From positions 1-64,000 of the forward strand of contig JAFYYG010000028.1 in assembly GCA_017557625.1 (NCBI GenBank): a stretch of DNA of 64,000 bases. Direction: 5' to 3'. The stretch comes from Muribaculaceae bacterium (lineage in GTDB: Bacteria; Bacteroidota; Bacteroidia; Bacteroidales; Muribaculaceae). The notes below the pieces were generated by a model. It did not search any database. It worked only from the letters and a program-made list of their open reading frames with translations, and had not been told where the DNA came from. Of this stretch, positions 1 to 64,000 are shown piece by piece; position 1 is the first letter of the stretch, and the number at the start of each line of letters is the position of its first letter. Made by a program: the position numbers and the translations under genes.

Positions 1-96
1 CAGTTGTTTAAATTAAATTCAGCATTTGACACAACCTCATGTTTTATACAATAGGGGAGTGTTGCGGTTGTATTTTTATGACAGAGTGGGTGGAAT

Positions 97-828
97 TCAG
101 TTTCTTGGTGAGAAGATGAATCGTGAGCGCACTCGGGTGATACCATCGGCGTTGATGTCGAGGCGCACATCGCAGGGGTCGCTGTCGTTGATTGCGATTT
201 CGGCGTTGCTGTCGTAATAGGCCTCCTTGACGAACGCCAGTTCCATGCGCTTTACCATATTGCTCGCGTGGTGCTGCATGGGGAACTGGTTGACGAGATG
301 CTCGATATAGCGCACGGTGTTGACGTGACCGTTGAAGTCGATGTCGGAATAACGGAAGCGGTGGCTCTCGGTTCTTGTTGGCTCAAACGGTCTCAGTCGG
401 CTTTGTGGCTCGATAGGGCAGGGGCGTTGCGATACATTCTCGCTGATGTAGCTGAGTTTTGAGATATCCACGCTCTCGCGAGTGCTTAAGTTGATGACTA
501 CCCAGATAGTTCTCACATAGCCAATGGGGTTTCCCTGCTGGTCGTCGATTTGCATGTTGCGCTGCGAGAAGTGGCGGTTGTAATCCTCCACCCAAGTGGT
601 GAGGGTGTAGAACTCATCCACGCGCGGGTAGCGTTTCATCTCGATGGTGACTCGTGAGAGCACCCATCCCTGGTTGTCCTCGATAAGGCGTGAGTAGCCC
701 ACTCCCCAGTTGTTTGCATGGTTGGTGGCTACTTCAATTATTCGGCTCATCAGCAGCGTGACAGGCATCTCGGCCTGCGGGTTACACTCTCCTGCCGAGA
801 GATAGAACTGCTGCTTGTATTCTTTCAT
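97..828 (-). CDS. acyl-ACP thioesterase
   Basis: A 243-residue cytosolic enzyme of the FatA/FatB-like acyl-ACP thioesterase family, which hydrolyses acyl-ACP and releases free fatty acid. Two hot-dog domains are visible: residues 1 to about 130, including ATNHANNWGVGYSRL, and residues about 150 to 243, beginning DIDFNGHVNTVRYIEHL. The NGHVN segment carries the family's Asn/His active-site pair, and ELAFVKEA follows with an acidic residue where plant enzymes have Cys. Length fits bacterial members. The start chosen is MKEYKQQF. The bases just upstream of it are a heptanucleotide array (829-865), so there is no recognisable ribosome-binding site. The upstream neighbour on the same strand is a secreted protein, 72 bases away. 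Confidence 0.9.
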   Translation of the reverse strand: MKEYKQQFYLSAGECNPQAEMPVTLLMSRIIEVATNHANNWGVGYSRLIEDNQGWVLSRVTIEMKRYPRVDEFYTLTTWVEDYNRHFSQRNMQIDDQQGNPIGYVRTIWVVINLSTRESVDISKLSYISENVSQRPCPIEPQSRLRPFEPTRTESHRFRYSDIDFNGHVNTVRYIEHLVNQFPMQHHASNMVKRMELAFVKEAYYDSNAEIAINDSDPCDVRLDINADGITRVRSRFIFSPRN

Positions 829-865
829 CGGTTATCGGTTATTGGTTATCGGTTATTGGTTATTG
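829..865. repeat. heptanucleotide array, YGGTTAT x5, at thioesterase start codon
   Basis: Five uninterrupted heptamers (CGGTTAT, CGGTTAT, TGGTTAT, CGGTTAT, TGGTTAT) at 829-863, then TG. On the mRNA strand these are ATAACCR units that abut the ATG of the thioesterase at 828, occupying the whole translation-initiation leader. Confidence 0.9.
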
Positions 866-873
866 TAAGAGCC

Positions 874-894
874 ACTCTCTACTCTCCACTCTCC
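874..894. repeat. heptanucleotide array, ACTCTCY x3
   Basis: Three heptamers ACTCTCT, ACTCTCC, ACTCTCC in a row. They fill the rest of the gap between the thioesterase and the secreted protein whose stop is at 901; a different word but the same 7-base period as the neighbouring array. Confidence 0.75.
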
Positions 895-900
895 ACTAAA

Positions 901-1878
901 TCACTTAATTCCACAGTGTTTCTTAAGCTCTTTAGTGGTGCTGTGTTTCTTGCCGTTGAGGTCATAGATATATTGGTTCACGTTTTTTGGCACAATTTTC
1001 TTGGCGTTGTCGAACTTTTCAGGATTGGTGATGCGCGTGAAGACTACCCGCTGGATTTTTGTCTTGTCGCAGCGGCCCATGCCGTAGCCCATCTCGGCGG
1101 GGTTCTCGCCAGGCCCGTTGCTGCTCCAGTAGGTGACGTAGCCCTCGCTGTCAATCCCCATGAAGATGACGCTGTGGCCGTGCTCCTGCAGGTCGCCTTT
1201 GTTGCCGTTGTCGCCGATTTTGGCTCCGCTGTCGTCGTCGCGGTTCCAGAAAATTTTCATGAAATCGCCCGGCTTAGCCTGTTGCCATATGGGGAGGTTG
1301 CGCCACTCATCGTCGGTGAGGTAACGCTCGTTGGGCTCTTCCTTGCAGGCATCGGTCTTCGCGCCACGGTAGGCGGTGAAATTATAGCCCGCCTTGAGCT
1401 CGTGAATAGTCACCGCTACAGCCGGTCCGTTGCCGTTCATTCGTCCCCAGAATCCCTCGCCGTCGCTCTGGTAGTAGCCTTGAGGATTCATGTTATCTAC
1501 GATACCAACAAAAGGCTTCATCGCCAGCCATGCCTCTCTCGATATTTTATGGTCTTTGTCCCACATCAGCAGGGCTTTAACAAGGGCGAGATAGGTTGCG
1601 CTGGAGCAGAATGATGGTTGTGCCTGTTGCAGGTCAATGACTGGCCAGGGGTCGGCAAGTGTCATCTGATAGGCCTGGTGCAGCCCTTTCCAAGCAGTCT
1701 TCTTGAAGGTGTCGTTAGGCTTGGCGCCGGTGTAATAACCGCCGTTTTGCGGGAACGAGTCAACTGCGGCCAGCACGCACCGCTGCCACTCCTGATTGAT
1801 TTTGTTGTCGTCGCCGGCGATAGCGATAGGCGCTAATGCTATGGATATTAAGATTGAAATTATAATTGAGCGTCTCAT
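901..1878 (-). CDS. secreted NlpC/P60- or CHAP-like cysteine hydrolase candidate
   Basis: A 325-residue exported protein. Residues 1-21 are a signal peptide (positive start, ISILISIALAPIAIA, cleavage after Ala). The mature part has a Cys in PSFCSSATYLAL (about residue 90) that starts a predicted helix, and a His in EHGHSVIFMGID (about residue 238) that opens a strand, followed by YVTYWSSNG. This Cys-helix then His-strand order is that of papain-like amidases (NlpC/P60, CHAP), which cut peptidoglycan peptides or other amides. I infer the fold from these features; no subfamily is recognised. Cysteines at DACKEE and near the C-terminus may form a disulfide. It stands alone, divergent from the cpsB-like gene. 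Confidence 0.6.
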   Translation of the reverse strand: MRRSIIISILISIALAPIAIAGDDNKINQEWQRCVLAAVDSFPQNGGYYTGAKPNDTFKKTAWKGLHQAYQMTLADPWPVIDLQQAQPSFCSSATYLALVKALLMWDKDHKISREAWLAMKPFVGIVDNMNPQGYYQSDGEGFWGRMNGNGPAVAVTIHELKAGYNFTAYRGAKTDACKEEPNERYLTDDEWRNLPIWQQAKPGDFMKIFWNRDDDSGAKIGDNGNKGDLQEHGHSVIFMGIDSEGYVTYWSSNGPGENPAEMGYGMGRCDKTKIQRVVFTRITNPEKFDNAKKIVPKNVNQYIYDLNGKKHSTTKELKKHCGIK

Positions 1879-1998
1879 AATGGTTCATTTTTATTTTGCG
1901 CCGCAAAATTACTCAAAAGTTTCTAAATGTAAGTCTTAATAATGCTTTATTTTTATAAATAATATAGTTATTATAATATTGTGTATAAGAAAAAGTAG

Positions 1999-2006
1999 TA
2001 CCTTTG
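1999..2006 (+). promoter_or_regulatory. Bacteroidota -7 element (TACCTTTG) for cpsB-like operon
   Basis: TACCTTTG matches TAnnTTTG, with a TTG at 1979-1981 as a possible -33 element. It lies 44 bases before the ATG at 2050 and would drive the phosphatase-lptF/G-ribBA run. Confidence 0.7.
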
Positions 2007-2049
2007 TGGTCGTTTTTAAGAAACCATTAATAAATTATTGAAAAAGACT

Positions 2050-2802
2050 ATGTTCAATATATTCAAAAAGAAATCTAAAGAAGACGCTAAGTTGTTCTAC
2101 CACACCGATATGCACTGCCACATCCTGCCAGGAGTGGATCACGGCTCACAAGATGTTGGCGAGTCGCTCGAGATGCTCAAGGCCGAGCTCGACATGGGCA
2201 TCACTCATGTGATATGCACGTCACACGTCACAGCCGAGACCTTTGAGAACACCCCCGAGACTTTGAACGCCGCATTTGATGTGCTGAAGGCGGCGGTTAA
2301 AGAGGAGGGTCTGCCCATTGAGCTTTACCTATCGGCCGAGTACCGCATCGACGAGTACTGGACCAAGGAATATGAGGCAGGTCACCTGATTCCCATGCCT
2401 GGCAACCGCATCCTTCTTGAGAACTCCTTCGTACAAGAGCTGATAGGCATCGATGACATGCTGTTTAATTTGCAGATTGAAGGCTATTTCCCCATCCTCG
2501 CTCACCCCGAGCGTTACCGTTACTATAGCATGAGGAGAGAGCGTTACAAGGCACTCCATAATGCCAGCGTGAAGTTCCAGGTCAACATTCTGTCGCTAAC
2601 CGGCTACTTTGGCAAGACAGCTAAAGAGACCGCTCTGTGGCTCATCCAGAACAACCTGTGCGACATGTTCGGCAGCGACATGCACAACATGGAGCATGCC
2701 GATATCATCAAGGACTACATTAGCAGCAAGGAGTGGCGCAAGCTGTGTGAGAAACACGATTTGCCCCACCGCATCATCAACGACCGCGAGTTTGGCATCT
2801 AA
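2050..2802 (+). CDS. CpsB/YwqE-type tyrosine phosphatase, PHP domain
   Basis: A 250-residue cytosolic manganese-dependent phosphatase of the PHP (polymerase and histidinol phosphatase) superfamily, CpsB/CapC/YwqE group, which dephosphorylates tyrosine kinases that control capsule or exopolysaccharide export. Metal-binding motifs are all present: TDMHCHILPGVDHGS near the N-terminus, TSHVTAE, AHPERYR and, near the C-terminus, FGSDMHN. I start at ATG 2050 (MFNIFKKK); an in-frame TTG at 2038 would add four residues but is a less usual start. It is the first gene of a same-strand run with lptF/G (28-base gap) and ribBA. No kinase or capsule genes are nearby, so the substrate is unknown. Confidence 0.9.
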   Translation: MFNIFKKKSKEDAKLFYHTDMHCHILPGVDHGSQDVGESLEMLKAELDMGITHVICTSHVTAETFENTPETLNAAFDVLKAAVKEEGLPIELYLSAEYRIDEYWTKEYEAGHLIPMPGNRILLENSFVQELIGIDDMLFNLQIEGYFPILAHPERYRYYSMRRERYKALHNASVKFQVNILSLTGYFGKTAKETALWLIQNNLCDMFGSDMHNMEHADIIKDYISSKEWRKLCEKHDLPHRIINDREFGI

Positions 2803-2830
2803 ACACGATTACCTTCGTTAATCCCGCTTT

Positions 2831-4771
2831 ATGGCATCATTGAAGATAAAAAGACTTTACTGGTTCATGCTAAAGACATTCTTGCCTTTATTCATGATGA
2901 CCTTCTGCATCTGTCTTTTTATCGTGATGATGCAGTTCCTGTGGAAATATATCGACGAACTGGTTGGAAAAGGCTTGGGCGTGGATCTGATTGCCGAGCT
3001 GTTCTTCTATGCCGCGCTGTCGATGGTGCCACTGGCACTGCCACTGTCGATACTTTTAGCGTCGCTGATGACCTTCGGCAACTTGGGCGAGCATTTCGAG
3101 CTCACAGCGATGAAGTCGAGCGGCATCTCGCTGCTCAAGGTGATGAAGCCGCTCACCGTGTTTATCGCTATGGTGAGTGTGGGGGCGTTTTTCTTCCAGA
3201 ACGATGTGCTGCCGCAGTCACAAGTGAAGATGTGGACACTGCTGTTCTCGATGCGCCAGAAGTCGCCCACGCTCGACATCCCCGAGGGTGCCATCTACAG
3301 CCAGATTCCGGGATATAATCTTTATGTGAAGCAGAAGAATCCCGAGAATAATATGCTCTATGGCGTCCTCATTTATGACGTGTCAACCACTTCGACCTAT
3401 CCACGCATTGTGGTCGCCGACTCGGGAATGCTCAGCATGGACCCCAGCAAAACTCACCTTGTGCTCTTGCTGCATCATGGCAACTGGTATGAGGACCTGT
3501 CGCCCGATGCCACGATGAGTAACGAGCTAGGTAGTGACATGTACCGCCGTGAGGCGTTCAAGAACAAGGAAATCATCATACCTTATGATGACAACTTCAA
3601 CCGTATGAACGACGAGACCATGCGACAACAATATATAGGCAAGAACATCACCGAACTGCGGCAAACTATCGACTCGGTGAGTGCCCGTGTTGATAGTGTG
3701 GGCGATTTGGTGAGCAAAGAACTCATGTCAATGCCTGCAGTGGGAGTGCCTTCTATGCGTTTGGACCGAAATGGCGACAGTCTCGTCACAATCCCGGTGA
3801 GGCCCGTGGAGATGACGCGTGTGATAGACTTCGACTCGCTCATGGCAACACAGACATCTTATGTTCAGCAGTCAGTGACCAGTCAGGCAATCTCCAACTT
3901 GAAGATGAACAAGCAAAACTATGAGTTCAAGAATTACATGACCGAGGAAGACCGGTTCATAATAAGGCGTCACGAGATAGAGCTGCAAAAGAAGTTCACG
4001 CTCTCGCTCGCCTGCCTCATTTTCTTCTTTATAGGAGCGCCACTTGGAGCGATAATCCGAAAAGGCGGTTTGGGAACACCTATTGTTATCTCGGTGTTGC
4101 TCTTCATTGTCTATTATGTTATCGACAACATGGGCTACAAACTGGCTCGAGAAGGGCGATGGCAGGTGTGGCAGGGCATCTGGCTCAGTTCGGCGGTGCT
4201 GCTGCCGCTGGGCATATTCTTGACGCATAAGGCAGTCAACGACTCGGCAGTATTCAACCCCGATGCTTATCGCAACTTCTTCAGGCGGCTGCTGGGACTT
4301 CACCAGACGCGACACCTCGAACTCAAAGAGGTTATTATCGAGGAGGTTGAGAATAGCGTTGCCCAAAGCCGTGTGGCTGCCCTCAAGGAGCAGTGCGAGC
4401 AGTTCCTGGCGCGCTACAAGTCCCGCCAAGGCTATCTCGCTTATTTCCAGAATGGGTATGACAAACAGCAGCTTGATTCCCTCTCACAGGAGATAGAGTC
4501 GGTGGTTGACTACCTGTCCAACTCCCGTGACCAGTTGTTGCTCAACAAAGCGATGGATTTCCCCATCCTGCGCAAGATGCTCACTTATCACATCACCAAC
4601 TATAAGCATGTGGGTACTGCGCTAGCGGTATTGTTCCCGATAGGCGTGCCGCTTTATCTGGTAGGCACTTGGCATCAGACCAACCTCAAAAAAGAGGTGG
4701 CGACGGCATCAAAAGTGTGTGACGAGATAACCCAGATATTGAACTCTAATCAGGAAGACGAAAACCAATAA
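2831..4771 (+). CDS. LptF/LptG family permease
   Basis: A 646-residue inner-membrane protein of the YjgP/YjgQ family, the permease part of the ABC machine that pulls lipopolysaccharide out of the inner membrane. Transmembrane segments lie near residues 12-32, 55-80 and 100-120, then a long periplasmic part (about 125-380, beta-jellyroll in the family), then segments near 390-410, 415-435 and 450-470. Enterobacterial homologues are near 360 residues; this one has a charged C-terminal extension with another membrane segment close to the end (ALAVLFPIGVPLYLVG), as is usual in Bacteroidota. No lptB is adjacent. It is probably co-transcribed with the flanking cpsB-like and ribBA genes. Confidence 0.9.
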   Translation: MASLKIKRLYWFMLKTFLPLFMMTFCICLFIVMMQFLWKYIDELVGKGLGVDLIAELFFYAALSMVPLALPLSILLASLMTFGNLGEHFELTAMKSSGISLLKVMKPLTVFIAMVSVGAFFFQNDVLPQSQVKMWTLLFSMRQKSPTLDIPEGAIYSQIPGYNLYVKQKNPENNMLYGVLIYDVSTTSTYPRIVVADSGMLSMDPSKTHLVLLLHHGNWYEDLSPDATMSNELGSDMYRREAFKNKEIIIPYDDNFNRMNDETMRQQYIGKNITELRQTIDSVSARVDSVGDLVSKELMSMPAVGVPSMRLDRNGDSLVTIPVRPVEMTRVIDFDSLMATQTSYVQQSVTSQAISNLKMNKQNYEFKNYMTEEDRFIIRRHEIELQKKFTLSLACLIFFFIGAPLGAIIRKGGLGTPIVISVLLFIVYYVIDNMGYKLAREGRWQVWQGIWLSSAVLLPLGIFLTHKAVNDSAVFNPDAYRNFFRRLLGLHQTRHLELKEVIIEEVENSVAQSRVAALKEQCEQFLARYKSRQGYLAYFQNGYDKQQLDSLSQEIESVVDYLSNSRDQLLLNKAMDFPILRKMLTYHITNYKHVGTALAVLFPIGVPLYLVGTWHQTNLKKEVATASKVCDEITQILNSNQEDENQ

Positions 4772-4793
4772 CCGACAAACGATAAACGAAGAA
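4766..4793. repeat. degenerate heptanucleotide array before ribBA
   Basis: Four 7-base units CAATAAC, CGACAAA, CGATAAA, CGAAGAA fill the gap between the lptF/G stop codon and the ribBA ATG at 4795. The word CGATAAA recurs (reverse strand) in the array at 28362-28403. Confidence 0.7.
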
Positions 4794-4794
4794 T

Positions 4795-6018
4795 ATGACA
4801 ACCGATAACAATGATTTTAAGCTAAATACCATTGACGAGGCTATTGAGCAGTTCCGCAAGGGAGAATTTGTGATAGTAGTCGATGACGAGGACCGCGAGA
4901 ATGAGGGCGATTTCATTATCGCGGCAGAGTGCATCACCGAGGAAAAGGTCAACTTCATGATGAGCGAGGGCAGGGGAGTGCTATGCGCACCGGTAACTGC
5001 CGAGCGATGCAAGCAGTTGGGACTGACTATGCAGGTCGATGACAACACGTCGATGCTGGGCACTCCGTTTACCGTCACCGTTGATAAACTCGACGGATGC
5101 ACCACTGGTGTATCGATGCACGACCGGGCCGAGACCATTCGCCACCTCGCCAATCCTGCCGCCAAGCCGCAGGACTTCGGGCGACCTGGGCATATCAACC
5201 CGCTTAGGGCGCAGGATAAGGGTGTGCTTAAGCGTGCAGGTCACACCGAGGCGTCTATCGACCTCACCCGCCTTGCCGGGATGCAGCCTGCCGCCGCACT
5301 TATCGAGATTATCAATCCCGACGGCACAATGGCGCGACTGCCGCAGCTTATGGAGGTAGCGCAAAAGTTCAAAATGCCCATCATCTCCATCAAAGACCTT
5401 ATCGCCTACCGCTTGCGCACCGAGAAGATTGTAGAGGTGGGAGAGACGGTGGACATGCCCACTCAGTACGGGCACTTCAAACTCATTCCTTTCAAGCAGC
5501 TTAACAATGGTGTGGAGCATATAGCGCTCATCAAGGGAGAGTGGCAAGAGAACGAACCACTGCTGGTGCGCGTGCATTCGTCATGCGCCACGGGCGACAT
5601 CTTCGGCTCCATGCGCTGTGAATGCGGAGAGCAGCTCCACAAGGCGATGCAGATGATAGAGGACGAGGGCAAGGGTGTGATTGTGTATATGAGCCAAGAG
5701 GGGCGCGGCATAGGGCTGATGAACAAAATCAAGGCCTACAAGCTCCAGCAGGAAGGATATGACACCGTGGATGCCAACACACACCTCGGGTTCAAGCCCG
5801 ACGAGCGTAACTATGGCGTGGGAGCCAATATCCTGCGCATCCTCGGAGTGAAAAAGATGCGACTGATGACCAACAACCCCAAAAAGCGCGTCGGACTTGA
5901 GAGCTACGGTCTGGAAGTGGTGGAAAACGTGCCCATTGAAGTCATGCCAAACAAGTACAACCGCTTCTACATGCAAACCAAAAAGACCCGCATGGGCCAC
6001 GACCTGCATAACGTGTAA
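4795..6018 (+). CDS. ribBA: bifunctional DHBP synthase / GTP cyclohydrolase II
   Basis: A 407-residue cytosolic riboflavin-pathway enzyme. Residues 1 to about 205 are 3,4-dihydroxy-2-butanone-4-phosphate synthase (acidic loop [11 protein letters not shown], then GRGVLCAP and [16 protein letters not shown]), acting on ribulose 5-phosphate. Residues about 210-400 are GTP cyclohydrolase II with the zinc site C-x10-C-x-C in [18 protein letters not shown], the catalytic segment SQEGRGIGL, and GTP contacts DERNYGVGA and TNNPKK. All key motifs are intact and the length is normal. It follows lptF/G by 23 bases and is last in that run. No FMN riboswitch is visible upstream, as expected for an internal operon gene. 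Confidence 0.97.
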
Positions 6019-6158
6019 TGTTAGTGGTGATAGGTCAAATTAGCCCAATAGGCCCAATAATACATTATTATTAGGGGTTATTTGTGAAAATTTGTGGCTG
6101 TTGTCGTACTTTTTCAGGAAAAAATGCATAAAAATTTTAAAATGTAGTGATTAATGAT

Positions 6159-6166
6159 TATTTTTG
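6159..6166 (+). promoter_or_regulatory. -7 element (TATTTTTG) for ompA-family gene
   Basis: TATTTTTG matches TAnnTTTG and lies 55 bases before the ATG at 6222. It falls inside the longer open frame that begins at 6147, which argues for the 6222 start. Confidence 0.7.
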
Positions 6167-6221
6167 CATTTTATTTCGGAAAACAAATAATTTAAGAGTA
6201 TATGTTTTAAAATTATCAAGT

Positions 6222-7451
6222 ATGAAAAAGTTTTTATTACTTGCTGTTGCTGCCATGACATTGAGTGCAGCATCGGCACAGGTTACCGTTGAAGGTAGCA
6301 AAATTTATGACAACATTTCGGTGACTTTGAAGGGCGGAATCGTATCGCCTTTCCAGCACTATGCGTTCTGGAAGGCTGCTCGTGGCGTTGGTGGTCTTGA
6401 GCTGCGTAAGCAGATAACACCAGTTTTGGGTCTCGGTGTTGAGGGCGAGTGGTCTATCAACACTTCGTCGTGGACTAAGGGCTATGGTGAGCACACCTCT
6501 GTGTGGGGACCTCACAGCAGCACTATCATCGACCACCAGTTGGTTGGCGCTTTTGGTACTGTGAACCTGTCTAATCTGCTTCTAGGTTATGGTGGCATGC
6601 CCCGCACACTTGATGTGGAGGCAGTGGCTGGTGCCGGATGGTGGCACGCCTATAAGACCGGGGAGGTTGTTGGTCCAGATGAGGAGATGACCGATTTAGC
6701 CGACAAGAACTCGTGGTACACTAAGGCTGGTGTGAACCTTAACTGGAATATCGGTGAGGCAAAAGCTTGGACTTTGTCACTCAAGCCCGCTGTTGTGTGG
6801 TACATGGGCCGTGGCGCTTCTCAGCAGACCAACGTGTTTAACGCCAACACAGCAGCTGTGGAGATTGAGGCTGGTATCACCTATCACTTCAAGAACCACA
6901 ACGGCGCACACTACATGACTCTGTGCCCCATGCAGTACACCCAGGCGGACCTCGATGCCATCAACGCACAGGTTAACGACCTTCGTAGTCAACTGAGCAA
7001 GGCATATGCCGATGCCGACGCTGAGCGCGCACGCGCAGCACGTCTGCAGAAAGAGCTCGACGAGTGCAACAAGCGTGAGCCAAAGGTTATCACCCAGACC
7101 AACGTTGTTGACAACAGCGTAGAGAACCTGGAGACCAACGTTTACTTCGAGATTGGCAAGAGTGTGGTAAGCACAGCTCAGATGCCTAACGTGGAGCGCG
7201 TGGCAATCTTCCTGAAGAATCACCCCGATGCTACTTGCATCATCAAGGGTTATGCATCGAAGGACGGTCCCGAAGACCTAAACATACGCCTCGCTAACGC
7301 CCGTGCAAAGACCGTTTATGACCTGCTCACCGGCAAGTATAAAATCAAGGGCAGCCGCATCCAATATGAGGGCAACGGCATCAGCGAGATGTTCAGCGAG
7401 CCCGAGTGGAACCGCGTTTCAATTTGCACCATCCAGAACAAGATAAAATAA
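6222..7451 (+). CDS. OmpA-family outer membrane protein
   Basis: A 409-residue exported protein. Residues 1-19 (MKKFLLLAVAAMTLSAASA) are a signal peptide. Residues about 20-245 are rich in alternating aromatic and hydrophobic strands, compatible with a small outer-membrane barrel. A coiled-coil linker follows (LDAINAQVNDLRSQLSKAY on to ELDECNK, about 260-300), then an OmpA C-terminal peptidoglycan-binding domain (about 315-405: NVYFEIGKS, then IKGYASKDGPEDLNIRLANA). It probably ties the outer membrane to the cell wall. Related proteins are among the most abundant outer-membrane proteins of Bacteroides. The gene is monocistronic, with a promoter at 6159 and a strong terminator at 7473. Confidence 0.9.
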   Translation: MKKFLLLAVAAMTLSAASAQVTVEGSKIYDNISVTLKGGIVSPFQHYAFWKAARGVGGLELRKQITPVLGLGVEGEWSINTSSWTKGYGEHTSVWGPHSSTIIDHQLVGAFGTVNLSNLLLGYGGMPRTLDVEAVAGAGWWHAYKTGEVVGPDEEMTDLADKNSWYTKAGVNLNWNIGEAKAWTLSLKPAVVWYMGRGASQQTNVFNANTAAVEIEAGITYHFKNHNGAHYMTLCPMQYTQADLDAINAQVNDLRSQLSKAYADADAERARAARLQKELDECNKREPKVITQTNVVDNSVENLETNVYFEIGKSVVSTAQMPNVERVAIFLKNHPDATCIIKGYASKDGPEDLNIRLANARAKTVYDLLTGKYKIKGSRIQYEGNGISEMFSEPEWNRVSICTIQNKIK

Positions 7452-7472
7452 AGTTAGGAATAATCAATGAAT

Positions 7473-7511
7473 AATCAAGGAGCCTTGCGCGATGCGAGGC
7501 TCCTTGATTTT
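7473..7511 (+). terminator. intrinsic terminator of the ompA-family gene
   Basis: A perfect 13-base inverted repeat (AATCAAGGAGCCT at 7473-7485 and its complement at 7497-7509) with an 11-base loop, running into TTTTG. Confidence 0.9.
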
Positions 7512-7582
7512 GTTCTTAGTGTTTCTAGATATCTAGGTTTTCAGACAATCTAGACTTTTTAGAATTACTTGATTCTTAATAT

Positions 7583-8821
7583 TTATCCTTCCAGGTCATC
7601 ATATTTCTGGAAGAGGAAGTCGTTGTAGGGGAAACGCTGGGTGTGTATTAGCTTGGCTTTCTCGTAGAGCAGTTGCTTGAGGGCATCGATGTTGATGCGT
7701 TTCTTGGCGCTGATGAAGACGCAGTTGTTGCCCATACGCGACATCCAGGTCTCTTGCAGTTCCTCGAGGGGGATGTTCTCCCGCAGTCGCGGGGTGAGGT
7801 CGTCCTCGTCTTTTTCGACGTAGGTGAACTGGTCGATTTTGTTGAAGACCATTATCATCTCCTTGTCGCCGGCGTCGCACACGTCTTGCAGGGTGCGGTT
7901 CACCACTTCTATCTGCTCCTCAAACTGCGGGTGCGAGATATCAACCACATGAATGAGCAGGTCGCTGTCGCGCACCTCGTCGAGTGTGGTCTTAAACGAC
8001 TCAACCAGGTGATGGGGGAGTTTGCGTATGAATCCCACGGTGTCGGTCAAGAGGAACGGCAGGTTGTCAATTACCACTTTGCGAACTGTGGTGTCGAGGG
8101 TTGCGAAGAGCTTGTTCTCGGCGAACACGTCGCTCTTGCTGAGCATATTCATGATGGTTGACTTGCCCACGTTGGTATAGCCCACGAGCGCTACACGCGT
8201 GAGCTTGCCGCGGTTCTTGCGCTGGATTGTCTTCTGCTTGTCCCAGTTCTCGAGCTTTTGCTTGAGGAGGGAGATTTTTTGCTTGACGATGCGGCGGTCG
8301 GTCTCAATCTGCTCCTCACCGGGACCACGCATACCGATACCGCCTCGCTGCCTCTCAAGGTGGGTCCACATTCCCGTAAGCCTGGGCAGCAGGTACTGGT
8401 ATTGCGCAAGCTCCACCTGCATCTTGGCGTTAGCGGTCTGTGCGCGCTTGGCGAAGATGTCAAGGATTAGGCTGGTTCGGTCGAGCACTTTCACTTTTAG
8501 CACCTTCTCGATGTTTGACACCTGCTTCGGGCTGAGGTCATCATCAAAGATAGCGAGATTGATATCGTTATTCTCAATGTAGGTGGCGATTTCGTCGAGC
8601 TTGCCTTTTCCCACAAAGGTGGTGCGGTTAGGGGCATCGCACTTCTGTGTGAATTTCTTCACCGTCACTGCACCTGCGGTCTCGGCGAGGAAGTCTAACT
8701 CATCGAGGTATTCCTTTGCCTTCGCCTCGTTTTGCTGTGGCGTGATAAGTCCCACGAGCACCGCGCGTTCTTCCTCTACAGTACTTATGCTGTTACGTTT
8801 CTGGTCGTCAAGTAATCCCAT
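7583..8821 (-). CDS. hflX: GTPase HflX
   Basis: A 412-residue ribosome-associated GTPase that splits stalled or heat-damaged 70S ribosomes. The N-terminal HflX domain (about 1-185) ends in the helical segment with LTGMWTHLERQRGGIGMRGPGE, quoted here only as LTGMWTHLERQ and IGMRGPGE. The G domain shows G1 GYTNVGKST, G3 DTVGFI and G4 NKID. The start is MGLLDDQKR at 8821, because the upstream in-frame ATG (8851) overlaps the -7 element at 8849-8856. Single gene, convergent with the ompA-family gene; the space between holds that gene's terminator and an AT-rich degenerate repeat (7516-7562). Confidence 0.95.
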   Translation of the reverse strand: MGLLDDQKRNSISTVEEERAVLVGLITPQQNEAKAKEYLDELDFLAETAGAVTVKKFTQKCDAPNRTTFVGKGKLDEIATYIENNDINLAIFDDDLSPKQVSNIEKVLKVKVLDRTSLILDIFAKRAQTANAKMQVELAQYQYLLPRLTGMWTHLERQRGGIGMRGPGEEQIETDRRIVKQKISLLKQKLENWDKQKTIQRKNRGKLTRVALVGYTNVGKSTIMNMLSKSDVFAENKLFATLDTTVRKVVIDNLPFLLTDTVGFIRKLPHHLVESFKTTLDEVRDSDLLIHVVDISHPQFEEQIEVVNRTLQDVCDAGDKEMIMVFNKIDQFTYVEKDEDDLTPRLRENIPLEELQETWMSRMGNNCVFISAKKRINIDALKQLLYEKAKLIHTQRFPYNDFLFQKYDDLEG

Positions 8822-8848
8822 AATACTATATATAATGTGTTGCGAGTG

Positions 8849-8856
8849 CAAAGGTA
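8849..8856 (-). promoter_or_regulatory. -7 element (TACCTTTG) for hflX
   Basis: CAAAGGTA on the plus strand is TACCTTTG on the coding strand, 27 bases upstream of the chosen ATG. Confidence 0.75.
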
Positions 8857-8943
8857 ATAAGAAAACGGGTAATAATCAAGAAAAATCACCACATGCCGTA
8901 GTGTGGCAGTGGTGATTGTGGTAATAAGCACAAGTGTTGAGCT

Positions 8944-9561
8944 TTATTTCTTTGATGCAACCTTCGTGTAGCGCTTGTTGAGTTCGTTAACCACTTCGTC
9001 GGTGACGTCGAGGTTGGGGTTCATGTATGGTGTAAAATATGATTCAGGTTGCTTAATCAATATCATATCATAGTGGTTCTGGATAGCATATTCGTTTAAG
9101 AAGTTATTAACTGAGTCCTGAATCTGTTTATGGAACTGTTGCTTCTGGATTTCGTTGCTATCCCAAAGTTTTTCGAGCTTATTATTTGCGTTTTGCTGCA
9201 TTTGCTGGTAATTCTGCATATCTTTATCCGAGGGAGGACTATTTCTATATTTCTGTTTCATAGTGTTCTCGAAATTTGCGATATCATTATTGAGGTGTAT
9301 TCTTGTCTGGTCAAAGTCATTATCAAGTTTTGTTGCCATCTCTCGAAAATCTTTGGCAAGATTATATTTCTCAAATACGGTGTCACCATCAATGTATCGT
9401 ATGTTTAATTTCCCGCTTGGGTCTAAAGGATATGCTTTTTTTAGAGCCTCTTTCTGGGGGTCGGTATTGCTTTTTTCTTGTTTGCTGCTGCAAGCTCCCA
9501 TGGTGATGATTAAAGCCATTATAATCATCATCAATTGAAATATTTTTGTCGATTTGTTCAT
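8944..9561 (-). CDS. OmpH/Skp-like lipoprotein
   Basis: A 205-residue protein of the OmpH/Skp periplasmic chaperone family. The N-terminus is a lipoprotein signal (hydrophobic stretch, then ITMGACSS, lipidated Cys near residue 24). Residues about 55-60 read YIDGDTV, followed by a long charged helical coiled coil (about 65-160) typical of the Skp tentacles, and a C-terminal MILIKQPESYFTPYMNPNLDVTDEVV, split here as MILIKQPESYF and NPNLDVTDEVV, the strand and end motif of the family. Lipidation is unusual compared with soluble Skp. It lies 41 bases downstream of a small membrane protein gene and is probably in its operon. Confidence 0.85.
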   Translation of the reverse strand: MNKSTKIFQLMMIIMALIITMGACSSKQEKSNTDPQKEALKKAYPLDPSGKLNIRYIDGDTVFEKYNLAKDFREMATKLDNDFDQTRIHLNNDIANFENTMKQKYRNSPPSDKDMQNYQQMQQNANNKLEKLWDSNEIQKQQFHKQIQDSVNNFLNEYAIQNHYDMILIKQPESYFTPYMNPNLDVTDEVVNELNKRYTKVASKK

Positions 9562-9602
9562 TTTTTATTTTAGTATATGTCGTAATTGATGGAATGAGAA
9601 AA

Positions 9603-9773
9603 TCACTTGAAGAACTCATCATCACGTGCGCATTTGATGCCACGTTTTTTCATTTCGGGATTGCCGTGAATGTGAGTGTTGGGAAAACGGCCTCCTTTGA
9701 CAAAGAAAACCTTAATTCCCAGCAAAACGACAGCGAGAAAAAGCAAAATCACAGTAAAAATGAGTATCTTCAT
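9603..9773 (-). CDS. small conserved-looking membrane protein, 56 aa
   Basis: A 56-residue open frame starting at ATG 9773 and ending TGA at 9603. The product begins MKILIFTVILLFLAVVLLGI, a single membrane helix, and continues KVFFVKGGRFPNTHIHGNP then KKRGIKCARDDEFFK, a short cytosolic or periplasmic tail with one Cys. From memory, very similar short proteins (helix followed by VFFVKGG+FPNTH) occur throughout Bacteroidales; their function is unknown to me. A -7 element lies 23 bases upstream (9797-9804) and the OmpH/Skp-like gene follows, which supports a real transcribed gene. Confidence 0.78.
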   Translation of the reverse strand: MKILIFTVILLFLAVVLLGIKVFFVKGGRFPNTHIHGNPEMKKRGIKCARDDEFFK

Positions 9774-9796
9774 GGGTTTTATCTCAAAAATGCGTG

Positions 9797-9804
9797 CAAA
9801 TTTA
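9797..9804 (-). promoter_or_regulatory. -7 element (TAAATTTG) for small membrane protein and OmpH-like gene
   Basis: CAAATTTA on the plus strand reads TAAATTTG on the coding strand, 23 bases before the ATG at 9773. Confidence 0.65.
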
Positions 9805-9935
9805 AAAAAGGTTTCTGATAAATTGCTGATTATTTAAAAAAAAATTGTAATTTAGCGGTGGCAAAAAGTCTGATTTAACAATTATTTCGTAACAACTATT
9901 TTAACTAATAATTTTTATTAACAAATTAACTTACT

Positions 9936-11414
9936 ATGACAATTAAAGATTTGAAACCACAGGCAGTGTGGTCTATATTTGACGAGATCACCAAGGTTCC
10001 CCGTCCATCGGGCAACGAAGAAGGCAAGTTAGACAAAATCCGCGCATGGCTCGTGGACTTCGCCAAGAAACACAATCTGGAACACAAGATTGACAAGACC
10101 GGTAACGTGGCAATCTTTAGGCCAGCAGCCCCCGGCTACGAGAAATGCAAGGGCATCGTGCTGCAAGGCCACATGGACATGGTAGCCGAGAAAGGTCCCG
10201 GTTCTAACCACAACTTCGACACCGACCCCATCGAGACCATCATTGACGGTGATTGGGTTCGCGCCAACAACACCACTCTTGGAGCCGACGACGGCATGGG
10301 ACTCGCCATTGCACTTGCTGCATTAATCGAGCCGAAGCTCAAGTGTGGTCCACTCGAGGCGCTTGCTACCGTTGACGAGGAGACAGGACTCACTGGTGCC
10401 AGCAATATTGAGGCCGATATGCTCGTGGGTGATTATCTTCTCAATCTCGACGAGGAGGAAGATGGCGTGATCACAATGGGTTGTGCCGGTGGTTTGGTGA
10501 GCGTCTTCAAGTTCAACTACAAACCCAAGGCTGCTCCCAAGAATCGCATCTACTTCGAGATCAAGTTTGAGCACTTCCACGGCGGTCACAGTGGTGCCGA
10601 TATTCACCTGGGATATGCTACTACCACCAAACTCAGCAGCCGCCTGCTGTGGAACATCGGTGCCGAGATGGACTATGTGCTTGCAAGCATCGACGCTGGC
10701 AACCTGCACAATGCTATCGCCCATGCCGCTACCGTTGTTGTGGGCATCAAGCCTGAGGACAAGGAGAAGCTGAGCGTCGTTCTCAATACTTTCATTGCTG
10801 ATGTGAAGAACGAGTACAAGCGCACCGAGCCCAAGATGGAAATCACCTGCAAGAGCATCGACGTTCCCGAGACTATTATTGACACCGACACTGCACGCAG
10901 GGTTGTTGATGCAGTCTATGCCGCTCCTCACGGCATCGCCGCCATGAGCATGGAAGTTCCCGGACTTGTTGAGACCTCGACCAACCTCGCCAGCGTTAAG
11001 ATGCGCGAGGGCAACCAGATTGTTGTCGAGATGTTCCACCGCTCATCGCTCGAGAGTGGCAAGTATGACCTAACCCACAAGTGCGAGACTGTATTCCGTT
11101 TGGCTGGCGCCAACGAGATTATCAGCGAGGGTGGATACCAGGGATGGGAGCCCATCGCCGACAGTCACCTCCTCACCGTAGCACAAGAGCAATGGGAGAA
11201 GCTCTTTGGTGTTAAGCCCGAGGTTAGGGCCATCCATGCCGGTCTTGAGTGCGGTCTGTTCCTGAAGGCACGTCCCGACATGGAAATGATTTCTTTCGGC
11301 CCCACACTGCGCGATGTGCACTCACCAGCCGAGCGCTGTCACATCCCCGCTGTGGAGAAGGCATGGAAGCAAGTTCAGGCCATCCTCAAGGCCCTTGCCG
11401 AGGAGAGCAAGTGA
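9936..11414 (+). CDS. pepD: aminoacyl-histidine dipeptidase (M20C)
   Basis: A 492-residue cytosolic zinc dipeptidase of the PepD/cytosol nonspecific dipeptidase family, which hydrolyses Xaa-His and many other dipeptides. Metal and catalytic motifs are in order: GHMDMVAEKG (about residue 80), ADDGMGLA (about 117), DEETGLTGA (about 146), LDEEEDG (about 172), and the final His in SPAERCHIPA. The dimerisation or lid domain lies at about 200-380. Length matches PepD. The gene is single; upstream 162 bases are AT-rich and I see no clear TAnnTTTG element there. Confidence 0.95.
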   Translation: MTIKDLKPQAVWSIFDEITKVPRPSGNEEGKLDKIRAWLVDFAKKHNLEHKIDKTGNVAIFRPAAPGYEKCKGIVLQGHMDMVAEKGPGSNHNFDTDPIETIIDGDWVRANNTTLGADDGMGLAIALAALIEPKLKCGPLEALATVDEETGLTGASNIEADMLVGDYLLNLDEEEDGVITMGCAGGLVSVFKFNYKPKAAPKNRIYFEIKFEHFHGGHSGADIHLGYATTTKLSSRLLWNIGAEMDYVLASIDAGNLHNAIAHAATVVVGIKPEDKEKLSVVLNTFIADVKNEYKRTEPKMEITCKSIDVPETIIDTDTARRVVDAVYAAPHGIAAMSMEVPGLVETSTNLASVKMREGNQIVVEMFHRSSLESGKYDLTHKCETVFRLAGANEIISEGGYQGWEPIADSHLLTVAQEQWEKLFGVKPEVRAIHAGLECGLFLKARPDMEMISFGPTLRDVHSPAERCHIPAVEKAWKQVQAILKALAEESK

Positions 11415-11450
11415 TTTTGCTCACACTGACTTGTAAATAATAAAAAGATG

Positions 11451-11475
11451 GTGTGTCAGATTTATTTTGACACAC
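11451..11475 (+). terminator. possible terminator of pepD
   Basis: Inverted repeat GTGTGTCA (11451-11458) and TGACACAC (11468-11475). There is no T-run after it, so termination is uncertain. Confidence 0.4.
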
Positions 11476-11536
11476 TCTCAATGTGTTTGGATAAAAAGGC
11501 TCAAGTAATCCACTCACATCACACTTATCAAAAGCC

Positions 11537-11781
11537 AAAAGATGCTACCGTGCGAGAAGCGCAGTAGCATCCTTTTATGATAAAGCCACATCAAAGGGAT
11601 GTGATGAAACTCCGATAAATACAGGATTTGAGGGTATCCAAGTCTTTGTAATCCTCCGGTCGCGAAGACACCACGAGTGGTTGAGGCCCGCCATCGACGA
11701 GAATACTTTTCTCGGCATTTCATGAAAAATTTGAAGAGTATCCCAATCAGCTTTGATGCGGCATTTTTTCGATGATCTCTG
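11537..11781 (-). ncRNA. Bacteroidales-1 type small RNA
   Basis: A self-contained minus-strand unit of about 245 bases just downstream of rplT. It has its own promoter (-7 at 11788-11795, -33 at 11816-11819, spacing 20) and its own terminator (11541-11571). The Bacteroidales-1 RNA motif was described as a Bacteroidales-only RNA lying almost always downstream of the L20 gene, with a Bacteroidota promoter at one end and a terminator at the other, and as resembling 6S RNA; location, ends and size all fit. The sequence is GC-richer than the flanking spacer. Assignment rests on position and architecture, as I cannot run a covariance model. Confidence 0.8.
11541..11571 (-). terminator. terminator of the Bacteroidales-1 type RNA
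   Basis: GATGCTAC (11541-11548) pairs with GTAGCATC (11564-11571); on the minus strand the hairpin is followed by TTTTGGCTTTT. Confidence 0.8.
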
Positions 11782-11787
11782 TGATTG

Positions 11788-11795
11788 CAAAATTA
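11788..11795 (-). promoter_or_regulatory. promoter of the Bacteroidales-1 type RNA
   Basis: -7 TAATTTTG (plus-strand CAAAATTA) with -33 TTTG (plus-strand CAAA at 11816-11819) exactly 20 bases upstream, a full consensus match. Confidence 0.85.
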
Positions 11796-11848
11796 GCACC
11801 AAAAGAAATAATCTCCAAATTTTTCGGCATTTTTTTTACAAAAAAGCA

Positions 11849-11886
11849 AAAAAAATGAACTTCATCTCGTGAGAGAGAGGAAGTCC
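11849..11886 (-). terminator. terminator of the thrS-infC-infC2-rpmI-rplT operon
   Basis: On the minus strand GGACTTC (11886-11880) pairs with GAAGTTC (11863-11857), with a further near-perfect inner stem CTCTC/GAGAT, followed by a run of Ts. It lies 57 bases after the rplT stop and just before the small RNA promoter, so the RNA is not simply operon read-through. Confidence 0.85.
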
Positions 11887-11942
11887 ATCTTTTTTGAGGT
11901 AAGTTTTACTCGCGGTTGTTGCTCGTTACGGTAATATCTATA

Positions 11943-12296
11943 TTACTGAGCGTTCTTAGCCTTCTCGACGATAGCCTTGAAAGCTTCTGGGTTGTTCATG
12001 GCCAGGTCGGCGAGCACCTTGCGGTTGATCTCGATACCCGACTTGTGAATCAAGCCCATCAACTTAGAGTAAGAAAGGTCCTCCAGGCGTGCGGCAGCGT
12101 TGATACGCTGAATCCACAGTGCGCGGAAGTTACGTTTCTTGTTCTTACGGTCACGATAAGCATAGGTCAAACCTTTTTCCCAAGTGTTCTTGGCAACGGT
12201 CCAGACGTTTTTGCGTGCGCCGAAATAACCTCTTGTAAGTTTAAGAATCTTTTTACGTTTTGCTCTTGAAGCAACGTGATTTACTGATCTTGGCAT
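11943..12296 (-). CDS. rplT: 50S ribosomal protein L20
   Basis: A 117-residue 50S subunit protein that binds 23S rRNA and is needed for early assembly; in other bacteria it also represses its own operon. The N-terminal basic segment [19 protein letters not shown] and the globular part ([20 protein letters not shown], split as [10 protein letters not shown] and [26 protein letters not shown]) are standard, and the length is normal. Last gene of the translation operon, 135 bases after rpmI; that spacer contains a GCAGC/GCTGC hairpin on the mRNA strand. Confidence 0.99.
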
Positions 12297-12431
12297 TTTT
12301 TTAAATGAATTGTGAACGTTAGCGGCAGCACTAGCTGCTCTTTTGTGCTAAACATTCGGTTAATAAAAATGATAAAAAATCTCTTTGTTGATTAAAAGTG
12401 TGTAGAAACTTTACTTGGATTGTCCGTTGAA

Positions 12432-12629
12432 TTATTTCTTAACGAGCAACTCGCGAATAGAGTTGAGGTTAGCTTTGTCAACGATGCTCACCTTGGTGAG
12501 GTTTCTCTTCTGCTTCTTGGTCTTCTTTGTCAAGATGTGACTCTTGTAAGCATGCTTTCTTTTAATCTTCCCTGTTCCGGTAAAGGTGAACCTTTTTTTG
12601 GCACCGGAATTAGTCTTAACTTTTGGCAT
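12432..12629 (-). CDS. rpmI: 50S ribosomal protein L35
   Basis: A 65-residue basic 50S protein, [20 protein letters not shown] onwards with the family's [14 protein letters not shown] core. Length and start are standard. It lies between infC2 and rplT in the conserved infC-rpmI-rplT order. The 132-base spacer upstream holds a GC-rich hairpin that could be a ribosomal-protein leader (12668-12698). Confidence 0.98.
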
Positions 12630-12667
12630 TTTTGAAATTGTTTTTAAAAAAATTATTATTAATCAAA

Positions 12668-12698
12668 GGGACTAGGCACTTACCAAGCCTAATGCCCC
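12668..12698 (-). promoter_or_regulatory. hairpin between infC2 and rpmI, possible r-protein leader
   Basis: On the mRNA strand GGGGCATTAGGC can pair with GCCTAGTCCC across the loop TTGGTAAGT, ending 38 bases before the rpmI ATG. L20 leaders in this place control rpmI-rplT in other phyla; that this one does is inference. Confidence 0.45.
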
Positions 12699-12761
12699 AT
12701 TTTCTTTATCAATTATAAAGGCTTTGTCTAATTAAGAGCTTAGCCTTGAAATGCAGAAATG

Positions 12762-13340
12762 TCAATTTGTGGCCTCTGCTGCCTTGATTGCTGATGCTTC
12801 TTTAGACCTTTCAGCATTCTTATTTTTAGATGTCTGTTTCTTTGGTGACAGCATGATAGTCATGCGTCTTCCTTCAAGTACTGGCATCTTGTCAACCTTA
12901 GCATAGTCCTCAAGGTCGTTGGCGAACCTGAGCAGCAACTTTTCGCCTTGTTCCTTGAAGAGAATGGAGCGGCCTCTGAAATAAACGTAGGATTTCACTT
13001 TTGCTCCTTTCTTAAGGAAACCGATAGCGTGCTCGAGTTTGAATTTGTAGTCATGCTCATCGGTTTGAGGTCCGAACCTGATTTCTTTGACTTTCACTCT
13101 CGTTGTTCTCGGTCCGTTCCTTGAGTTTCTTCTCCTCTGTTGGTACTGGAACTTTTGGTAATCCATCACTTTGCACACTGGTGGATTGACCATTGGGGCA
13201 ATCTCGATCAAGTCAAGTTCAAGTTCATCGGCAATCCTGAGAGCCTCGGAGATAGGGTAGATACCCTCTTCCACATTGTCACCCACAAGTCGTACTTCGG
13301 AAGCACGGATTTCGTCGTTGATGGCGAGGTCTTCTCTCAT
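12762..13340 (-). CDS. infC: translation initiation factor IF-3, second tandem copy
   Basis: A 192-residue complete IF3 homologue. The N-domain ([20 protein letters not shown] about residues 4-23, through [14 protein letters not shown]) and the C-domain ([15 protein letters not shown] about 88 on, through [15 protein letters not shown]) are both intact. By eye it differs from the preceding infC at roughly 30 of 167 aligned positions, and most changes are in the interdomain linker ([15 protein letters not shown] here, [15 protein letters not shown] there). It lacks the first copy's basic N-terminal extension and has its own tail ending AIKAAEATN. Its ATG overlaps the stop of the first copy by 4 bases (ATGA), so the two are translationally coupled. 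Both copies look functional. Confidence 0.93.
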
Positions 13341-14035
13341 TCTTGTGCCTTTTCGTCAGAAGTTGTGGCTTCGGTTGTTGGCGCTAGTACGTTAGCGTTA
13401 TCATCGCGAGGAGCCTCTTTCTTCTTCGATGTCTGCTTTTTGGGCGATAGCATGATAGTCATGCGCTTGCCTTCAAGAACAGGCATCTGGTCAACTTTTG
13501 CGTAGTCTTCCAGGTCGTTGGCAAACCTTAGCAGCAGCACTTCGCCTTGTTCCTTGAAGAGGATTGAGCGGCCTTTAAAGAACACATAGCTCTTCACTTT
13601 GGCGCCTTCTTTCAAGAATCCGATAGCATGCTTTAGCTTGAAGTTGTAGTCATGCTCATCGGTCTGTGGTCCGAATCTTATCTCCTTGACAACAACCTTA
13701 GTAGCCTTAGCCTTCTGCTCCTTGAGTTTCTTCTTCTGCTGGAACTGATACTTCTGGTAATCCATCACCTTACACACGGGAGGATTAGCCATAGGAGCAA
13801 TCTCGATGAGGTCCAGTTCAAGTTCCTCAGCAATCTTGAGTGCTTTGAGGATAGGGTAGATGCCCTCTTCCACATTGTCACCCACAAGTCGCACTTCGGG
13901 AGCACGGATTTCGTCGTTGATGGCGAGCTCTTCTTTTTGCTGCTTGCCACCCCTCTGGTTACGGTTGTTTTTTCCCTTGTTGGGACCACCGTTCATTGGC
14001 TTTTTAGGGCCACTCCAATAAGGTTTTTTCTGCAT
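13337..14035 (-). CDS. infC: translation initiation factor IF-3
   Basis: A 232-residue IF3, the factor that keeps 30S subunits free and checks start codons and initiator tRNA. Residues 1-35 are a Lys/Asn/Gly/Gln-rich extension ([20 protein letters not shown] and on). The IF3 N-domain (about 37-105), linker and C-domain (about 115-205) follow, with standard motifs [14 protein letters not shown] and [14 protein letters not shown], then an acidic or polar tail. It starts with ATG, 9 bases after thrS. This is the copy in the usual thrS-infC position; a second infC follows with a 4-base overlap. Confidence 0.97.
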
Positions 14036-14044
14036 TCAGTAATA

Positions 14045-15979
14045 TTATAAGTTTATCATTTCGTTCACTTCTTGAGTGATTTCGGCTGCAAAGGTAGTAA
14101 TTTTTTCTGAACCTTTATCAATTCCGCCCTGTTTTCTTACCGAAACTTCTTCATTTGCAGCTTCTTTTTCACCAACAATGAGCAAATATGGTATTCTCTT
14201 GAGTTCATTGTCGCGAATTTTCTTGCCTATTTTCTCATTTCGGTCGTCGATGATGGTGCGCACATCGGCATCGTTGAGAACTTGAGCCACATGCTTAGCA
14301 TACTCGTTGTACTTCTCGCTGATGGGAAGAACTACCACCTGTTCAGGAGCGAGCCACAATGGCAGCTTGCCTGCGGTGTGCTCAAGCAGCACAGCCACAA
14401 AACGCTCGAGCGAGCCAAATGGCGCGCGGTGAATCATGATGGGACGGTGCTTGGCGTTGTCGCTGCCAGTGTATTCCAGCTCGAAGCGCTCGGGCAAGTT
14501 GTAGTCAACCTGGATTGTTCCCAATTGCCAGCGACGGCCCAGCGCGTCTTTCACCATGAAGTCGAGCTTGGGGCCATAGAATGCAGCCTCGCCTTCTACC
14601 TGCTTTGCGGGAAGTCCTTTCTCCTCGCAAGCCTCTACAATGGCGCGCTCGGCACGCTCCCAGTTCTCATCGGTGCCCACATATTTCTCTTTGTTGTTGG
14701 GGTCGCGAAGCGAGATTTGTGCCTCATACTCAAAGCCAAACACTCCGAGGATGTAGTTGATGATGTCCATCACGTTCAGGAATTCCTGCTTGAGCTGCTC
14801 GGGGGTGCAGAACAGGTGGGCATCGTCTTGGGTGAACGAGCGCACGCGGGTCAAGCCGTGAAGTTCGCCGCTCTGCTCATAGCGATACACAGTACCGAAC
14901 TCAGCGAAACGCAGAGGCAGGTCTTTGTAGCTGCGAGGCGCTGTGCGGTAAATCTCGCAGTGGTGAGGGCAGTTCATGGGTTTGAGCATGTATTCCTCGC
15001 CCTCCTCAGGTGTGTGGATGGGCTGGAACGAGTCCTTGCCATATTTTGCGTAATGACCGCTGGTCACATACAGGTTCTTATTGCCGATGTGAGGGGTGAT
15101 AACTTGCTCGTAGCCATATTTCTTCTGAATCTTGGCGAGGTAGTCCTGCAGACGGTTGCGCAGGGCTGCGCCCTTAGGCAGCCACAGTGGCAAGCCTTGG
15201 CCCACGCGCTGCGAGAAGGCGAAGAGCTCCATCTCCTTGCCAATCTTGCGGTGGTCACGCTTCTTGGCCTCCTCGAGAAGCACCAGATACTCGTCGAGCA
15301 TCGACTTCTTGGGGAACGAGATGCCATACACGCGCAGCATCTGCTTGCGGGTCTCGTCGCCACGCCAATAGGCACCGGCCAGTGACAGCACCTTCACTGC
15401 TTTGATGGGGGCGGTGTTGGGGATATGAGGACCGCGGCACAGGTCGGTGAACGCACCCTGGGTGTAGGTGCTGATAGTGCCGTCTTGCAGGTCATTGATA
15501 AGCTCTATTTTATATGTTTGGCCAGTGTCGCCAAAGAACTTCAGGGCATCGGCCTTTGTGATGTCGGCACGTTTCACCTCTTCTTTCTTAGCCACTAACT
15601 CTGCCATTTTCTTCTCGATTTTCGGGAAATCGGCTTGAGTAATTTCATTGTCGCCTGGGTCGATGTCGTAGTAGAAGCCGTTCTCGATGGCTGGACCGAT
15701 ACCGAACTGAACACCAGGATAAAGTTCTTGCAAAGCCTCGGCAAGTAAATGTGCCGAAGTGTGCCAGAAGGCGTGTTTGCCCTCGGGGTCGTCCCACTTG
15801 AAGAGCTTAATCTCGCCGTCGCTACAAATTGGTCGAGATATGTCCCATTCTACATCGTTGATGCTGGCGGCCAGCACGTTGCGTGCCAAACCCGAGCTGA
15901 TGCTCTCAGCAACTTGCAGTGGAGTTACCCCACTCTCATACTCTCTTACACTTCCGTCAGGAAATTTAATGTTGATCAT
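14045..15979 (-). CDS. thrS: threonyl-tRNA synthetase
   Basis: A 644-residue class II synthetase that charges tRNA-Thr. In order: TGS domain (about 1-62, [20 protein letters not shown]), the editing SAD domain with HxxxH in [13 protein letters not shown] (about 72-84) and a later Cys/His pair in [11 protein letters not shown], the catalytic core with MNCPHHC (motif 2 region, zinc Cys) and motif 3 APFGSLERF, and the anticodon-binding domain from about 540 (EQVVVLPIS). All zinc and editing residues are present. First gene of the translation operon, with a consensus promoter 64 bases upstream. No T-box is visible. Confidence 0.98.
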
Positions 15980-16042
15980 AAATTGTTGTAAATGTTTGTG
16001 TTAATACTTGTGCCATACAAAAGCACGTTCTAAATCAAGCTG

Positions 16043-16050
16043 CAAAGATA
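16043..16050 (-). promoter_or_regulatory. promoter of the thrS translation operon
   Basis: -7 TATCTTTG (plus-strand CAAAGATA) with -33 TTG (plus-strand CAAT at 16070) 19 bases upstream. Confidence 0.8.
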
Positions 16051-16062
16051 CAAAAAAGTTTT

Positions 16063-16090
16063 CAGTTATCAATTGTCAGTCATCAGTTTT
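16063..16090. repeat. heptanucleotide array over the thrS -33 region
   Basis: Four units CAGTTAT, CAATTGT, CAGTCAT, CAGTTTT. The second unit supplies the -33 element of the thrS promoter. Confidence 0.7.
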
Positions 16091-16316
16091 TTCAAAAAAC
16101 AATGCAAAATGAGCAAAAAATCAGCAAAATGAGCTGTAAAATGCTACCGCTGCGGAGCGGATTTTTGTCATACAATTACAAACAATTAATAACAAAACAT
16201 CTAAGGAATGCTGTTTTTGTCATTTCTTGTTGTTTTTGTTTGACTGTTCTTTGCTCTAAATCACATTTTTCCCTATTCATCACTGCTTTTGACTTGCAGG
16301 TTTTATAAAAAGGCGG

Positions 16317-16324
16317 TATATTTG
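16317..16324 (+). promoter_or_regulatory. promoter of yraN
   Basis: -7 TATATTTG with TTG at 16294-16296 at a spacing of 20; ATG at 16345. Confidence 0.8.
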
Positions 16325-16344
16325 CATGAAATTATTTTTGAGTT

Positions 16345-16722
16345 ATGGCAGAACATAATTTGCTTGGCAAGGCTGGTGAGCAGGAGGCGGCGGAGTTTCT
16401 TGTGCGGCAGGGGTTTATCATCCGTGAGACGAACTGGAGACTGAACAAACTGGAGATAGACATCATCGCCCAGGAACCTGGCATGGTTCTGCACATCGTG
16501 GAGGTGAAGACTCGCGGCAGCGATGAGTACTTCGACCCTATGCGCGCCATCACAGAATCCAAAAAGCGTCACATGATAGCCTCTGCCAATGCCTATCTCA
16601 ACTATTATCAGCTCCAATGCGAGGTGCAGTATGACGTGATAATCCTCGTTGGCGAGCCTGGATTTTTCAGGTTGGAGTACTATCCCGACTTGTTTTTGCC
16701 GAAACTGAAAACGTATAGGTAG
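16345..16722 (+). CDS. yraN: YraN family (UPF0102) endonuclease-fold protein
   Basis: A 125-residue cytosolic protein of the YraN/UPF0102 family. The family has a restriction-endonuclease-like fold related to Holliday junction resolvases; its exact role is not settled. Visible signature: LGKAGEQEAAEFLVRQGF, then NWRLNKLEIDIIAQE and VLHIVEVKTRGS, giving the E-(x)-D-(x)-E-V-K metal-site pattern, all intact. Length is normal. It has its own promoter. Its stop codon (16720-16722) overlaps the first unit of a heptad array that runs on into a palindromic element. Confidence 0.9.
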   Translation: MAEHNLLGKAGEQEAAEFLVRQGFIIRETNWRLNKLEIDIIAQEPGMVLHIVEVKTRGSDEYFDPMRAITESKKRHMIASANAYLNYYQLQCEVQYDVIILVGEPGFFRLEYYPDLFLPKLKTYR

Positions 16723-16775
16723 GTTATAAGTTTTAAGTGTAAAGTGACAAGTAGGGACGAGGCGTGCCTTGTCCG
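16721..16775. repeat. heptanucleotide array running in phase into palindromic element (copy 1)
   Basis: Units AGGTTAT, AAGTTTT, AAGTGTA, AAGTGAC, AAGTAGG at 16721-16755. The palindrome GTAGGGACGAGGC GT GCCTTGTCCG at 16751-16775 starts inside the last unit, keeping the 7-base phase. Confidence 0.85.
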
Positions 16776-16822
16776 AAAGTGATAAATTATTAAATACAAA
16801 GGTTTTAATCATTTATATAAAG

Positions 16823-18691
16823 ATGAATACACGGTTGTTTTTTAGGTCTATTTTAATCCTCGCTTTTTTGTTGGTGGCGAGCACCAGCATGGCGCAGAAG
16901 TTTGCGATTCTTAGCGACATACATGTCACTCCTGGTAATGCCAATGAGGGCAAGCTGAAGGAGGCGGTAGTTGAAATCAACGCGAGCGATGTGGATGCAG
17001 TGATTGTCAGTGGCGACCTCACCAATGAGGGCAGCGACGAGCAGTTATTGAATGTGAGATCGATTCTTGACGGCATCACCAAACCACTCTATGTCATACC
17101 AGGAAATCACGAGAATAACTGGAGCCAGAGCGCATGCAAGACGTTTAACGACCTTTGGGGCGATGACCGTTTTGTGTTCACATTGGGTAAACTCGTAGTA
17201 ATCGGCATGAATTGTGGTCCGTTTATGAAGATGGGCGACGGTCACATCAAGCAGGAAGACCTCATCTGGCTCGATAAAACTCTTAGCGAGATTGTGAAGC
17301 CTGGCATGAAGGTGCTGAGCATCAACCATTACCCGCTACTTAGTGACCTCGACAACTGCGATGACTATGTGCGAATTCTACATAAATATCCTTTAATTAC
17401 CCACGTAAACGGGCACTGGCACCGTTGGCGGCAGTATGAGACTGAAGGCATCAGCGGTCTGATGGTGCGCAGCCTTGATATGGGAAATGGAGATTATGGT
17501 TATACCATTATGGATATTGATCTCGACCATAGCTGGATTCATGTGTATAACAAGACCATTGGTCAGCCCTTTGATAGTACTATTGGGCATCCGAATAATA
17601 TATTCTATGCATACAGGATAAATACCGACGATTACTATATTTTAGCATGTAGTCGCACTTTTAATCCAGCCGTGCCTGATGGCTTCAAAGTGGAAAAGGT
17701 TTATGCTGATAATGCCTCGATTTTCACGCGTTTGGGTATTGACAAGGACAATATCTACTTTGGCAACTCTTTAGGTTACTTGCGTGTAATCGACAAGAAG
17801 AAAGCCAAGCTCAAATGGGAATACAAGACCGAGAGTATGCTCTTTGCCCGTCCTGCTGTTGTCGATGATGTGGTAATCCTGCCAACTGGCGACAAGCGTC
17901 TTGTTTGGCTCAACAAGAAAAACGGCAAAGTGTTGAATGAGGTGCAGGCGCAAGGGCCTTATGTCGCTGATGGCGTGATTGCCAACGGTGTGCTTTATCA
18001 GGGTGGTTTCAAGACATTTCAGGCATGGGACGTGAAAGGTAAGAAACTGCTGTGGGAGTACAACGATATTAACAACTACTGCCAAGCAGAACCTTTTGTC
18101 GGAAAGAATGACATAATCTTTGGCGCATGGGACACCAAATTGCGCTCTCTTGACCGCAAGACAGGTGCACTCAATTGGTCATGGGACAATGGCAAGAGCA
18201 ACAATCTTTTTAGTCCTGGTAATGTGGTTCCTGCAGTGACAGGGGATAGGGTAGTGATAGTCGCTCCTGACCGCTATGCTACTGCTCTCGAACGCACTAC
18301 CGGCAAACAGCTGTGGCGTCATCACGACAATGCTGTGAAGGTGCGCGAGAGCTTGGGCTTGAGTGAGGACGGCAAGCGTGCCTATGCTAAGACAATGGAC
18401 GGCACTGTGGTGGCGATGGACACACAAAGTGATGATTATCATCAACTTTGGGACACAGACTGTGGCTATGGCTACGAGCATGCTCCGTGCATTGTACTCG
18501 AGAAGGATGGGTTTATCTATGCTGGCTCGCGTCGCGGTATGCTTGCTGTGCTCGACGCTGCCACAGGCAAGCTGTTGTTCAATTACAAAATGGGCAGTAG
18601 CGAAGTCAACGGCTTTGATGTTGACCCCACAACAGGCGATATCTATTGTTCGCTTATTGAGGGCACCATTTGGAGAATATCTCGCAGATAA
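16823..18691 (+). CDS. exported metallophosphoesterase fused to PQQ-like beta-propeller
   Basis: A 622-residue exported protein. Residues 1-23 are a signal peptide ending TSMAQ. Residues about 24-260 are a calcineurin-like metallophosphoesterase with all metal motifs: LSDIHVTP, VSGDLTNEG, IPGNHENNW, SINHYPLL and VNGHWHRW. From about 300 to the end are PQQ/quinoprotein-like propeller repeats (YFGNSLGYLRVIDKKKAKLK, GVLYQGGFKTFQAWDVKGKK, GFIYAGSRRGMLAVLDAATG, and others), which usually bind partners or act as scaffolds. The substrate is unknown. I start at ATG 16823 because the signal peptide begins there; 16769 would put it internal. It ends at a bidirectional terminator shared with the convergent DUF3857 gene. 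Confidence 0.85.
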   Translation: MNTRLFFRSILILAFLLVASTSMAQKFAILSDIHVTPGNANEGKLKEAVVEINASDVDAVIVSGDLTNEGSDEQLLNVRSILDGITKPLYVIPGNHENNWSQSACKTFNDLWGDDRFVFTLGKLVVIGMNCGPFMKMGDGHIKQEDLIWLDKTLSEIVKPGMKVLSINHYPLLSDLDNCDDYVRILHKYPLITHVNGHWHRWRQYETEGISGLMVRSLDMGNGDYGYTIMDIDLDHSWIHVYNKTIGQPFDSTIGHPNNIFYAYRINTDDYYILACSRTFNPAVPDGFKVEKVYADNASIFTRLGIDKDNIYFGNSLGYLRVIDKKKAKLKWEYKTESMLFARPAVVDDVVILPTGDKRLVWLNKKNGKVLNEVQAQGPYVADGVIANGVLYQGGFKTFQAWDVKGKKLLWEYNDINNYCQAEPFVGKNDIIFGAWDTKLRSLDRKTGALNWSWDNGKSNNLFSPGNVVPAVTGDRVVIVAPDRYATALERTTGKQLWRHHDNAVKVRESLGLSEDGKRAYAKTMDGTVVAMDTQSDDYHQLWDTDCGYGYEHAPCIVLEKDGFIYAGSRRGMLAVLDAATGKLLFNYKMGSSEVNGFDVDPTTGDIYCSLIEGTIWRISRR

Positions 18692-18716
18692 AAGAATGAT
18701 TTATAATTAAATACTA

Positions 18717-18756
18717 AAAATGAGACAATCGGGGTCAGACCCCGATTGTCTCATTT
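18717..18756. terminator. bidirectional terminator overlapping the DUF3857 stop codon
   Basis: An 18-base perfect inverted repeat (left arm AAATGAGACAATCGGGGT ending about 18735, right arm its complement from about 18739) with a 3-base loop and T-runs on both sides. The right arm contains the TGA stop codon of the minus-strand gene (18751-18753). Confidence 0.9.
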
Positions 18757-20757
18757 TTTCTTGATGACGAACGGCTCTTTGCTCTGCTTGGTTATTCTGT
18801 CAACGAGGTTTTTTATTCCCTTGTAGTCTCGTTTGTTGAAGACCAGTCGTTTTATTGAGAGTTTGGTTGAGACATTGACGGTATTTCCCTTAATGCTTGG
18901 TGTGATTGACATTACGATTGTGTTGTCGCTGGTGTTCAGTGAAATAGGTGCCGGCATATCGGCTACTTCCCAACCGTCGGGGATGGTGAGTGCGATGTCG
19001 ATGGTCTCATCCACTTTTGTTGGGAACTCGATGGGGTTGTAGCGTGTGTCGCTTTTGAATAGCTTTTCGTCAATAAAGGGAACAATGAGTTGTGGCAAAG
19101 TGATTACGCCATCTTTGCAGTTGAGCAAGCAAGTGAAATCAATGATTTCGGCAACAGGTTTCTCTATGTCATCAACGCCCTGTGTATTATAGTTGGTCAC
19201 AGTTATTTGCGATGATTGGAGTTTCTTGTTGGGGCATTTCTCGCCTCGATTTTTTATTGCTTTTCTCATCTGTTCGGCAGCTTTGTCATTATAGGTGCTG
19301 ACGCAGGTTGCGGTGAGCTTGCCGTTTTGGTCGATGTCTCCTGTAATCTTGTGGTTGGTCTGCTCTATGCCTTTATCTTCGAGGTTAATCCATGGTTTGA
19401 TATTATCCTTCTTGATGACTCTTGCTTTGCTGACGAGGAAATTGGTGGGCAGGATGTCGATATTGGCATTCTCTACTGAGCCGTCGAATACTTGAAATTT
19501 ATCTCCCCTGTCAATCACGGCAATCACTGAAGAAATATTCTTCATGGTGGGATGGTTATCGTCAAGAATGTCGCAGTCACGTGTGCTGAGGATTGCGGGA
19601 TAGGCATTTAGGCCGGCATCGTTTAGCATAGCGATGAGCATGAAGTTTATGTCGGCATTGCTGCCGGTGCCGTTCTTGAGAACTTGCGACGGAGTGTTTC
19701 CGAATAGCTCGTACTTTCCGTTCCATTTCACATGCTGCCGCAGCAGTTTCACTGTTGCCAGAATCTTCTCGTCATCGCTTTTCAGATTGGAGATTCCGGC
19801 TTTCTTCATCTCCTTCTTGAGCGGATTGCTAGTTAATAGTTTGCCAAAGTTATTGTGCTTGAGAAGATGCTGGTCAATCTCGTCCCAGGTCATGGAGTAT
19901 TTGTGCTTAGTGTGGCGGGGCAGTAGCTCGGTTTCGATATCTATAATTACCCGTTGGGCATAGACTTGCGGTGAAAAAATGAGAGGTTCACTTTTCAAAG
20001 GAGACAACTTGCGGCCTTCGAATTCGAAATTTACTCCTGAACATTCATACTCCGCTCCTGAGGTCTCAATAACGTAGGTGGGGCGTTTGTCGGTTCGCTG
20101 TTGTGAGATGCGGCTGCTGTTGTATTCATTTCCAATAGTTTGCACATAAAAACCAAACCATTCAGGAATCGAAACCTCATATTTGGTATAAGCCACCGGC
20201 ATATCGCATTGCGCTTCCCAGTCTTTGATTTCACGATAAAGATCGCTGGTGATTGTGTATTCATATTCTATCACCGAACCTGTCCTGGCATCAGGGAAAA
20301 GAAGTGTCATCACCCTTTGTTTCGGGTCAGAGGGTTTAAAGGTGTTGACCATGTCGCTTGTGAGTTCGCTCTTTTCGAGCTGGCCGTTCGTGAGGTTGAA
20401 AGTGGTGCCTTTAAAGTTGCTTACCACCTCTCTGTTGCCTTCCACACCATCATTTACCGTGTAATAGATGTCAACGAATGCGTGTTTAGTGCCTTCGGGC
20501 TTCAGGATTTTAATGCGCCCCTTGACATTATACAGCACTTGCAAGACATCTTTGGTGATGATATATTGCACATCAGTAGTCTTGCAGAGCACCACCGCGT
20601 CGGCATCTGGGTCGGCGTCATAGCTGGTCATTTCTAATTCCTGCTGTGTGGGATGTCCCCATTTGAGATTAGGTTCAGCGACCTGTTGTGCAAAAAGCTT
20701 TGTTGTCGCTAAAAGAGAGGCAAAGAGTATTATTGCAAATGATATTAAATGTCTCAT
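18751..20757 (-). CDS. DUF3857/transglutaminase-like exported protein
   Basis: A 668-residue exported protein with a signal peptide (about 1-23, ending KLFAQ). The N-terminal part is DUF3857 (about 60-260, with FNLTNGQLEKSEL and SVIEYEYTITSDLY), the middle a transglutaminase-like core (about 320-440, VKLLRQHVKWNGKYELFGNT, FMLIAMLNDAGLNAYPAIL), the C-terminal part a DUF3858-like strand domain. The catalytic Cys expected in the core (usually GxC before the helix) is replaced by the segment GTGSNADINFML, so it is probably not an active transglutaminase. This two-domain family is common and uncharacterised in Bacteroidota. Monocistronic, with promoter at 20797. Confidence 0.85.
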   Translation of the reverse strand: MRHLISFAIILFASLLATTKLFAQQVAEPNLKWGHPTQQELEMTSYDADPDADAVVLCKTTDVQYIITKDVLQVLYNVKGRIKILKPEGTKHAFVDIYYTVNDGVEGNREVVSNFKGTTFNLTNGQLEKSELTSDMVNTFKPSDPKQRVMTLLFPDARTGSVIEYEYTITSDLYREIKDWEAQCDMPVAYTKYEVSIPEWFGFYVQTIGNEYNSSRISQQRTDKRPTYVIETSGAEYECSGVNFEFEGRKLSPLKSEPLIFSPQVYAQRVIIDIETELLPRHTKHKYSMTWDEIDQHLLKHNNFGKLLTSNPLKKEMKKAGISNLKSDDEKILATVKLLRQHVKWNGKYELFGNTPSQVLKNGTGSNADINFMLIAMLNDAGLNAYPAILSTRDCDILDDNHPTMKNISSVIAVIDRGDKFQVFDGSVENANIDILPTNFLVSKARVIKKDNIKPWINLEDKGIEQTNHKITGDIDQNGKLTATCVSTYNDKAAEQMRKAIKNRGEKCPNKKLQSSQITVTNYNTQGVDDIEKPVAEIIDFTCLLNCKDGVITLPQLIVPFIDEKLFKSDTRYNPIEFPTKVDETIDIALTIPDGWEVADMPAPISLNTSDNTIVMSITPSIKGNTVNVSTKLSIKRLVFNKRDYKGIKNLVDRITKQSKEPFVIKKK

Positions 20758-20796
20758 ACTTAAAACTAAATAAATGCTTGCGGATTATGTTTGTTG

Positions 20797-20804
20797 CAAA
20801 GGTA
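20797..20804 (-). promoter_or_regulatory. -7 element (TACCTTTG) for the DUF3857 gene
   Basis: Plus-strand CAAAGGTA; a TTG lies about 18 bases upstream near the hemW stop codon. The ATG is 40 bases downstream. Confidence 0.7.
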
Positions 20805-20829
20805 AACATTTTTTCCGATATGCAATAAG

Positions 20830-22023
20830 TTATCCCCACATAAGATTTCTAATTATGTTGTCGCTCATCATCACGCCTTGTGGAGTGATGGTAATAGTGT
20901 TCTTGTGAATTTTCAATAGTCCTTGCTCTATGAACGGCTGGGCTTGTTTGAGCAGATGGTTATATGCGCTGTCGCCATAGTGTTTAGATATGAGATTTGT
21001 GTCGAGACCATCGCTGGTGCGCAGTCTCAACATCACTTCCTCGTCATATCGCTCCCACCACTCAAGATTTTCCTCGATGAAAGCTGGTGTGCCATTGCTT
21101 AGTTTCGCGATATATTCCTTAATGCTTGACGGATTGTAGCGTCGTGTGGTACCGTCGAAGCTATGTGCGGCGGCGCCGAGGCCTAAATAGGGTGCGAAGT
21201 TCCAGTAGCTGGAGTTGTGGCGCGAGCGGAAACCGGGGCGGGCGAAGTTTGAGATTTCGTAGTGCTCAAAATCAGCATCTTTGAGCATTTCAACAAGCAT
21301 GTTGTGCATTGCAATGCAGTCGTCGTCACTCACCTCATTCACCTTGCCGTGTTCGCGCATCACCCACAGCCGAGTGCCTTTTTCGTAGCTCAAGCAATAG
21401 GCTGAAATGTGCTGAACGTTAAGGTCTATCGCCTGCTCCACATTGTGTCGCCATGAGTCAAGCGACTGATCTGGAAGGCCGTATATGAGATCAATGCTCA
21501 CGTTGTTGATTCCCGCATCTTTGATGGCTTGCACGGCATCGATGGCCTGCCGTGCCGTGTGGCGACGATTGATGGCTCGCAGTTCGCTGTCGTTGAAGCT
21601 TTGCACTCCCATGCTCACGCGGTTCACTCCCAACTGCCGTAGTTCCTCAACATATTCACGGTTTACATCATCGGGGTTTACCTCGATTGTGAATTCCTCC
21701 ACATGGCTAAGATCGAAAATGTCGTTAAGGCCGGTGATTAGGGTTGTTAAGAGATTTATAGGCATCACCGACGGCGTGCCGCCGCCGAGGTAGAGGGTAG
21801 TGAAATGTGGGATTATGCGCTGGGTTGTTAAACTCTCCCTAGGTTCTGCGGACAAGGCAGGCCTTGTCTCTACAAAGAGGGAACAAATTTCTTCTTGCCT
21901 CAACTTTGCCTCATGGAGCAGCGCGTGCACATATTGCTTCATCGTCTCCACCTGTGGGGTGGAATAGAAATCGCAATAGATGCACTTGCTCTTACAATAA
22001 GGGATGTGGATGTAGAGGCCCAA
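20830..22023 (-). CDS. hemW: HemW-type radical SAM protein, with repeat-derived insertion
   Basis: A 397-residue cytosolic radical-SAM protein of the HemW family (often annotated oxygen-independent coproporphyrinogen III oxidase-like; HemW proteins are heme chaperones). The 4Fe-4S motif is C-x3-C-x2-C in IPYCKSKCIYCDFYS (Cys 9, 13, 16), followed by LYLGGGTPSV and the HemN C-terminal domain. Between about residues 45 and 70 there is a segment EICSLFVETRPALSAEPRES that I do not expect in the family; it is encoded by a copy of the dispersed palindromic element (21849-21873) inserted in frame. All other motifs are intact. Minus strand, downstream of adk. Confidence 0.9.
   Translation of the reverse strand: MGLYIHIPYCKSKCIYCDFYSTPQVETMKQYVHALLHEAKLRQEEICSLFVETRPALSAEPRESLTTQRIIPHFTTLYLGGGTPSVMPINLLTTLITGLNDIFDLSHVEEFTIEVNPDDVNREYVEELRQLGVNRVSMGVQSFNDSELRAINRRHTARQAIDAVQAIKDAGINNVSIDLIYGLPDQSLDSWRHNVEQAIDLNVQHISAYCLSYEKGTRLWVMREHGKVNEVSDDDCIAMHNMLVEMLKDADFEHYEISNFARPGFRSRHNSSYWNFAPYLGLGAAAHSFDGTTRRYNPSSIKEYIAKLSNGTPAFIEENLEWWERYDEEVMLRLRTSDGLDTNLISKHYGDSAYNHLLKQAQPFIEQGLLKIHKNTITITPQGVMMSDNIIRNLMWG
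21849..21873. repeat. palindromic element (copy 2), in frame inside hemW
   Basis: CGGACAAGGCAGGCC then TTGTCTCTAC, i.e. on the minus strand GTAGAGACAAGGC CT GCCTTGTCCG. Both stem arms have changed relative to the other copies (GACGAGGC/GCCTCGTC to GACAAGGC/GCCTTGTC), keeping pairing. Confidence 0.8.
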
Positions 22024-22025
22024 AT

Positions 22026-22102
22026 AAGTGTTGAGTTTTGTGTGTCAAGTGTTAAGTAGGGACGAGGCCTGCCTCGTCCGTTATGTGTTATGTGTTAAGT
22101 GT
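22026..22102. repeat. heptanucleotide array with palindromic element (copy 3) in phase
   Basis: Eleven consecutive 7-base units: AAGTGTT, GAGTTTT, GTGTGTC, AAGTGTT, AAGTAGG, GACGAGG, CCTGCCT, CGTCCGT, TATGTGT, TATGTGT, TAAGTGT. Units five to eight form the 25-base palindrome (22056-22080), so palindrome and array share one frame. Confidence 0.88.
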
Positions 22103-22121
22103 CATAGATGTCGTTTAGTTG

Positions 22122-22156
22122 CTTAACACTTAAAACTTTACGCTTAACACTTAAGC
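22122..22156. repeat. heptanucleotide array at the adk stop codon
   Basis: Five units CTTAACA, CTTAAAA, CTTTACG, CTTAACA, CTTAAGC, the reverse complement of the AAGTGTT-type word on the other side of the hemW-adk gap. The last unit overlaps the adk stop codon (22151-22153). Confidence 0.8.
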
Positions 22157-22732
22157 GTTGATACTGTCGATAGCGGCTCTGATGTCCTCAAAGATGCCGT
22201 CGATGGTGCCAATGCCCTTAATGGCGCGATACAGGCCTTTTTCTTTGTAGAACTCCTGTAAAGGAGATGTCTGGTTGTGATAAACGTCGAGGCGTTTCTT
22301 AATGGTCTCCTCATTGTCGTCGCTGCGTCCGCTCATCTGTCCGCGCTTGACGAGGCGGTCGATGAGTTCCTGTTCGGGAACCTCAAGTCCCACGACGGAG
22401 CTCACGCTTGTGCCACGCTCGTTGAGCAGAGTCTCTAATGCCTCGGCCTGAGGAATTGTGCGAGGGAAGCCGTCGAAAATGACTCCATTCTGCGCCAGTT
22501 CCTTGTTGTCGTCGATAACTTGCGCAAGGATGCCGATCATCAATTCGTCGGGGATAAGTTGTCCCTGGTCGATAAACTCCTTGGCGGTCTTGCCGAGTTC
22601 TGTGCCGCGGCGTATATGGTCGCGCAGCACGTCGCCGGTGGAGATGTGGAACAACTGGTAGTGATTAATCAAGTTCTCGCTCTGTGTGCCCTTGCCCGAG
22701 CCTGGAGCACCGAATATTACGATATTAAGCAT
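22151..22732 (-). CDS. adk: adenylate kinase
   Basis: A 193-residue cytosolic kinase that interconverts ATP + AMP and 2 ADP. P-loop GAPGSGKGTQ at residues 8-17, AMP-binding STGDVLRDHIRRG, GFPRT and the short LID with GRSDDNEETIKKRL; the family's short-LID form, without zinc Cys. Length is normal. It follows hpt on the same strand (30-base gap), so hpt-adk is a probable purine-salvage pair. The stop codon overlaps a heptad array. Confidence 0.97.
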   Translation of the reverse strand: MLNIVIFGAPGSGKGTQSENLINHYQLFHISTGDVLRDHIRRGTELGKTAKEFIDQGQLIPDELMIGILAQVIDDNKELAQNGVIFDGFPRTIPQAEALETLLNERGTSVSSVVGLEVPEQELIDRLVKRGQMSGRSDDNEETIKKRLDVYHNQTSPLQEFYKEKGLYRAIKGIGTIDGIFEDIRAAIDSINA

Positions 22733-22762
22733 GATTTTTAGGGTTTTTATAAGTAAATGTCT

Positions 22763-23308
22763 TTAGTTGTCTTTTTTGAGTACATAGATGTCGCTCAGTC
22801 CTCTTGCCTGCCCGTCAAGGTCGAGTCCGTATCCCAAGATGAATTTAGAGGGAATCTCAAACCCTATATAATCAGGTTTTTTTCCGCATTTCTGGGAGTC
22901 GGGTTTATAGAGCAGAGACACCATCTTCACGCTGATGGGATAAAGTGCTTCAAGTGTCTTGAGTAGTTCAAGTGCCGTAAAGCCTGTGTCAACGATATCC
23001 TCAATGACAATTACCTCACGTCCTGCGATGTTCTCGGCCAATCCCATCACCTGTTTCATCTCTCCCGAAGAATGTGTGCCGTCATAGGACTTGAAACGGA
23101 TGAACGTTATCTCGCTCTTGGGCATGTCAATGGCGCGATAGAAGTCGGCGGCAAACATAAAAGCGCCGTTTAAGACGCACAGGAAGATTGGGTTTTCACT
23201 CACGCAGTCGCGCTTAACCTCGGCAGCGACACGCTCAACTTGTTTTGCTATCTCCTCTCGGGAGATAAAAGGCTCAAAGGTCAGCCCTTTTATTGTAATG
23301 TCAGCCAT
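22763..23308 (-). CDS. hpt: hypoxanthine phosphoribosyltransferase
   Basis: A 181-residue purine-salvage enzyme forming IMP or GMP from the base and PRPP. The PRPP motif VIVIEDIVDTGFTA (about residues 99-112) and the N-terminal ISREEIAKQVERVA, the flexible-loop region GTHSSGE and the C-terminal YGLDLDGQARGLSDIYVL are standard. I start at MADITIKG (23308), since the upstream in-frame start at 23365 lies beyond the -7 element. Promoter 23336-23343 has a palindrome over its -33 region that is shared with yitT. Followed by adk. Confidence 0.95.
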   Translation of the reverse strand: MADITIKGLTFEPFISREEIAKQVERVAAEVKRDCVSENPIFLCVLNGAFMFAADFYRAIDMPKSEITFIRFKSYDGTHSSGEMKQVMGLAENIAGREVIVIEDIVDTGFTALELLKTLEALYPISVKMVSLLYKPDSQKCGKKPDYIGFEIPSKFILGYGLDLDGQARGLSDIYVLKKDN

Positions 23309-23335
23309 GAGTAGAGATTTTTGAAAAAGTTTGCG

Positions 23336-23343
23336 CAAAATTA
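23336..23343 (-). promoter_or_regulatory. promoter of hpt-adk
   Basis: -7 TAATTTTG (plus-strand CAAAATTA), -33 TTTG (plus-strand CAAA at 23363-23366), spacing 19. Confidence 0.85.
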
Positions 23344-23363
23344 GTGCAAATTGATAGAAATAC

Positions 23364-23391
23364 AAAATGAAAAGCGAAGTTTTTCATTTTT
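23364..23391. promoter_or_regulatory. palindrome over the hpt -33 region
   Basis: AAAATGAAAA, GCGAAG, TTTTTCATTTTT: near-perfect inverted repeat whose left arm includes the -33 bases. A copy with the same loop sits at the same place in the yitT promoter (53950-53979). It may be an operator or a remnant terminator. Confidence 0.6.
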
Positions 23392-23488
23392 CTTTCACGC
23401 TTTCGACCCTTTTAGCATCTTCCGATGCTTTCACGTAAAATAAGCTTTTGGGTGTCTCATTCTGAAAAACAGGAAAAAAACCACAAAA

Positions 23489-23532
23489 ACTGACTGCACT
23501 TTGGGTATATTTGGTCCCAAAGTGCAGTCAGT
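23489..23532 (-). terminator. terminator of the efflux operon
   Basis: A perfect 17-base inverted repeat (ACTGACTGCACTTTGGG at 23489-23505, complement at 23516-23532), then TTTTTG and TTTTTTT on the minus strand; it follows the PG0541-like gene. Confidence 0.92.
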
Positions 23533-23547
23533 AGAGGTAGTAATATA

Positions 23548-23841
23548 CTAAATAGATTTCTCGATGTTCCAAACGAAGGCTCTCAGTCCTAGTTTTGGAG
23601 TGGCAAGGTCCATCTCATGCAACTTCTCGAGCACTGTGTCGACACGGTTGTCCTCCACCACAGTGAGGATGCCCTGCACAAGTGAGGGCCAGGCGTGAGT
23701 GCCGTAGTGCGGGTCGCCAGTGCTGCTTCCTCGCCCCACCACGTCGTTGAATGCCGTGAATCCCCGGCATCCGCTCTTGTAGAGCATCTCCACTATTCTC
23801 TCATAGTAGGCTTGGTCGAAAGATATAAATATTGCTTTCAT
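23548..23841 (-). CDS. PG0541-like, PII-fold transporter-associated protein
   Basis: A 97-residue cytosolic protein, MKAIFISFDQAYYERIVEML then GCRGFTAFNDVVGRGSSTGD. The pattern (N-terminal strand-helix, glycine-rich T-loop-like middle, C-terminal LRAFVWNIE strand) matches the small PII-like proteins that NCBI names PG0541 transporter-associated and that accompany RND efflux genes in Bacteroidales. A role as a ligand-sensing regulator of the pump is inference. It lies 96 bases after the RND permease; two heptad arrays fill that gap. Strong terminator after it. Confidence 0.8.
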   Translation of the reverse strand: MKAIFISFDQAYYERIVEMLYKSGCRGFTAFNDVVGRGSSTGDPHYGTHAWPSLVQGILTVVEDNRVDTVLEKLHEMDLATPKLGLRAFVWNIEKSI

Positions 23842-23850
23842 ATTTCTGTA

Positions 23851-23885
23851 AGTGTTTAGTGTTTAGAGTTTAGTGTTTAGAGGGG
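23851..23885. repeat. heptanucleotide array, AGTGTTT type, before PG0541-like gene
   Basis: Five units AGTGTTT, AGTGTTT, AGAGTTT, AGTGTTT, AGAGGGG. It lies 9 bases upstream of the ATG at 23841. Confidence 0.85.
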
Positions 23886-23907
23886 ATGGTTGAGAGATTG
23901 AAAACAA

Positions 23908-23935
23908 AAAACTCAAAACTGATAACTAAAAATAT
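23908..23935. repeat. heptanucleotide array after the RND permease gene
   Basis: Four units AAAACTC, AAAACTG, ATAACTA, AAAATAT, ending two bases before the permease stop codon at 23938. Confidence 0.65.
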
Positions 23936-23937
23936 AA

Positions 23938-26900
23938 TTAAGATTGTTGTGAAACATCATCTTGTGCTGATTTTTTGCTGCTCTTGGCTTGCTTCTTATG
24001 CAGTTTCTTTCGAGTTCGCTTAATGCCATTGTAAGCGAAGATGGTGTACATCGTGGGTACGAAGAGCAGAGTAAGAATGGTGGAGAACGTCAAGCCACCA
24101 ATTACGGCTATACCCATAGGTCTCCACATTTCTGCACCCTCGCCATGGCCGATAGCCATAGGCACCATACCGAGGATGGTAGTCAACGAAGTCATCAGCA
24201 CAGGACGCAGACGTGACTTTCCACCGTCGATAACTGCTCGCCTGACGCTCATGCCGCGCTCACGGTTGAGGGTAATGTAGTCAATGAGCACAATACCATT
24301 CTTCACCACAATACCAATCAACATGATTGAACCAATCATCGACATGATATTTAGGTTCGTGCCAGTGATCAGAAGCATGAGCACGATACCCGAGAATGCA
24401 AACATGATAGAACTCATGATGATGCCGGGATAGGTGAATGACTCAAACTGTGCCGCCATTACGATGTAAACCAAAATAATGATGAGGATAGCTAACACGC
24501 CCATGTCTCCGAATGACTCCTGCTGGTTCTCGTAAGAACCACTAAGATTAATGGTGACACCTGGTGGCAGGTCAAGCTTGTCGATTTCGGGTTGAGCATC
24601 GGCGATTACCTCACTCATTGGTCGGTCTTGTACAACGGTTGATACTGTGATGATGCGCTCACGGTCTTTGCGCTCGATGGTTGGCGGGGTAAAACGTTCC
24701 ACCACTTTACCCACTTCTTTGAGCTTGATGCCGTTGCCCATGGCGTTATAGAGAGTGATGTTCTCGATGTCCTCCAGCGACTGACGGTGCTCTGGGTCAT
24801 ACATCACCTTGATGTCATACTCGTCACCATCTTCACGGAAGTAACTTGCCGTGTTACCATTAATGCGGTTTCGGATATATGTGGCGGCAGTTGAGAGATT
24901 AAGGCCATATAGTGCCAGTTTTTCACGGTCGAAGTCAACTTGATATTCAGGTTGATAGTCGCTTCGGCTGATGTTGATGTCGGCAGCTCCAGGCACATTC
25001 TCAAGAATGCGCTTGAGCTGTTGAGCAACACTATCGGTCTTCTCGAAGTCGTAGCCATAAATCTCATAGTTCAATGCCGATTGTCCGCTCATGCCACCTC
25101 CTCGTTGGCCACCCACATTAACAAGGGCTTTCTTAAGCTCGGGATAATGCTTGAGGTCTTCACGCATAAGTCCCGCAATCTCGGTAATACTCCGCTTTCG
25201 TTCACCTGGGTTTACGAGCCTGAGGTTCATGGATATAATGTGTGAGCCGTTACTCTGCATGGATCCCCATGTGTTGTCGCTGCTGGCTTGGCCCACAGTG
25301 TAGTTGAACACTTGTATCTCAGGATACTTTTCGGTCCACTCTTTATAAAGACGCTCACACACATCTTTAGCAACTTCAACTCGTGTTCCTATGGGGAGTT
25401 CAAGGTTGATTCCCAATCGGCTGTTGTCCATTGTCGGGAAGAACTCACTGCCCACAAATTTCATCAGGAACATCGAAGCCACAAATACACCAAGAACCAC
25501 TAGCGATGTTATCCAGCGATGTCGCACACAATGAGATAGCAACCAAGCGAAGACATCATCGAGTTTGTCGAGGACTTTCTCGATAGGCCCATAAATCTTG
25601 GTGAAGAATTTGTTTTCGGTGCGTTTAAGCCTGAGCATGCGGCTACAAAGCATTGGTGTGAGCGAAAGTGCAGCGGTGGTGGAGATAATCATCATGATAG
25701 TCACCATCCATCCCAACTGACGGAAGAACACACCGGTCATACCCGTGATGAGAGTCAACGGGAAGAACACCGCAATAAGAGTCAACGTGGACGCTATTAC
25801 CGATATCGCCACCTCATTGGTGCCATGCACGGCCGCTTGTTTCGGGTCGGCCCCTCGCTCAATGTGTGTGGTCACGTTCTCAAGTACCACGATGGCATCG
25901 TCAACCACCATACCAATAGAAATTGACAATGCCGATAGCGACACGATGTTCAATGAGTTTCCAGTGGCATATAGGTAGATGAACGAGGCGATGAGGGAGA
26001 TTGGAATGGTGAGCACAATGATGATGGTTGCTCTCCATCGTCCGAGGAAGAAGAATACCACTATCACTACGAAGAGAAGTGCGAACAACACTGTCTCAAC
26101 GAGAGAAGAAATAGTGTTGCGGATATTGTCACTGGTATCTACAATGTAGTCAAGCTTGATATCGGCAGGCAGGTTCTTCTGGATGTTGGGTAGCTGTTTC
26201 TGGATTTGATTAGAAATCTCTACCGAGTTGGCACCGCTCTGTTTTTGGACAATAATCATGGCGCCACGCACGCCATTGGTGAAGGTTTCTTGAGCTCGTT
26301 CCTCAAGAGAGTCGTCGATGCGTGCCACATCGCTCAGGTGAACTGCAGCTCCATTTGACACTCCCACAACGATGTTGGCAATCTCTTTTGGGTCTTTAAA
26401 CTCACCCTCTACTCTAAGCGCATAGGTCTCGTTACCGATGTCAAAAGTACCACCTGGGATATTTCGGTTTTCGGCCCCGACGAGTGACGCTATTGTCTCT
26501 ATACTAAGGTGATATGCTTCAAGTTTGAGAGGGTCAACATAGATGTGTACTTCACGCTTTGGAGCTCCCATGATAGATACCGAACCTACGCCATCAACAC
26601 GAGCCAATGAGTTGGCAACATTCTCGTCAAGAATTTTGTATAGTCCTGGCACGCTTTCATGCGCTTGCGCCGAGAGTAGCACAATAGGAATCATGTCGCT
26701 CGAGAACTTGAAGATGATGGGTGTGTTGGCGTTGTCGGGCAACATACTCGACACCATGTTCAGTTTGTCACGTACATCGTTGGTGAGCACATCGATGTCG
26801 TATCCATACTCAAACTCGAGGGTCACAATAGAGATGTTTTCTCTCGAAGTGGAAGTGATGTGCTTGAGGTGCTCAACCGAGTTGAGTGAGTTTTCAAGCG

Positions 26901-27096
26901 GTCGAGTGACGTTCTGCTCAATATCTTCGGCACTTGCTCCCGAATAGCTTGTCATTACCATGATGGTGTTGGTATCTATGTCGGGGTACAAGTCGATAGG
27001 CAATTTCTGTAGTGAGAACAGACCAAGAATCACGACAGCCACGAAAATAAGGATTGTCGTTACTGGTCGTTTCACCGAGCTGGAATAAAGACTCAT
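23938..27096 (-). CDS. AcrB-type RND efflux permease
   Basis: A 1052-residue inner-membrane proton antiporter of the hydrophobe/amphiphile efflux family. The two halves each have a first helix, large periplasmic porter loops and six further helices. Proton-relay residues are present: Asp-Asp in GMVVDDAIVVLENV (TM4) and Lys in GIVVKNGIVLIDY (TM10). The N-terminus PVTTILIFVAVVILGLFSLQ and the segment GASAEDIEQNVTRPLE are standard. The charged Lys/Ser-rich C-terminus (KKLHKKQAKSSKKSAQ) faces the cytosol. Central gene of tetR-tolC-acrA-acrB. Substrates cannot be told from the sequence. Confidence 0.96.
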   Translation of the reverse strand: MSLYSSSVKRPVTTILIFVAVVILGLFSLQKLPIDLYPDIDTNTIMVMTSYSGASAEDIEQNVTRPLENSLNSVEHLKHITSTSRENISIVTLEFEYGYDIDVLTNDVRDKLNMVSSMLPDNANTPIIFKFSSDMIPIVLLSAQAHESVPGLYKILDENVANSLARVDGVGSVSIMGAPKREVHIYVDPLKLEAYHLSIETIASLVGAENRNIPGGTFDIGNETYALRVEGEFKDPKEIANIVVGVSNGAAVHLSDVARIDDSLEERAQETFTNGVRGAMIIVQKQSGANSVEISNQIQKQLPNIQKNLPADIKLDYIVDTSDNIRNTISSLVETVLFALLFVVIVVFFFLGRWRATIIIVLTIPISLIASFIYLYATGNSLNIVSLSALSISIGMVVDDAIVVLENVTTHIERGADPKQAAVHGTNEVAISVIASTLTLIAVFFPLTLITGMTGVFFRQLGWMVTIMMIISTTAALSLTPMLCSRMLRLKRTENKFFTKIYGPIEKVLDKLDDVFAWLLSHCVRHRWITSLVVLGVFVASMFLMKFVGSEFFPTMDNSRLGINLELPIGTRVEVAKDVCERLYKEWTEKYPEIQVFNYTVGQASSDNTWGSMQSNGSHIISMNLRLVNPGERKRSITEIAGLMREDLKHYPELKKALVNVGGQRGGGMSGQSALNYEIYGYDFEKTDSVAQQLKRILENVPGAADINISRSDYQPEYQVDFDREKLALYGLNLSTAATYIRNRINGNTASYFREDGDEYDIKVMYDPEHRQSLEDIENITLYNAMGNGIKLKEVGKVVERFTPPTIERKDRERIITVSTVVQDRPMSEVIADAQPEIDKLDLPPGVTINLSGSYENQQESFGDMGVLAILIIILVYIVMAAQFESFTYPGIIMSSIMFAFSGIVLMLLITGTNLNIMSMIGSIMLIGIVVKNGIVLIDYITLNRERGMSVRRAVIDGGKSRLRPVLMTSLTTILGMVPMAIGHGEGAEMWRPMGIAVIGGLTFSTILTLLFVPTMYTIFAYNGIKRTRKKLHKKQAKSSKKSAQDDVSQQS

Positions 27097-27163
27097 AATA
27101 GGATGTGATTATGATGTTTACTTTTTATTGTCTAAATATGCTGTGAAATGGTTGTGATTAATG

Positions 27164-28360
27164 CTAATTAGAGGCGTTGTTGTCTTTGAGTTTCACTTTG
27201 ACGCCATTGGTGAGCTTAGATTGCCCAGCAACAACCACGCGGTCGCCGTCGTTAAGGCCACTCAGAATCTCATAACGGTCGCCAAGTCGCATGCCAAGTT
27301 CTATCTCGGTATAAGTCACAGTGCCATTATCGTTATAAACATAAACAAATCGTTTTCCTGAGCCTTGCATCTTCACGATGGCATTGTCGGGAACTACAAT
27401 GTGTTTTTGAGTGCCATAATTGAATTTAACACGTGCAAACATACCTGTGCTCACTTTGCCAGCGCCATTGTTGATGGTGACTTCCACTTGGAAAGTTCTA
27501 GTTTGCTGGTTGATTTCGGGGTGAATGAGATATACTGTGCCGTTAAACGTCTCGTCGGGGACTGCATCGAGAGTAACTGTTACAGGCATCCCATTCTTAA
27601 TTTTGGCGAACTCTTCCTCGTTGACGTTTACGATGACCTTGAGAGGATTCATCTGCTGAACGGTGAGGATGGGGCCCATGGGCAGGTCACCAGCATCGTA
27701 GTTGCGAGCGCTAACTACACCACTGATGGGACTAGTTAAAACGGTGTTCTCCTGCACGGTCTGCATTGAACGCTGGCTGGCGCCAAGCGACGAGCGGCTT
27801 GCTTCGAGCGATGCTTTGCTGGCGTCGAGAGCGCGTTTGCGTGCTTTCAGCGACTCTTGTGCTGCATCGTAAGCTGCTTGCAGCTGGTCAACAGCCTGTT
27901 GGGTGCCCCCTCCAATTTTAACTAACTCCTTGGCACGGTCGAGGTCTTTCTTTTGCCTGGCCAGATTGATCTCCTCGCTTTTAAGTGCGGCCTCTTGACT
28001 GGCAAGTGCAGCAGCTTGGTTTTCAACTCCTGCTCTCTGTCCTGCGATAGCACTCTCTTGATTAACTGCCGACACGTTGTCGAGGATTACAACTGCCTGC
28101 CCAGCTCTTACATTGCTACCTACGTCAACGAGAATGCGCTTGATGCGGTTTCCTGTTGATGATGAGATGTTGTTGATTTTGAAAGCCTCTATCGTAGCGG
28201 TATATTCGCTAATCTCGTCAACATCATCGGTGTGAACGCTTTGCAGTTCCACCATTGGTGTCTCATCTACATCTGGACCTTTCTTGTCCTTCTTTCCTGA
28301 GCAAGAGGAAAATAGTGCTGCGATTAACACTAATGCTGTGAATGATTTGTAAGTTTTCAT
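27164..28360 (-). CDS. RND efflux periplasmic adaptor (AcrA-type lipoprotein)
   Basis: A 398-residue membrane fusion protein. Residues 1-20 are a lipoprotein signal (LIAALFSSCSG, Cys near 20). Then lipoyl/barrel halves (NRIKRILVDVGSNVRAGQAV about 73-92, and LTSPISGVVSARNYDAGDLP), separated by a long alpha hairpin (about 105-195) with heptad-like QEAALKSEEINLARQKKDLD, and the beta-barrel and membrane-proximal domains to the end (NGDRVVVAG region). It couples the RND permease to the TolC-like channel. Gap to the permease gene 67 bases. Its ATG abuts a six-unit heptad array shared with the tolC 3' end. Confidence 0.95.
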   Translation of the reverse strand: MKTYKSFTALVLIAALFSSCSGKKDKKGPDVDETPMVELQSVHTDDVDEISEYTATIEAFKINNISSSTGNRIKRILVDVGSNVRAGQAVVILDNVSAVNQESAIAGQRAGVENQAAALASQEAALKSEEINLARQKKDLDRAKELVKIGGGTQQAVDQLQAAYDAAQESLKARKRALDASKASLEASRSSLGASQRSMQTVQENTVLTSPISGVVSARNYDAGDLPMGPILTVQQMNPLKVIVNVNEEEFAKIKNGMPVTVTLDAVPDETFNGTVYLIHPEINQQTRTFQVEVTINNGAGKVSTGMFARVKFNYGTQKHIVVPDNAIVKMQGSGKRFVYVYNDNGTVTYTEIELGMRLGDRYEILSGLNDGDRVVVAGQSKLTNGVKVKLKDNNASN

Positions 28361-28361
28361 C

Positions 28362-28403
28362 TTTATCGTTGTTCGTTTATTGTTGTTCGTTTATCGTTGT
28401 TCG
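28362..28403. repeat. heptanucleotide array overlapping the tolC-like 3' end
   Basis: Six units TTTATCG, TTGTTCG, TTTATTG, TTGTTCG, TTTATCG, TTGTTCG, from one base after the adaptor ATG to inside the tolC-like gene, where the last units encode the end of the protein and its stop codon (28391-28393). Confidence 0.9.
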
Positions 28404-29737
28404 TTGGAGACTCCATATTTTGCCAAAGGCGCATTGCCGAGCATCAGTTCAAGGTTGCTCTGTGAAACGAGCAAGTTATAGATTGCTTGGTAGTAGGAGA
28501 GACGTGCGCCAAGTAATGCGTTTTGAGTGTCTTGAATTTGCAGGAAGGTGCCTACTCCGAGTTTGAAACTCTCTTGCATTATGTTGTCGCTTTTCTCGGC
28601 GAGTGCCACACTGGCTGCGTTACTCTCGATTTGCTTTAGGTTGCTCTTGATGTTGTTGAGCTGAGTCTCAACTTGCGAGTTGAGAGTGCGAGTTAGGTTC
28701 TCGCGCTGCCATTTCATTTCATTGACAGCGATTTCGGCCTCTTTCTGCTTGAAATATCGCTGGCCACCTGAGAACAGATTCCACGACAGTGATAATGCTG
28801 CTTGTGAGTAGGGACTCCAGTTGAAGTTCTTGAAAGGACTACCGTTGCTCATGGAGTTCCAAGAATAGTTGATGCTGCCATATAGGTTTGGAAACCACGA
28901 CATCTTCTGTGTCTCGAGGGCTTTCTTCATATAGTCGGTCTGGAGGTCAAGTAGCCTAAGGCTGGGGTTGTTGACAAGCGAAGTGTCAACGGTCATGGTG
29001 TAGTCATACATCATTGCCTTGTAGCTGTCGAGTGTCTCGCTTGGTTCAATGTCAACGTTGGCATCCATGCCCATGAGCACCTTGAGCTGCAGTTTAAGAG
29101 CGTCGATAGAGTTCTGTGCGTCAAGAATTGACGGCTCGAGTGTAGTGGCTGCCACGCGCGCACGGGTCATGTCATACTCACTGGCCACTCCAATCTCAAA
29201 CTGCTTCTTGAATATTTCGGCGGTGAGCAGCGCCGTCTCGTGGTTGGCTTCTATCACCCGCTTGCTGTCGCGTGCCAGCAGCAGGGCATAATAGGCGTTT
29301 TTCACTTGGTTTACCAGCGAGAGGCGTGATGAGCGTGCATTTTCAATGTTCTGGAGAATTTGGTTGTCGCTCAATTTTATAGATTTCCACAGTGCTGGAA
29401 CGATTATTGGCAGTGTACCGCTAAACCCCACGCTGTGAGAATTGTCGGTGCCTACCTTGATTCTCTGTTCTCCCATCACAAATGTTTGCTTTGCAAGGGT
29501 TCGAGAGTAGCTGGCAGAGAAATCAACGTTAGGGAACAATTGCCCCAAGGTTTCTTTCTTGGAGTAATCGACACGTTGAATCTCCATGTCGGCGACAATG
29601 ATTGATGGATTGTCGCTCAGAGCGATGCGGATGCAGTCGTCGAGAGTCACGTTAAGTGTCTCGGCTCCTGATGCTAATGATGTTGTTGTCAACGCAACAG
29701 CTATCAGCGCGATTTTAGATAATTTTTTCAGATGCAT
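28391..29737 (-). CDS. TolC-family outer-membrane efflux channel
   Basis: A 448-residue outer-membrane factor. Signal peptide at about 1-25 (ending SLASGAET). Two OEP repeats are visible, each with long helices and short strands: about 30-225 (DDCIRIALSDNPSIIVADME) and about 240-435 (NPSLRLLDLQTDYMKKALET, LSWNLFSGGQRYFKQKEAEI). The C-terminus ends NEQR, encoded inside a heptad array, so its last residues may differ among strains. It follows tetR by 12 bases and precedes the adaptor gene. Confidence 0.95.
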   Translation of the reverse strand: MHLKKLSKIALIAVALTTTSLASGAETLNVTLDDCIRIALSDNPSIIVADMEIQRVDYSKKETLGQLFPNVDFSASYSRTLAKQTFVMGEQRIKVGTDNSHSVGFSGTLPIIVPALWKSIKLSDNQILQNIENARSSRLSLVNQVKNAYYALLLARDSKRVIEANHETALLTAEIFKKQFEIGVASEYDMTRARVAATTLEPSILDAQNSIDALKLQLKVLMGMDANVDIEPSETLDSYKAMMYDYTMTVDTSLVNNPSLRLLDLQTDYMKKALETQKMSWFPNLYGSINYSWNSMSNGSPFKNFNWSPYSQAALSLSWNLFSGGQRYFKQKEAEIAVNEMKWQRENLTRTLNSQVETQLNNIKSNLKQIESNAASVALAEKSDNIMQESFKLGVGTFLQIQDTQNALLGARLSYYQAIYNLLVSQSNLELMLGNAPLAKYGVSNEQR

Positions 29738-29749
29738 ATTTTTATTTAT

Positions 29750-30373
29750 TTAGTTTTCTTCTTTTTTGAGGAGGTGTTTCACAACATAGTCTTCAATTAT
29801 TTTCTGCCCTTTGGTTGTTGCCATGCCTCGCATGAAGTTGAGGAATGCCGCATCAAAGACTTCGGTGGCTGTGTATTCGGGGAACGGGAAGTCTTGCATG
29901 TGGTGAAGGGTCTTCATGTTGTTGCTGAACACAAAAGCGGCGATCTTGCATTTGATGCTTGGAAGAACCAGACCTTCGTCTTTGGCCTTTCTGATGATGC
30001 GGGCCAACGACAGGATGTGGTCTATCTCTTGAGCCTTGTATTCATCAAACGCTTCGGGATAAAGTCGCTTGATGTCGGCAAGAAATGCGGGCGACACCTT
30101 CTGGATGAACTCTCGTGCTACAGTATATACACCTAGCAGGGCTTCGAAGTTGTTGGCCGACTGCTCAAAGATTTGAGAGAACTTCTTGTTAGTTTGCTGC
30201 TGGTTGTACTTGATGACATCGCTGATGAGGTTGTGTTTGTTGGGAAATGTCTCATAGAGCGTGCGCTTCGAGATGCCGCACTCTCGCGCCACCATGTCCA
30301 TAGTCACCGACTGAGGACCGATGTGCATCATCAAGTTCATAGAATTTTTTAAAATCTTCTCTCTTAAATCCAT
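29750..30373 (-). CDS. TetR-family regulator of the efflux operon
   Basis: A 207-residue DNA-binding repressor. The N-terminal helix-turn-helix (about 20-50) reads GPQSVTMDMVARECGISKRT then LYETFPNKHNLI, a typical TetR_N domain; the C-terminal helical ligand-binding part is unassigned. It is the first gene of the operon with tolC, acrA and acrB, all on the minus strand, so it probably autoregulates the operon. Upstream, plus-strand GCAAAGTA near 30424 resembles a -7 element with one base missing; no clear operator is seen. Confidence 0.9.
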   Translation of the reverse strand: MDLREKILKNSMNLMMHIGPQSVTMDMVARECGISKRTLYETFPNKHNLISDVIKYNQQQTNKKFSQIFEQSANNFEALLGVYTVAREFIQKVSPAFLADIKRLYPEAFDEYKAQEIDHILSLARIIRKAKDEGLVLPSIKCKIAAFVFSNNMKTLHHMQDFPFPEYTATEVFDAAFLNFMRGMATTKGQKIIEDYVVKHLLKKEEN

Positions 30374-30580
30374 ATGATATAGGAGATTATAAATTTAGTT
30401 TGATTTTTTGCTTGAATAATCGATGCAAAGTACGTAAAAAACTTTTAAAACTCCAAAAGTTTTCTTGGTTCATTTGTTATATTTTTTTGTTCTTTTTAAT
30501 TTTTTAGGTTGAGTCTCGGAAGTCTTGGAAACAAAAATCAGAAATTTTGTCTTTAATTTTGTATTTCTTGCTACTTGCAT

Positions 30581-30588
30581 TATCTTTG
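30581..30588 (+). promoter_or_regulatory. promoter of the DUF2461 gene
   Basis: -7 TATCTTTG with TTG at 30559-30561, spacing 19; ATG at 30612. Confidence 0.8.
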
Positions 30589-30611
30589 TGAGTTGAAAAA
30601 AGAAATAATGC

Positions 30612-31286
30612 ATGAAATCACAGAGTAATATTCATGAGGTGCTTGATTTTCTGCGGCTGTTAGGTGCCAACAACGACCGCATCTGGTTCAAGGCGAACAA
30701 AGAATCACTTTTTGACCCGCTGCGGCAAGCTTGGGAAAATGATATAGAGCGACTCATCATGCTCATGTCGGAGTGGGACGAGAAGGCTCGGGGACTTGAC
30801 GTGAAGCAGGCGGTGTATCGTATCTACCGTGACATTCGCTTTTCGCACGACAAGCGGCCCTATAAGCAGTATTTCAGTGCGGTTATTGGACGCGGTGGTC
30901 GCCACTGTGTTTCAAGTGGTTATTACATCCACTTTGAACCCGACCACCTGATGCTGTGCGGTGGGGTGTGGTGGCCAGCAAAGGACAAACTTGATGCCCT
31001 GCGCCGACTTATCGACGCAGAGCCTGAGGAGTTTGCTAAACTTGTAAACGACAAGCGTTTAGCGGTATCGGGATTTGGCTTTGAGGGAGAAACGCTCAAG
31101 AATGTGCCAAAAGAATACCCTAAAGACCATCCCCTGGGCGATTATCTCAAGCGCAAGGAATATATCCTCGCCAAGCATGTTGATGAGGATTATTTTGCCT
31201 GCGATGACTGGGTGCAACGCGTCAACGATGACTTCAAGGTGCTAAAACCCATCCACGATTTTTTGGACTATGTCTATGATGAGTGA
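30612..31286 (+). CDS. DUF2461 family protein
   Basis: A 224-residue cytosolic protein of the widespread DUF2461 (TIGR02453) family, function unknown. Family signatures: NDRIWFKANKESL near the N-terminus, RIYRDIRFSHDKRPYKQYFS in the middle (about residues 75-95), GYYIHFEPDHLMLCGGVWWP (about 104-123) and the C-terminal KRKEYILAKHV segment. Length and order are normal. Single gene with its own promoter; the truncated 49-residue frame on the other strand ends 9 bases away. Confidence 0.9.
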   Translation: MKSQSNIHEVLDFLRLLGANNDRIWFKANKESLFDPLRQAWENDIERLIMLMSEWDEKARGLDVKQAVYRIYRDIRFSHDKRPYKQYFSAVIGRGGRHCVSSGYYIHFEPDHLMLCGGVWWPAKDKLDALRRLIDAEPEEFAKLVNDKRLAVSGFGFEGETLKNVPKEYPKDHPLGDYLKRKEYILAKHVDEDYFACDDWVQRVNDDFKVLKPIHDFLDYVYDE

Positions 31287-31295
31287 CCAGTTTTA

Positions 31296-31445
31296 TTATT
31301 GCCTGTAACGAAAATGCTTGCGGTTCATTAGGTAGTTCAGTTCCTCCTCATCTAAATCGCACAAAGTGAAGATGAAGCCAAACAAGTTAATTGCCAAATA
31401 GTTTCCTCCAAAAGGGTGCTTTTTGATAATTCTAATGTAGTTCAT
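31296..31445 (-). CDS. small hypothetical protein, 49 aa, possibly truncated
   Basis: A 49-residue frame from ATG 31445: MNYIRIIKKHPFGGNYLAIN, LFGFIFTLCDLDEEELN, YLMNRKHFRYRQ. The segment KHPFGGNYLAINLFGFIF resembles the start of a longer Bacteroidales family I recall, in which it is followed by an NHE+IH-type helix; here NRKHFRYRQ takes that place and the frame then stops. It may be a decayed remnant or a genuine short protein. Downstream is the end of DUF2461, leaving no room for more. Upstream is a five-unit heptad array. Confidence 0.5.
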   Translation of the reverse strand: MNYIRIIKKHPFGGNYLAINLFGFIFTLCDLDEEELNYLMNRKHFRYRQ

Positions 31446-31451
31446 AGTGCT

Positions 31452-31493
31452 TAATTTAATGCATAATGCACAATGCATAATTCACAATTTATT
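31452..31493. repeat. heptanucleotide array, ATGCAYA type
   Basis: Six units TAATTTA, ATGCATA, ATGCACA, ATGCATA, ATTCACA, ATTTATT, six bases upstream of the small frame's ATG. The same words recur at 59697-59717. Confidence 0.85.
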
Positions 31494-31601
31494 CGCTCGT
31501 AAGCGTGTTGATTATTATATGCAAATTTGTTTTGCACTACAAAATTACAACACAAAAAAGCGGGTTAAATAGAAATGGCAACCTTGCACTTGTGTGTTTT
31601 T

Positions 31602-32450
31602 TTAGGAATCGTAAAGTGATCTTTCAATGACCAATGGCATGCGTTTGCGCTTGAATTCAGAGCGGCGATGGCGGGTGAGCACACGTTCCACGGTTTCGGC
31701 GCTGTAGGCATCGACAAGTCGCTTCATCTCCTGCTCATCGTCGCCGTGTTGCAAATAGGTGTTGAGGATGTCGTCCACGTCCTCGTAGGTGTGACCTGGG
31801 GCTATTTGTGCCATGTCACCTCCAGCTGCCACGCCGTTGCCGTCGGTTGGCATGATGTCGTAGGCTGCACGCAGGGATTGATGGCGCGGGTCCTTCTCAT
31901 CGGTGAAACGCTCGGTAAAGATATATTTGCATAGCTCATAGACCTCATGCTTCCACAGCCCGCCAATGGGGTTGTAGTCGGCAACGTCGCCGTGGATGGT
32001 CCAGAATCCCAGGTTGTGCTCTGTCAAGTTGTCGGTGTCCATCACCAGACCTCCTGTCACCGAGGCGAGATTGTAAAGGTAAATCATGCGCAGTCGGGCT
32101 TTGATATTGCCTTGTGAAATAGGTGTTGAGGGATAGCGTTGCTCGCAAGTGGCTTTCAAAAGCAAATACTGCGCTTGCAGGTTCTCCACCCAGTATTCAT
32201 TGCAGAAAGCCTTCATTGCCAGACTCGCCGAGTCGTTCTCCTCAATGGTGTTAGACGAGCATGGCAAACTGACACCGATAAACTTGAACTGCTGCTCTGG
32301 ATATTGGTTAACCACCTCGTGGCAGATGGCCGCAGTCACGGTAGAGTCAAGGCCCCCTGAGAGTCCCAATATCATTGTCTTCAGTCCATTTTCTGTTAGA
32401 TACTTAGCCGTTTGGCTTACCATGGTCTCAAAAGCTTTCTTATAATTCAT
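31602..32450 (-). CDS. nadE: NH3-dependent NAD+ synthetase
   Basis: A 282-residue cytosolic enzyme that amidates deamido-NAD with ATP, the last step of NAD synthesis. PP-loop SGGLDSTVTAAICHE (about residues 31-45), NIKARLRMIYLYNLA, DNLTEHNLGFWTIHGDVADY (nucleotide and NaAD binding) and the C-terminal RRSEFKRKRMPLV segment are present. There is no glutaminase domain, so it uses free ammonia. The ATG at 32450 is directly abutted by a heptad array (32451-32499), so there is no conventional leader. Confidence 0.93.
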   Translation of the reverse strand: MNYKKAFETMVSQTAKYLTENGLKTMILGLSGGLDSTVTAAICHEVVNQYPEQQFKFIGVSLPCSSNTIEENDSASLAMKAFCNEYWVENLQAQYLLLKATCEQRYPSTPISQGNIKARLRMIYLYNLASVTGGLVMDTDNLTEHNLGFWTIHGDVADYNPIGGLWKHEVYELCKYIFTERFTDEKDPRHQSLRAAYDIMPTDGNGVAAGGDMAQIAPGHTYEDVDDILNTYLQHGDDEQEMKRLVDAYSAETVERVLTRHRRSEFKRKRMPLVIERSLYDS

Positions 32451-32499
32451 AGTTGTCAGTTTTGAGTTTTGAGTTGTCAGTTATCAGTTGTTGGTTTTG
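32451..32499. repeat. heptanucleotide array, AGTTNTY type, at the nadE start codon
   Basis: Seven units AGTTGTC, AGTTTTG, AGTTTTG, AGTTGTC, AGTTATC, AGTTGTT, GGTTTTG, starting at the base next to the ATG. Confidence 0.88.
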
Positions 32500-32597
32500 A
32501 GCTTTTCAGTTTGCAAATTTCGTCAAAAATCTTGATGTATGCAAGTATTTCATAATATTGAGAAAGAAAAATATTTTGTTGTTTTATAATTATTGCT

Positions 32598-32605
32598 TAC
32601 CTTTG
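32598..32605 (+). promoter_or_regulatory. -7 element (TACCTTTG) for the membrane protein-xth pair
   Basis: TACCTTTG 74 bases before the ATG at 32679. Confidence 0.7.
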
Positions 32606-32678
32606 CAACAATTCAAGAAAATTGAATAGGCTACTTTTGTAATGTTTTGAGATTTTTAGACCAATTAAAATAACTATT

Positions 32679-33014
32679 ATGAACCAAGCGAAATTACTGA
32701 TGAGGCACGCGTTTATTCTTTATGTGCTGTGCCTAGTGCTAGGCTTTGCTCTGCTGTTTTTGGGCAAAAAAGATCTTATTCCTTATTGGCTTCTTGTTGC
32801 AGGTACCGTGATAGTTTTTGTGGCTTTTGTGGCGTGGGTGTTCTTGCTTGTGAAAGCCCGCAAGCTTGACCGTGCTGAGTGTCGTCGTGTTGAGGCTGAG
32901 ATTCTGAAAAATGCCGCCAAAGAAGATGCCGTTGACAAGGCGATAGAAAACGGCGACATTGTCGACGAGGTAACCTATGATCAGAGTGATTATAAAAACG
33001 ACGACGAGCAATGA
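32679..33014 (+). CDS. small two-helix membrane protein
   Basis: A 111-residue protein with two membrane helices (about 12-28, ILYVLCLVLGFALLFL, and about 35-58, YWLLVAGTVIVFVAFVAWVF) and an acidic cytosolic tail (AVDKAIENGDIVDEVTYDQS). I do not recognise the family. Its stop overlaps the xth start by 4 bases (ATGA), so the two are coupled, which suggests nothing clear about function. It has its own promoter. Confidence 0.75.
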   Translation: MNQAKLLMRHAFILYVLCLVLGFALLFLGKKDLIPYWLLVAGTVIVFVAFVAWVFLLVKARKLDRAECRRVEAEILKNAAKEDAVDKAIENGDIVDEVTYDQSDYKNDDEQ

Positions 33015-33769
33015 CACGACTTATTTCTTGGAACGTGAACGGCCTGCGTGCCGTGGTGGGCAAAGACTTCGCCGAAACATTCAAGGCGCTTAACGCTGAT
33101 TTCTTCTGTCTGCAAGAGACCAAAATGCAGGCAGGACAGCTCGACCTAGAGTTTGAAGGCTACCGCAGCTACTGGAACTATGCCGATAAAAAAGGCTATT
33201 CAGGTACTGCAATATACACTCGTCAAGAGCCGCTGAATGTGACTTTAGGCATTGGCGTTGACGAACATGACCATGAGGGTAGGGTGATAACTCTTGAAAT
33301 GGGGAACTTTTACCTGGTAAACGTGTATGTGCCTAATAGTCAGGATGGCTTGAAGCGCCTTGACTACCGCATGAAATGGGAAGATGACTTCAGGGCTTAT
33401 CTGCTCAAACTCAATGAGACTAAACCTGTGATTGTGTGTGGCGACCTTAATGTGGCGCATCAGGAGATTGACCTCAAGAACCCAAAGACCAACCGCAAGA
33501 ATGCTGGCTTCACCGACGAGGAGCGTGAGAAGATGACAACGTTGCTCAATGCCGGCTTTACCGACAGTTGGCGACATTTCAACCCCGATGTGGAGGGCGT
33601 GTATTCGTGGTGGAGTTACCGCTTCAGGGCACGCGAGAAGAATGCCGGCTGGCGCATCGACTACTTCCTGGTTAGCAACGATGCTCGCGACAAGATGCTC
33701 AACGCTAAAATACACACCGAGATTTACGGTAGTGATCACTGCCCAGTGGAGCTTGAAATAAATCTATAA
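33011..33769 (+). CDS. xth: exodeoxyribonuclease III
   Basis: A 252-residue AP endonuclease/3'-5' exonuclease of base-excision repair, endonuclease/exonuclease/phosphatase fold. Motifs in order: SWNVNGLRAV (metal Asn), LQETKMQ (Glu), VNVYVPNSQDG, ICGDLNVAH (Asp-x-Asn), and GSDHCPVEL (Asp-His). All catalytic residues are present and the length is typical. Coupled to the upstream membrane protein gene by a 4-base overlap. The stop codon overlaps the first unit of a heptad array. Confidence 0.95.
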   Translation: MTRLISWNVNGLRAVVGKDFAETFKALNADFFCLQETKMQAGQLDLEFEGYRSYWNYADKKGYSGTAIYTRQEPLNVTLGIGVDEHDHEGRVITLEMGNFYLVNVYVPNSQDGLKRLDYRMKWEDDFRAYLLKLNETKPVIVCGDLNVAHQEIDLKNPKTNRKNAGFTDEEREKMTTLLNAGFTDSWRHFNPDVEGVYSWWSYRFRAREKNAGWRIDYFLVSNDARDKMLNAKIHTEIYGSDHCPVELEINL

Positions 33770-33816
33770 GTGTAAAATGTTAAGTTTAAAGTAGGGACGA
33801 GACTGTCTCGTCCGTT
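33768..33816. repeat. heptanucleotide array with palindromic element (copy 4) in phase
   Basis: Units AAGTGTA, AAATGTT, AAGTTTA, AAGTAGG, GACGAGA, CTGTCTC, GTCCGTT. The palindrome (33791-33814, 24 bases) has stem GGACGAGAC/GTCTCGTCC, a paired change from GAGGC/GCCTC in other copies. The first unit overlaps the xth stop codon. Confidence 0.85.
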
Positions 33817-33862
33817 TACCATAGTTATTCTAATAATTCTAGATTTTCTAGTTTTAGCAATA

Positions 33863-35851
33863 ATGAATATGAAATTTGACTTGAGTTCACACATAAAGCT
33901 TGAACAGGTGTCGAAGCGATGCTATCGCCCTGAGAGTGAGGTGGAGCTTATATCTCTCACGAGATATGAGAAGGTTCAAACCGAGGTTGTGGAAACGCCT
34001 CTCGAGGGTGCTGTGCTGGCTGCCCGTGAGGTGGTTGACACCATTGAGCGGTGCGTGCGGGAGAAAGGACGCTGTGTGCTCGGTCTTGGTGCTGGACGCT
34101 GTGCCATGGACGTGTACGGTGAGTTGGTGAAGCTATATTTTGCCGACAAGGTTAGCTTTAACAACGTTATAGTGTTCAACATGACGGAGTTGGGGCTTGG
34201 AGTACCTGTTGACGATGGTCAGAGCACCCTCAAACGCCTGAGTGATGGTTTTCTCAACAAGGTTGATATCCCTACCGAGAACATTCACACATTCAGCACC
34301 GAAGCCACCAAGGAGAATGTTTTCAAGCTCTGTCGAGCCTACGAGACCGAGATTGACGAATATGGCGGTCTTGACCTCGTGGTGTGCGAACTCACCAAGA
34401 ATGGCGGGTTGGCGTTCAACGAGGCGGGCTCCACGAGCATGTCGTCGTGCCGACTGGTGTCACTCACTGGCGAGACGCGCACACGCATTGCCGACAGCTA
34501 TCAGTGTGAGCAGTCGCCTAAGACGGCAGTGACGTTAGGCATAAGCAACATACTCAATGCCCATAAAATTATAAGCACAGCGTGGGGAGAGGGTAGTGCC
34601 AAAGCGGTGTTCAACACCATTGAGGGCAATATCACCGACCAATATCCCGCATCGTTCCTGCAGATGCACCACAACGTGCAATTGGTTATTGACCTCGATG
34701 CCGCGTCGAGCCTCACCCGCATCAACTACCCGTGGAAGGTGACGAGTTGCGAATGGAACCGCACCCTCCTGCGTCGTGCGTTGCTGTGGCTGAGCGAGCA
34801 GACTGGCAAACCCATATTAAAACTCACCAACAAAGATTATAACGATTATGGTTTGAGTGAGCTTGTGGCAGTATATGGCTCGGGATACAACGTTAATATT
34901 CAGATTTTCAATGATATACAGCGCACCATCACGGGTTGGCCAGGTGGCAAGCCCAATGCCGACGACACCTATCGCCCTGAGCGCGCCAAGCCTTATCCCA
35001 AGCGCATCCTCGCCTTCAGTCCCCATCCAGATGACGTTATACTCGCTATGGGCGGCACGCTACGCCGACTTGTGGACCAGGGGCATGAGGTGCATGTCGC
35101 CTTTGAGACTTCGGGTGATATCATGGTCAACGATGAGGACATGAGGCGCTATGTGATGGTATCGAAACGGGCCGCCCTTAAGAATGGCTACTACAACGAC
35201 AAGCAGCGTGCAGTGGTTGAGAAGATAGAGGAGAGCCTCAAGAACAAGACTCCCGGTGATGCCGACATCCCCGAGGTGCGTTTCTGCAAGGGTGAGATAT
35301 TTGTGTGCGAAGGTATTACCAGTTGTCGATATCTTGGAATAGATGAGAGGAACATTCATGAGTTGTCATTGCCTTTCTATGCTGATGCCCCCTTTGGCAA
35401 AGGGCGAGTCACCGAAGCCGATGTGCTGCCTATCAAGGAACTTATAGAGCGCATTAAGCCTCATCAGATTTTCTTTGCCGATGATCTCAACGACCCCTAC
35501 GGCACTCACGAGCCAGCGGCCAATGTGGTGCTTGCTGCCATTGATGAGTTGAAAGACGAGTCTTTCATGCGCGACTGCCGTGTGTGGATGTATCGTGGGT
35601 TGTGGGCAGAGTGGGACATTGACCACATCGAGATGGCAGTGCCTATTAGCCCAGAGGAGTTCCAATACAAGCGTGACGCCATCCTCAAGCATCAGTCGCA
35701 GGTGCATGACGCACCGTTCATCGACCCCGAAGACGAAGACCTCAATTGGCAACGCGTCCTCAAGCGCAACCAAGAGACCGCAGAGCTCTACAGCCGCCTC
35801 GGCCTTGCCAGCTACGAGGCGATAGAGGCGTTTGTGCAGTACAATCCTTAA
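33863..35851 (+). CDS. NagB-like / LmbE-PIG-L fusion protein
   Basis: A 662-residue cytosolic protein. Residues about 45-300 are like glucosamine-6-phosphate deaminase (CVLGLGAGRCAMDVYGELVK, then VIVFNMTELGLG, then GGLAFNEAGS). Residues about 375-640 are an LmbE/PIG-L N-deacetylase-like domain with HPDDVILAMGGTLR (His388, Asp390, Asp391 zinc site). This fusion is usual in Bacteroidetes and is often called glucosamine-6-phosphate deaminase. However, the NagB general-base Asp in FNMDE is Thr108 here, and the DGH catalytic triplet is Asn180-Gly181-Gly182, so deaminase activity is doubtful. An amino-sugar role is inference from the families. Followed by a clear terminator. Confidence 0.85.
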   Translation: MNMKFDLSSHIKLEQVSKRCYRPESEVELISLTRYEKVQTEVVETPLEGAVLAAREVVDTIERCVREKGRCVLGLGAGRCAMDVYGELVKLYFADKVSFNNVIVFNMTELGLGVPVDDGQSTLKRLSDGFLNKVDIPTENIHTFSTEATKENVFKLCRAYETEIDEYGGLDLVVCELTKNGGLAFNEAGSTSMSSCRLVSLTGETRTRIADSYQCEQSPKTAVTLGISNILNAHKIISTAWGEGSAKAVFNTIEGNITDQYPASFLQMHHNVQLVIDLDAASSLTRINYPWKVTSCEWNRTLLRRALLWLSEQTGKPILKLTNKDYNDYGLSELVAVYGSGYNVNIQIFNDIQRTITGWPGGKPNADDTYRPERAKPYPKRILAFSPHPDDVILAMGGTLRRLVDQGHEVHVAFETSGDIMVNDEDMRRYVMVSKRAALKNGYYNDKQRAVVEKIEESLKNKTPGDADIPEVRFCKGEIFVCEGITSCRYLGIDERNIHELSLPFYADAPFGKGRVTEADVLPIKELIERIKPHQIFFADDLNDPYGTHEPAANVVLAAIDELKDESFMRDCRVWMYRGLWAEWDIDHIEMAVPISPEEFQYKRDAILKHQSQVHDAPFIDPEDEDLNWQRVLKRNQETAELYSRLGLASYEAIEAFVQYNP

Positions 35852-35873
35852 GGTGTTAAAATAACGAAAAAAA

Positions 35874-35911
35874 GGATGAGGGTGGCAGAGGTTGCCACTC
35901 TTTCTTTTTTT
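35874..35911 (+). terminator. terminator of the NagB-like/LmbE gene
   Basis: Stem GAGGGTGGCA (to 35887) and TGCCACTCT (from 35893), then a T-run at 35903-35911. Confidence 0.8.
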
Positions 35912-36101
35912 AAGGTCTTTTGCAGTGATTTACGTGGTGTTGCATTAAAATTGTTAATAACTTATTTGGGAAAAATTTTGCGGGTGGGATTGTTTTGCTG
36001 TAACTTTACACTCGCAAAAAAGCGTCAAAAAATGATGTCCTTGCCGCCTAAAAAGTGAGGACACATTGATTTGCCCGCTAATATTTGATTCTAGACAAAT
36101 A

Positions 36102-36150
36102 ACGGACGAGGTAGGCCTCGTCCCTACTTAACACTTAAAACTTAGCACTT
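36102..36150. repeat. heptanucleotide array with palindromic element (copy 5), before dnaE
   Basis: Units on the plus strand: ACGGACG, AGGTAGG, CCTCGTC, CCTACTT, AACACTT, AAAACTT, AGCACTT. The palindrome is 36103-36127. The next seven bases ATATATG contain the dnaE ATG, so the array fills its leader. Confidence 0.88.
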
Positions 36151-36154
36151 ATAT

Positions 36155-39100
36155 ATGTTTCCGTTCATTCATCTTCACGTTCACTCCCAGTATTCGCTTC
36201 TTGATGGCCAGGCACCCGTTAAGGGGATAGTTGACAAGGCTATCGACAACGGCATGCGTGGCGTGGCTCTCACCGACCACGGCAATATGTTTGGCATCAA
36301 GGAACTTCACGACTATGTAAATAAAAAGAATTCTGACGTAAATGGCACCATCAAGGAACTCAAGAAAAAGCTCGAGGAAGAGCAGGCAAAGGAGACTCCT
36401 GATGCTGATGTGATCGCAAACCTCAAAATTGACCTCAACGAGCAAGAAAGCAAGCTGTTCAAGCCAATCTTTGGCTGTGAAGCCTACGTTGCCAACGAGG
36501 ATATGCATTCCCACACCGACAAACGCGACATTGGCCGTCACCTCATTCTTCTCGCCAAGAACTTGCAGGGCTACCACAACCTCATCAAGATAGTGTCGAA
36601 GGCGTGGACCGATGGTTTCTATAGCCACCCACGCACCGACCATAACGAGCTTGCAGCGCATCACGAGGGCGTGATTTGCTGCTCGGCGTGTCTCGGTGGC
36701 GAGGTGCCGCAACTCATCATGAACGGCGACATCAATGGCGCCCGTGAGGCGATTAAGTGGTATAAGGGTGTGTTTGGTGATGACTATTACCTAGAACTTC
36801 AGCGCCACAAAGCAACTGTGCCTAATGCCAACCACGAGACATTCCAAAAGCAGCAGGAGGTGAATGCCGTGCTGTTGCAGTTGAGCAAAGAACTTGGCGT
36901 GAAAGTTATATGTACCAATGACTCCCACTTCCTCAACGAAGACGATGCCGACGCCCACGAGCGCTTGGTGATGCTATCAACCGGACGCCGCATGAGCGAC
37001 GAGCATTCTCTGCTCTACACCAAGCAGGAGTGGTTCAAGACCCAGGAGGAGATGAACGAGCTCTTTGCCGACGTTCCCGAGGCGTTGCAGAACACAATGG
37101 AGATTCTCGACAAAGTGGAGATTTACTCAATCAATCATGCTCCCATTCTTCCCGATTTCCCGCTTCCCGACGGCTTTGACAACGAAGACGACTATCTGCG
37201 CTATCTCGTGTATGAGGGCGCGAAGGAGCGTTGGCCCGATATGGACGATGAGCATCGCGAGCGCATCGACTTCGAGCTTGAGACCATTAAGAAGATGGGG
37301 TTCCCTGGCTACTTCCTCATCGTGCAGGACTACATCCGTGTGGCACCATCGTTAGGTTGTACAGTGGGCCCAGGCCGTGGCTCGGCAGCTGGCTCAGCTG
37401 TGGCCTACTGCTTGGGAATCACCAAGATAGACCCCATTAAATATGACTTGCTGTTTGAGCGCTTCTTGAATCCCGACCGCATCTCGTTACCCGATATTGA
37501 CGTGGATTTTGATGACGATGGTCGAGCCGCTGTGCTCAAGTATGTGACCGAGAAATATGGTGCCGAGAAGGTTGCTCACATCATCACCTATGGAACAATG
37601 GCTGCAAAGATGGCTATAAAAGACGTGGCACGTGTCCACGACCTTCCTATTCCCGAAAGTAACCGCTTGGCAAACTTCATCCCCTCCCGTCCCAACGATA
37701 TGCCCGAGGATGAGAAAGGCAAGAATTATAAAATCACCATAAAAAATTGCCTCAAATGCTTTCCAGAGTTCCGCCAAGAACTCGAAAACCCTAACCCCAT
37801 TGTGGGCGACACCATCAGGTATGCCGAGAAACTTGAGGGTAATGTGCGAGGCACTGGCGTTCATGCCTGCGGTGTGATTATCGGCCGTGACGACATTACC
37901 GACTGGGTGCCAGTGAGTACCGCTGTGGATAAGGAAGACAAGGAAGGCGCACGCATCGTGGTTACACAATATGAGGGTAGTGTGATAGAGGAGACAGGTC
38001 TTATCAAGATGGACTTCTTAGGGCTGAAAACGCTGTCTATCATAAAAGACGCATTGGCAAATATCAAGCAGACTCACGGCATCGATATAGACATCGAGAA
38101 GATTCCTATCGATGATCCCAAAACCTACCAGCTGTATTGTGAAGGCAAGACCACGGGAACATTCCAGTTTGAGTCGGCAGGTATGCAGAAGTACCTCATG
38201 GAGCTTCAGCCCAGTACATTTGAAGATTTGATTGCGATGAATGCCCTCTACCGTCCTGGTCCAATGGCTTATATCCCGCAGTTCATCGCGCGCAAACACG
38301 GTCGTGACCCCATTACCTATGATTTCCCCGAAATGGAGAAATATTTGAAGGACACCTATGGTATTACGGTCTATCAGGAGCAGGTGATGCTCTTGTCGCG
38401 ACTGTTGGCTGGCTTCTCACGTGGCGAGAGCGACGTGCTGCGCAAGGCGATGGGCAAGAAGCAGAAAGACAAGCTCGACAAACTCAAACCCAAGTTCATC
38501 AAGGGCGGTGAGGAGCGAGGCCATGACACCAAGACGCTAGAGAAGATTTGGAGTGACTGGGAGGCTTTTGCATCCTATGCCTTCAACAAGAGCCATGCCA
38601 CCTGCTACAGTTGGATAGCCTATCAAACCGCTTATCTTAAAGCCAATTATCCCAGCGAGTACATGGCAGCCGTGCTAAGCCGCTCGGGCGATGTGGAGAA
38701 GATGACCAAGTTTATGGACGAGTGTAAGGCGATTGGTGTGAAGGTCATGGGACCTGACATCAACGAGAGCTTCAAATCCTTTAGTGCCAATAAGGAAGGC
38801 ATTATCCGTTTTGGCCTTAACGGCATCAAGGGCTTTGGTTCAAATTCGGTAGATGCAATCATTGATGAGCGTGAGAAGAACGGACCGTTTAAAGATATCT
38901 ATGATGTGGTGGAGCGTGTGAACCTATCGGCGTGCAACCGTCGTGCCATTGAGTCGCTGGCACTCTCGGGGGCTTTCGACAGTTTTGGCGTGCAGCGTGA
39001 GGCGTTCTTCGAGAAGAACACAAAGGGAGAGGACTTTAGCGAGGTGCTTGTGAGATATGGCCAGCAATACCAGCAAGACAAGAGCAGCCAAGTCAATAGC

Positions 39101-39805
39101 CTCTTTGGTGACATGATGGACTCCTTTACCTCCAAGCCCACCATCCCTAAAGCTGAAGCATGGCCCAATATGGAACGCCTGTCGCGTGAGCGCGAACTGG
39201 TGGGCATCTATCTATCGGCTCATCCTCTTGATCCATTCTTCATGGAGATGAAGTTTGGCTGTACGTCAACTATCAAGAACTTCGTTGAGACGGGCGAGAG
39301 CCATTTAGGTCAAGAATATGTCCTTGGCGGCGTGGTAACAGACTACACAGAGCGTCCCTCTAAGCGCGGCAACAACTTTGGCATTCTTAAGATTGAGGAC
39401 AAGACAGGCAGCACCGAGTTCATGCTCTTTGACAAGGTATTTGCCGAATATCGAAACTACTGCATTCCTGGCACGGCTATTGCAGTGAAATGCAAGTATG
39501 AGATGAACACTTATAGTAATAAGGTGGCTCTCAGAGTTAGCAGCATAGCCTTCCTTAAGGATCTTAAGGGTAAAATGGTTCAGAGTATCGTCATCAGTCT
39601 CAATGAGAAACAGTTGCAGTTTAGCGGCATAATGCTTGAGCAGTTAAAAGCAAAATCTGACACTAAATGCGACCTGGTATTCAAAATACACGACTTGGAG
39701 ACCAACCGATATGTTGAGATGAAGTCGAAGTTCAAAATTCCACTTACGCGGGAGTTTATTGAGCAACTTGATGAATTGGGAATAAAATATAAAGTTGAAG
39801 TATAG
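36155..39805 (+). CDS. dnaE: DNA polymerase III subunit alpha
   Basis: A 1216-residue replicative polymerase. N-terminal PHP domain (FIHLHVHSQYSLLDGQ, DHGNMFG; about 1-290), polymerase core with the catalytic aspartates in LPDIDVDFDDDGR (about 446-458) and the third in the VIEETGLIKMDFLGL region, GRGSAAGSAVAYCLG, finger and beta-clamp-binding parts, then OB fold (about 1040-1130). DnaE1 type: no N-terminal proofreading exonuclease. Length and motifs are normal. The ATG lies directly after a heptad array, and the stop codon overlaps another. Confidence 0.97.
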   Translation: MFPFIHLHVHSQYSLLDGQAPVKGIVDKAIDNGMRGVALTDHGNMFGIKELHDYVNKKNSDVNGTIKELKKKLEEEQAKETPDADVIANLKIDLNEQESKLFKPIFGCEAYVANEDMHSHTDKRDIGRHLILLAKNLQGYHNLIKIVSKAWTDGFYSHPRTDHNELAAHHEGVICCSACLGGEVPQLIMNGDINGAREAIKWYKGVFGDDYYLELQRHKATVPNANHETFQKQQEVNAVLLQLSKELGVKVICTNDSHFLNEDDADAHERLVMLSTGRRMSDEHSLLYTKQEWFKTQEEMNELFADVPEALQNTMEILDKVEIYSINHAPILPDFPLPDGFDNEDDYLRYLVYEGAKERWPDMDDEHRERIDFELETIKKMGFPGYFLIVQDYIRVAPSLGCTVGPGRGSAAGSAVAYCLGITKIDPIKYDLLFERFLNPDRISLPDIDVDFDDDGRAAVLKYVTEKYGAEKVAHIITYGTMAAKMAIKDVARVHDLPIPESNRLANFIPSRPNDMPEDEKGKNYKITIKNCLKCFPEFRQELENPNPIVGDTIRYAEKLEGNVRGTGVHACGVIIGRDDITDWVPVSTAVDKEDKEGARIVVTQYEGSVIEETGLIKMDFLGLKTLSIIKDALANIKQTHGIDIDIEKIPIDDPKTYQLYCEGKTTGTFQFESAGMQKYLMELQPSTFEDLIAMNALYRPGPMAYIPQFIARKHGRDPITYDFPEMEKYLKDTYGITVYQEQVMLLSRLLAGFSRGESDVLRKAMGKKQKDKLDKLKPKFIKGGEERGHDTKTLEKIWSDWEAFASYAFNKSHATCYSWIAYQTAYLKANYPSEYMAAVLSRSGDVEKMTKFMDECKAIGVKVMGPDINESFKSFSANKEGIIRFGLNGIKGFGSNSVDAIIDEREKNGPFKDIYDVVERVNLSACNRRAIESLALSGAFDSFGVQREAFFEKNTKGEDFSEVLVRYGQQYQQDKSSQVNSLFGDMMDSFTSKPTIPKAEAWPNMERLSRERELVGIYLSAHPLDPFFMEMKFGCTSTIKNFVETGESHLGQEYVLGGVVTDYTERPSKRGNNFGILKIEDKTGSTEFMLFDKVFAEYRNYCIPGTAIAVKCKYEMNTYSNKVALRVSSIAFLKDLKGKMVQSIVISLNEKQLQFSGIMLEQLKAKSDTKCDLVFKIHDLETNRYVEMKSKFKIPLTREFIEQLDELGIKYKVEV

Positions 39806-39852
39806 GTTATTGTTCAGGGGTTATAGGTTATTGTTTAGGGGTTATTGTTTTT
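39804..39852. repeat. heptanucleotide array with 21-base super-period at the dnaE stop codon
   Basis: Units AGGTTAT, TGTTCAG, GGGTTAT, AGGTTAT, TGTTTAG, GGGTTAT, TGTTTTT: three heptamers repeated as a block. The first unit overlaps the dnaE TAG. Confidence 0.85.
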
Positions 39853-39960
39853 TATTATAGTTTGAAGATTTTAAAAATAAATGATTATAAATATCGTTCA
39901 GCGGTTTTTTGTGACATTATGACAGTACAGAAATAGCTGAACACAAAACAAAAAACAATT

Positions 39961-40275
39961 ATGGCAAAAGAATTTAACGACAACAACATCAATGAGATTA
40001 TCCAATCGGGCAAACCCGTAGTAGTTGATTTCTGGGCAGAGTGGTGCGGACCTTGCAAGGCTGTGTCGCCCATCATAGACGAGCTGGCTCAGGAGTATGA
40101 GGGTAAAGTGGAGATTGGCAAGTACGACGTTGACGAGGGCGGCGACTTCATGGCAGAGTACGGTATCCGTAACATCCCCACCATCCTTTTTTTCAAGAAT
40201 GGCGAATTACAAGACCGCAACGTGGGCTCTATCGCCAAAGACGCTCTCAAGGCTAAGGTAGAGGCTCTGCTGTAA
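39961..40275 (+). CDS. trxA: thioredoxin
   Basis: A 104-residue cytosolic disulfide reductase with the active site WAEWCGPCKAVSP (CGPC at about residues 29-32), cis-Pro in NIPTILFFKNGE and a normal thioredoxin length. It sits 155 bases after dnaE and converges on the GDPD gene, with a shared hairpin between. No TAnnTTTG element is clear upstream. Confidence 0.95.
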   Translation: MAKEFNDNNINEIIQSGKPVVVDFWAEWCGPCKAVSPIIDELAQEYEGKVEIGKYDVDEGGDFMAEYGIRNIPTILFFKNGELQDRNVGSIAKDALKAKVEALL

Positions 40276-40298
40276 TTCACTTGTTGCTATGGCAAGAT

Positions 40299-40336
40299 AT
40301 CAAGAGGTGACATTTCGTTGAATGCCACCTCTTGAT
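40299..40336. terminator. hairpin between trxA and the GDPD gene
   Basis: ATCAAGAGGTG (40299-40309) and CACCTCTTGAT (40326-40336), with CATT/AATG pairing further in. T-runs are weak, but it lies between convergent genes. Confidence 0.7.
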
Positions 40337-40359
40337 GTTAATATATTGTTGTCTTTTAA

Positions 40360-42267
40360 CTATTTGATTATAATCTTCTTGCCATTGTGGATGTAAATGC
40401 CAGCAGGGAGGTTGTTGCCGTTCATCATTCGGCCCATCAGGTCATAGTAGTTGTTGTCGTGTGGGCGTGGAGTGTCGACATTGATATTGTCGATGGGAGT
40501 GTAGTCAGGGGTGTGAACACGGTAGGCGGCATAACCGTTGCCCATGGTATATTCATAAACCATAACACTCTTGCCTCTTTCGGGCACCACACGGAAGAAT
40601 GAGCCTACAGAGGGATTGGCATAATAGCCGCCAGTCCCCATAGGAGGAATGGTGGCCACTGCTGTGGCTTCGGCGCTCATGTCGCGGATTGAGAAGCCGC
40701 CGTTGTAGTTGCTGCCGCTGGTGTAGAGAAACATCTCGTGGCCGTCGAGCTCAAAATAGGCACCTCCCACCGACGAGTTGCTGTTGGGGGTTGTGGTGTT
40801 GAGTGAGCCGGGGATATATTTGCCCTTGTCGGTGCCGTTGTAGAGATAGTAGCCCTGATTGCGCACTTGATAGACGAAGTGGTAAGGGTCGTTATCGATG
40901 GGGTAAATCACACCTGCCGTAGAACCAGCAAACGAGACTCCATCTGTCATTTCAACGCCATCAAACTCTCCGTTGACAATTTTGACGAGTGTAATATATG
41001 ATCTTCCGTTTTGGTAGTGGTAAACGTATCCGCCATCTTCGCTCATCACGTCGCCAATGGCACTGATGAAGTTGGTTTGACCAGCTTCATCGAGTTCAAA
41101 ATCCACCTCAACAGGTTCGGCATTTATGTCACCGTTAGGATATATAATTAGTTTGTTGGGAGTCGATGTGACACCGTCGTTGCGCTGAATCAAGTTTCCT
41201 GCACTGTCGAAACAGATGCCATGGCTGCTCGTTCCAGGTGCTTCGGTTAATGTGCCGTCGGGCTTGAGAATTACAAGTTTGCTGGTTGTGTAGTTGTTAG
41301 CATAGAAAGTTCCATCGGTTGTGATAGCGGCTTGTTGCGCTGACTTGTAAGGAGAAGCGTCGGCATCAAGCCCCGAAGGAAAATTTGCTGGCAGGTTGCC
41401 TTTTTCGCGGGTGTAGGAGAACACGGTGTCAACCACCACTTGCAGCGGCTCCATAGGTTCCACGATGGCATCCCAGTTGATGTCTTGGAGTTCGGGCATA
41501 TCGCTCGGCATGAGGTAGTCGCAGGTCATCATCGCTACGCCCATATTGCCATAGAGGTTGTAGTTGGCTAGTGAGTTCACTGTCCACACAGCCACTTCAA
41601 GGCCCTTGTCATGGAACTTCTTTACGGTGTAAATGTCAAAGCAACCAGCCTCTATGCTTGGCGTTAATCCCCATTGCACAATCCAGTCGAAATGGGTTGA
41701 CCAGTTGCTGTTACACAGGAACTGGCATTTGAGAGCGGGGTAGTTGGTGCGAACATACTCCAGCGAGTTGCGCATCGAGGTAAGGATGATAGCCTTGTCG
41801 GTAAGACCTTTTTCCTCGATGAGAGCGGCAAGTCCAGGGAACTTGCTCATGTCGTTGTTGTTGATGCCTGTGGTCCATTTGAGCTCTATCACTGGCGTTA
41901 CATTTTTCTCGGCACAGATGTCGAGATACTCGGCAACAGTGCAGATGTGTCCAGTATAGGTCACGCCACCGCGGGTCTGTGTGTAGGTCTCGGCCTGCAG
42001 TTCGGCGAGGGTGGCGTTGGCAACGGTGAGGTTGCCGCCTACCGAGTTAGTGGTCTCGTCATGGCTAATCACGTAGTAGCCGTCGGCAGTGACACGCACG
42101 TCACACTCAAGGCCCTGATAGCCATAATGGTCCACTCCGTTGTTGTAAGCCTCAACGGTGTTCATCACTCCCATGTAGCTGCCACGGTGGCCAATGAAGA
42201 TGGGCTTCCATGCCCAAACACTTATCGCGCAGGCGACAGTAAGAATAGCTAGTAAAAATCTTTTCAT
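40360..42267 (-). CDS. exported glycerophosphodiester phosphodiesterase-like protein with C-terminal sorting-like tail
   Basis: A 635-residue exported protein with a signal peptide (1-19). The N-terminal half (about 20-250) is a GDPD domain, which hydrolyses glycerophosphodiesters: IGHRGSYMGVMNTVEAY, LECDVRVTADGYYVISHDET and VIELKW supply the His, Glu, Asp and metal residues. Residues about 270-560 are strand-rich with sequences such as KLVILKPDGTLTEAPG that resemble propeller blades. The last 35 residues (NYYDLMGRMM and LPAGIYIHNGKKIIIK) look like the C-terminal domain that directs secretion by the type IX system in Bacteroidota. Monocistronic. Confidence 0.82.
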   Translation of the reverse strand: MKRFLLAILTVACAISVWAWKPIFIGHRGSYMGVMNTVEAYNNGVDHYGYQGLECDVRVTADGYYVISHDETTNSVGGNLTVANATLAELQAETYTQTRGGVTYTGHICTVAEYLDICAEKNVTPVIELKWTTGINNNDMSKFPGLAALIEEKGLTDKAIILTSMRNSLEYVRTNYPALKCQFLCNSNWSTHFDWIVQWGLTPSIEAGCFDIYTVKKFHDKGLEVAVWTVNSLANYNLYGNMGVAMMTCDYLMPSDMPELQDINWDAIVEPMEPLQVVVDTVFSYTREKGNLPANFPSGLDADASPYKSAQQAAITTDGTFYANNYTTSKLVILKPDGTLTEAPGTSSHGICFDSAGNLIQRNDGVTSTPNKLIIYPNGDINAEPVEVDFELDEAGQTNFISAIGDVMSEDGGYVYHYQNGRSYITLVKIVNGEFDGVEMTDGVSFAGSTAGVIYPIDNDPYHFVYQVRNQGYYLYNGTDKGKYIPGSLNTTTPNSNSSVGGAYFELDGHEMFLYTSGSNYNGGFSIRDMSAEATAVATIPPMGTGGYYANPSVGSFFRVVPERGKSVMVYEYTMGNGYAAYRVHTPDYTPIDNINVDTPRPHDNNYYDLMGRMMNGNNLPAGIYIHNGKKIIIK

Positions 42268-42491
42268 AACACTATAAGTTTTAGATTGTTTGAAATTTTG
42301 CGGTAAAGATAATGATTGTTTTTGTTTTGTGCAAGAAAATTGTGAAAATATTGAGTGTTGAAAGTTTGACTTGGTTTGTTGTGCCCATACTGGGGGAGAT
42401 GATTTAGATGAAGCGGTGAGGTGTTTTATTTCCGAACGCCGTGCTTACGGCGCAATACAACAACAGCGCTTAGGTTGATTTTTGCCCGCTC

Positions 42492-42562
42492 TTTTGAATA
42501 AAATGCTCACGCTTCGCAAAGCTTTAAGCAGGCTTAGCCTTGTCTCGCTTAATCGCATTTTT
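42492..42562 (-). repeat. 70-base structured repeat (copy A)
   Basis: On the minus strand it starts AAAAATGCGATTAAGCGAG and ends GCGTGAGCATTTTATTCAAA. The middle folds as TAAGC, CT, GCTTA. Outer ends AAAATGC and GCATTTT are complementary. Related copies are at 45879 and 52868. Confidence 0.85.
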
Positions 42563-42599
42563 GTGGTATGGTTTTTGTCTGTTATTGGTAAATTATGTT

Positions 42600-42607
42600 T
42601 ACCTTTG
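42600..42607 (+). promoter_or_regulatory. promoter of the copZ-copA pair
   Basis: -7 TACCTTTG, with TTTG at 42574-42577 about 22 bases upstream; ATG at 42633. No obvious copper-regulator operator is seen. Confidence 0.7.
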
Positions 42608-42632
42608 TGGTTAAAATAAACACATTGAAATT

Positions 42633-42845
42633 ATGACGAAGAATACCTTTACCGTTAGTGGCATGAAATGCGTGAACTGCAAGGCTAATGTGGAGCGTGC
42701 TATTAAGGCATTGCCTGGTGTGGCTGAGGCGGTTGTCAGTCTTGAGGATGCTTGTGTTGCAGTTGAGTATGACGAGGCACAAGTCACTGCACAAGATATG
42801 AAGGATGCAGTTGAGGACCTTGGGCGATTTGAAATGACTATTTAA
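42633..42845 (+). CDS. CopZ-like heavy-metal-binding chaperone
   Basis: A 70-residue HMA-domain protein with the copper-binding [10 protein letters not shown] motif (two Cys, residues about 11 and 14) and the ferredoxin-like fold pattern typical of CopZ. It would hand Cu(I) to the ATPase encoded next: its stop and the ATPase start overlap (TAATG), so both are made together. Confidence 0.92.
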
Positions 42846-44788
42846 TGCGCAAGACTCTTCCTGTCATAGGTATGGCGTGCTCGGCTTGTTCGGCTAATGT
42901 GGAGAACAAGCTGCGGGAGATTGCTGGGGTTAATGAGGCTTCGGTGAACCTCGTTGGTCGCACCGCTACGATAGATTATGACCGTGCGCGGGTGTCGCTG
43001 GAAGAGATAAAGCGGCAAATTAGCGATATAGGCTATGACATGGTGATTGACGATGATCGCAGTGTGCAGGAGATTGAGGCGCGCGAGTGGAAACTCCTCA
43101 AACGCAAGACCATAATGGCGTGGGTTTTTGCGGTCATGGTTATGTGTCTGTCGATGGGATGGGTTAATGCCGGTGGCAGGGATGCCGCAAATCAACTATC
43201 GCTGATAATCGCTCTTGCATGTATCATCTTGTGCGGCAGGGAGTTTTATGTGTCGGCGTTCAAGCAACTCAGGCATGGCATCACCAGCATGGATACGTTG
43301 GTGACACTGTCAACAGCTATAACATTCTTGTTCAGTGCTTTCAACACCTTTTATGGCGAAACTGTTTGGGGAACACGAGGCATAGAGTGGCACTCCTATT
43401 TCGACGCCGTGACGATGATTATCGCATTTGTCCTCACAGGAAGATTGCTGGAGGAAAAGGCGAAGGACAGCACCGCAACAAGTCTGCGCCAGCTCATGGG
43501 CATGTCGCCCAAGACGGCAAGGGTCGTCAGCAAGAAACATCCAGTAGAGGGCGATGAGGTTGGCGAAATGGTGCCGATTTCCACCATCGAGAAAGGTGAC
43601 CTTCTTGAGGTGCGTGCCGGCGAGAAGATTCCCGTTGATGGCGAGGTGACATGGGCGTCGAGTTTTATGACCGACGATGCCGCCTACGTTGACGAAAGCA
43701 TGATAACCGGCGAACCCACGCCTGCCGTGAAACGTGTGGGCGACAAGGTGCTTGCTGGCACCATTCCGAGTCAGGGACGCTTGCGACTCAGGGCGCGCCA
43801 GGTGGGCGAGGAGACTGCCTTGGCGCAGATCATCGCCATTGTCCAGCAGGCTCAAGGCTCTAAGGCTCCTGTTCAGCGACTCGTTGATAAGGCGGCGAGC
43901 GTGTTTGTGCCTGTAGTGGCGGTAGCAGCTTTGCTCACCTTTGTGCTATGGATAATAATTGCAGGTTTAGACTCACTGCCTCAGGCGATTATCTCAGCAG
44001 TAGCGGTGCTTGTAGTGGCATGTCCGTGCGCTATGGGTCTTGCCACTCCTACTGCATTGATGGTTGGCATGGGCAAAGCTGCCGAGCGGCAGGTTCTTAT
44101 CAAAGACGCAACTGCCCTCGAACTGCTGCGCAAAGTCGATGCACTTGTCACCGACAAAACCGGGACATTGACTGTCCCCAACAAAAATCTGGTGGATTTT
44201 ACCCGTGCCGACGATTTGGCACTTGATGAGCGAGAGACTATGAAACCTAACGTAAGAGAGGTGATTGATGCATTGAAACAGATGGGCATTGAGGTTCATC
44301 TGCTCAGCGGCGACAAGGAGGAAGCGGTGCGATATTGGGCACAGAAAGTAGGTGTCGAGCATTGTCAAAGCGGGGTTATGCCAGCCGATAAAGAGGCACT
44401 TGTCAAGCAGTTACAGAGCGAGGGAAAGACCGTAGCTATGATGGGTGACGGTATCAACGACACCCAGGCTCTGGCTCTTGCCGACGTGAGCATAGCCATT
44501 GGCACCGGCACCGATGTGGCGATGGATGTGGCGCAGGTCACCCTTATGGGAAACGACCTGCAAAGTGTACCAACCGCCGTTAATTTGAGCCGAAAAACCG
44601 TCAAGATGATATGGCAGAATCTGTTTTGGGCTTTCATCTACAATATTGTGTGTCTGCCTCTTGCGGCAGGTGTGCTGCATCTTTTCGGTATCAACTTCCA
44701 GATAACTCCCATGTGGGCGGCAGCACTGATGGCACTCTCGAGCCTCTCGGTGGTGCTTAACAGTTTGAGATTGAAGTTTTCAAGTTAG
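42845..44788 (+). CDS. P1B-type copper ATPase lacking the nucleotide-binding domain
   Basis: A 647-residue inner-membrane Cu+ exporter-like P-type ATPase. One N-terminal HMA domain ([12 protein letters not shown], Cys12 and Cys15), eight membrane helices, the actuator TGEP (about 298), the ion site [11 protein letters not shown] in helix 6, phosphorylation site DKTGTLT (Asp437) and [10 protein letters not shown] (from Gly534). The two P-domain motifs are only 97 residues apart, against roughly 190-200 in characterised CopA proteins. The missing 100 residues are those of the N-domain, including its HP motif. The frame is continuous and the remaining linker, [20 protein letters not shown], looks designed, so this is not a frameshift. 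I recall similarly short homologues in other Bacteroidales. Confidence 0.88.
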
Positions 44789-44864
44789 GTTATTGGTTAG
44801 AGTTTCTCGATTTATCGACTACTCGATTGCTCGATTTTTTGTCAAAATAAAATAAAGTAAATAT

Positions 44865-45632
44865 ATGAGACCATTGATTTTTATCAGTAACGATGACGGA
44901 TACAATTATCCAGGTTTAAAGGCTTTAATAGAAGTGGCGAGGGAGTTTGGCGATGTGATTGTCGCCGCTCCACTCAACCATCAGAGTGGCAAGGCATCGT
45001 CAATCACGATGGCCGAGCCTCTGCGTGTTATTAAGAAAAAGGAGGAACCCGGACTCACTGTTTATGCCGTGAACGGCACACCCACCGACTGCGCCAAGTT
45101 AGGTCTTGGAGTGCTTGTGGGAGACAGGAAAGTCGATTTGGTGCTTTCGGGTGTGAACCACGGCTTCAATCACGGAAATAGCGTGCTCTATAGTGGCACG
45201 TTAGGTGTGGTGATGGAGTCAGCTATGGCGGGGCTGCCAAGTGTGGCGTTCAGCTACGGTGACTATGCCTTTGATGCCGATTTCTCGTCGTGCCTGCCCA
45301 TTATGCGCCATGTCATTGGCAAGGTTCTGGCAAATGGTTTGCCCAAGTTTGTGTGCCTAAGTGTCAACATTCCTATGGTGGAAGATGGTCTAAAGGGCAT
45401 GAAGATGGCTATCTCGGCACCAGGGCGATGGACCAACACCTGGGAACACCGTGTTGACCCCCGTGGCGGTGACTACTACTGGATGCTCGGCGACTATGAG
45501 GAGGAAAACCCCAATGATGACCGCACCGACTTCTATTGGCTTCGTAAAGGTTTTGTCACAGTAACCCCCATCCACATAGACCAGACCGATTTCGACTCCA
45601 TGCCAGCTATGCAAAAGATGCTGGAGATTTAG
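44865..45632 (+). CDS. surE: 5'/3'-nucleotidase SurE
   Basis: A 255-residue cytosolic survival protein that dephosphorylates nucleoside monophosphates. ISNDDGYNYPGLKAL supplies the Asp-Asp metal site (residues 9-10), HQSGKASSIT the Ser, and SGVNHGFNHGNSVLYSGTLG the Asn metal ligand and catalytic loop. The length is typical. It follows the ATPase by 76 bases filled with an octamer-like repeat (about 44806-44837). A hairpin terminator follows. Confidence 0.95.
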   Translation: MRPLIFISNDDGYNYPGLKALIEVAREFGDVIVAAPLNHQSGKASSITMAEPLRVIKKKEEPGLTVYAVNGTPTDCAKLGLGVLVGDRKVDLVLSGVNHGFNHGNSVLYSGTLGVVMESAMAGLPSVAFSYGDYAFDADFSSCLPIMRHVIGKVLANGLPKFVCLSVNIPMVEDGLKGMKMAISAPGRWTNTWEHRVDPRGGDYYWMLGDYEEENPNDDRTDFYWLRKGFVTVTPIHIDQTDFDSMPAMQKMLEI

Positions 45633-45710
45633 CGAAGATTGAAGTTGGAGAGCTATAGGTGGCACAAGTTGCTGTTTTCAAAATTGTCGCGTTTGAAACA
45701 GTATAAAAAA

Positions 45711-45738
45711 TCAGAGCGGGTCTCCCGACTCGCTCTGA
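45711..45738 (+). terminator. terminator-like hairpin after surE
   Basis: TCAGAGCG (45711-45718) and CGCTCTGA (45731-45738), with GTC/GAC pairing inside. Only short T-runs follow. Confidence 0.65.
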
Positions 45739-45878
45739 ATAATCTGTCTTAATAAACCAAATTTATCACATTTAAGTAATATATATATAGAATATTGTTC
45801 TTATTCTAATGCCCTGCAAAATCACATCATTATTCTTGAAATTCCAAATAAATATGAACAAAAAATTGATTTTTATTC

Positions 45879-45950
45879 AAAAATGCGATTAAGCGAGAGT
45901 GTACAAGAACTTGTTCTTTGCATTCCGAGCGTGAGCATTATATTCAAAAA
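45879..45950 (+). repeat. 70-base structured repeat (copy B)
   Basis: Starts AAAAATGCGATTAAGCGAG and ends CGAGCGTGAGCATTATATTC. The central hairpin is AAGAAC, TT, GTTCTT, a different stem from copies A and C but fully paired. Confidence 0.85.
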
Positions 45951-46050
45951 AGCATAAAAATCAAAGTGTGGATTATGAATAAATGATTGTAAGGGCGAAA
46001 TTTTGTATATTTTTCACTTGTCTGGATTTGCTGTTTTTTGCGATTTTTTG

Positions 46051-46058
46051 TAACTTTG
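46051..46058 (+). promoter_or_regulatory. promoter of the SUI1-family gene
   Basis: -7 TAACTTTG with TTTG at 46027-46030, spacing 20; ATG at 46085. Confidence 0.85.
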
Positions 46059-46084
46059 CAATTCACAGATAAAATACATAATAG

Positions 46085-46438
46085 ATGAGCTCACAAGATT
46101 GGAAAGCGATGCTCGGGGCGGCGTTTAATGTTGACCCCGATGCTGTGGAAAATGAGGGAGTGGCGCAAGAGGCTGCTCCGGTATCGGCTGCTGAGCAGCA
46201 GGGAAAGACGATGATAGACATCATCCTTGACAAGAAAGGCCGCAACGGCAAGAAGGCTACGATTGTTGCTAATCTTACCCTCGACGACGAGAACCTCAAG
46301 GCGCTTGCCGCAGAGCTCAAGCGTCACTGTGGTGTTGGCGGCTCTGCCCGAGGTGGTGAGATACTGATTCAGGGCGACAAACGCGATGCGGTCCTAAACT
46401 ATCTTAAAAGCCAGGGATTTAAGGCAAGGATTATTTAG
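46085..46438 (+). CDS. SUI1/eIF1-family translation factor (YciH-like)
   Basis: A 117-residue cytosolic protein. Residues about 42-117 form a SUI1 domain (GKKATIVANLTLDDENLKAL, then LKRHCGVGGSARGGEILIQG with the basic-loop pattern, and VLNYLKSQGFKARII). Bacterial homologues such as YciH can influence start-site selection on the 30S subunit; the role here is inference. The acidic N-terminal 40 residues (VDPDAVENEGVAQEA) are not in the domain. The stop codon overlaps a heptad array. Confidence 0.9.
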   Translation: MSSQDWKAMLGAAFNVDPDAVENEGVAQEAAPVSAAEQQGKTMIDIILDKKGRNGKKATIVANLTLDDENLKALAAELKRHCGVGGSARGGEILIQGDKRDAVLNYLKSQGFKARII

Positions 46439-46478
46439 TGTAGAGTGGAGAGTATAGAGTGTAGAGTGGAGAGATGTT
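46437..46478. repeat. heptanucleotide array, AGTRKAG type, at the SUI1 stop codon
   Basis: Units AGTGTAG, AGTGGAG, AGTATAG, AGTGTAG, AGTGGAG, AGATGTT; the first overlaps the TAG stop. A GCAGCGG, TTTTG, CCGCTGC hairpin follows at 46485-46503. Confidence 0.88.
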
Positions 46479-46536
46479 CTCCGTGCAGCGGTTTTGCCGC
46501 TGCCACATAAACCGATAACTAATAGCTATTTAATAA

Positions 46537-49500
46537 ATGGGAAATATTAATATCATCAAGGCATCGGCGGGGTCGGGAAAGACTTATAACCTCGCGCGGA
46601 CTTATATCGCAAATCTGATAGGTGTGCCTACTGGCTCAACGGTGACTGTGCAGAATAAGGAATATGAGCAGTTCACCTTGCGCAAGACGCTCAACTATCA
46701 TCGGCATCTGCTTGCCATTACGTTCACCAACAAGGCGACCAACGAGATGAAGGAGCGCATCATCAGGGAACTTTACCTGCTCAGTAAGGGGCAGGGTGAC
46801 TATGTTCAAGACTTTCACATCATGTTTGTGAACTGTCAGTTTTACGAGGTTGTTGCTGCCGCCTGTAAGGCGTTGGTATCCATTCTTTTCGACTATGCCA
46901 ACTTCAACGTGAGCACCATCGATTCCTTTTTCCAACGTGTGCTGCGCAACTTTGCCCGCGAACTTGACCGAGACTATAATTATGAGGTTCAGATTGACAG
47001 TGACTATGCCACCAGCGTCGCTGTTCACGACTTTTTGCTTGAACTAGGTTCCACCGACAAGAAACATGCCGCCATCAACAAGTGGGTTAAGGATTTCATC
47101 AGTCACAACATCAGCATCAATAAAGATTGGAACTTCTTCGGCCGAAGCGAAGACCTCAAAAAATTTGCCGGCAATATCTACAAGGAGTCGTTCCGTGAGC
47201 ACCAGGATGAGATCATCAAATATCTACAGGACATTGGCAACGGTGCTACAGCCTCAAAGGTGGAAAAGTTCAGGCAGCGTATCATACAGGCTCGCAATGA
47301 TTACAAAAACTGTTATGATAAATCGATAGAAAAATATTACGACTTTTTCTCAAGTCGCGGTATTGATGCCGATGATCTGAATATTGCAGTTGTCGTTAAG
47401 TTATTTAATCGCACCTTCACGGGGTTTGTGAACTCCGAAGAAGGCACGTTGAGAAACTATGGTGAATTACCTGATGCCCTCACGACGAAAGTGGTAAACG
47501 AAGATGCGAGACGCAAGTTGAGGGAGGGCGACGATGAACAGTTCCGGCAGTTGGTGGAAGAGACCTTCAAGAACTACGACAAGTTCCACCTCTATGACAG
47601 CATCCTCAAGAATATCTGGAACTTAGGCTTACTTGGTAAAATCAATGAGAAACTCGAGCAGTACCGCAAAGATAGCAACAGTATTCTTATAGCCGATACC
47701 AACGATCTGATAGGCAAGGCGTTGCAAAGCGGAGCAGATTTCATCTATGAGCATGTGGGAACCCAATTCAACAACTACATGATTGATGAGTTTCAGGACA
47801 CAAGCAAAAAGCAGTACAGCAATTTCGAGCCGCTGCTCAGGGAAACCATTGCCCGAGGCAATGATAACCTCATTATCGGTGACGAGAAGCAGTCGATTTA
47901 TCGTTTCCGCAACAGCGACCCCAGTTTGCTGCGCGATGTGATAGTTGGTGATTTCCCCGGGCGAATAAAACTCTCAACGCTCGATACTAATTACCGCAGC
48001 TTCAGGTCGATAGTAGAGTTCAACAACGAGCTGTTCACTTCAATAATTAACGAACTGAAATCTAATAACGCATATCCCTTGTTCGTCAAGACCTATAACA
48101 ATATCACTCAAAAAGTGCACAAGAGCCACAAGACGGGAAGGGTAGAGGTGAATTTTGTTCCTAATTTAGGAGGAAAAGGTGGTAGTGGTGAGAATATTAC
48201 TCGCGCGGCGATAATCAAGACACTGCCGGGACTCATCAACTCTATGCTTAGCCGTGGCTATCGGATGGGCGATATCGCTATCCTTGTCACCTCCAACGAT
48301 CATTCTAAGGAGATAATTGCCGAAGTCATGAGATTCAACGAGTCGTTAAGTGATACTTCGAAGTATCGTCCCATCAACATCATCTCAAGCGAATCGCTGA
48401 TGCTGGAGAACTCACCATCGGTAAAGCTCATTTTGAGTGCTTTGCGATTCCTGGAGATTACTCAATATCAGTTGCCTGAAGACAATGACGAGGCTATGTC
48501 GGAAGAGTTTGCCAAGTTTCTTGACAGCCGAATAAACGAGCAGCGTTACTACAAAATTCTCCATGATTTCATGGCAAACATACAAAAAGCCGGCCCAACG
48601 TCTAATCCAGGTGACATCCTGCACGATTGTGTGGAGAAAGACCATGGCGAGACTGCTACGCTCAAAAAAACTGAGCGATTGAAAAAATATGACGAAATCA
48701 CTCAGGAACTGATGCCCGACAAGACGGCACAACTGTCAAATCTTGTGAATGTAGTTGATAGGATTATCGCTAAATATCTCCTCACCGACAATACTACCGA
48801 ACTCGAGAACTCCTATCTCATGGCATTTGTAGATGTGGTGCATAGTTTCTCTCGCCGGCACAATGGCGGCACAATAGCTGAGTTTCTGCAATACTGGGAC
48901 TCGATGAGAGAGAATTTGACACTCGGTGCCAGTGGTAACATCGATGCAGTAAATGTAATGACAATACACAAGTCTAAAGGCTTGGAATTCAAGTGTGTGA
49001 TAGTTCCTTTCGCAAACTGGCAGCTTGACAAAATGGACAGTGTGTTCTGGATTGAGAAAGACAAGATAATCGAAAATCTCAACTCTTTTGATGCAATCAA
49101 GGACATCGACAATGCCTTGATTCCTCCGCTGGTGCCCATTGAGAGAACGAAGCTGAAAAACGTCGGACTTTTTTCCGACATCTTAGACAGCGAACTTGAA
49201 AACACTCTGATTGACAATCTCAACAAGCTTTATGTCGCACTCACCCGCCCCAAAGAGGAGCTCCATGTGTTTATGTGCATAGGCAAGAAAGAAAACCCCA
49301 CTAAAAAGTTGAACGTGAAAAAGGTCAGCAAGTGTTCCCATTTGCTCCTCAAGTACGTGCCAAAACTGGTTATCAACGGTGAGACGATGAAGGTGAGCGA
49401 GAGGGATCTTGACACTTGCTATACACAGGGTGATGACTCGGCTGAAGGTAACAAACTCCACACTTTTACTTACTATCTAGGAGAGATTAACACCAATGCC

Positions 49501-50061
49501 GATAAAGAGGAGAAGTCTGACGTGCTTTCGGTGAGAGACTACTGGGTATCATCGGAGGTGCTGCCGGTTCATGTGTCGCTGCACAACACCAGCGGCACTT
49601 TGAAAGACGAGGGCCTTAAGATGCACGCGTTGTTCAGCATGATAAAAGGCGAGCGTGATTTTGACAAAGCGTTCAATTACGCCAAGAACAATGGTTTGCT
49701 CAGTGACAACATGTATTGGACAGAGGGGCGCGTGAGACAACTTTTCGAGAGTATAAAGGCAAGCGAGCAGCTCATGACGTGGTTTGATGACGACAACATC
49801 TGCTACAACGAGCGTAGTATCAGTTTTCAGCTGCACGACACAATAGACCACCGTCGCCCCGACCGAATCGTGAAGCGCGCCAACGGCGAGATGCTGATTA
49901 TCGATTACAAATTTGGCTACAGCGATAAGGAAGAGACGATGGCCATGCACAAACGGCAGGTTCATGATTACATGATACTGATGAGCAAGCTGGGCGAGAC
50001 CAATATCAAGGGATATGTATGGTACGCCCGCTCAGGAAAAATTGTTGAGGTTGAACCATAG
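46537..50061 (+). CDS. RecB/AddA-like helicase-nuclease
   Basis: A 1174-residue protein of the UvrD superfamily-1 helicases with a C-terminal nuclease, as in RecB/AddA. Walker A is NIIKASAGSGKTYNLART (about residues 4-21), motif II YMIDEFQDTSKKQY, motif III/IV GDEKQSIYRFRNSDP, later VMTIHKSKGLEF and LYVALTRPKEELHV. The C-terminal nuclease shows MLIIDYKFGYSDKEE (Asp, then D-Y-K), with the PD-(D/E)XK active residues. It would resect DNA double-strand ends. AddB-like partners often sit next to such genes, but none is present here. No promoter is obvious; the SUI1 gene is 98 bases upstream. Confidence 0.92.
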   Translation: MGNINIIKASAGSGKTYNLARTYIANLIGVPTGSTVTVQNKEYEQFTLRKTLNYHRHLLAITFTNKATNEMKERIIRELYLLSKGQGDYVQDFHIMFVNCQFYEVVAAACKALVSILFDYANFNVSTIDSFFQRVLRNFARELDRDYNYEVQIDSDYATSVAVHDFLLELGSTDKKHAAINKWVKDFISHNISINKDWNFFGRSEDLKKFAGNIYKESFREHQDEIIKYLQDIGNGATASKVEKFRQRIIQARNDYKNCYDKSIEKYYDFFSSRGIDADDLNIAVVVKLFNRTFTGFVNSEEGTLRNYGELPDALTTKVVNEDARRKLREGDDEQFRQLVEETFKNYDKFHLYDSILKNIWNLGLLGKINEKLEQYRKDSNSILIADTNDLIGKALQSGADFIYEHVGTQFNNYMIDEFQDTSKKQYSNFEPLLRETIARGNDNLIIGDEKQSIYRFRNSDPSLLRDVIVGDFPGRIKLSTLDTNYRSFRSIVEFNNELFTSIINELKSNNAYPLFVKTYNNITQKVHKSHKTGRVEVNFVPNLGGKGGSGENITRAAIIKTLPGLINSMLSRGYRMGDIAILVTSNDHSKEIIAEVMRFNESLSDTSKYRPINIISSESLMLENSPSVKLILSALRFLEITQYQLPEDNDEAMSEEFAKFLDSRINEQRYYKILHDFMANIQKAGPTSNPGDILHDCVEKDHGETATLKKTERLKKYDEITQELMPDKTAQLSNLVNVVDRIIAKYLLTDNTTELENSYLMAFVDVVHSFSRRHNGGTIAEFLQYWDSMRENLTLGASGNIDAVNVMTIHKSKGLEFKCVIVPFANWQLDKMDSVFWIEKDKIIENLNSFDAIKDIDNALIPPLVPIERTKLKNVGLFSDILDSELENTLIDNLNKLYVALTRPKEELHVFMCIGKKENPTKKLNVKKVSKCSHLLLKYVPKLVINGETMKVSERDLDTCYTQGDDSAEGNKLHTFTYYLGEINTNADKEEKSDVLSVRDYWVSSEVLPVHVSLHNTSGTLKDEGLKMHALFSMIKGERDFDKAFNYAKNNGLLSDNMYWTEGRVRQLFESIKASEQLMTWFDDDNICYNERSISFQLHDTIDHRRPDRIVKRANGEMLIIDYKFGYSDKEETMAMHKRQVHDYMILMSKLGETNIKGYVWYARSGKIVEVEP

Positions 50062-50285
50062 CGAGCAATTATCCCAAATCGGTCATTAGGTAACTATTCA
50101 TCAACGACAGCATTGTCAAACAAAAACAACAACACTTTACAAAAACAACAAGAAAAAAATTATTTGTTGAATTTGTTTCCCCTTGTTGTGTTTGTTTGAT
50201 AAAAAATGTAGTTAAGATGACATAAACTCTTAATAGTTACGTCATTGGAAAAATCAATTGAAAATCCTAGTGACCGATTTTTGTT

Positions 50286-52103
50286 TTATTTCTCATCAAA
50301 CCAGCGACTTGTGATTATCAGGTCGCTGACACGCCAAGCCTCTTTTTGGCGGCTGATGAGTGGACTGTTGCCTGCCGACAATGTGGGCGCTGTGGCAACT
50401 GAAGTTATGTTTTTACGCAGCACGCTGTAGCCTAAGCCTTTCCATGATTGTGAGTTGAGTCCCAGCAGGTCAAGGAGAGTGGGGTAGATGTCGATTTGAC
50501 CTATTGGTCCATTGATGCGTCCTGACTGGCCGGAGTTGAGGATGAGCATCACGCAGTCGTCGCCCTCTTTGTCGATGGCGGGTCGGCCGTTTGGCGCATC
50601 GTCAACCATCTCGTTATGGTCACTAACAATCACTATCATAGTGTTGTCGTAGATGCCTTGCTGCTTAAGCTGGTTGATGAAATTGGCAAGCGCGGTGTCG
50701 AAGGCGTTGACGCGCTCAAGGTAGCAGCGCACCTCTCTGGTGTATTCACCGCTGTTCATAATCCATGTTGCCGGCTCCATTGCCTCGTCAAACGGATGAT
50801 GCATTCCTGCTGTGGCTACCAGCGCCATGAACGGCTGCTTGCGAGTGGGGATGATTTCTGTCACTTCTTCGAGCAACGTCTTGTCGAGAAGATAATTGTT
50901 GCGTTTTATGGCATCATTTATCTCATCTTTGCAATAGAAACTGCTGTATCCGTAGGTTTTAGCCATATTTTTGACGTTCCACAGCGATGGCTCATCGCAG
51001 CAGGCATAGAAGGTGTCGTAGTTGCCTAAAGCCTTGCAGAGAGTGGGATAGGAGGCGTTGCTGTAGCTGTTGGCAACTACTTTTGTGTTTAGAGGCAGCA
51101 AGCCGGTGTTATACATGAAGATTCCGTCGCTGGAACGTCCGTTCTTCACCTGCGACTTCATCGCAAGCGACACGAGGCATGTAGAGTCGCTGCACAGTTG
51201 CTTGAGCGTGGGTGCGACGTCTCGACCTTGGATTTGCATATTCACCGCCCAGGAGTTGAGCGATTCCACCACGAGCAGAATCACGTTCTTTCCTCGCGCA
51301 GTGGCATAGTCGTTGTCGGTGTAATGTGGCTGGTGTTCAATAAATTGCTCTACCTGTTTTTTCTCTTCCTCGCTCAACGTCTTGGTGTCAAAAATTGAAG
51401 TGATGCCACCGTAGATGACATAAGGCACGGCACCGTTAAGGTTCATGTAGTCGCCTTGGCGGGTCCACATCACGCAGTAGTCATCGGTGAACTGCTGAGC
51501 AAATGTTGTGGGTTCATCGTTGTCGCTTTGGTGAATGGCAGTAGCGCCAAGCCTTATCACTACAAATCCAGCTATTCCTGCCGCAGCAAACAGTAGGCGG
51601 TGCTTGCTTGGCTGCTGTACTTTCTCCATGGGCTTCTTGAGCCATATCCTATATATGGCATAGAGCATCAGTGGGGGCAGGATCACCTCGAGGATGCGCG
51701 GCTTTATTGAACCGACTATGCTGGTCCAGAGCGTGCCACCCATGTTCTCAGTCATGAAGAACGACGACAACGGCATCAGGTCGCGATAGGTAGGCATATA
51801 CAGGAATTGCGCCAGGCACCACAGTGTGACGAGCCACATCACTATCCAGCTCCACTTGCGCCAGCGGGGTGGCAGCAGCACTAGAGGCGTGAGCAGAAAC
51901 AGCGCGTCGGCGAGGCTGTTGACAGCCAGCATCGCCTTGTCGCCCATCGCGGTGTGACTTAGCCACTCGGGATCAACAATCTTGTTGAACTGGTGGCTAA
52001 CTGCCAGCAACTGCATCATAATACAAGCCATCGACAGGAGGTAGAACCACAGGTTCGGACTCTTGGGAGTATATTTCAGGATTTTCTTGATTTTCTCTTT
52101 CAT
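50286..52103 (-). CDS. LtaS-like membrane sulfatase/phosphoglycerol or phosphoethanolamine transferase
   Basis: A 605-residue inner-membrane protein: five helices in about residues 15-180 (WFYLLSMACIMMQLLAVS and following), then a periplasmic alkaline-phosphatase-fold domain (about 235-590). Metal and nucleophile positions: ILLVVESLNSWAV, NGRSSDGIFMYNTG with Ser as likely nucleophile, MHHPFDE, and VIVSDHNEM. This group transfers phosphoglycerol or phosphoethanolamine to cell-surface glycans. Gram-negatives lack lipoteichoic acid, so the acceptor is unknown. I start at MKEKIKK (52103); the promoter at 52109-52116 would then give a leaderless or nearly leaderless message. Confidence 0.85.
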   Translation of the reverse strand: MKEKIKKILKYTPKSPNLWFYLLSMACIMMQLLAVSHQFNKIVDPEWLSHTAMGDKAMLAVNSLADALFLLTPLVLLPPRWRKWSWIVMWLVTLWCLAQFLYMPTYRDLMPLSSFFMTENMGGTLWTSIVGSIKPRILEVILPPLMLYAIYRIWLKKPMEKVQQPSKHRLLFAAAGIAGFVVIRLGATAIHQSDNDEPTTFAQQFTDDYCVMWTRQGDYMNLNGAVPYVIYGGITSIFDTKTLSEEEKKQVEQFIEHQPHYTDNDYATARGKNVILLVVESLNSWAVNMQIQGRDVAPTLKQLCSDSTCLVSLAMKSQVKNGRSSDGIFMYNTGLLPLNTKVVANSYSNASYPTLCKALGNYDTFYACCDEPSLWNVKNMAKTYGYSSFYCKDEINDAIKRNNYLLDKTLLEEVTEIIPTRKQPFMALVATAGMHHPFDEAMEPATWIMNSGEYTREVRCYLERVNAFDTALANFINQLKQQGIYDNTMIVIVSDHNEMVDDAPNGRPAIDKEGDDCVMLILNSGQSGRINGPIGQIDIYPTLLDLLGLNSQSWKGLGYSVLRKNITSVATAPTLSAGNSPLISRQKEAWRVSDLIITSRWFDEK

Positions 52104-52108
52104 GACTG

Positions 52109-52116
52109 CAAAGTTA
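52109..52116 (-). promoter_or_regulatory. promoter next to the LtaS-like start codon
   Basis: -7 TAACTTTG (plus-strand CAAAGTTA), -33 TTTG (plus-strand CAAA 52137-52140), spacing exactly 20. Only five bases separate it from the ATG. Confidence 0.85.
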
Positions 52117-52145
52117 CATAAAGTTTTTGTGTGGTACAAAAAGAA

Positions 52146-52173
52146 ATAGGCACTGCACATTGGCAATGCCTAT
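52146..52173 (-). terminator. terminator of the ferredoxin gene
   Basis: On the minus strand ATAGGCATTGC and GCAGTGCCTAT pair (one G-T), followed by TTCTTTTTG. Lies 25 bases after the ferredoxin stop. Confidence 0.8.
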
Positions 52174-52197
52174 CTATTTTCTTGTAGTACGGGCAAA

Positions 52198-52365
52198 TTA
52201 TCCCTCGCTAATTGCCTCGTTAGGGCAAGCCTCAGCGCAAGTACCGCAGCTGATGCAAGTATCGGGATCAATTACATAGATGTCACCCTCGCTGATAGCG
52301 CCAGTTGGACACATATCCATGCAAGTTCCGCATGCTACACAGTCGTCACTAATTACGTATGCCAT
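52198..52365 (-). CDS. 2[4Fe-4S] ferredoxin
   Basis: A 55-residue electron carrier. Two C-x2-C-x2-C-x3-C-P cluster motifs are seen: CVACGTCMDMCP (residues 9-20) and CISCGTCAEACP (residues 37-48). Start ATG 52365, stop TAA at 52198. It has its own consensus promoter and terminator, so it is an independent unit. The redox partner is unknown. Confidence 0.95.
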   Translation of the reverse strand: MAYVISDDCVACGTCMDMCPTGAISEGDIYVIDPDTCISCGTCAEACPNEAISEG

Positions 52366-52420
52366 AGTCAAATAGTTTAAAATAGTTAAGTAAAAAATTA
52401 GTTAGTCTTGTAAACAGGTG

Positions 52421-52428
52421 CAAAATTA
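52421..52428 (-). promoter_or_regulatory. promoter of the ferredoxin gene
   Basis: -7 TAATTTTG (plus-strand CAAAATTA) with TTTG 21 bases upstream; ATG at 52365. Confidence 0.8.
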
Positions 52429-52559
52429 CAGTTTTTATTTTATTCTTACCAAATAATTCTGCAACTATTTTCAGTGGTAAATGCAAAAAATGTGCCAAAA
52501 AATGTGCAACAGCCTGATTTAGGGTCACCTGCAAAAAACTGTGTTAGGGTGAGGCGTTG

Positions 52560-52591
52560 AGCGTCGAAGACGCTGGGCGGGTCGAAGACCC
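52560..52591. repeat. two adjacent hairpins with identical GTCGAAGAC tops
   Basis: AGCGTC GAA GACGCT at 52560-52574 and GGGTC GAA GACCC at 52579-52591. No T-run follows. Confidence 0.7.
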
Positions 52592-52661
52592 AGTTTCATC
52601 AGAAAGACCATGCTGCGAGGGTGTTGCAAAACTCCCGCAAAATAAAAAACTACGGATTAAT

Positions 52662-52738
52662 CTGATTTTCTGATTATTTATTCGATTGAATTTCAGGCAT
52701 CTGTATTTCTGTAAATTTCAGATTAATCAGAAAATCAG
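52662..52738. repeat. 15-base inverted repeat
   Basis: CTGATTTTCTGATTA at 52662-52676 and its exact complement TAATCAGAAAATCAG at 52724-52738, 47 bases apart, with partial direct repeats of the word between. Confidence 0.75.
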
Positions 52739-52867
52739 TTGTTTATTAGGTTTTGCAACAGCTTCTTGCATGGTCTTAAAGACAAATAGCTTCTCCGAAA
52801 CATTCAGCGTATTCGACGCTCGTTACCTCATCAACAAAAAACACAGGTTTTTGCCCCTAATTTATCC

Positions 52868-52936
52868 AAAAATGCGATTAAGCGAGTCAAAGCTGAGCTT
52901 GCTCAATGCCTTGCGAGCGTGAGCATTTTATCCAAA
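52868..52936 (+). repeat. 70-base structured repeat (copy C)
   Basis: Starts AAAAATGCGATTAAGCGAG and ends GCGAGCGTGAGCATTTTATC. The central hairpin is TGAGC, TT, GCTCA. It ends at the base next to the yitT stop codon (52937). Confidence 0.85.
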
Positions 52937-53872
52937 TTATTCTTCGGTTATGGTGTCATCTGTTGCAAACTGGGCAATCTCTTCGGCTTCCTGCTTTTTG
53001 ATGTTCACCTTCACATGGTCGAAGCCCTCGCCATACACGCCTTTTACCTTAGCTTGAGAGACGAAAGCGTCGGGGTCGATGGCCTTGATGATGCGGAACA
53101 TGTGCATGCTCTCATAGTTGCGGGCCATAACCAGCAGCACTGTGGTTTCGGTTTGGGTGTACCAACCTGTGCCGTGCAGCACAGTGCAGCCACGATGTGT
53201 GTCTTTAGTGATGGCGTTGGCAATCTCTTTCCATTTCTTGGAGAAAATCATGAACTGCACACTCTGTCGGCTGCTGTCAATCACCATGTCGGCGGCAATG
53301 GAGCAAATGAACATGAAAATCAGACCATACACTATCTTGTCAATCTCATGGAAAATGAACCAGCTGGAACTGATGATAAGCAGGTCGATATATATTAATG
53401 TGCGGCCAAAGGAGATGTTACTGTGCTTGTTGACCATAGCGGCGATGATGTCGGTGCCGGCCGAGCTGCCATTGTGTGTGAACACTATGCCCAGGCCCAC
53501 GCCACACAGCACAGCACCGATGATGACATTCATAAACGTCTGCTGCTCAACGATGGGCTTGGTGAAGATGGGTGTCATAATTCCCAGCAAAACTGTGGCA
53601 ATGGTAGCGCCTATGATGGTGCGTATCACAAATTTCTTGCCCACAGCTCTGAAGGCTATAGCCAGCAGTATAGCGTTGATGGCATAGTAGGTTATGGCGA
53701 AGTTCCATTTCAGTCCAAAGTAGAAAAGAGAGGCAAGACCGGTAACGCCGCCAGTCACTACCTGCTCAGGCAGCACAAATGCCGAATACCCAAAGCAGTA
53801 ACAGAACAAGCCAATGAATATCATCACATAGTCTTTGACTTCATTAAGAACTTTCTTGCTTGATTCGTTCAT
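52937..53872 (-). CDS. YitT family membrane protein (DUF2179)
   Basis: A 311-residue inner-membrane protein. Five to six helices in about residues 12-200 (FIGLFCYCFGYSAFVLPEQV, FIIGAVLCGVGLGIVFTHNG, GSSAGTDIIAAMVNKH), then a cytosolic DUF2179 domain (about 225-290: GCTVLHGTGWYTQTETTVLL and IKAIDPDAFVSQAKVKGVYG). The YitT family is widespread and its transported substrate is not established. Promoter 53922-53929 shares a palindrome with that of hpt. Monocistronic. Confidence 0.92.
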   Translation of the reverse strand: MNESSKKVLNEVKDYVMIFIGLFCYCFGYSAFVLPEQVVTGGVTGLASLFYFGLKWNFAITYYAINAILLAIAFRAVGKKFVIRTIIGATIATVLLGIMTPIFTKPIVEQQTFMNVIIGAVLCGVGLGIVFTHNGSSAGTDIIAAMVNKHSNISFGRTLIYIDLLIISSSWFIFHEIDKIVYGLIFMFICSIAADMVIDSSRQSVQFMIFSKKWKEIANAITKDTHRGCTVLHGTGWYTQTETTVLLVMARNYESMHMFRIIKAIDPDAFVSQAKVKGVYGEGFDHVKVNIKKQEAEEIAQFATDDTITEE

Positions 53873-53921
53873 AACTCGTTGATTATTTTATATAGTTCGT
53901 AATTGTAATTTTTTCGGGCTG

Positions 53922-53929
53922 CAAAATTA
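53922..53929 (-). promoter_or_regulatory. promoter of yitT
   Basis: -7 TAATTTTG (plus-strand CAAAATTA) with -33 TTTG 19 bases upstream inside a palindrome. Confidence 0.85.
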
Positions 53930-53949
53930 GTGCAAGTTGTGAGCAGAAC

Positions 53950-53979
53950 AAAATGAAAAACGAAGTTTTATCATTTTTT
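53950..53979. promoter_or_regulatory. palindrome over the yitT -33 region
   Basis: AAAATGAAAA, ACGAAG, TTTTATCATTTTTT: same arrangement and loop as at 23364-23391 upstream of hpt, and in the same position relative to the promoter. Confidence 0.6.
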
Positions 53980-54081
53980 ATGCCTCGACGCCGACGCAGC
54001 CTAATTTATCCAACAGTAGTAAAAATCTTAATCATTGAATAAAATTTACCGATTGATGGTGTTTTTTTCAGAGAAAAGGAT

Positions 54082-54089
54082 TAACTTTG
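54082..54089 (+). promoter_or_regulatory. -7 element (TAACTTTG) for lipoprotein 1
   Basis: TAACTTTG 44 bases before the ATG at 54134. Confidence 0.75.
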
Positions 54090-54133
54090 CATACATTATT
54101 AAATTTAATCTAATTCTAAACTAATTTTTTATT

Positions 54134-54664
54134 ATGAAAAAGTCATTATTATTTTTGTTGACAATTGTATCAGTTGCAATGTTTGTTAGCTGTGGTGGCG
54201 ACAAGAAGTCGGGCTCAGGTAGCGATGCAAGCGAGGAGAACATTGAAGGTGTAAAGTATGAGAACAAGGACTTCGGTTACTTAGTAGTATTGCCCGAGGG
54301 TTTCGAGCAGCAGAACGACGATGCCAAGATGGAGAAAGAACGCGGTGGAAAGCTCTTCCTCGGTGATGGATGCACTATTGATGTGACTTGCAGCAAGATG
54401 AATTACATTGGTGACACAACTCCTGAAGCATCGATTGATCAAAGCATTGAAATGGTAAAGGCATTAAATGAAGGAGCTGAGGTTGAAAAGCTTGATGCTG
54501 TGTCATTTGTGTCTAAGAGTCAAGACGATAATTATCTTCGTGCTCATTATGAGCTTCAAAAGAATGGCAACAAATACATGATTGATTTTACTTATACACT
54601 GGACAAGAAGGACCAATTTGATAAAGATGTTGAGGCTGTAGTCAAGTCATTTAAGGCAGAATAA
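54134..54664 (+). CDS. tandem lipoprotein 1
   Basis: A 176-residue lipoprotein. Signal with MFVSCGGD lipobox (Cys near residue 20). The mature part has DFGYLVVLPEGFEQQ, GGKLFLGDGCTIDVTCSKM and the C-terminal FTYTLDKKDQFDKDVEAVVK. The other three tandem genes share these blocks at the same places, so all four arose by duplication. The family is not one I recognise; the strand-rich core with a conserved GC(x)I is unassigned. It has its own promoter and terminator. Confidence 0.85.
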   Translation: MKKSLLFLLTIVSVAMFVSCGGDKKSGSGSDASEENIEGVKYENKDFGYLVVLPEGFEQQNDDAKMEKERGGKLFLGDGCTIDVTCSKMNYIGDTTPEASIDQSIEMVKALNEGAEVEKLDAVSFVSKSQDDNYLRAHYELQKNGNKYMIDFTYTLDKKDQFDKDVEAVVKSFKAE

Positions 54665-54685
54665 TTATCGCTTGCAAATAAAAAA

Positions 54686-54727
54686 CAATGCAGAAATCCC
54701 AAAATTGAGGATTCTGCATTGTTTTTT
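54686..54727 (+). terminator. terminator of lipoprotein 1
   Basis: CAATGCAGAAATCC (54686-54699) pairs with GGATTCTGCATTG (54709-54721), one bulge, followed by six Ts. Confidence 0.88.
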
Positions 54728-54741
54728 GAAATAATATTAAC

Positions 54742-54749
54742 TATCTTTG
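54742..54749 (+). promoter_or_regulatory. -7 element (TATCTTTG) for lipoproteins 2-4
   Basis: TATCTTTG 27 bases before the ATG at 54777; the three downstream genes are closely spaced, so probably one transcript. Confidence 0.75.
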
Positions 54750-54776
54750 CGGTTATAATTCAAAGATGTTGATTTT

Positions 54777-55277
54777 ATGAGAAAGTCATTATTTGTATTA
54801 TTGTCAATATTGTTTGTTTCTCTAGTCTCTGGTTGTTGTGGAGGTTCTAAGGATGATTCTAAACAAGAAAGAGTGGAGTATGAGAACACAGATTTCAACT
54901 ATTCTATAGTGTTGCCGGCAGGTTTTGGCACTTCTACCGTAGATTCGATCGAGAATGTTAGAGGAGGCAAGCTGTTTACTAAAGAAGGCTGCCAAATTGA
55001 TGTCACAGCCATGAAAATGGAACCCATAACATCGGCTGAATTGCTGGTAAAAGAGAGCATGAGAGTGCAGAAAGATGTCTATGAGGATGGTGAAGCCAAG
55101 ATGATTGATAGTTTATCATTTATTGTTAAAGGCACCGATGATTTCGGTCTACATGCAAACTATGAGAGCCAACAAAAAGGCAACAAGTATAGGATTGACA
55201 TGACCTATCCACCCAACAAGAAAGAACAATTTGAGAAGGATGTGGATGAAGTGATTAAGTCTTTTAAGGTTAAGTGA
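54777..55277 (+). CDS. tandem lipoprotein 2
   Basis: A 166-residue lipoprotein with signal ending SLVSGCCGG. It has DFNYSIVLPAGFGTS, GGKLFTKEGCQIDVTAMKM and MTYPPNKKEQFEKDVDEVIK, clearly the closest relative of copy 1. Starts the second transcription unit of the array. Confidence 0.85.
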   Translation: MRKSLFVLLSILFVSLVSGCCGGSKDDSKQERVEYENTDFNYSIVLPAGFGTSTVDSIENVRGGKLFTKEGCQIDVTAMKMEPITSAELLVKESMRVQKDVYEDGEAKMIDSLSFIVKGTDDFGLHANYESQQKGNKYRIDMTYPPNKKEQFEKDVDEVIKSFKVK

Positions 55278-55293
55278 TTAAAGTAAACATGTT

Positions 55294-55863
55294 ATGAAAA
55301 AGTTTTTGTTGTTTTTCTTATTGCCGCTTCTCGCAATTGCATTGCTGGCAAGTTGCGGATCAAGCAAATCATCAGATGATGGTGGGACAGATGGCGATAT
55401 TATCAAAAGTGATAAGTTTGGATACTCAGTATTGGTTCCCGATGAATTTAAACACGGTAAAGAAGCCGGAGTTCACCATGGTAGAGAAAGTGCTAGAAAA
55501 AGTGAATCTTCTGGCAGCCAGCAACAAGGAGAGAGCGATGAAGAATGTCAGGGTTATGGTTGTGATGGATATGAATTCAACATCTGTGCTAGAACCATGA
55601 ACTACATAGGCGGCACAACTCCTGAGCAATCGGTAAAGCAGAGTTTTGAGATGAATAAGTCATTTTATGGCAATGCCAAAGCAAAAATGCTCGACGACAC
55701 TTCATATTATATTATAGGAGAGAAATACTCTAAACTTGAGGCCTACATAGAGTTTCAGCTGAAAGGTAAAAAGTTCACTATTACCATGAATTATCCTGTC
55801 AACGAGCGAGATGAGTTTGAAGAAGTGGTTGAAGCAGTTATTGATTCGTTTGAAGTTAAATAA
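55294..55863 (+). CDS. tandem lipoprotein 3
   Basis: A 189-residue lipoprotein (signal ending ALLASCGSS). It has KFGYSVLVPDEF and MNYPVNERDEFEEVVEAVID, but instead of GGKLF it carries an insertion rich in Ser, Glu and Gly (ARKSESSGSQQQGESDEECQ and GYGCDGYE), with extra Cys pairs. 16 bases after copy 2. Confidence 0.83.
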   Translation: MKKFLLFFLLPLLAIALLASCGSSKSSDDGGTDGDIIKSDKFGYSVLVPDEFKHGKEAGVHHGRESARKSESSGSQQQGESDEECQGYGCDGYEFNICARTMNYIGGTTPEQSVKQSFEMNKSFYGNAKAKMLDDTSYYIIGEKYSKLEAYIEFQLKGKKFTITMNYPVNERDEFEEVVEAVIDSFEVK

Positions 55864-55885
55864 ATATCAAAATAAATATCAGATT

Positions 55886-56413
55886 ATGAAAAAGTTTTTA
55901 TTTTTTTTGTTGACAGTGGTTTCTATTTCATTGTTGACAAGTTGTGGAGGAGAGAAAAACGCTTCAAATACTTCGAGCAATCCTGCCGAAGAAAAAGGCA
56001 TGAAGTATGTGGACGAGGAAAATGGCTATTCGATAGATTTGCCTCCAGGTTTTGCCCCAGCAGATGAATCCAATCCTTTTGGTATTAGGCAATTCATAAA
56101 AGGTGGGTGCATGATCAGTATAGAGGTTAAAGACATTGAATTGGAAAAGGGCAAGAATGTCACTCAGATGGTAAAGGAAAAATATGAGGAACTAAAAAAA
56201 GGCATTACTAAAGATGATTCCGAGGAAGAAGTGAAAATGCTTGATGATTTGTCTTTAGTCCATAAATGGAGGGCGGAGCCTGATTTGAATGCTGATATTG
56301 AAATCTATAAAAACGGTAAGATTTTCTTGATTTCCTTTGAAGGTGTTGGGGAAACTAGTGAATCGTATGACGAATTCATAGACATTATGTCTAAGTCCTT
56401 GAAAATGGAGTAA
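55886..56413 (+). CDS. tandem lipoprotein 4
   Basis: A 175-residue lipoprotein (signal ending LLTSCGGE). It keeps ENGYSIDLPPGFAPA and FIKGGCMISIEV but its C-terminal block is more divergent (GETSESYDEFIDIMSKSLK). I start at ATG 55886, where the signal peptide begins; the upstream in-frame ATG (55811) lies inside copy 3. Followed by a strong terminator. Confidence 0.83.
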   Translation: MKKFLFFLLTVVSISLLTSCGGEKNASNTSSNPAEEKGMKYVDEENGYSIDLPPGFAPADESNPFGIRQFIKGGCMISIEVKDIELEKGKNVTQMVKEKYEELKKGITKDDSEEEVKMLDDLSLVHKWRAEPDLNADIEIYKNGKIFLISFEGVGETSESYDEFIDIMSKSLKME

Positions 56414-56438
56414 CACTATTTCATACAATTAAAAGGAT

Positions 56439-56476
56439 AATGCAGAGCCCTGAAAATGAGGGCTCTGCATTGCTTT
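56439..56476. terminator. terminator between lipoprotein 4 and tRNA-Ser
   Basis: AATGCAGAGCCCT (56439-56451) and AGGGCTCTGCATT (56459-56471), perfect, with TTTTT after it on the plus strand; also downstream of the tRNA on the minus strand. Confidence 0.88.
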
Positions 56477-56484
56477 TTATGGTG

Positions 56485-56572
56485 CGGAGTGACCGAGATT
56501 CGAACTCGGGAGCCGCTTTTGACGACTACACGCTTTCCAGGCGTGCCTCTTCAGCCACTCGAGCATCACTCC
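56485..56572 (-). tRNA. tRNA-Ser(GGA)
   Basis: An 88-base class II tRNA. Acceptor GGAGTGA pairs with TCACTCC, discriminator G; D-arm GCTCGAGTGGCTGAAGAGGC region; anticodon stem GCACGCC, loop CTGGAAA, with GGA at 56538-56536; long variable arm; T-arm GGTTCGA-type (GAGTTCGAATCTC). CCA is not encoded. Reads UCC and UCU codons. Confidence 0.97.
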
Positions 56573-56594
56573 AATATTTTTGCAAAATGCGCTG

Positions 56595-56602
56595 CAAAGG
56601 TA
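56595..56602 (-). promoter_or_regulatory. -7 element (TACCTTTG) for tRNA-Ser
   Basis: Plus-strand CAAAGGTA, 22 bases upstream of the tRNA 5' end. Confidence 0.8.
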
Positions 56603-56652
56603 ATTATTTTTTATCAAACAATTACAAACAATTTAAATATTTTTCAGTAAAT

Positions 56653-56687
56653 GTGCAACGTGAAACGTGAAACACGAAATGAGCGAA
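56653..56687. repeat. heptanucleotide array, GTGAAAC type
   Basis: Units GTGCAAC, GTGAAAC, GTGAAAC, ACGAAAT, GAGCGAA between the tRNA promoter and the nhaC stop codon (56709). Confidence 0.75.
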
Positions 56688-56708
56688 TTGTCTATGAATA
56701 CTTTGCGG

Positions 56709-58193
56709 TTATTCTGTGGTTTCTTCGGGAGATTCCGCCATATTGTTGTCATCAGTTGTGGGTTTCAGTTGCTTGATTTTCCATCCTAAGGCTGCGATGG
56801 TTATGGTCATTATGGGGCATAGGATGTTGAAAAAGCAGTATGGCAGGTAGGTTAGTGTGGGCACTCCGAGCACTGTGGCTTGCGTCATGCCGCAGGTGTT
56901 CCAGGGCACAAGCACCGAGGTGACGGTGGCGGCATCCTCGGTGGTGCGGCTGAGCAGTCGTTGCTCAAAGCCTTTTTGCTTGTAGGCGTTGCTGAAAGTA
57001 TCGGCTGTGAGGACGATACTGATGAACTGGTCGCCAGTGGTGAGGTTTAGGAAGATGCCCGAAACCACTGTTGATGATACAAGGCTGGTTCTTGACTTCG
57101 CCCAATGGATGATGACCTGCGTGATGCTGTGAATCATGCCGCTTGCCACCATTGCAGCCCCGAAGCACATGGCGCAGATGATAAGCCATATGGTGTTGAG
57201 CATTCCTGTCATGCCGCCAGTGGACACCAGGTCGTTGAGAGCAGCAAAGCCAGTATCGACCGATGTCGCCCCATAGTAGGTGATTGCGAGGCCTTTAGTA
57301 AGTGCTGCGGGGTGGGAGATTGCCGGGTCGGCGGCAATCTGTGTAAGAATGTTCGGCTGTAGAATCAGCGCCACTATTCCTGCCATAATAGAAGATGTGA
57401 AGAGTACGATGAGCGAAGGGGTCTTGCGGGCTATCAGTATGCCAGTGATTATCGGCACGAGCAGTGTCCATGCCGAGATGTTGAACGACGAGGCAAGACC
57501 ATGGGTGTATTGCTCAATATTTATTGCCCCATCGCCATGTCCTAATCCGGCGATGGTGAAGATAATCAGCGAGATGATGAGTGCCGGCACGGTGGTGTGC
57601 ATCATGTAGCGGATGTGCTCAAAAATATCTACTCTAGTACTTGACGATGCGAGGATGGTGGTGTCGCTCAATGGTGACATTTTATCGCCGAAATAAGCTC
57701 CTGAAATTATGGCACCCGCTGTCCATGCCTGGCTTACACCCAACGCATCACCAATGCCTAATAGTGCCACACCAATGGTGGCAATGGTCGTCCACGAACT
57801 TCCTGACAGTAGCGAGACGATAGCGCATATGATACAGGCTGTTACAAGGAAGAACTTGGGTGATAGCAACTGCACGCCATAATATATTAATGTGGGCACC
57901 ACACCGCTAATCATCCATGACCCTGCTAGCATTCCCACCGACAGCAGTATGAGCAGCGTGATGAATATGCCGCCCATGGTCTTGGAAATCTGCTGCTCGA
58001 AGTTTTTCCACGGCACTTTATAGAAGATGGTGGAAATCAGCACGCACACCGCCATCGCCATGATTAACGCCACTTGGCTAGCACCGCTCAGTGAGTCGGA
58101 ACCGAAGAGTGTGATGGCGACTGCAAGGAGTCCAATTAGTATGATGATTGGTATTGAAGCTATAAGAGGATGTGGGGTGGTGCGTTCAGTCAT
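56709..58193 (-). CDS. Na+/H+ antiporter NhaC family protein
   Basis: A 494-residue inner-membrane protein with about 11-12 helices (IPIIILIGLLAVAITLFG at the N-terminus onward) and the NhaC family features SGSSWTTIATIGVALLGIGD, GAIISGAYFGDKMSPLSDTT (conserved Asp/Ser pocket) and DTGFAALNDLVSTGGM. It exchanges Na+ or another solute against H+; substrate specificity (some members are malate/lactate or amino-acid exchangers) is not decided by sequence. Monocistronic with its own promoter. Confidence 0.9.
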   Translation of the reverse strand: MTERTTPHPLIASIPIIILIGLLAVAITLFGSDSLSGASQVALIMAMAVCVLISTIFYKVPWKNFEQQISKTMGGIFITLLILLSVGMLAGSWMISGVVPTLIYYGVQLLSPKFFLVTACIICAIVSLLSGSSWTTIATIGVALLGIGDALGVSQAWTAGAIISGAYFGDKMSPLSDTTILASSSTRVDIFEHIRYMMHTTVPALIISLIIFTIAGLGHGDGAINIEQYTHGLASSFNISAWTLLVPIITGILIARKTPSLIVLFTSSIMAGIVALILQPNILTQIAADPAISHPAALTKGLAITYYGATSVDTGFAALNDLVSTGGMTGMLNTIWLIICAMCFGAAMVASGMIHSITQVIIHWAKSRTSLVSSTVVSGIFLNLTTGDQFISIVLTADTFSNAYKQKGFEQRLLSRTTEDAATVTSVLVPWNTCGMTQATVLGVPTLTYLPYCFFNILCPIMTITIAALGWKIKQLKPTTDDNNMAESPEETTE

Positions 58194-58222
58194 GCTTAAT
58201 GAGTATTTGAAAATTTAGAGTG

Positions 58223-58230
58223 CAAAAATA
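58223..58230 (-). promoter_or_regulatory. -7 element (TATTTTTG) for nhaC
   Basis: Plus-strand CAAAAATA, 30 bases upstream of the ATG at 58193. Confidence 0.7.
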
Positions 58231-58388
58231 CAAAAAAGATTTTAGATATTAGTTTTTACTAGTGCATTTTTAGGTTTATAGCCAAGTATACTTGGCGACC
58301 TGCTGACTGATTTTGCTGATACTGATTGTGCTTGCGGTTATATTGACTTATATCTTTTCATTTATTTTGTGGTTTGTGATTTTTTTTG

Positions 58389-58396
58389 TAAATTTG
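58389..58396 (+). promoter_or_regulatory. -7 element (TAAATTTG) for rarA
   Basis: TAAATTTG 24 bases before the ATG at 58421. Confidence 0.7.
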
Positions 58397-58420
58397 TGGG
58401 TTGATAAATGATTGACAATT

Positions 58421-59698
58421 ATGTACGAACCATTGGCAGAGCGCATGAGACCCAAGTCGCTCGATGATTATATAGGGCAAAAGCACCTCGTGGGTGAGGG
58501 CGCTGTGATACGTCGCATGATAGAGAGTGGCAATATCTCGTCGTTTATCCTATGGGGGCCGCCGGGAGTGGGCAAGACCACGTTGGCGCGCATCATCGCC
58601 GAGCAGACTAAGGTTCCGTTTTACACCCTCAGTGCAGTGACAAGCGGCGTTAAAGAGGTGCGTGAGGTGCTTGACCGATGCCGTGCAGACGCTGGCAGCA
58701 TATTCACGAAAGGTCGCCCGGTGCTTTTCATCGACGAGATACACCGCTTCAACAAGTCGCAGCAGGACTCTCTGCTCGGTGCCGTGGAGAAAGGCACGGT
58801 GACACTTATAGGCGCCACTACCGAGAACCCGTCGTTTGAGGTGATTCGTCCGTTGCTCTCCCGCGCTCAGGTTTATGTCTTGGAGCCGCTCACTAATGAC
58901 GACTTGTTGCAGCTTCTCGACCGTGCCATCAAGACCGATAAAATTTTTAAAGACCGTGAGGTTAAGGTGGAGGAGACCGAGGCGATGCTTCGTTACAGCG
59001 GCGGGGATGCCCGCAAACTGCTCAATATCCTGGACCTGATTTACCAGTCTCTTGATGCCCATGAGGCGTTTGTAATTAACGACAAAATAGTAACCGACCG
59101 TCTGCAGCAGAACCCGCTCGCCTTTGACAAAAACGGTGAGATGCATTATGACATTATCTCTGCGTTTATCAAGTCTATACGCGGCAGCGATCCTGATGCC
59201 GCCGTTTATTGGCTCGCGCGACTTATCGCCGGTGGCGAGGACCCCAAATTTATCGCTCGTCGCCTGTGCATTCTTGCTGCCGAGGACATAGGCCTTGCCA
59301 ATCCTAACGCCCTGCTTCTCGCCAATGCCACCTTCGACGTTATCAACAAGATAGGTTGGCCAGAGGGGCGCATTCCGCTGAGCGAGTGTGCCATATATCT
59401 AGCTACCAGCGAGAAAAGCAACAGCGCTTATCTTGCCATTGACGATGCTCTACATCTCGTGGAGCAGACGGGCAATCTGCCCGTGCCATTGCACTTGCGT
59501 AACGCTCCCACAAAACTCATGAAAGAGCTGGGTTATGGTGCCGATTACAAATATGCCCACGACTTCCCTGGGCATTTTGTAAATCAAGATTATCTGCCCA
59601 AGGAATTAAAAGACACAAAAATATGGAATCCCCAACCGCACACTGCGGCCGAGGCAAAACTCAAAGAGCGGCAAGACAAGCGCTGGGGGGATGATTAA
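58421..59698 (+). CDS. rarA: replication-associated recombination protein A (RarA/MgsA)
   Basis: A 425-residue AAA+ ATPase working at stalled forks. Walker A LWGPPGVGKTTLARIIAE, Walker B FIDEIHRFNKSQQD, sensor ATTENPSFEV, Arg finger region RPLLSRAQVYVLEPL, then the tetramerisation part with YLARLIAGGEDPKFIARRL. All motifs are intact. I start at MYEPLAERMRP (58421); the in-frame TTG at 58412 is not needed. The stop codon is followed by a short heptad array. Confidence 0.95.
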   Translation: MYEPLAERMRPKSLDDYIGQKHLVGEGAVIRRMIESGNISSFILWGPPGVGKTTLARIIAEQTKVPFYTLSAVTSGVKEVREVLDRCRADAGSIFTKGRPVLFIDEIHRFNKSQQDSLLGAVEKGTVTLIGATTENPSFEVIRPLLSRAQVYVLEPLTNDDLLQLLDRAIKTDKIFKDREVKVEETEAMLRYSGGDARKLLNILDLIYQSLDAHEAFVINDKIVTDRLQQNPLAFDKNGEMHYDIISAFIKSIRGSDPDAAVYWLARLIAGGEDPKFIARRLCILAAEDIGLANPNALLLANATFDVINKIGWPEGRIPLSECAIYLATSEKSNSAYLAIDDALHLVEQTGNLPVPLHLRNAPTKLMKELGYGADYKYAHDFPGHFVNQDYLPKELKDTKIWNPQPHTAAEAKLKERQDKRWGDD

Positions 59699-59717
59699 TG
59701 CACAATTCACAATGCTA
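59697..59717. repeat. short heptanucleotide array at the rarA stop codon
   Basis: AATGCAC, AATTCAC, AATGCTA; shares words with the array at 31452-31493. The first unit overlaps the TAA. Confidence 0.7.
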
Positions 59718-59724
59718 AAAAATA

Positions 59725-59751
59725 AGAGAACAGACTTGTTGCCTGTTCTCT
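59725..59751. terminator. terminator-like hairpin after rarA
   Basis: AGAGAACAG (59725-59733) and CTGTTCTCT (59743-59751); lies between convergent genes. T-run is short. Confidence 0.6.
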
Positions 59752-59773
59752 AATTCTCTTGTCCTCTTGTTTT

Positions 59774-60295
59774 CTACTTGAAATAGATGTCGATGTAATC
59801 AATGCATTCATCAGCCGGGTTTTTCATTTCTTGCATTCTCCAGAACTTGCGATTGCCGGTTGCTTCGAAATTGAAGGTGCCTTCTCTCAAAAGTTCTTGC
59901 CCATTGTTGATGTGATAGATTTTCGTCCTAATCTGTCCTATGAAGATGAGGTGGTTTCTGTCAACAATCTCAATTTTACCGTCAAGTTTCACGTAGTCGC
60001 CATTGGCTTTGCATCCTTCCTCGGCATCCTTGCATTTGACTGCAAGCTGTTCTCCTTTACAAGTGTAAGTTCCGTCGGCTTCTTTCTTGATTTCTACTGA
60101 GCCAAAGTAATTCCACGAAATCCATTGTAGGCTAAGCATGTGCTTTCCCACCACTTTGCGCTCTGCTGAAACACGTCTTGCATCTTGCTCGGTGCGATGC
60201 TTCATTGTTGTTTTCTTCTTGGTCTTAGCATCAATGGTGCTAGGCACCGAAGCTACCAAGAGTGCAATTAGCATTGTGAAGATGATTTTTCTCAT
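59774..60295 (-). CDS. exported hypothetical protein, 173 aa
   Basis: A 173-residue exported protein: signal peptide about 1-23 (FTMLIALLVASVPSTIDAK), basic segment KTKKKTTMKHRTEQDARRV, then a strand-rich part (LQWISWNYFGSVEIKKEADG, GTYTCKGEQLAVKC, with Cys pairs) and a C-terminal EMKNPADECIDYIDIYFK. No family recognised. It follows the exported thioredoxin gene by 5 bases, so the pair is an operon and the protein may be a redox or folding client; that is inference. Confidence 0.75.
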   Translation of the reverse strand: MRKIIFTMLIALLVASVPSTIDAKTKKKTTMKHRTEQDARRVSAERKVVGKHMLSLQWISWNYFGSVEIKKEADGTYTCKGEQLAVKCKDAEEGCKANGDYVKLDGKIEIVDRNHLIFIGQIRTKIYHINNGQELLREGTFNFEATGNRKFWRMQEMKNPADECIDYIDIYFK

Positions 60296-60300
60296 AATTG

Positions 60301-60717
60301 TTATTCTTTAGGTTGCAAAATTTTCTCTATATAGGCTTTCACTTCTTCTTTGGATGATAGTCCTATCATTTCCTCAGGATCATCGCCGTTGGTTCCGAAA
60401 AATAGCACGTAAGGGATGCTCTCAATTTGCATTGCCTGAGCAAGTTGTTTGTTCTTGTCAACATCGATGCTGTAGAAGTTAACGCGTCCTTCATATTCGG
60501 CGGCAAGCTCCTCGAGGATTGGTGCCAGTTGACGGCAGGGGCCGCACCATGTGGCATTGAAGTCAAACACTGAAGGCTGTGCAATTGTGCCAGCTTCCAT
60601 GTCGAAGAGGTTGATAAACTCCTCCATGCCAATTTCTTTTACTTTACTCTCGGTTTGTGCGCTGGCAACGGTCCAAATAGTGAATATTGCCGCAAAAATC
60701 AATAATGCTTTTTTCAT
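60301..60717 (-). CDS. exported thioredoxin-family protein
   Basis: A 138-residue periplasmic thioredoxin. Signal peptide 1-20 (LLIFAAIFTIWTVASAQ); active site FNATWCGPCRQLAPIL (CGPC); cis-Pro in SIPYVLFFGTNGDDP. Oxidoreductase of envelope disulfides is the expected role. First gene of a two-gene operon with the 173-residue exported protein. Confidence 0.9.
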   Translation of the reverse strand: MKKALLIFAAIFTIWTVASAQTESKVKEIGMEEFINLFDMEAGTIAQPSVFDFNATWCGPCRQLAPILEELAAEYEGRVNFYSIDVDKNKQLAQAMQIESIPYVLFFGTNGDDPEEMIGLSSKEEVKAYIEKILQPKE

Positions 60718-60790
60718 TTGTGATAATGTATTTAGGAAATATATAATCTTAGATTGTAAAATCGTATAAAAGTTTAATTCTCAATATTTT

Positions 60791-62311
60791 TTATTGATGT
60801 TGTGGACGCAGCAGGTCATTGACGGTCTTCACGGGGTTGAAGGTTTCAATTGGAACCTCCACAAAGACGGTGTTCCAGTCGCTCATTGAGCCGTTCCACA
60901 AGCCTGGCAGCTCCAATGCCTTGATTTCCACGCCACCAGTCGATTTCATTGAGATGAGACCAGTGTCGGGATCAACAAACTGCTTGAGATTGAACTTATT
61001 GCCCTTATAGTCCTTGAGGTAGCACACCAAGTCAACGGGGTTGAAGTGCGTGCCGCTCTTCATCAACTCTAAAGCTTTGGGATCGTTCTCGTCGATTTGG
61101 GCTGCTTCGAGGATTTGTGGTGAGTAGCTGCCGTCGGGGTTATAGGCGAGGTAAGGCCCGCCGCCTGGCTCACCCTCGTTGAGTACCATGCCGCACACGC
61201 GGATGGGGCGGTTGAGTTTGCCGCGTAGGTATTCGGCGAGCTGTTTCTCGTCCATGCTTGCAGTTGCCTCGTTGCGTGTGCAAAGTCGGTTCTCCACAAA
61301 CTTGAGGATGCTTTTGAGCTCATTGGCGTTAGCCCCTTTGTCGAGAGTTGTCAGGTGCTTTGTTATAGCACGTTGCACGTCAATGAGGTAGCCTCCAATC
61401 GCCTTCTTATAACGCACAGTAACGTTGCGTAGTCGCAGTGGCACCACGTTGTCGATGTTCTTGACAAACACCACGTCGGCGTCGCGCTCGTTGAGGTTCT
61501 CGATAAGTGCTCCATGCCCTGCAGGGCGGAAGAACAGGTTGCCGTCTTGGTCACGATATGGCGTGTTGTCGAGGTTTACGGCTATGGTGTCGGTCGATTG
61601 CTTCTGTTCGCTCATGGTGACGTTATATTTCACACCCCACACCATTTCCATTGCGGGCAGCTTGGCTTTAAGCACTTTGTCAAATTCCTTGCGGTGCTCA
61701 GGCGAGACGGTGAAGTGGATGTTTACCTCACGTTTGCCGTTGGCGGCATATTGTGCCCCTTCCTCCAGATGCTCCTCGAGCGAGGTGTGAACACCGCCTC
61801 CTGCTGCCCGGTGGAACAGTAGCAGTGCCTTAGGCAGGGAGCCATAGTTCAACCCGTTGCTCTCGAGCATGGTCTTGGCAATTTCTACATATTTCCCATC
61901 CTTGATGAGTTGTGGAATGGTGACTTTGTAGAGTTTATCGCACGCCTTGTTGAGGGCTGGGTAAAAGGCGAAGTGATTGATGTTGTCGAAATATTGCTTC
62001 TCGAAGTCGGTCTCTGGTTCTGTTCTTCCCGAGGTGGTAAAGGCAAACATGTTCTTGAACATGCGGCTTGCGGCTCCTGATGCCGGCACAAACTTCTCGA
62101 TGGTCACGCCATCTTGCTGTGCCTGTCTCCACACCTTGATGTAATGGTTGATGTCTTTTTCACTAAGTCGCATGATGCCGTTTCCCACTTTTGCCACCGA
62201 TTTGATGCCAAGCTGTGGGAACCCCTTTTCAAAACGATTGATCTGCTCGTCAATCATTGTGGCTGTAATGCCCTTTTTCTCAATTAATTGGAGGTCTTTT
62301 TCGTTAAGCAT
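60791..62311 (-). CDS. DUF4301 family protein
   Basis: A 506-residue cytosolic protein of the DUF4301 family, typical of Bacteroidota and of unknown function. FVPASGAASRMFKNMFAF (about residues 75-92) resembles a nucleotidyltransferase glycine loop, and FFRPAGHGALIENLNERDAD looks like the nucleotide-sugar pyrophosphorylase GHGxx turn; a nucleotidyltransferase fold is inference. The C-terminus includes GGEPGGGP and SGTHFNPVDLVCYLKDYKG. It is divergent from the RelA/SpoT gene. Confidence 0.85.
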   Translation of the reverse strand: MLNEKDLQLIEKKGITATMIDEQINRFEKGFPQLGIKSVAKVGNGIMRLSEKDINHYIKVWRQAQQDGVTIEKFVPASGAASRMFKNMFAFTTSGRTEPETDFEKQYFDNINHFAFYPALNKACDKLYKVTIPQLIKDGKYVEIAKTMLESNGLNYGSLPKALLLFHRAAGGGVHTSLEEHLEEGAQYAANGKREVNIHFTVSPEHRKEFDKVLKAKLPAMEMVWGVKYNVTMSEQKQSTDTIAVNLDNTPYRDQDGNLFFRPAGHGALIENLNERDADVVFVKNIDNVVPLRLRNVTVRYKKAIGGYLIDVQRAITKHLTTLDKGANANELKSILKFVENRLCTRNEATASMDEKQLAEYLRGKLNRPIRVCGMVLNEGEPGGGPYLAYNPDGSYSPQILEAAQIDENDPKALELMKSGTHFNPVDLVCYLKDYKGNKFNLKQFVDPDTGLISMKSTGGVEIKALELPGLWNGSMSDWNTVFVEVPIETFNPVKTVNDLLRPQHQ

Positions 62312-62341
62312 AGTATATGTGATTTTGAGATTTGTTGCTAA

Positions 62342-62349
62342 TAAATTTG
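62342..62349 (+). promoter_or_regulatory. -7 element (TAAATTTG) for the RelA/SpoT gene
   Basis: TAAATTTG 29 bases before ATG 62379 and 56 before ATG 62406. Confidence 0.65.
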
Positions 62350-62405
62350 TAAAGTTACTAAGAAAAAATTAATTTTGGATGATTTTTTTAGCAAAAGAAG
62401 AAAAA

Positions 62406-64000
62406 ATGACTGAAAAAAAATATTATCAAGGCGATGAGGGTCACGAATTGCTGCGTATGGTGCGTAAATTGTGGAAACAGCTTCGCTATAAAGATGTCAC
62501 TGTTGATGACGTGAAACATCTCCACTCAATAATTGCGGGAGGGGTGGAGCAAGGTGTGTATAAGCGCGACAAGTACGGCATCAATCCCGTGATAAGAACG
62601 CTGCACACCGCCGAGCTTATCACAGATTATATCGCTCCCGACCGCAGCATGACAATAGCGGTGCTACTCTATAACCTGAGCCGTAATGAATTTGTTTCAG
62701 AGAGGCAGATTGCCGACTGGTTCGGAGACGACGTGGCGAAGTTGGTGCACGGTCTCATCAAGATTTCGCATCTTTACAAGAAGCAAGCGGCAGTCGAGGA
62801 CGAGAATTTCCGCAAACTCCTTGTAGCTTTTGCCCAAGACATCCGTGTGGTGATTATTATGATTATTGACCGCTTTGGCCTGATGCGAGAAATCAACAAC
62901 CATCCCGACGAGAAGTTTGTTCGCGACATGTCGCTTGAGTCGCGATATCTCTATGCTCCACTCGCCCATAAATTGGGCTTGTATCAAGTCAAGACCGAGC
63001 TTGAAGACCTCTCGCTCAAATATTTGCAGCGTGATGTCTATAACAAGATCGCCGCTTTTCTCAACGAGACTAAATCGGTGCGCGACAAATATATAGAGGA
63101 ATTTTCCGCTCCTATCAAAAAGGTGCTGGAGCGTGAACACATCAAGTGCCATGTGAAAGGACGTACCAAGTCAATCAACTCCATATGGAACAAGGTGAGG
63201 ACCAAAAAGGTGGAGATGAACGACATTTATGACCTCTTCGCAATCAGGATTATCATTGACACGCCACTCGAATATGAGAAGCGTGACTGCTGGTACACCT
63301 ATTCACTCGTGGGCGACATCTACCAGGCGAACCCGTCGCGATTGCGTGACTGGATTACGATGCCCAAGAGCAACGGCTACGAGTCGCTTCAAGGCACTTT
63401 CAAGGGTAAGGACGACAAATGGGTGGAGGTGCAGATTCGCACCGAGCGCATGGACGAAGTGGCGGAGCGAGGTCTTGCTGCACACTGGCGTTATAAGGGA
63501 GTGAAAGCCGACGGCAGCATCGACCGCTGGATGAACAACGTGCGCGAGGTACTCGAGGAGGGCAGCAAGAACCGTATGGACCTTATTCGCGATATGCACA
63601 CCAACCTTTATGACGATGAGGTGTTTGTGTTCACGCCTCGTGGCGATGTGTTCCAGTTCCCCAAGGGGGCGACGGTGCTCGACTTCGCCTTCCGCATCCA
63701 CTCGCGGGTGGGACGCAGCTGCATCGGCGCAAAGGTTGACGGCAAGAACCAGAAAATCAATTACAAGCTGCACAGCGGCGACACTGTGGAGATTCTTACC
63801 TCCTCGACTCAGGTGCCGCGTGTTGACTGGCTCAATATAGTGAAGACCAGTAGGGCGCGCAACAAGATAAAGCAGGCTCTCAACGAGGCGCAGTCGAAGC
63901 ATGCCGAAATGGGGCGCGAACTTGTGCAGCGTCGTTTCAAAAACCGCAAGATAGAGATTGATGTCGCAACCATGAACCGTTTCATCAAGAAGAAGGGTTA
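62406..64000 (+). CDS. RelA/SpoT (RSH) enzyme, hydrolase-dead type, 3' end cut by window
   Basis: First 531 residues of a long (p)ppGpp enzyme; the frame is open to the window edge. The HD region reads TAELITDYIAPDRSM then TIAVLLYNLSRNE: the canonical HD and ED of the hydrolase are replaced by Tyr89-Asn90 and RN, so hydrolysis is unlikely. The synthetase domain keeps GRTKSINSIWNKV, MPKSNGYESL and EVQIRTERM (Glu341), but the usual SLH is SLQ (Gln329). A TGS domain follows (DDEVFVFTPRGDVFQFPKGA). It thus looks RelA-like, a synthetase-only partner. An in-frame ATG at 62379 would add nine residues. No stop within the window. Confidence 0.9.
   Translation, partial: MTEKKYYQGDEGHELLRMVRKLWKQLRYKDVTVDDVKHLHSIIAGGVEQGVYKRDKYGINPVIRTLHTAELITDYIAPDRSMTIAVLLYNLSRNEFVSERQIADWFGDDVAKLVHGLIKISHLYKKQAAVEDENFRKLLVAFAQDIRVVIIMIIDRFGLMREINNHPDEKFVRDMSLESRYLYAPLAHKLGLYQVKTELEDLSLKYLQRDVYNKIAAFLNETKSVRDKYIEEFSAPIKKVLEREHIKCHVKGRTKSINSIWNKVRTKKVEMNDIYDLFAIRIIIDTPLEYEKRDCWYTYSLVGDIYQANPSRLRDWITMPKSNGYESLQGTFKGKDDKWVEVQIRTERMDEVAERGLAAHWRYKGVKADGSIDRWMNNVREVLEEGSKNRMDLIRDMHTNLYDDEVFVFTPRGDVFQFPKGATVLDFAFRIHSRVGRSCIGAKVDGKNQKINYKLHSGDTVEILTSSTQVPRVDWLNIVKTSRARNKIKQALNEAQSKHAEMGRELVQRRFKNRKIEIDVATMNRFIKKKG

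What the first reader, a model, noticed from the sequence alone, without database searches (positions are those of the whole stretch)
829..59717. Junctions between genes carry arrays with a strict seven-base period, each with its own word
At about 18 sites (829, 874, 4766, 16063, 16721, 22026, 22122, 23851, 23908, 28362, 31452, 32451, 33768, 36102, 39804, 46437, 56653, 59697) the spacer reads as three to eleven units of exactly 7 bases. The word differs by site (for example YGGTTAT, AGTGTTT, AGTTNTY, AGTRKAG, ATGCAYA), yet the period does not. Many begin or end at a start or stop codon. Independent expansion of different words with one unit length suggests a mechanism that measures seven bases. 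Heptanucleotide STRR repeats are known in cyanobacteria; I do not know of a description for Bacteroidales.
Basis: seen in the sequence. Interest (0 to 1): 0.85.

Follow-up and report, generated by a model that had tools for sequence, protein, structure and literature searches.

The report
Seven-base repeat arrays at gene edges
This rumen bacterium has short arrays of seven-base repeats in about one gap in nine between its genes, made from a handful of shared words that almost always read outward from the gene they touch; such repeats are known in other bacteria, but the rule holding across many words, and a promoter type built of five seven-base steps, look new.

Summary
The seven-base period is real and genome-wide. 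In 1.76 Mb (58%) of the genome, 179 noncoding arrays have period 7, against 1.2 in shuffled sequence and at most 19 for any other period tested that is not a multiple of seven. "Each with its own word" is wrong: about eight degenerate word families recur across the genome and in sister species. Within a family the same positions vary at unrelated loci; in two families neighbouring units are identical less often than chance, in three others more often. Arrays abut gene edges more than expected and read outward from the gene in 84 of 85 classified cases (30 of 32 in relatives), at starts and stops alike. They come and go between sister species, adding a median of 58 bp. One subset is a stereotyped promoter: five in-phase ACTNNNN steps between an A-tract and the -7 box. 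Heptamer repeats, the outward rule and TAACTGA repeats in Bacteroidetes are published for single words (PMC4692102, PMC4679880). I file this as a new variant of a known kind; what causes the polarity and the unit length is open.

The parts
827..865 (+). array GGTTATY, about 5 units, reading outward from the start codon of the thioesterase-like gene 97-828(-)
   Evidence: score 24.5; the two sister species with this junction have an 18-bp gap here
874..897 (-). array AGTGGAG, about 3.5 units, the opposite arm in the same gap, with a different word
   Evidence: score 14.5
4763..4789 (-). short CGTTTAT-type array between lptF/G-like and ribBA-like genes
   Evidence: score 10, P about 0.003 per 90 nt; genes
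16042..16093 (-). heptad promoter: -7 box (T at 16050), steps at offsets 9-37 (ACT in four of the five), A-tract; upstream of gene 14045-15979(-)
   Evidence: module list; coordinates derived from its 'to start 71'
16720..16752 (+). array AAGTNNN directly after the stop of ORF 16345-16722(+)
   Evidence: score 11; no array scored in 4 of 4 sister species
16754..16774 (.). imperfect hairpin GGACGAGGC..GCCTTGTCC following the array
   Evidence: read from the sequence; same family as the perfect hairpins
22025..22057 (+). AAGTGTT-type array at the start side of gene 20830-22023(-)
   Evidence: TRF score 31; 3 of 4 sister species have an AAGTGTT array at this junction
22060..22079 (.). hairpin GGACGAGGC-ct-GCCTCGTCC, preceded by GTAG
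22080..22102 (+). array GTTATGT
   Evidence: TRF; scored
22122..22154 (-). array AAGTGTT on the minus strand, right arm, at the stop of the adenylate kinase gene 22151-22732(-)
   Evidence: score 11; gene
23851..23880 (+). array AGTGTTT, left arm, from the start side of the P-II-like gene 23548-23841(-)
   Evidence: score 18; G087 has CGTTTAT/CGTTTTT here; G001, G066, G088 have no array
23901..23932 (-). array with ACT words, right arm, at the stop of the AcrB-like gene 23938-27096(-)
   Evidence: score 10
28362..28406 (+). CGTTTAT/CGTTGTT array (14-base repeat) spanning the stop of gene 28391-29737(-)
   Evidence: TRF score 81; period-7 score 9; shorter gap without array in 4 sister species
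31457..31489 (+). array AATGCAY in the gap 31286-31602
   Evidence: score 16
32451..32512 (+). array AGTTNTY starting at the start codon of the NAD synthase gene 31602-32450(-)
   Evidence: score 19.5; TRF
33768..33792 (+). degenerate AAGTGTA array after the stop of gene 33011-33769(+)
   Evidence: score 5.5, not significant alone
33795..33813 (.). hairpin GGACGAGACtGTCTCGTCC preceded by GTAG
36104..36123 (.). hairpin GGACGAGG..CCTCGTCC
36126..36151 (-). array ACTTAAC directly upstream of dnaE 36155-39805(+)
   Evidence: score 11.5; same word upstream of dnaE in several named relatives, different word in L062, none in L034, L036, L039, L043, L073
39801..39845 (+). GGTTATT-type 21-base duplication, part of an insert of about 87 bp at the dnaE stop with TATA on both sides
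   Evidence: TRF score 83; period-7 score only 7; insert absent in G001, G066, G087, G088
46437..46473 (+). array AGTGKAG that includes the stop codon of the SUI1-like gene 46085-46438(+)
   Evidence: score 17.5; AAGTGTT in G087, another word in G001
46485..46503 (.). hairpin GCAGCGGttttgCCGCTGC
56650..56679 (-). array GTTTCAC (GTGAAAC on +)
   Evidence: score 13
59697..59715 (+). AATKCAC, 2.7 units, including the stop of the mgsA-like gene 58412-59698(+)
   Evidence: score 7.5, weak alone; G066 has a longer array of the same word at the same stop

Best explanation
These are dispersed heptamer repeats of the kind known from Xanthomonas, Nostoc and Beggiatoaceae, here in a many-word form. Shown: a genome-wide period of seven; about eight degenerate families; gain and loss at conserved gene junctions with added length; an almost absolute outward strand rule at gene edges; preference of some words for starts and others for stops; and a subset that forms a five-step promoter upstream of the -7 box. 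Inferred: new arrays arise as insertions of family sequence into gaps at gene edges, then change length in steps of 7 and 14. Selection on the flanking gene, or a functional role there, keeps mostly arrays that read outward. At starts this leaves A/C-rich leaders or promoters; at stops it leaves 3' trailers, some followed by a hairpin. What fixes the unit at seven is not known; the published guess is DNA-polymerase slippage with a seven-base footprint.
For: Period 7 above all other basic periods. Recurrent families, with the same positions variable at unrelated loci. Presence/absence at orthologous junctions in 137 comparisons: 104 neither, 15 window only, 10 relative only, 8 both. Added length at 12 of 13 variable junctions, median +58.5 bp. 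Outward 84 of 85 own and 30 of 32 in relatives. Word by boundary preference, chi-square P = 2.7e-6. Promoter phasing: ACT at offsets 9, 16, 23, 30, 37 in 25, 23, 22, 18, 26 of 446 boxes, 0 to 11 at the other offsets from 3 to 65; same five peaks in relatives.
Against: Selection has no obvious reason to fix orientation at stop codons: of 50 stop-adjacent arrays 49 read outward, and of these 49, in 25 neither orientation supplies stops in all three frames, in 11 both do, in 8 only the orientation found, in 5 only the reverse. Arrays are not plain draws from a family pool: two units of one array are identical more often than pool draws in AGTTNTN (0.147 against 0.077), AGTTNAN (0.144 against 0.080), AGTGNAG and ATCGG, which suggests local growth as well. 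Shared unit order between arrays does not exceed within-array shuffles in most families, so copying of long stretches is weakly supported. The insertion step was not observed within one species. Trailer function is a guess.
Confidence: 0.45

Rival explanations
1. Local slippage: each array grew in place from a chance or functional heptamer (for example the stop codon plus four bases, or the AACTGAAAACT part of a promoter), the polymerase favouring seven-base loops.
For: Heptanucleotides were the most abundant long-repeat class in most genomes (Mrazek 2007 as cited in PMC4679880). Sister species differ in unit number upstream of dnaE. Units of one array are more alike than pool draws in AGTTNTN, AGTTNAN, AGTGNAG and ATCGG, and neighbours are identical more often in AGTGNAG, ATCGG and weakly AGTTNTN. 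The promoter core is itself heptad-phased and could be a seed.
Against: Neighbouring units are identical less often than chance in AATGCAY (0.128 against 0.254 +- 0.035) and AGTGTTA (0.045 against 0.223 +- 0.053); GGTTATN points the same way without significance (0.130 against 0.268 +- 0.085). The same positions vary at unrelated loci. The same words are reused at unrelated junctions and in sister species. Arrays could, however, be filtered against perfect repeats.
Confidence: 0.25
2. Strand-directed addition: an enzyme adds heptads onto free 3' ends at gene-edge breaks on both sides, which are then joined. This gives outward words on both flanks with unrelated words.
For: Outward rule at both starts and stops. 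20 of 23 array pairs in one gap are convergent; the left word and the reverse complement of the right word match within one base in only 3 of 23. At the window gap 828-901, ancestral gene-start sequence seems replaced, not just split.
Against: No RVT_1 gene was found in 12 of 21 array-rich genomes and there is no correlation (rho -0.08). Ku in 0 of 23 genomes. Many words would need many templates. AGT arrays more than 25 bp from any edge show no significant polarity (17 of 25). In relatives only 3 of 10 pairs in one gap are scored convergent, 5 include an unclassified word and 2 are parallel.
Confidence: 0.1
3. Palindromic mobile elements (MITE or REP-like) whose ends are heptad arrays around a hairpin, moved by a Y1 (RAYT/IS200-like) transposase.
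For: Recurrent hairpin GTAG-GGACGAGGC..GCCTCGTCC flanked by AAGTGTT words. Convergent arms. TATA on both sides of the dnaE insert. Y1_Tnp matches in 21 of 21 array-rich genomes at E <= 0.001 (20 of 21 over the curated cut-off).
Against: The two arms usually carry different words. Only 6 perfect G+C-rich hairpins lie within 40 bp of the 46 own arrays scored in 450 kb (two more window copies flank arrays below that score threshold). The Y1 count does not clearly track arrays (rho 0.34, P = 0.052; G031 has 8 Y1 matches and no AGT array hits).
Confidence: 0.1
4. Arrays are binding platforms for a protein with a seven-base footprint (RNA- or DNA-binding); fixed positions are contacts and variable positions are spacers.
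For: Fixed and variable positions per family; five-step promoter of constant length; MacGregor 2015 proposes S1, Csp or Csr proteins for TAACTGA (abstract).
Against: About eight word families next to unrelated genes; turnover between species; array lengths from about 4 units (10th percentile) to about 30.
Confidence: 0.1

Closest known systems
GGGNATC heptamer repeats of Xanthomonas and Nostoc (Rehm 2015, PMC4692102; abstract, sections 13, 14, 16 and passages read)
   Same: Seven-base units, over-represented in noncoding DNA, almost exclusively nearer the 5' neighbouring ORF irrespective of gene orientation (the outward rule), convergent pairs with one array on each strand (70 cases in Xcc, 75 in Xac); the genome here also has ATCGGGG arrays, outward 4 of 4 when within 10 bp of a stop.
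   Different: One G-rich word there, about eight families here, most not G-rich. Convergent arms here usually carry different words, so G-quadruplex or stem-loop formation cannot be the general reason. 83% of Xcc repeats are kept in Xac; here 8 of 33 comparisons with any array had it in both species, at a divergence that was not matched to theirs.
TAACTGA direct repeats (MacGregor 2015, PMC4679880; abstract, sections 7, 10, 15 and passages read)
   Same: The same word (a rotation of ACTGATA, this genome's AGTTATC family), mostly just upstream of starts; one set in reverse orientation after a stop in F. litoralis; empty sites in relatives; already noted in five Bacteroidetes.
   Different: Related heptamers were rare as direct repeats in the BOGUAY genome, but dominate here. 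No promoter phasing was reported in the parts read. The Microcystis sample there shows no clean orientation rule, which speaks against the rule being universal.
STRR repeats of cyanobacteria (recalled; the term appears in listings)
   Same: Heptanucleotide arrays dispersed between genes.
   Different: Different words (recalled, not compared by a tool).
BrickBuilt minisatellite MITE of Porphyromonas gingivalis (PMC4596501, abstract and outline only)
   Same: Tandem repeats within intergenic elements in a Bacteroidales, with promoter activity.
   Different: 23-base unit, single element with small inverted-repeat ends.
REP/BIME elements with GTAG-hairpin and RAYT transposases (recalled)
   Same: GTAG followed by a hairpin in one subfamily here.
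   Different: Heptad arms, usually different words per arm, no clear link to Y1 gene number.

Membership tests
heptameric simple sequence repeats (Mrazek/Rehm class) | tandem units of seven bases in excess over all other long periods | tested here: met
   179 noncoding runs against 1.2 shuffled; other periods from 3 to 24 that are not multiples of seven at most 19
heptameric simple sequence repeats (Mrazek/Rehm class) | concentrated in intergenic DNA | tested here: met
   179 noncoding and 32 coding runs, although 11% of bases are noncoding
heptameric simple sequence repeats (Mrazek/Rehm class) | near-identical neighbouring units, as expected from slippage | tested here: inconclusive
   more identical than pool draws in AGTGNAG, ATCGG and weakly AGTTNTN; less in AATGCAY and AGTGTTA; no clear difference in AGTTNAN and GGTTATN
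heptameric simple sequence repeats (Mrazek/Rehm class) | outward strand rule (Rehm section 13) | tested here: met
   84 of 85 own, 6 unclassified set aside; 30 of 32 in relatives
TAACTGA repeats (MacGregor) | unit TAACTGA or a rotation, upstream of start codons in forward orientation | tested here: met
   AGTTNTN family: 20 start-side, 4 stop-side arrays within 12 bp; AGT words at starts outward 28 of 28. Only this family qualifies, not the whole set
MITE / palindromic mobile element | terminal inverted repeats of one sequence | tested here: not met
   left word and reverse complement of right word within one base in 3 of 23 pairs
MITE / palindromic mobile element | target-site duplication at empty/filled sites | tested here: inconclusive
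   TATA both sides at dnaE; not clear by eye at the other junctions printed there
REP with RAYT transposase | cognate Y1 transposase whose presence tracks the repeats | tested here: inconclusive
   rho 0.34, P = 0.052 in 34 genomes
telomerase-like addition | a reverse transcriptase in array-bearing genomes | tested here: not met
   PF00078 in only 9 of 21 array-rich genomes; these are mostly incomplete genomes and only one RT family was searched
G-quadruplex repeats | G-tracts in the repeat unit | tested here: not met
   met only by ATCGGGG and a few AGAGGGG-type arrays; the main words (AGTTNTN, AGTTNAN, AGTGTTA, AATGCAY) have no G-run

The most novel reading that the evidence does not exclude
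The outward rule, holding at both gene ends for unrelated degenerate words, is the footprint of a strand-directed process that writes seven-base units onto 3' ends at gene edges (telomerase-like in effect, though not with a known reverse transcriptase or Ku). In this lineage it has also given rise to a promoter class that is read in five seven-base steps.
Probability: 0.07. Interest if true: 0.95.

Novelty: new variant of a known kind. Interest (0 to 1): 0.6.

Why it matters
Heptamer repeats have been reported one word and one taxon at a time (papers cited here), with explanations tied to the word: G-quadruplex, a translational regulator, slippage. Here many words in one genome obey the same placement and strand rule, which weakens word-specific explanations and makes the question of what measures seven bases testable within one genus whose species gain and lose arrays at the same junctions. 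The five-step promoter gives a functional handle that can be measured in a reporter assay.

Tried and rejected
Rejected: AGT as a universal core of heptamer repeats. 107 of 175 own arrays hold AGT/ACT (43.5 expected for random words; the trinucleotide tally printed shows this doubled, 214). In many other Bacteroidota genomes, however, the reversed control (TGA at the same spacing) is as common or commoner, as it is in G016 and G027 of the same genus, so the core is lineage-specific.

Rejected: gene-edge base composition as the sole cause of polarity. AATGCAY is A/C-rich yet reads outward within 10 bp of stops in 19 of 19. Rejected: stop-codon supply as the general cause at stops. Rejected: Ku-dependent end joining (0 of 23). 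Rejected: an RVT_1 reverse transcriptase as a requirement. Rejected: terminal inverted repeats of one element. Rejected: rearrangement breakpoints as the usual cause; orthologous junctions were found for 23 of 36 possible array comparisons and 114 of 152 others (counted; contig breaks blur this).

Inconclusive: shared unit order between arrays. Above within-array shuffles for AGTTNTN runs of three (13 against 6.5, 1 of 200) and four (2 against 0.4, 9 of 200), AGTGNTN runs of four (4 against 0.9, 3 of 200) and AGTGNAG runs of four (1 against 0.0, 7 of 200); not for AATGCAY, AGTTNAN or the other run lengths. Outward polarity fades for AGT arrays more than 25 bp from any edge (17 of 25). In eight short stretches from other families of the class, one gap (L234) breaks the rule by eye. 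Rfam found only a 6S-like RNA in the window.

Dropped before counts: arrays without genes on both sides (4 of 179); arrays with unclassified words (6 abutting ones, 14 of 69 arrays). Thresholds differ between scans (score 11; 12; 13). Genes are ORFs of at least 80 aa chosen greedily, not a trained gene finder; for the window junctions I used an edited list. The strand orientation of the non-AGT families was learned from the same own-genome data; the relatives are the independent test.

One search shows this is not so for four families, so I lowered the best explanation from 0.5 to 0.45 and raised local slippage from 0.2 to 0.25.
Full report
What was given. The window is contig 13 of a 3.05 Mb, 76-contig genome. 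Its dnaE gene (36155-39805) encodes a protein 93-96% identical to that of four metagenome genomes labelled uncultured Bacteroidales, Prevotellaceae and Muribaculaceae, two of them titled as rumen samples (L029, L030, L031, L037).

The period is real. In the first 450 kb, a scan that scores matches at every lag from 4 to 15 found 49 noncoding runs at 7, 41 at 14 and 0 to 3 at every other lag, with 0.15 expected at 7 in dinucleotide-shuffled gaps. In 1.763 Mb of the genome it found 179 at 7 (7,578 bases of 196,306 noncoding), 135 at 14, 76 at 21, 19 each at 8 and 10, and 1.2 expected at 7. In 1.33 Mb from relatives, 64 at 7 against at most 8 at any other lag from 4 to 20 that is not a multiple of seven. 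Of the 18 sites, 10 are strong, 5 moderate and 3 weak on their own. Of 1,333 gaps between called genes, 152 hold an array. Median length is 5 units, maximum about 30.

The words are not private to each site. Listing 37 array-bearing gaps outside the window shows the same words again and again. 175 arrays with genes on both sides fall mainly into AGTTNTN, AGTTNAN, AGTGNAG, AGTGTTA, AATGCAY, ATCGGGG, GGTTATN and CGTTNWT. Sister species use the same families. A more distant set of relatives uses other words, such as TTTAGGC around a shared GGCATCCGC core.

The units behave oddly for tandem repeats. In each family certain positions are nearly fixed and others vary, and it is the same positions at unrelated loci: position 7 is polymorphic in 22 of 22 AATGCAY arrays and 5 of 5 GGTTATN arrays, position 5 in 55 of 68 AGTT arrays. 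Neighbours are identical less often than draws from the family pool in AATGCAY (0.128 against 0.254) and AGTGTTA (0.045 against 0.223), and, without significance, in GGTTATN (0.130 against 0.268). In AGTGNAG (0.189 against 0.088), ATCGG (0.333 against 0.184) and weakly AGTTNTN (0.118 against 0.077) they are identical more often. Any two units of one array are more alike than pool draws in AGTTNTN, AGTTNAN, AGTGNAG and ATCGG. AATGCAY alternates with a 14-base period: at position 7 the mismatch is 0.71 at lag 1 and 0.33 at lag 2, and the summed difference was reached in 0 of 500 unit shuffles. Simple slippage from a founder does not fit the first group, while some local growth is likely in the second. 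Filtering against perfect repeats could contribute and was not tested.

The outward rule. Where an array lies within 10 bp of a gene edge and more than 30 bp from the other edge, its word strand reads away from the gene in 84 of 85 classified cases: AGT words 27 of 28 at stops and 28 of 28 at starts; the other families 31 of 31 within 10 bp. The orientation of the non-AGT families was learned from these data. With it, relatives give 30 of 32; one of the two exceptions is, on reading, two adjoining words that the scan merged. AGT arrays far from any edge show no significant bias (17 of 25). Arrays abut edges more than uniform placement predicts: 84 of 129 against 46.7, and 22 of 53 against 5.7 in gaps with at least 100 spare bases. 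Two arrays in one gap are convergent in 20 of 23 cases and usually differ in word; in relatives 3 of 10 pairs are scored convergent, 5 include an unclassified word and 2 are parallel. Some words prefer starts (AGTTNTN 20 to 4) and others stops (AATGCAY 19 to 2, AGTGNAG 11 to 2; chi-square P = 2.7e-6). At starts, avoidance of false start codons and of G could explain this (inference). At stops I found no coding reason.

Gain and loss. At orthologous junctions in four sister species (G001, G066, G087, G088), 137 comparisons gave 104 without arrays, 15 with an array only in the window, 10 only in the relative and 8 in both. At 23841 the window has AGTGTTT, G087 has CGTTTAT/CGTTTTT, and the other three have none. 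At 13 junctions that vary between species, species with the array have longer gaps in 12 (median +58.5 bp, P = 0.0012). At the dnaE stop the window has an insert of about 87 bp with TATA on both sides, absent in all four relatives. Upstream of dnaE the ACTTAAC word persists in several relatives with different unit numbers, is replaced by AACTAAC/AACTCTT in one (L062) and is missing in others.

A promoter built of five steps. Scanning TANNTTTG boxes (the -7 element of Bacteroidetes promoters, recalled) within 200 bases upstream of called genes and with at least 45 bases of noncoding DNA before them, ACT occurs at offsets 9, 16, 23, 30 and 37 in 25, 23, 22, 18 and 26 of 446 boxes, in 0 to 11 at the other offsets from 3 to 65, and in only 3 and 6 at offsets 44 and 51, where a sixth and seventh step would lie. 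19 boxes have three or more in-phase ACT in this one phase, 0 to 2 in the other six. Relatives repeat the pattern: 14, 16, 9, 12 and 22 of 304 boxes; 8 boxes in this phase against 0 to 3 in the others. An A-tract precedes the first step. I recognised panC, recR, gltX, prfA and ybeY among the downstream genes by reading the translations (recalled, no family search). A stricter pattern occurs in 22 of 37 genomes of the genus and 0 of 24 from other families of the order. In two relatives (L244, L247) a gene that I read as pheS, homologous to one behind an own module, keeps the A-tract and core while the middle steps differ. Site 16063 of the finding is such a promoter (16042-16093, four of five steps with ACT). 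The constant number of steps points to function more than to free expansion.

Mechanism candidates. RVT_1 genes occur in 15 of 34 genomes and do not track the arrays (rho -0.08). Y1 transposases match in 32 of 34 (31 over the cut-off) with a weak, non-significant trend (rho 0.34, P = 0.052). Ku is absent from 23 of 23. I therefore prefer insertion of family sequence plus selection for orientation, with part of the start-side arrays recruited into promoters (0.45). Local slippage (0.25), strand-directed addition, a REP/MITE-like element and a protein-binding platform (0.1 each) remain possible.

What is known. Rehm 2015 (PMC4692102) reports for GGGNATC in Xanthomonas and Nostoc that repeats lie nearer the 5' neighbouring ORF whatever its orientation, and that convergent pairs are common in Xanthomonas; it cites polymerase footprint and slippage as a hypothesis for the unit length. 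MacGregor 2015 (PMC4679880) reports TAACTGA arrays upstream of starts in Beggiatoaceae, and arrays in cyanobacteria and in five Bacteroidetes, some with empty sites in relatives. The listings (capped: for example 40 of 91 papers, 15 of 49, 15 of 64) showed no account of several heptad families in one Bacteroidales genome, or of heptad-phased promoters; the library lacks most subscription papers, so this is weak evidence of novelty. AGT-type arrays match in 180 of 247 Bacteroidota genomes sampled (some with one match only), so the phenomenon is far wider than five species.

Verdict. The interpretation of independent expansion is not supported for most of it. The class is known; the many-word outward rule, the unit statistics and the five-step promoter make this a new variant that is worth following.

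Noticed in passing
window 11578-11763 (-): 6S-like RNA (Rfam RF01693, Bacteroidales-1), 112.9 bits.
   Followed up: no
window 23336-23396: A conserved element of about 60 bp (GCAAAATTAGTGCAAATTGATAGAAATACAAAATGAAAA...) with many copies at 84-93% identity in the four distinct sister genomes searched (capped list), also seen upstream of a gene in L016 13266; not a heptad array.
   Followed up: no
window 22060-22079, 33795-33813, 36104-36123, 16754-16774; L020 12843-12862: Dispersed hairpin GTAG-GGACRAGGC..GCCTYGTCC, a REP-like repeat next to AAGTGTT words; a second hairpin family TGTTGCGATGNCATCGCAACA recurs in the same genome (the 16754 copy read).
   Followed up: partly
L059 439, 6307, 9798; L050; L055: In a more distant clade the arrays use TTTAGGC and AGTTTAG words, several around a shared core GGCATCCGC; one word is one base from the plant telomere repeat (recalled; resemblance only).
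   Followed up: no
G164, G199, G282: Other Bacteroidota use AGTNNNC units in which neighbouring units rarely repeat (AGTAGAC, AGTTTGC, AGTGGTC, AGTTGTC in one run of G164).
   Followed up: partly
own genome, 1.76 Mb: Secondary excess of period-8 and period-10 noncoding arrays (19 each against 2.6 and 0.4 expected); a period-8 TCTTGTCC array lies in the G066 gap orthologous to window 22023-22151.
   Followed up: no
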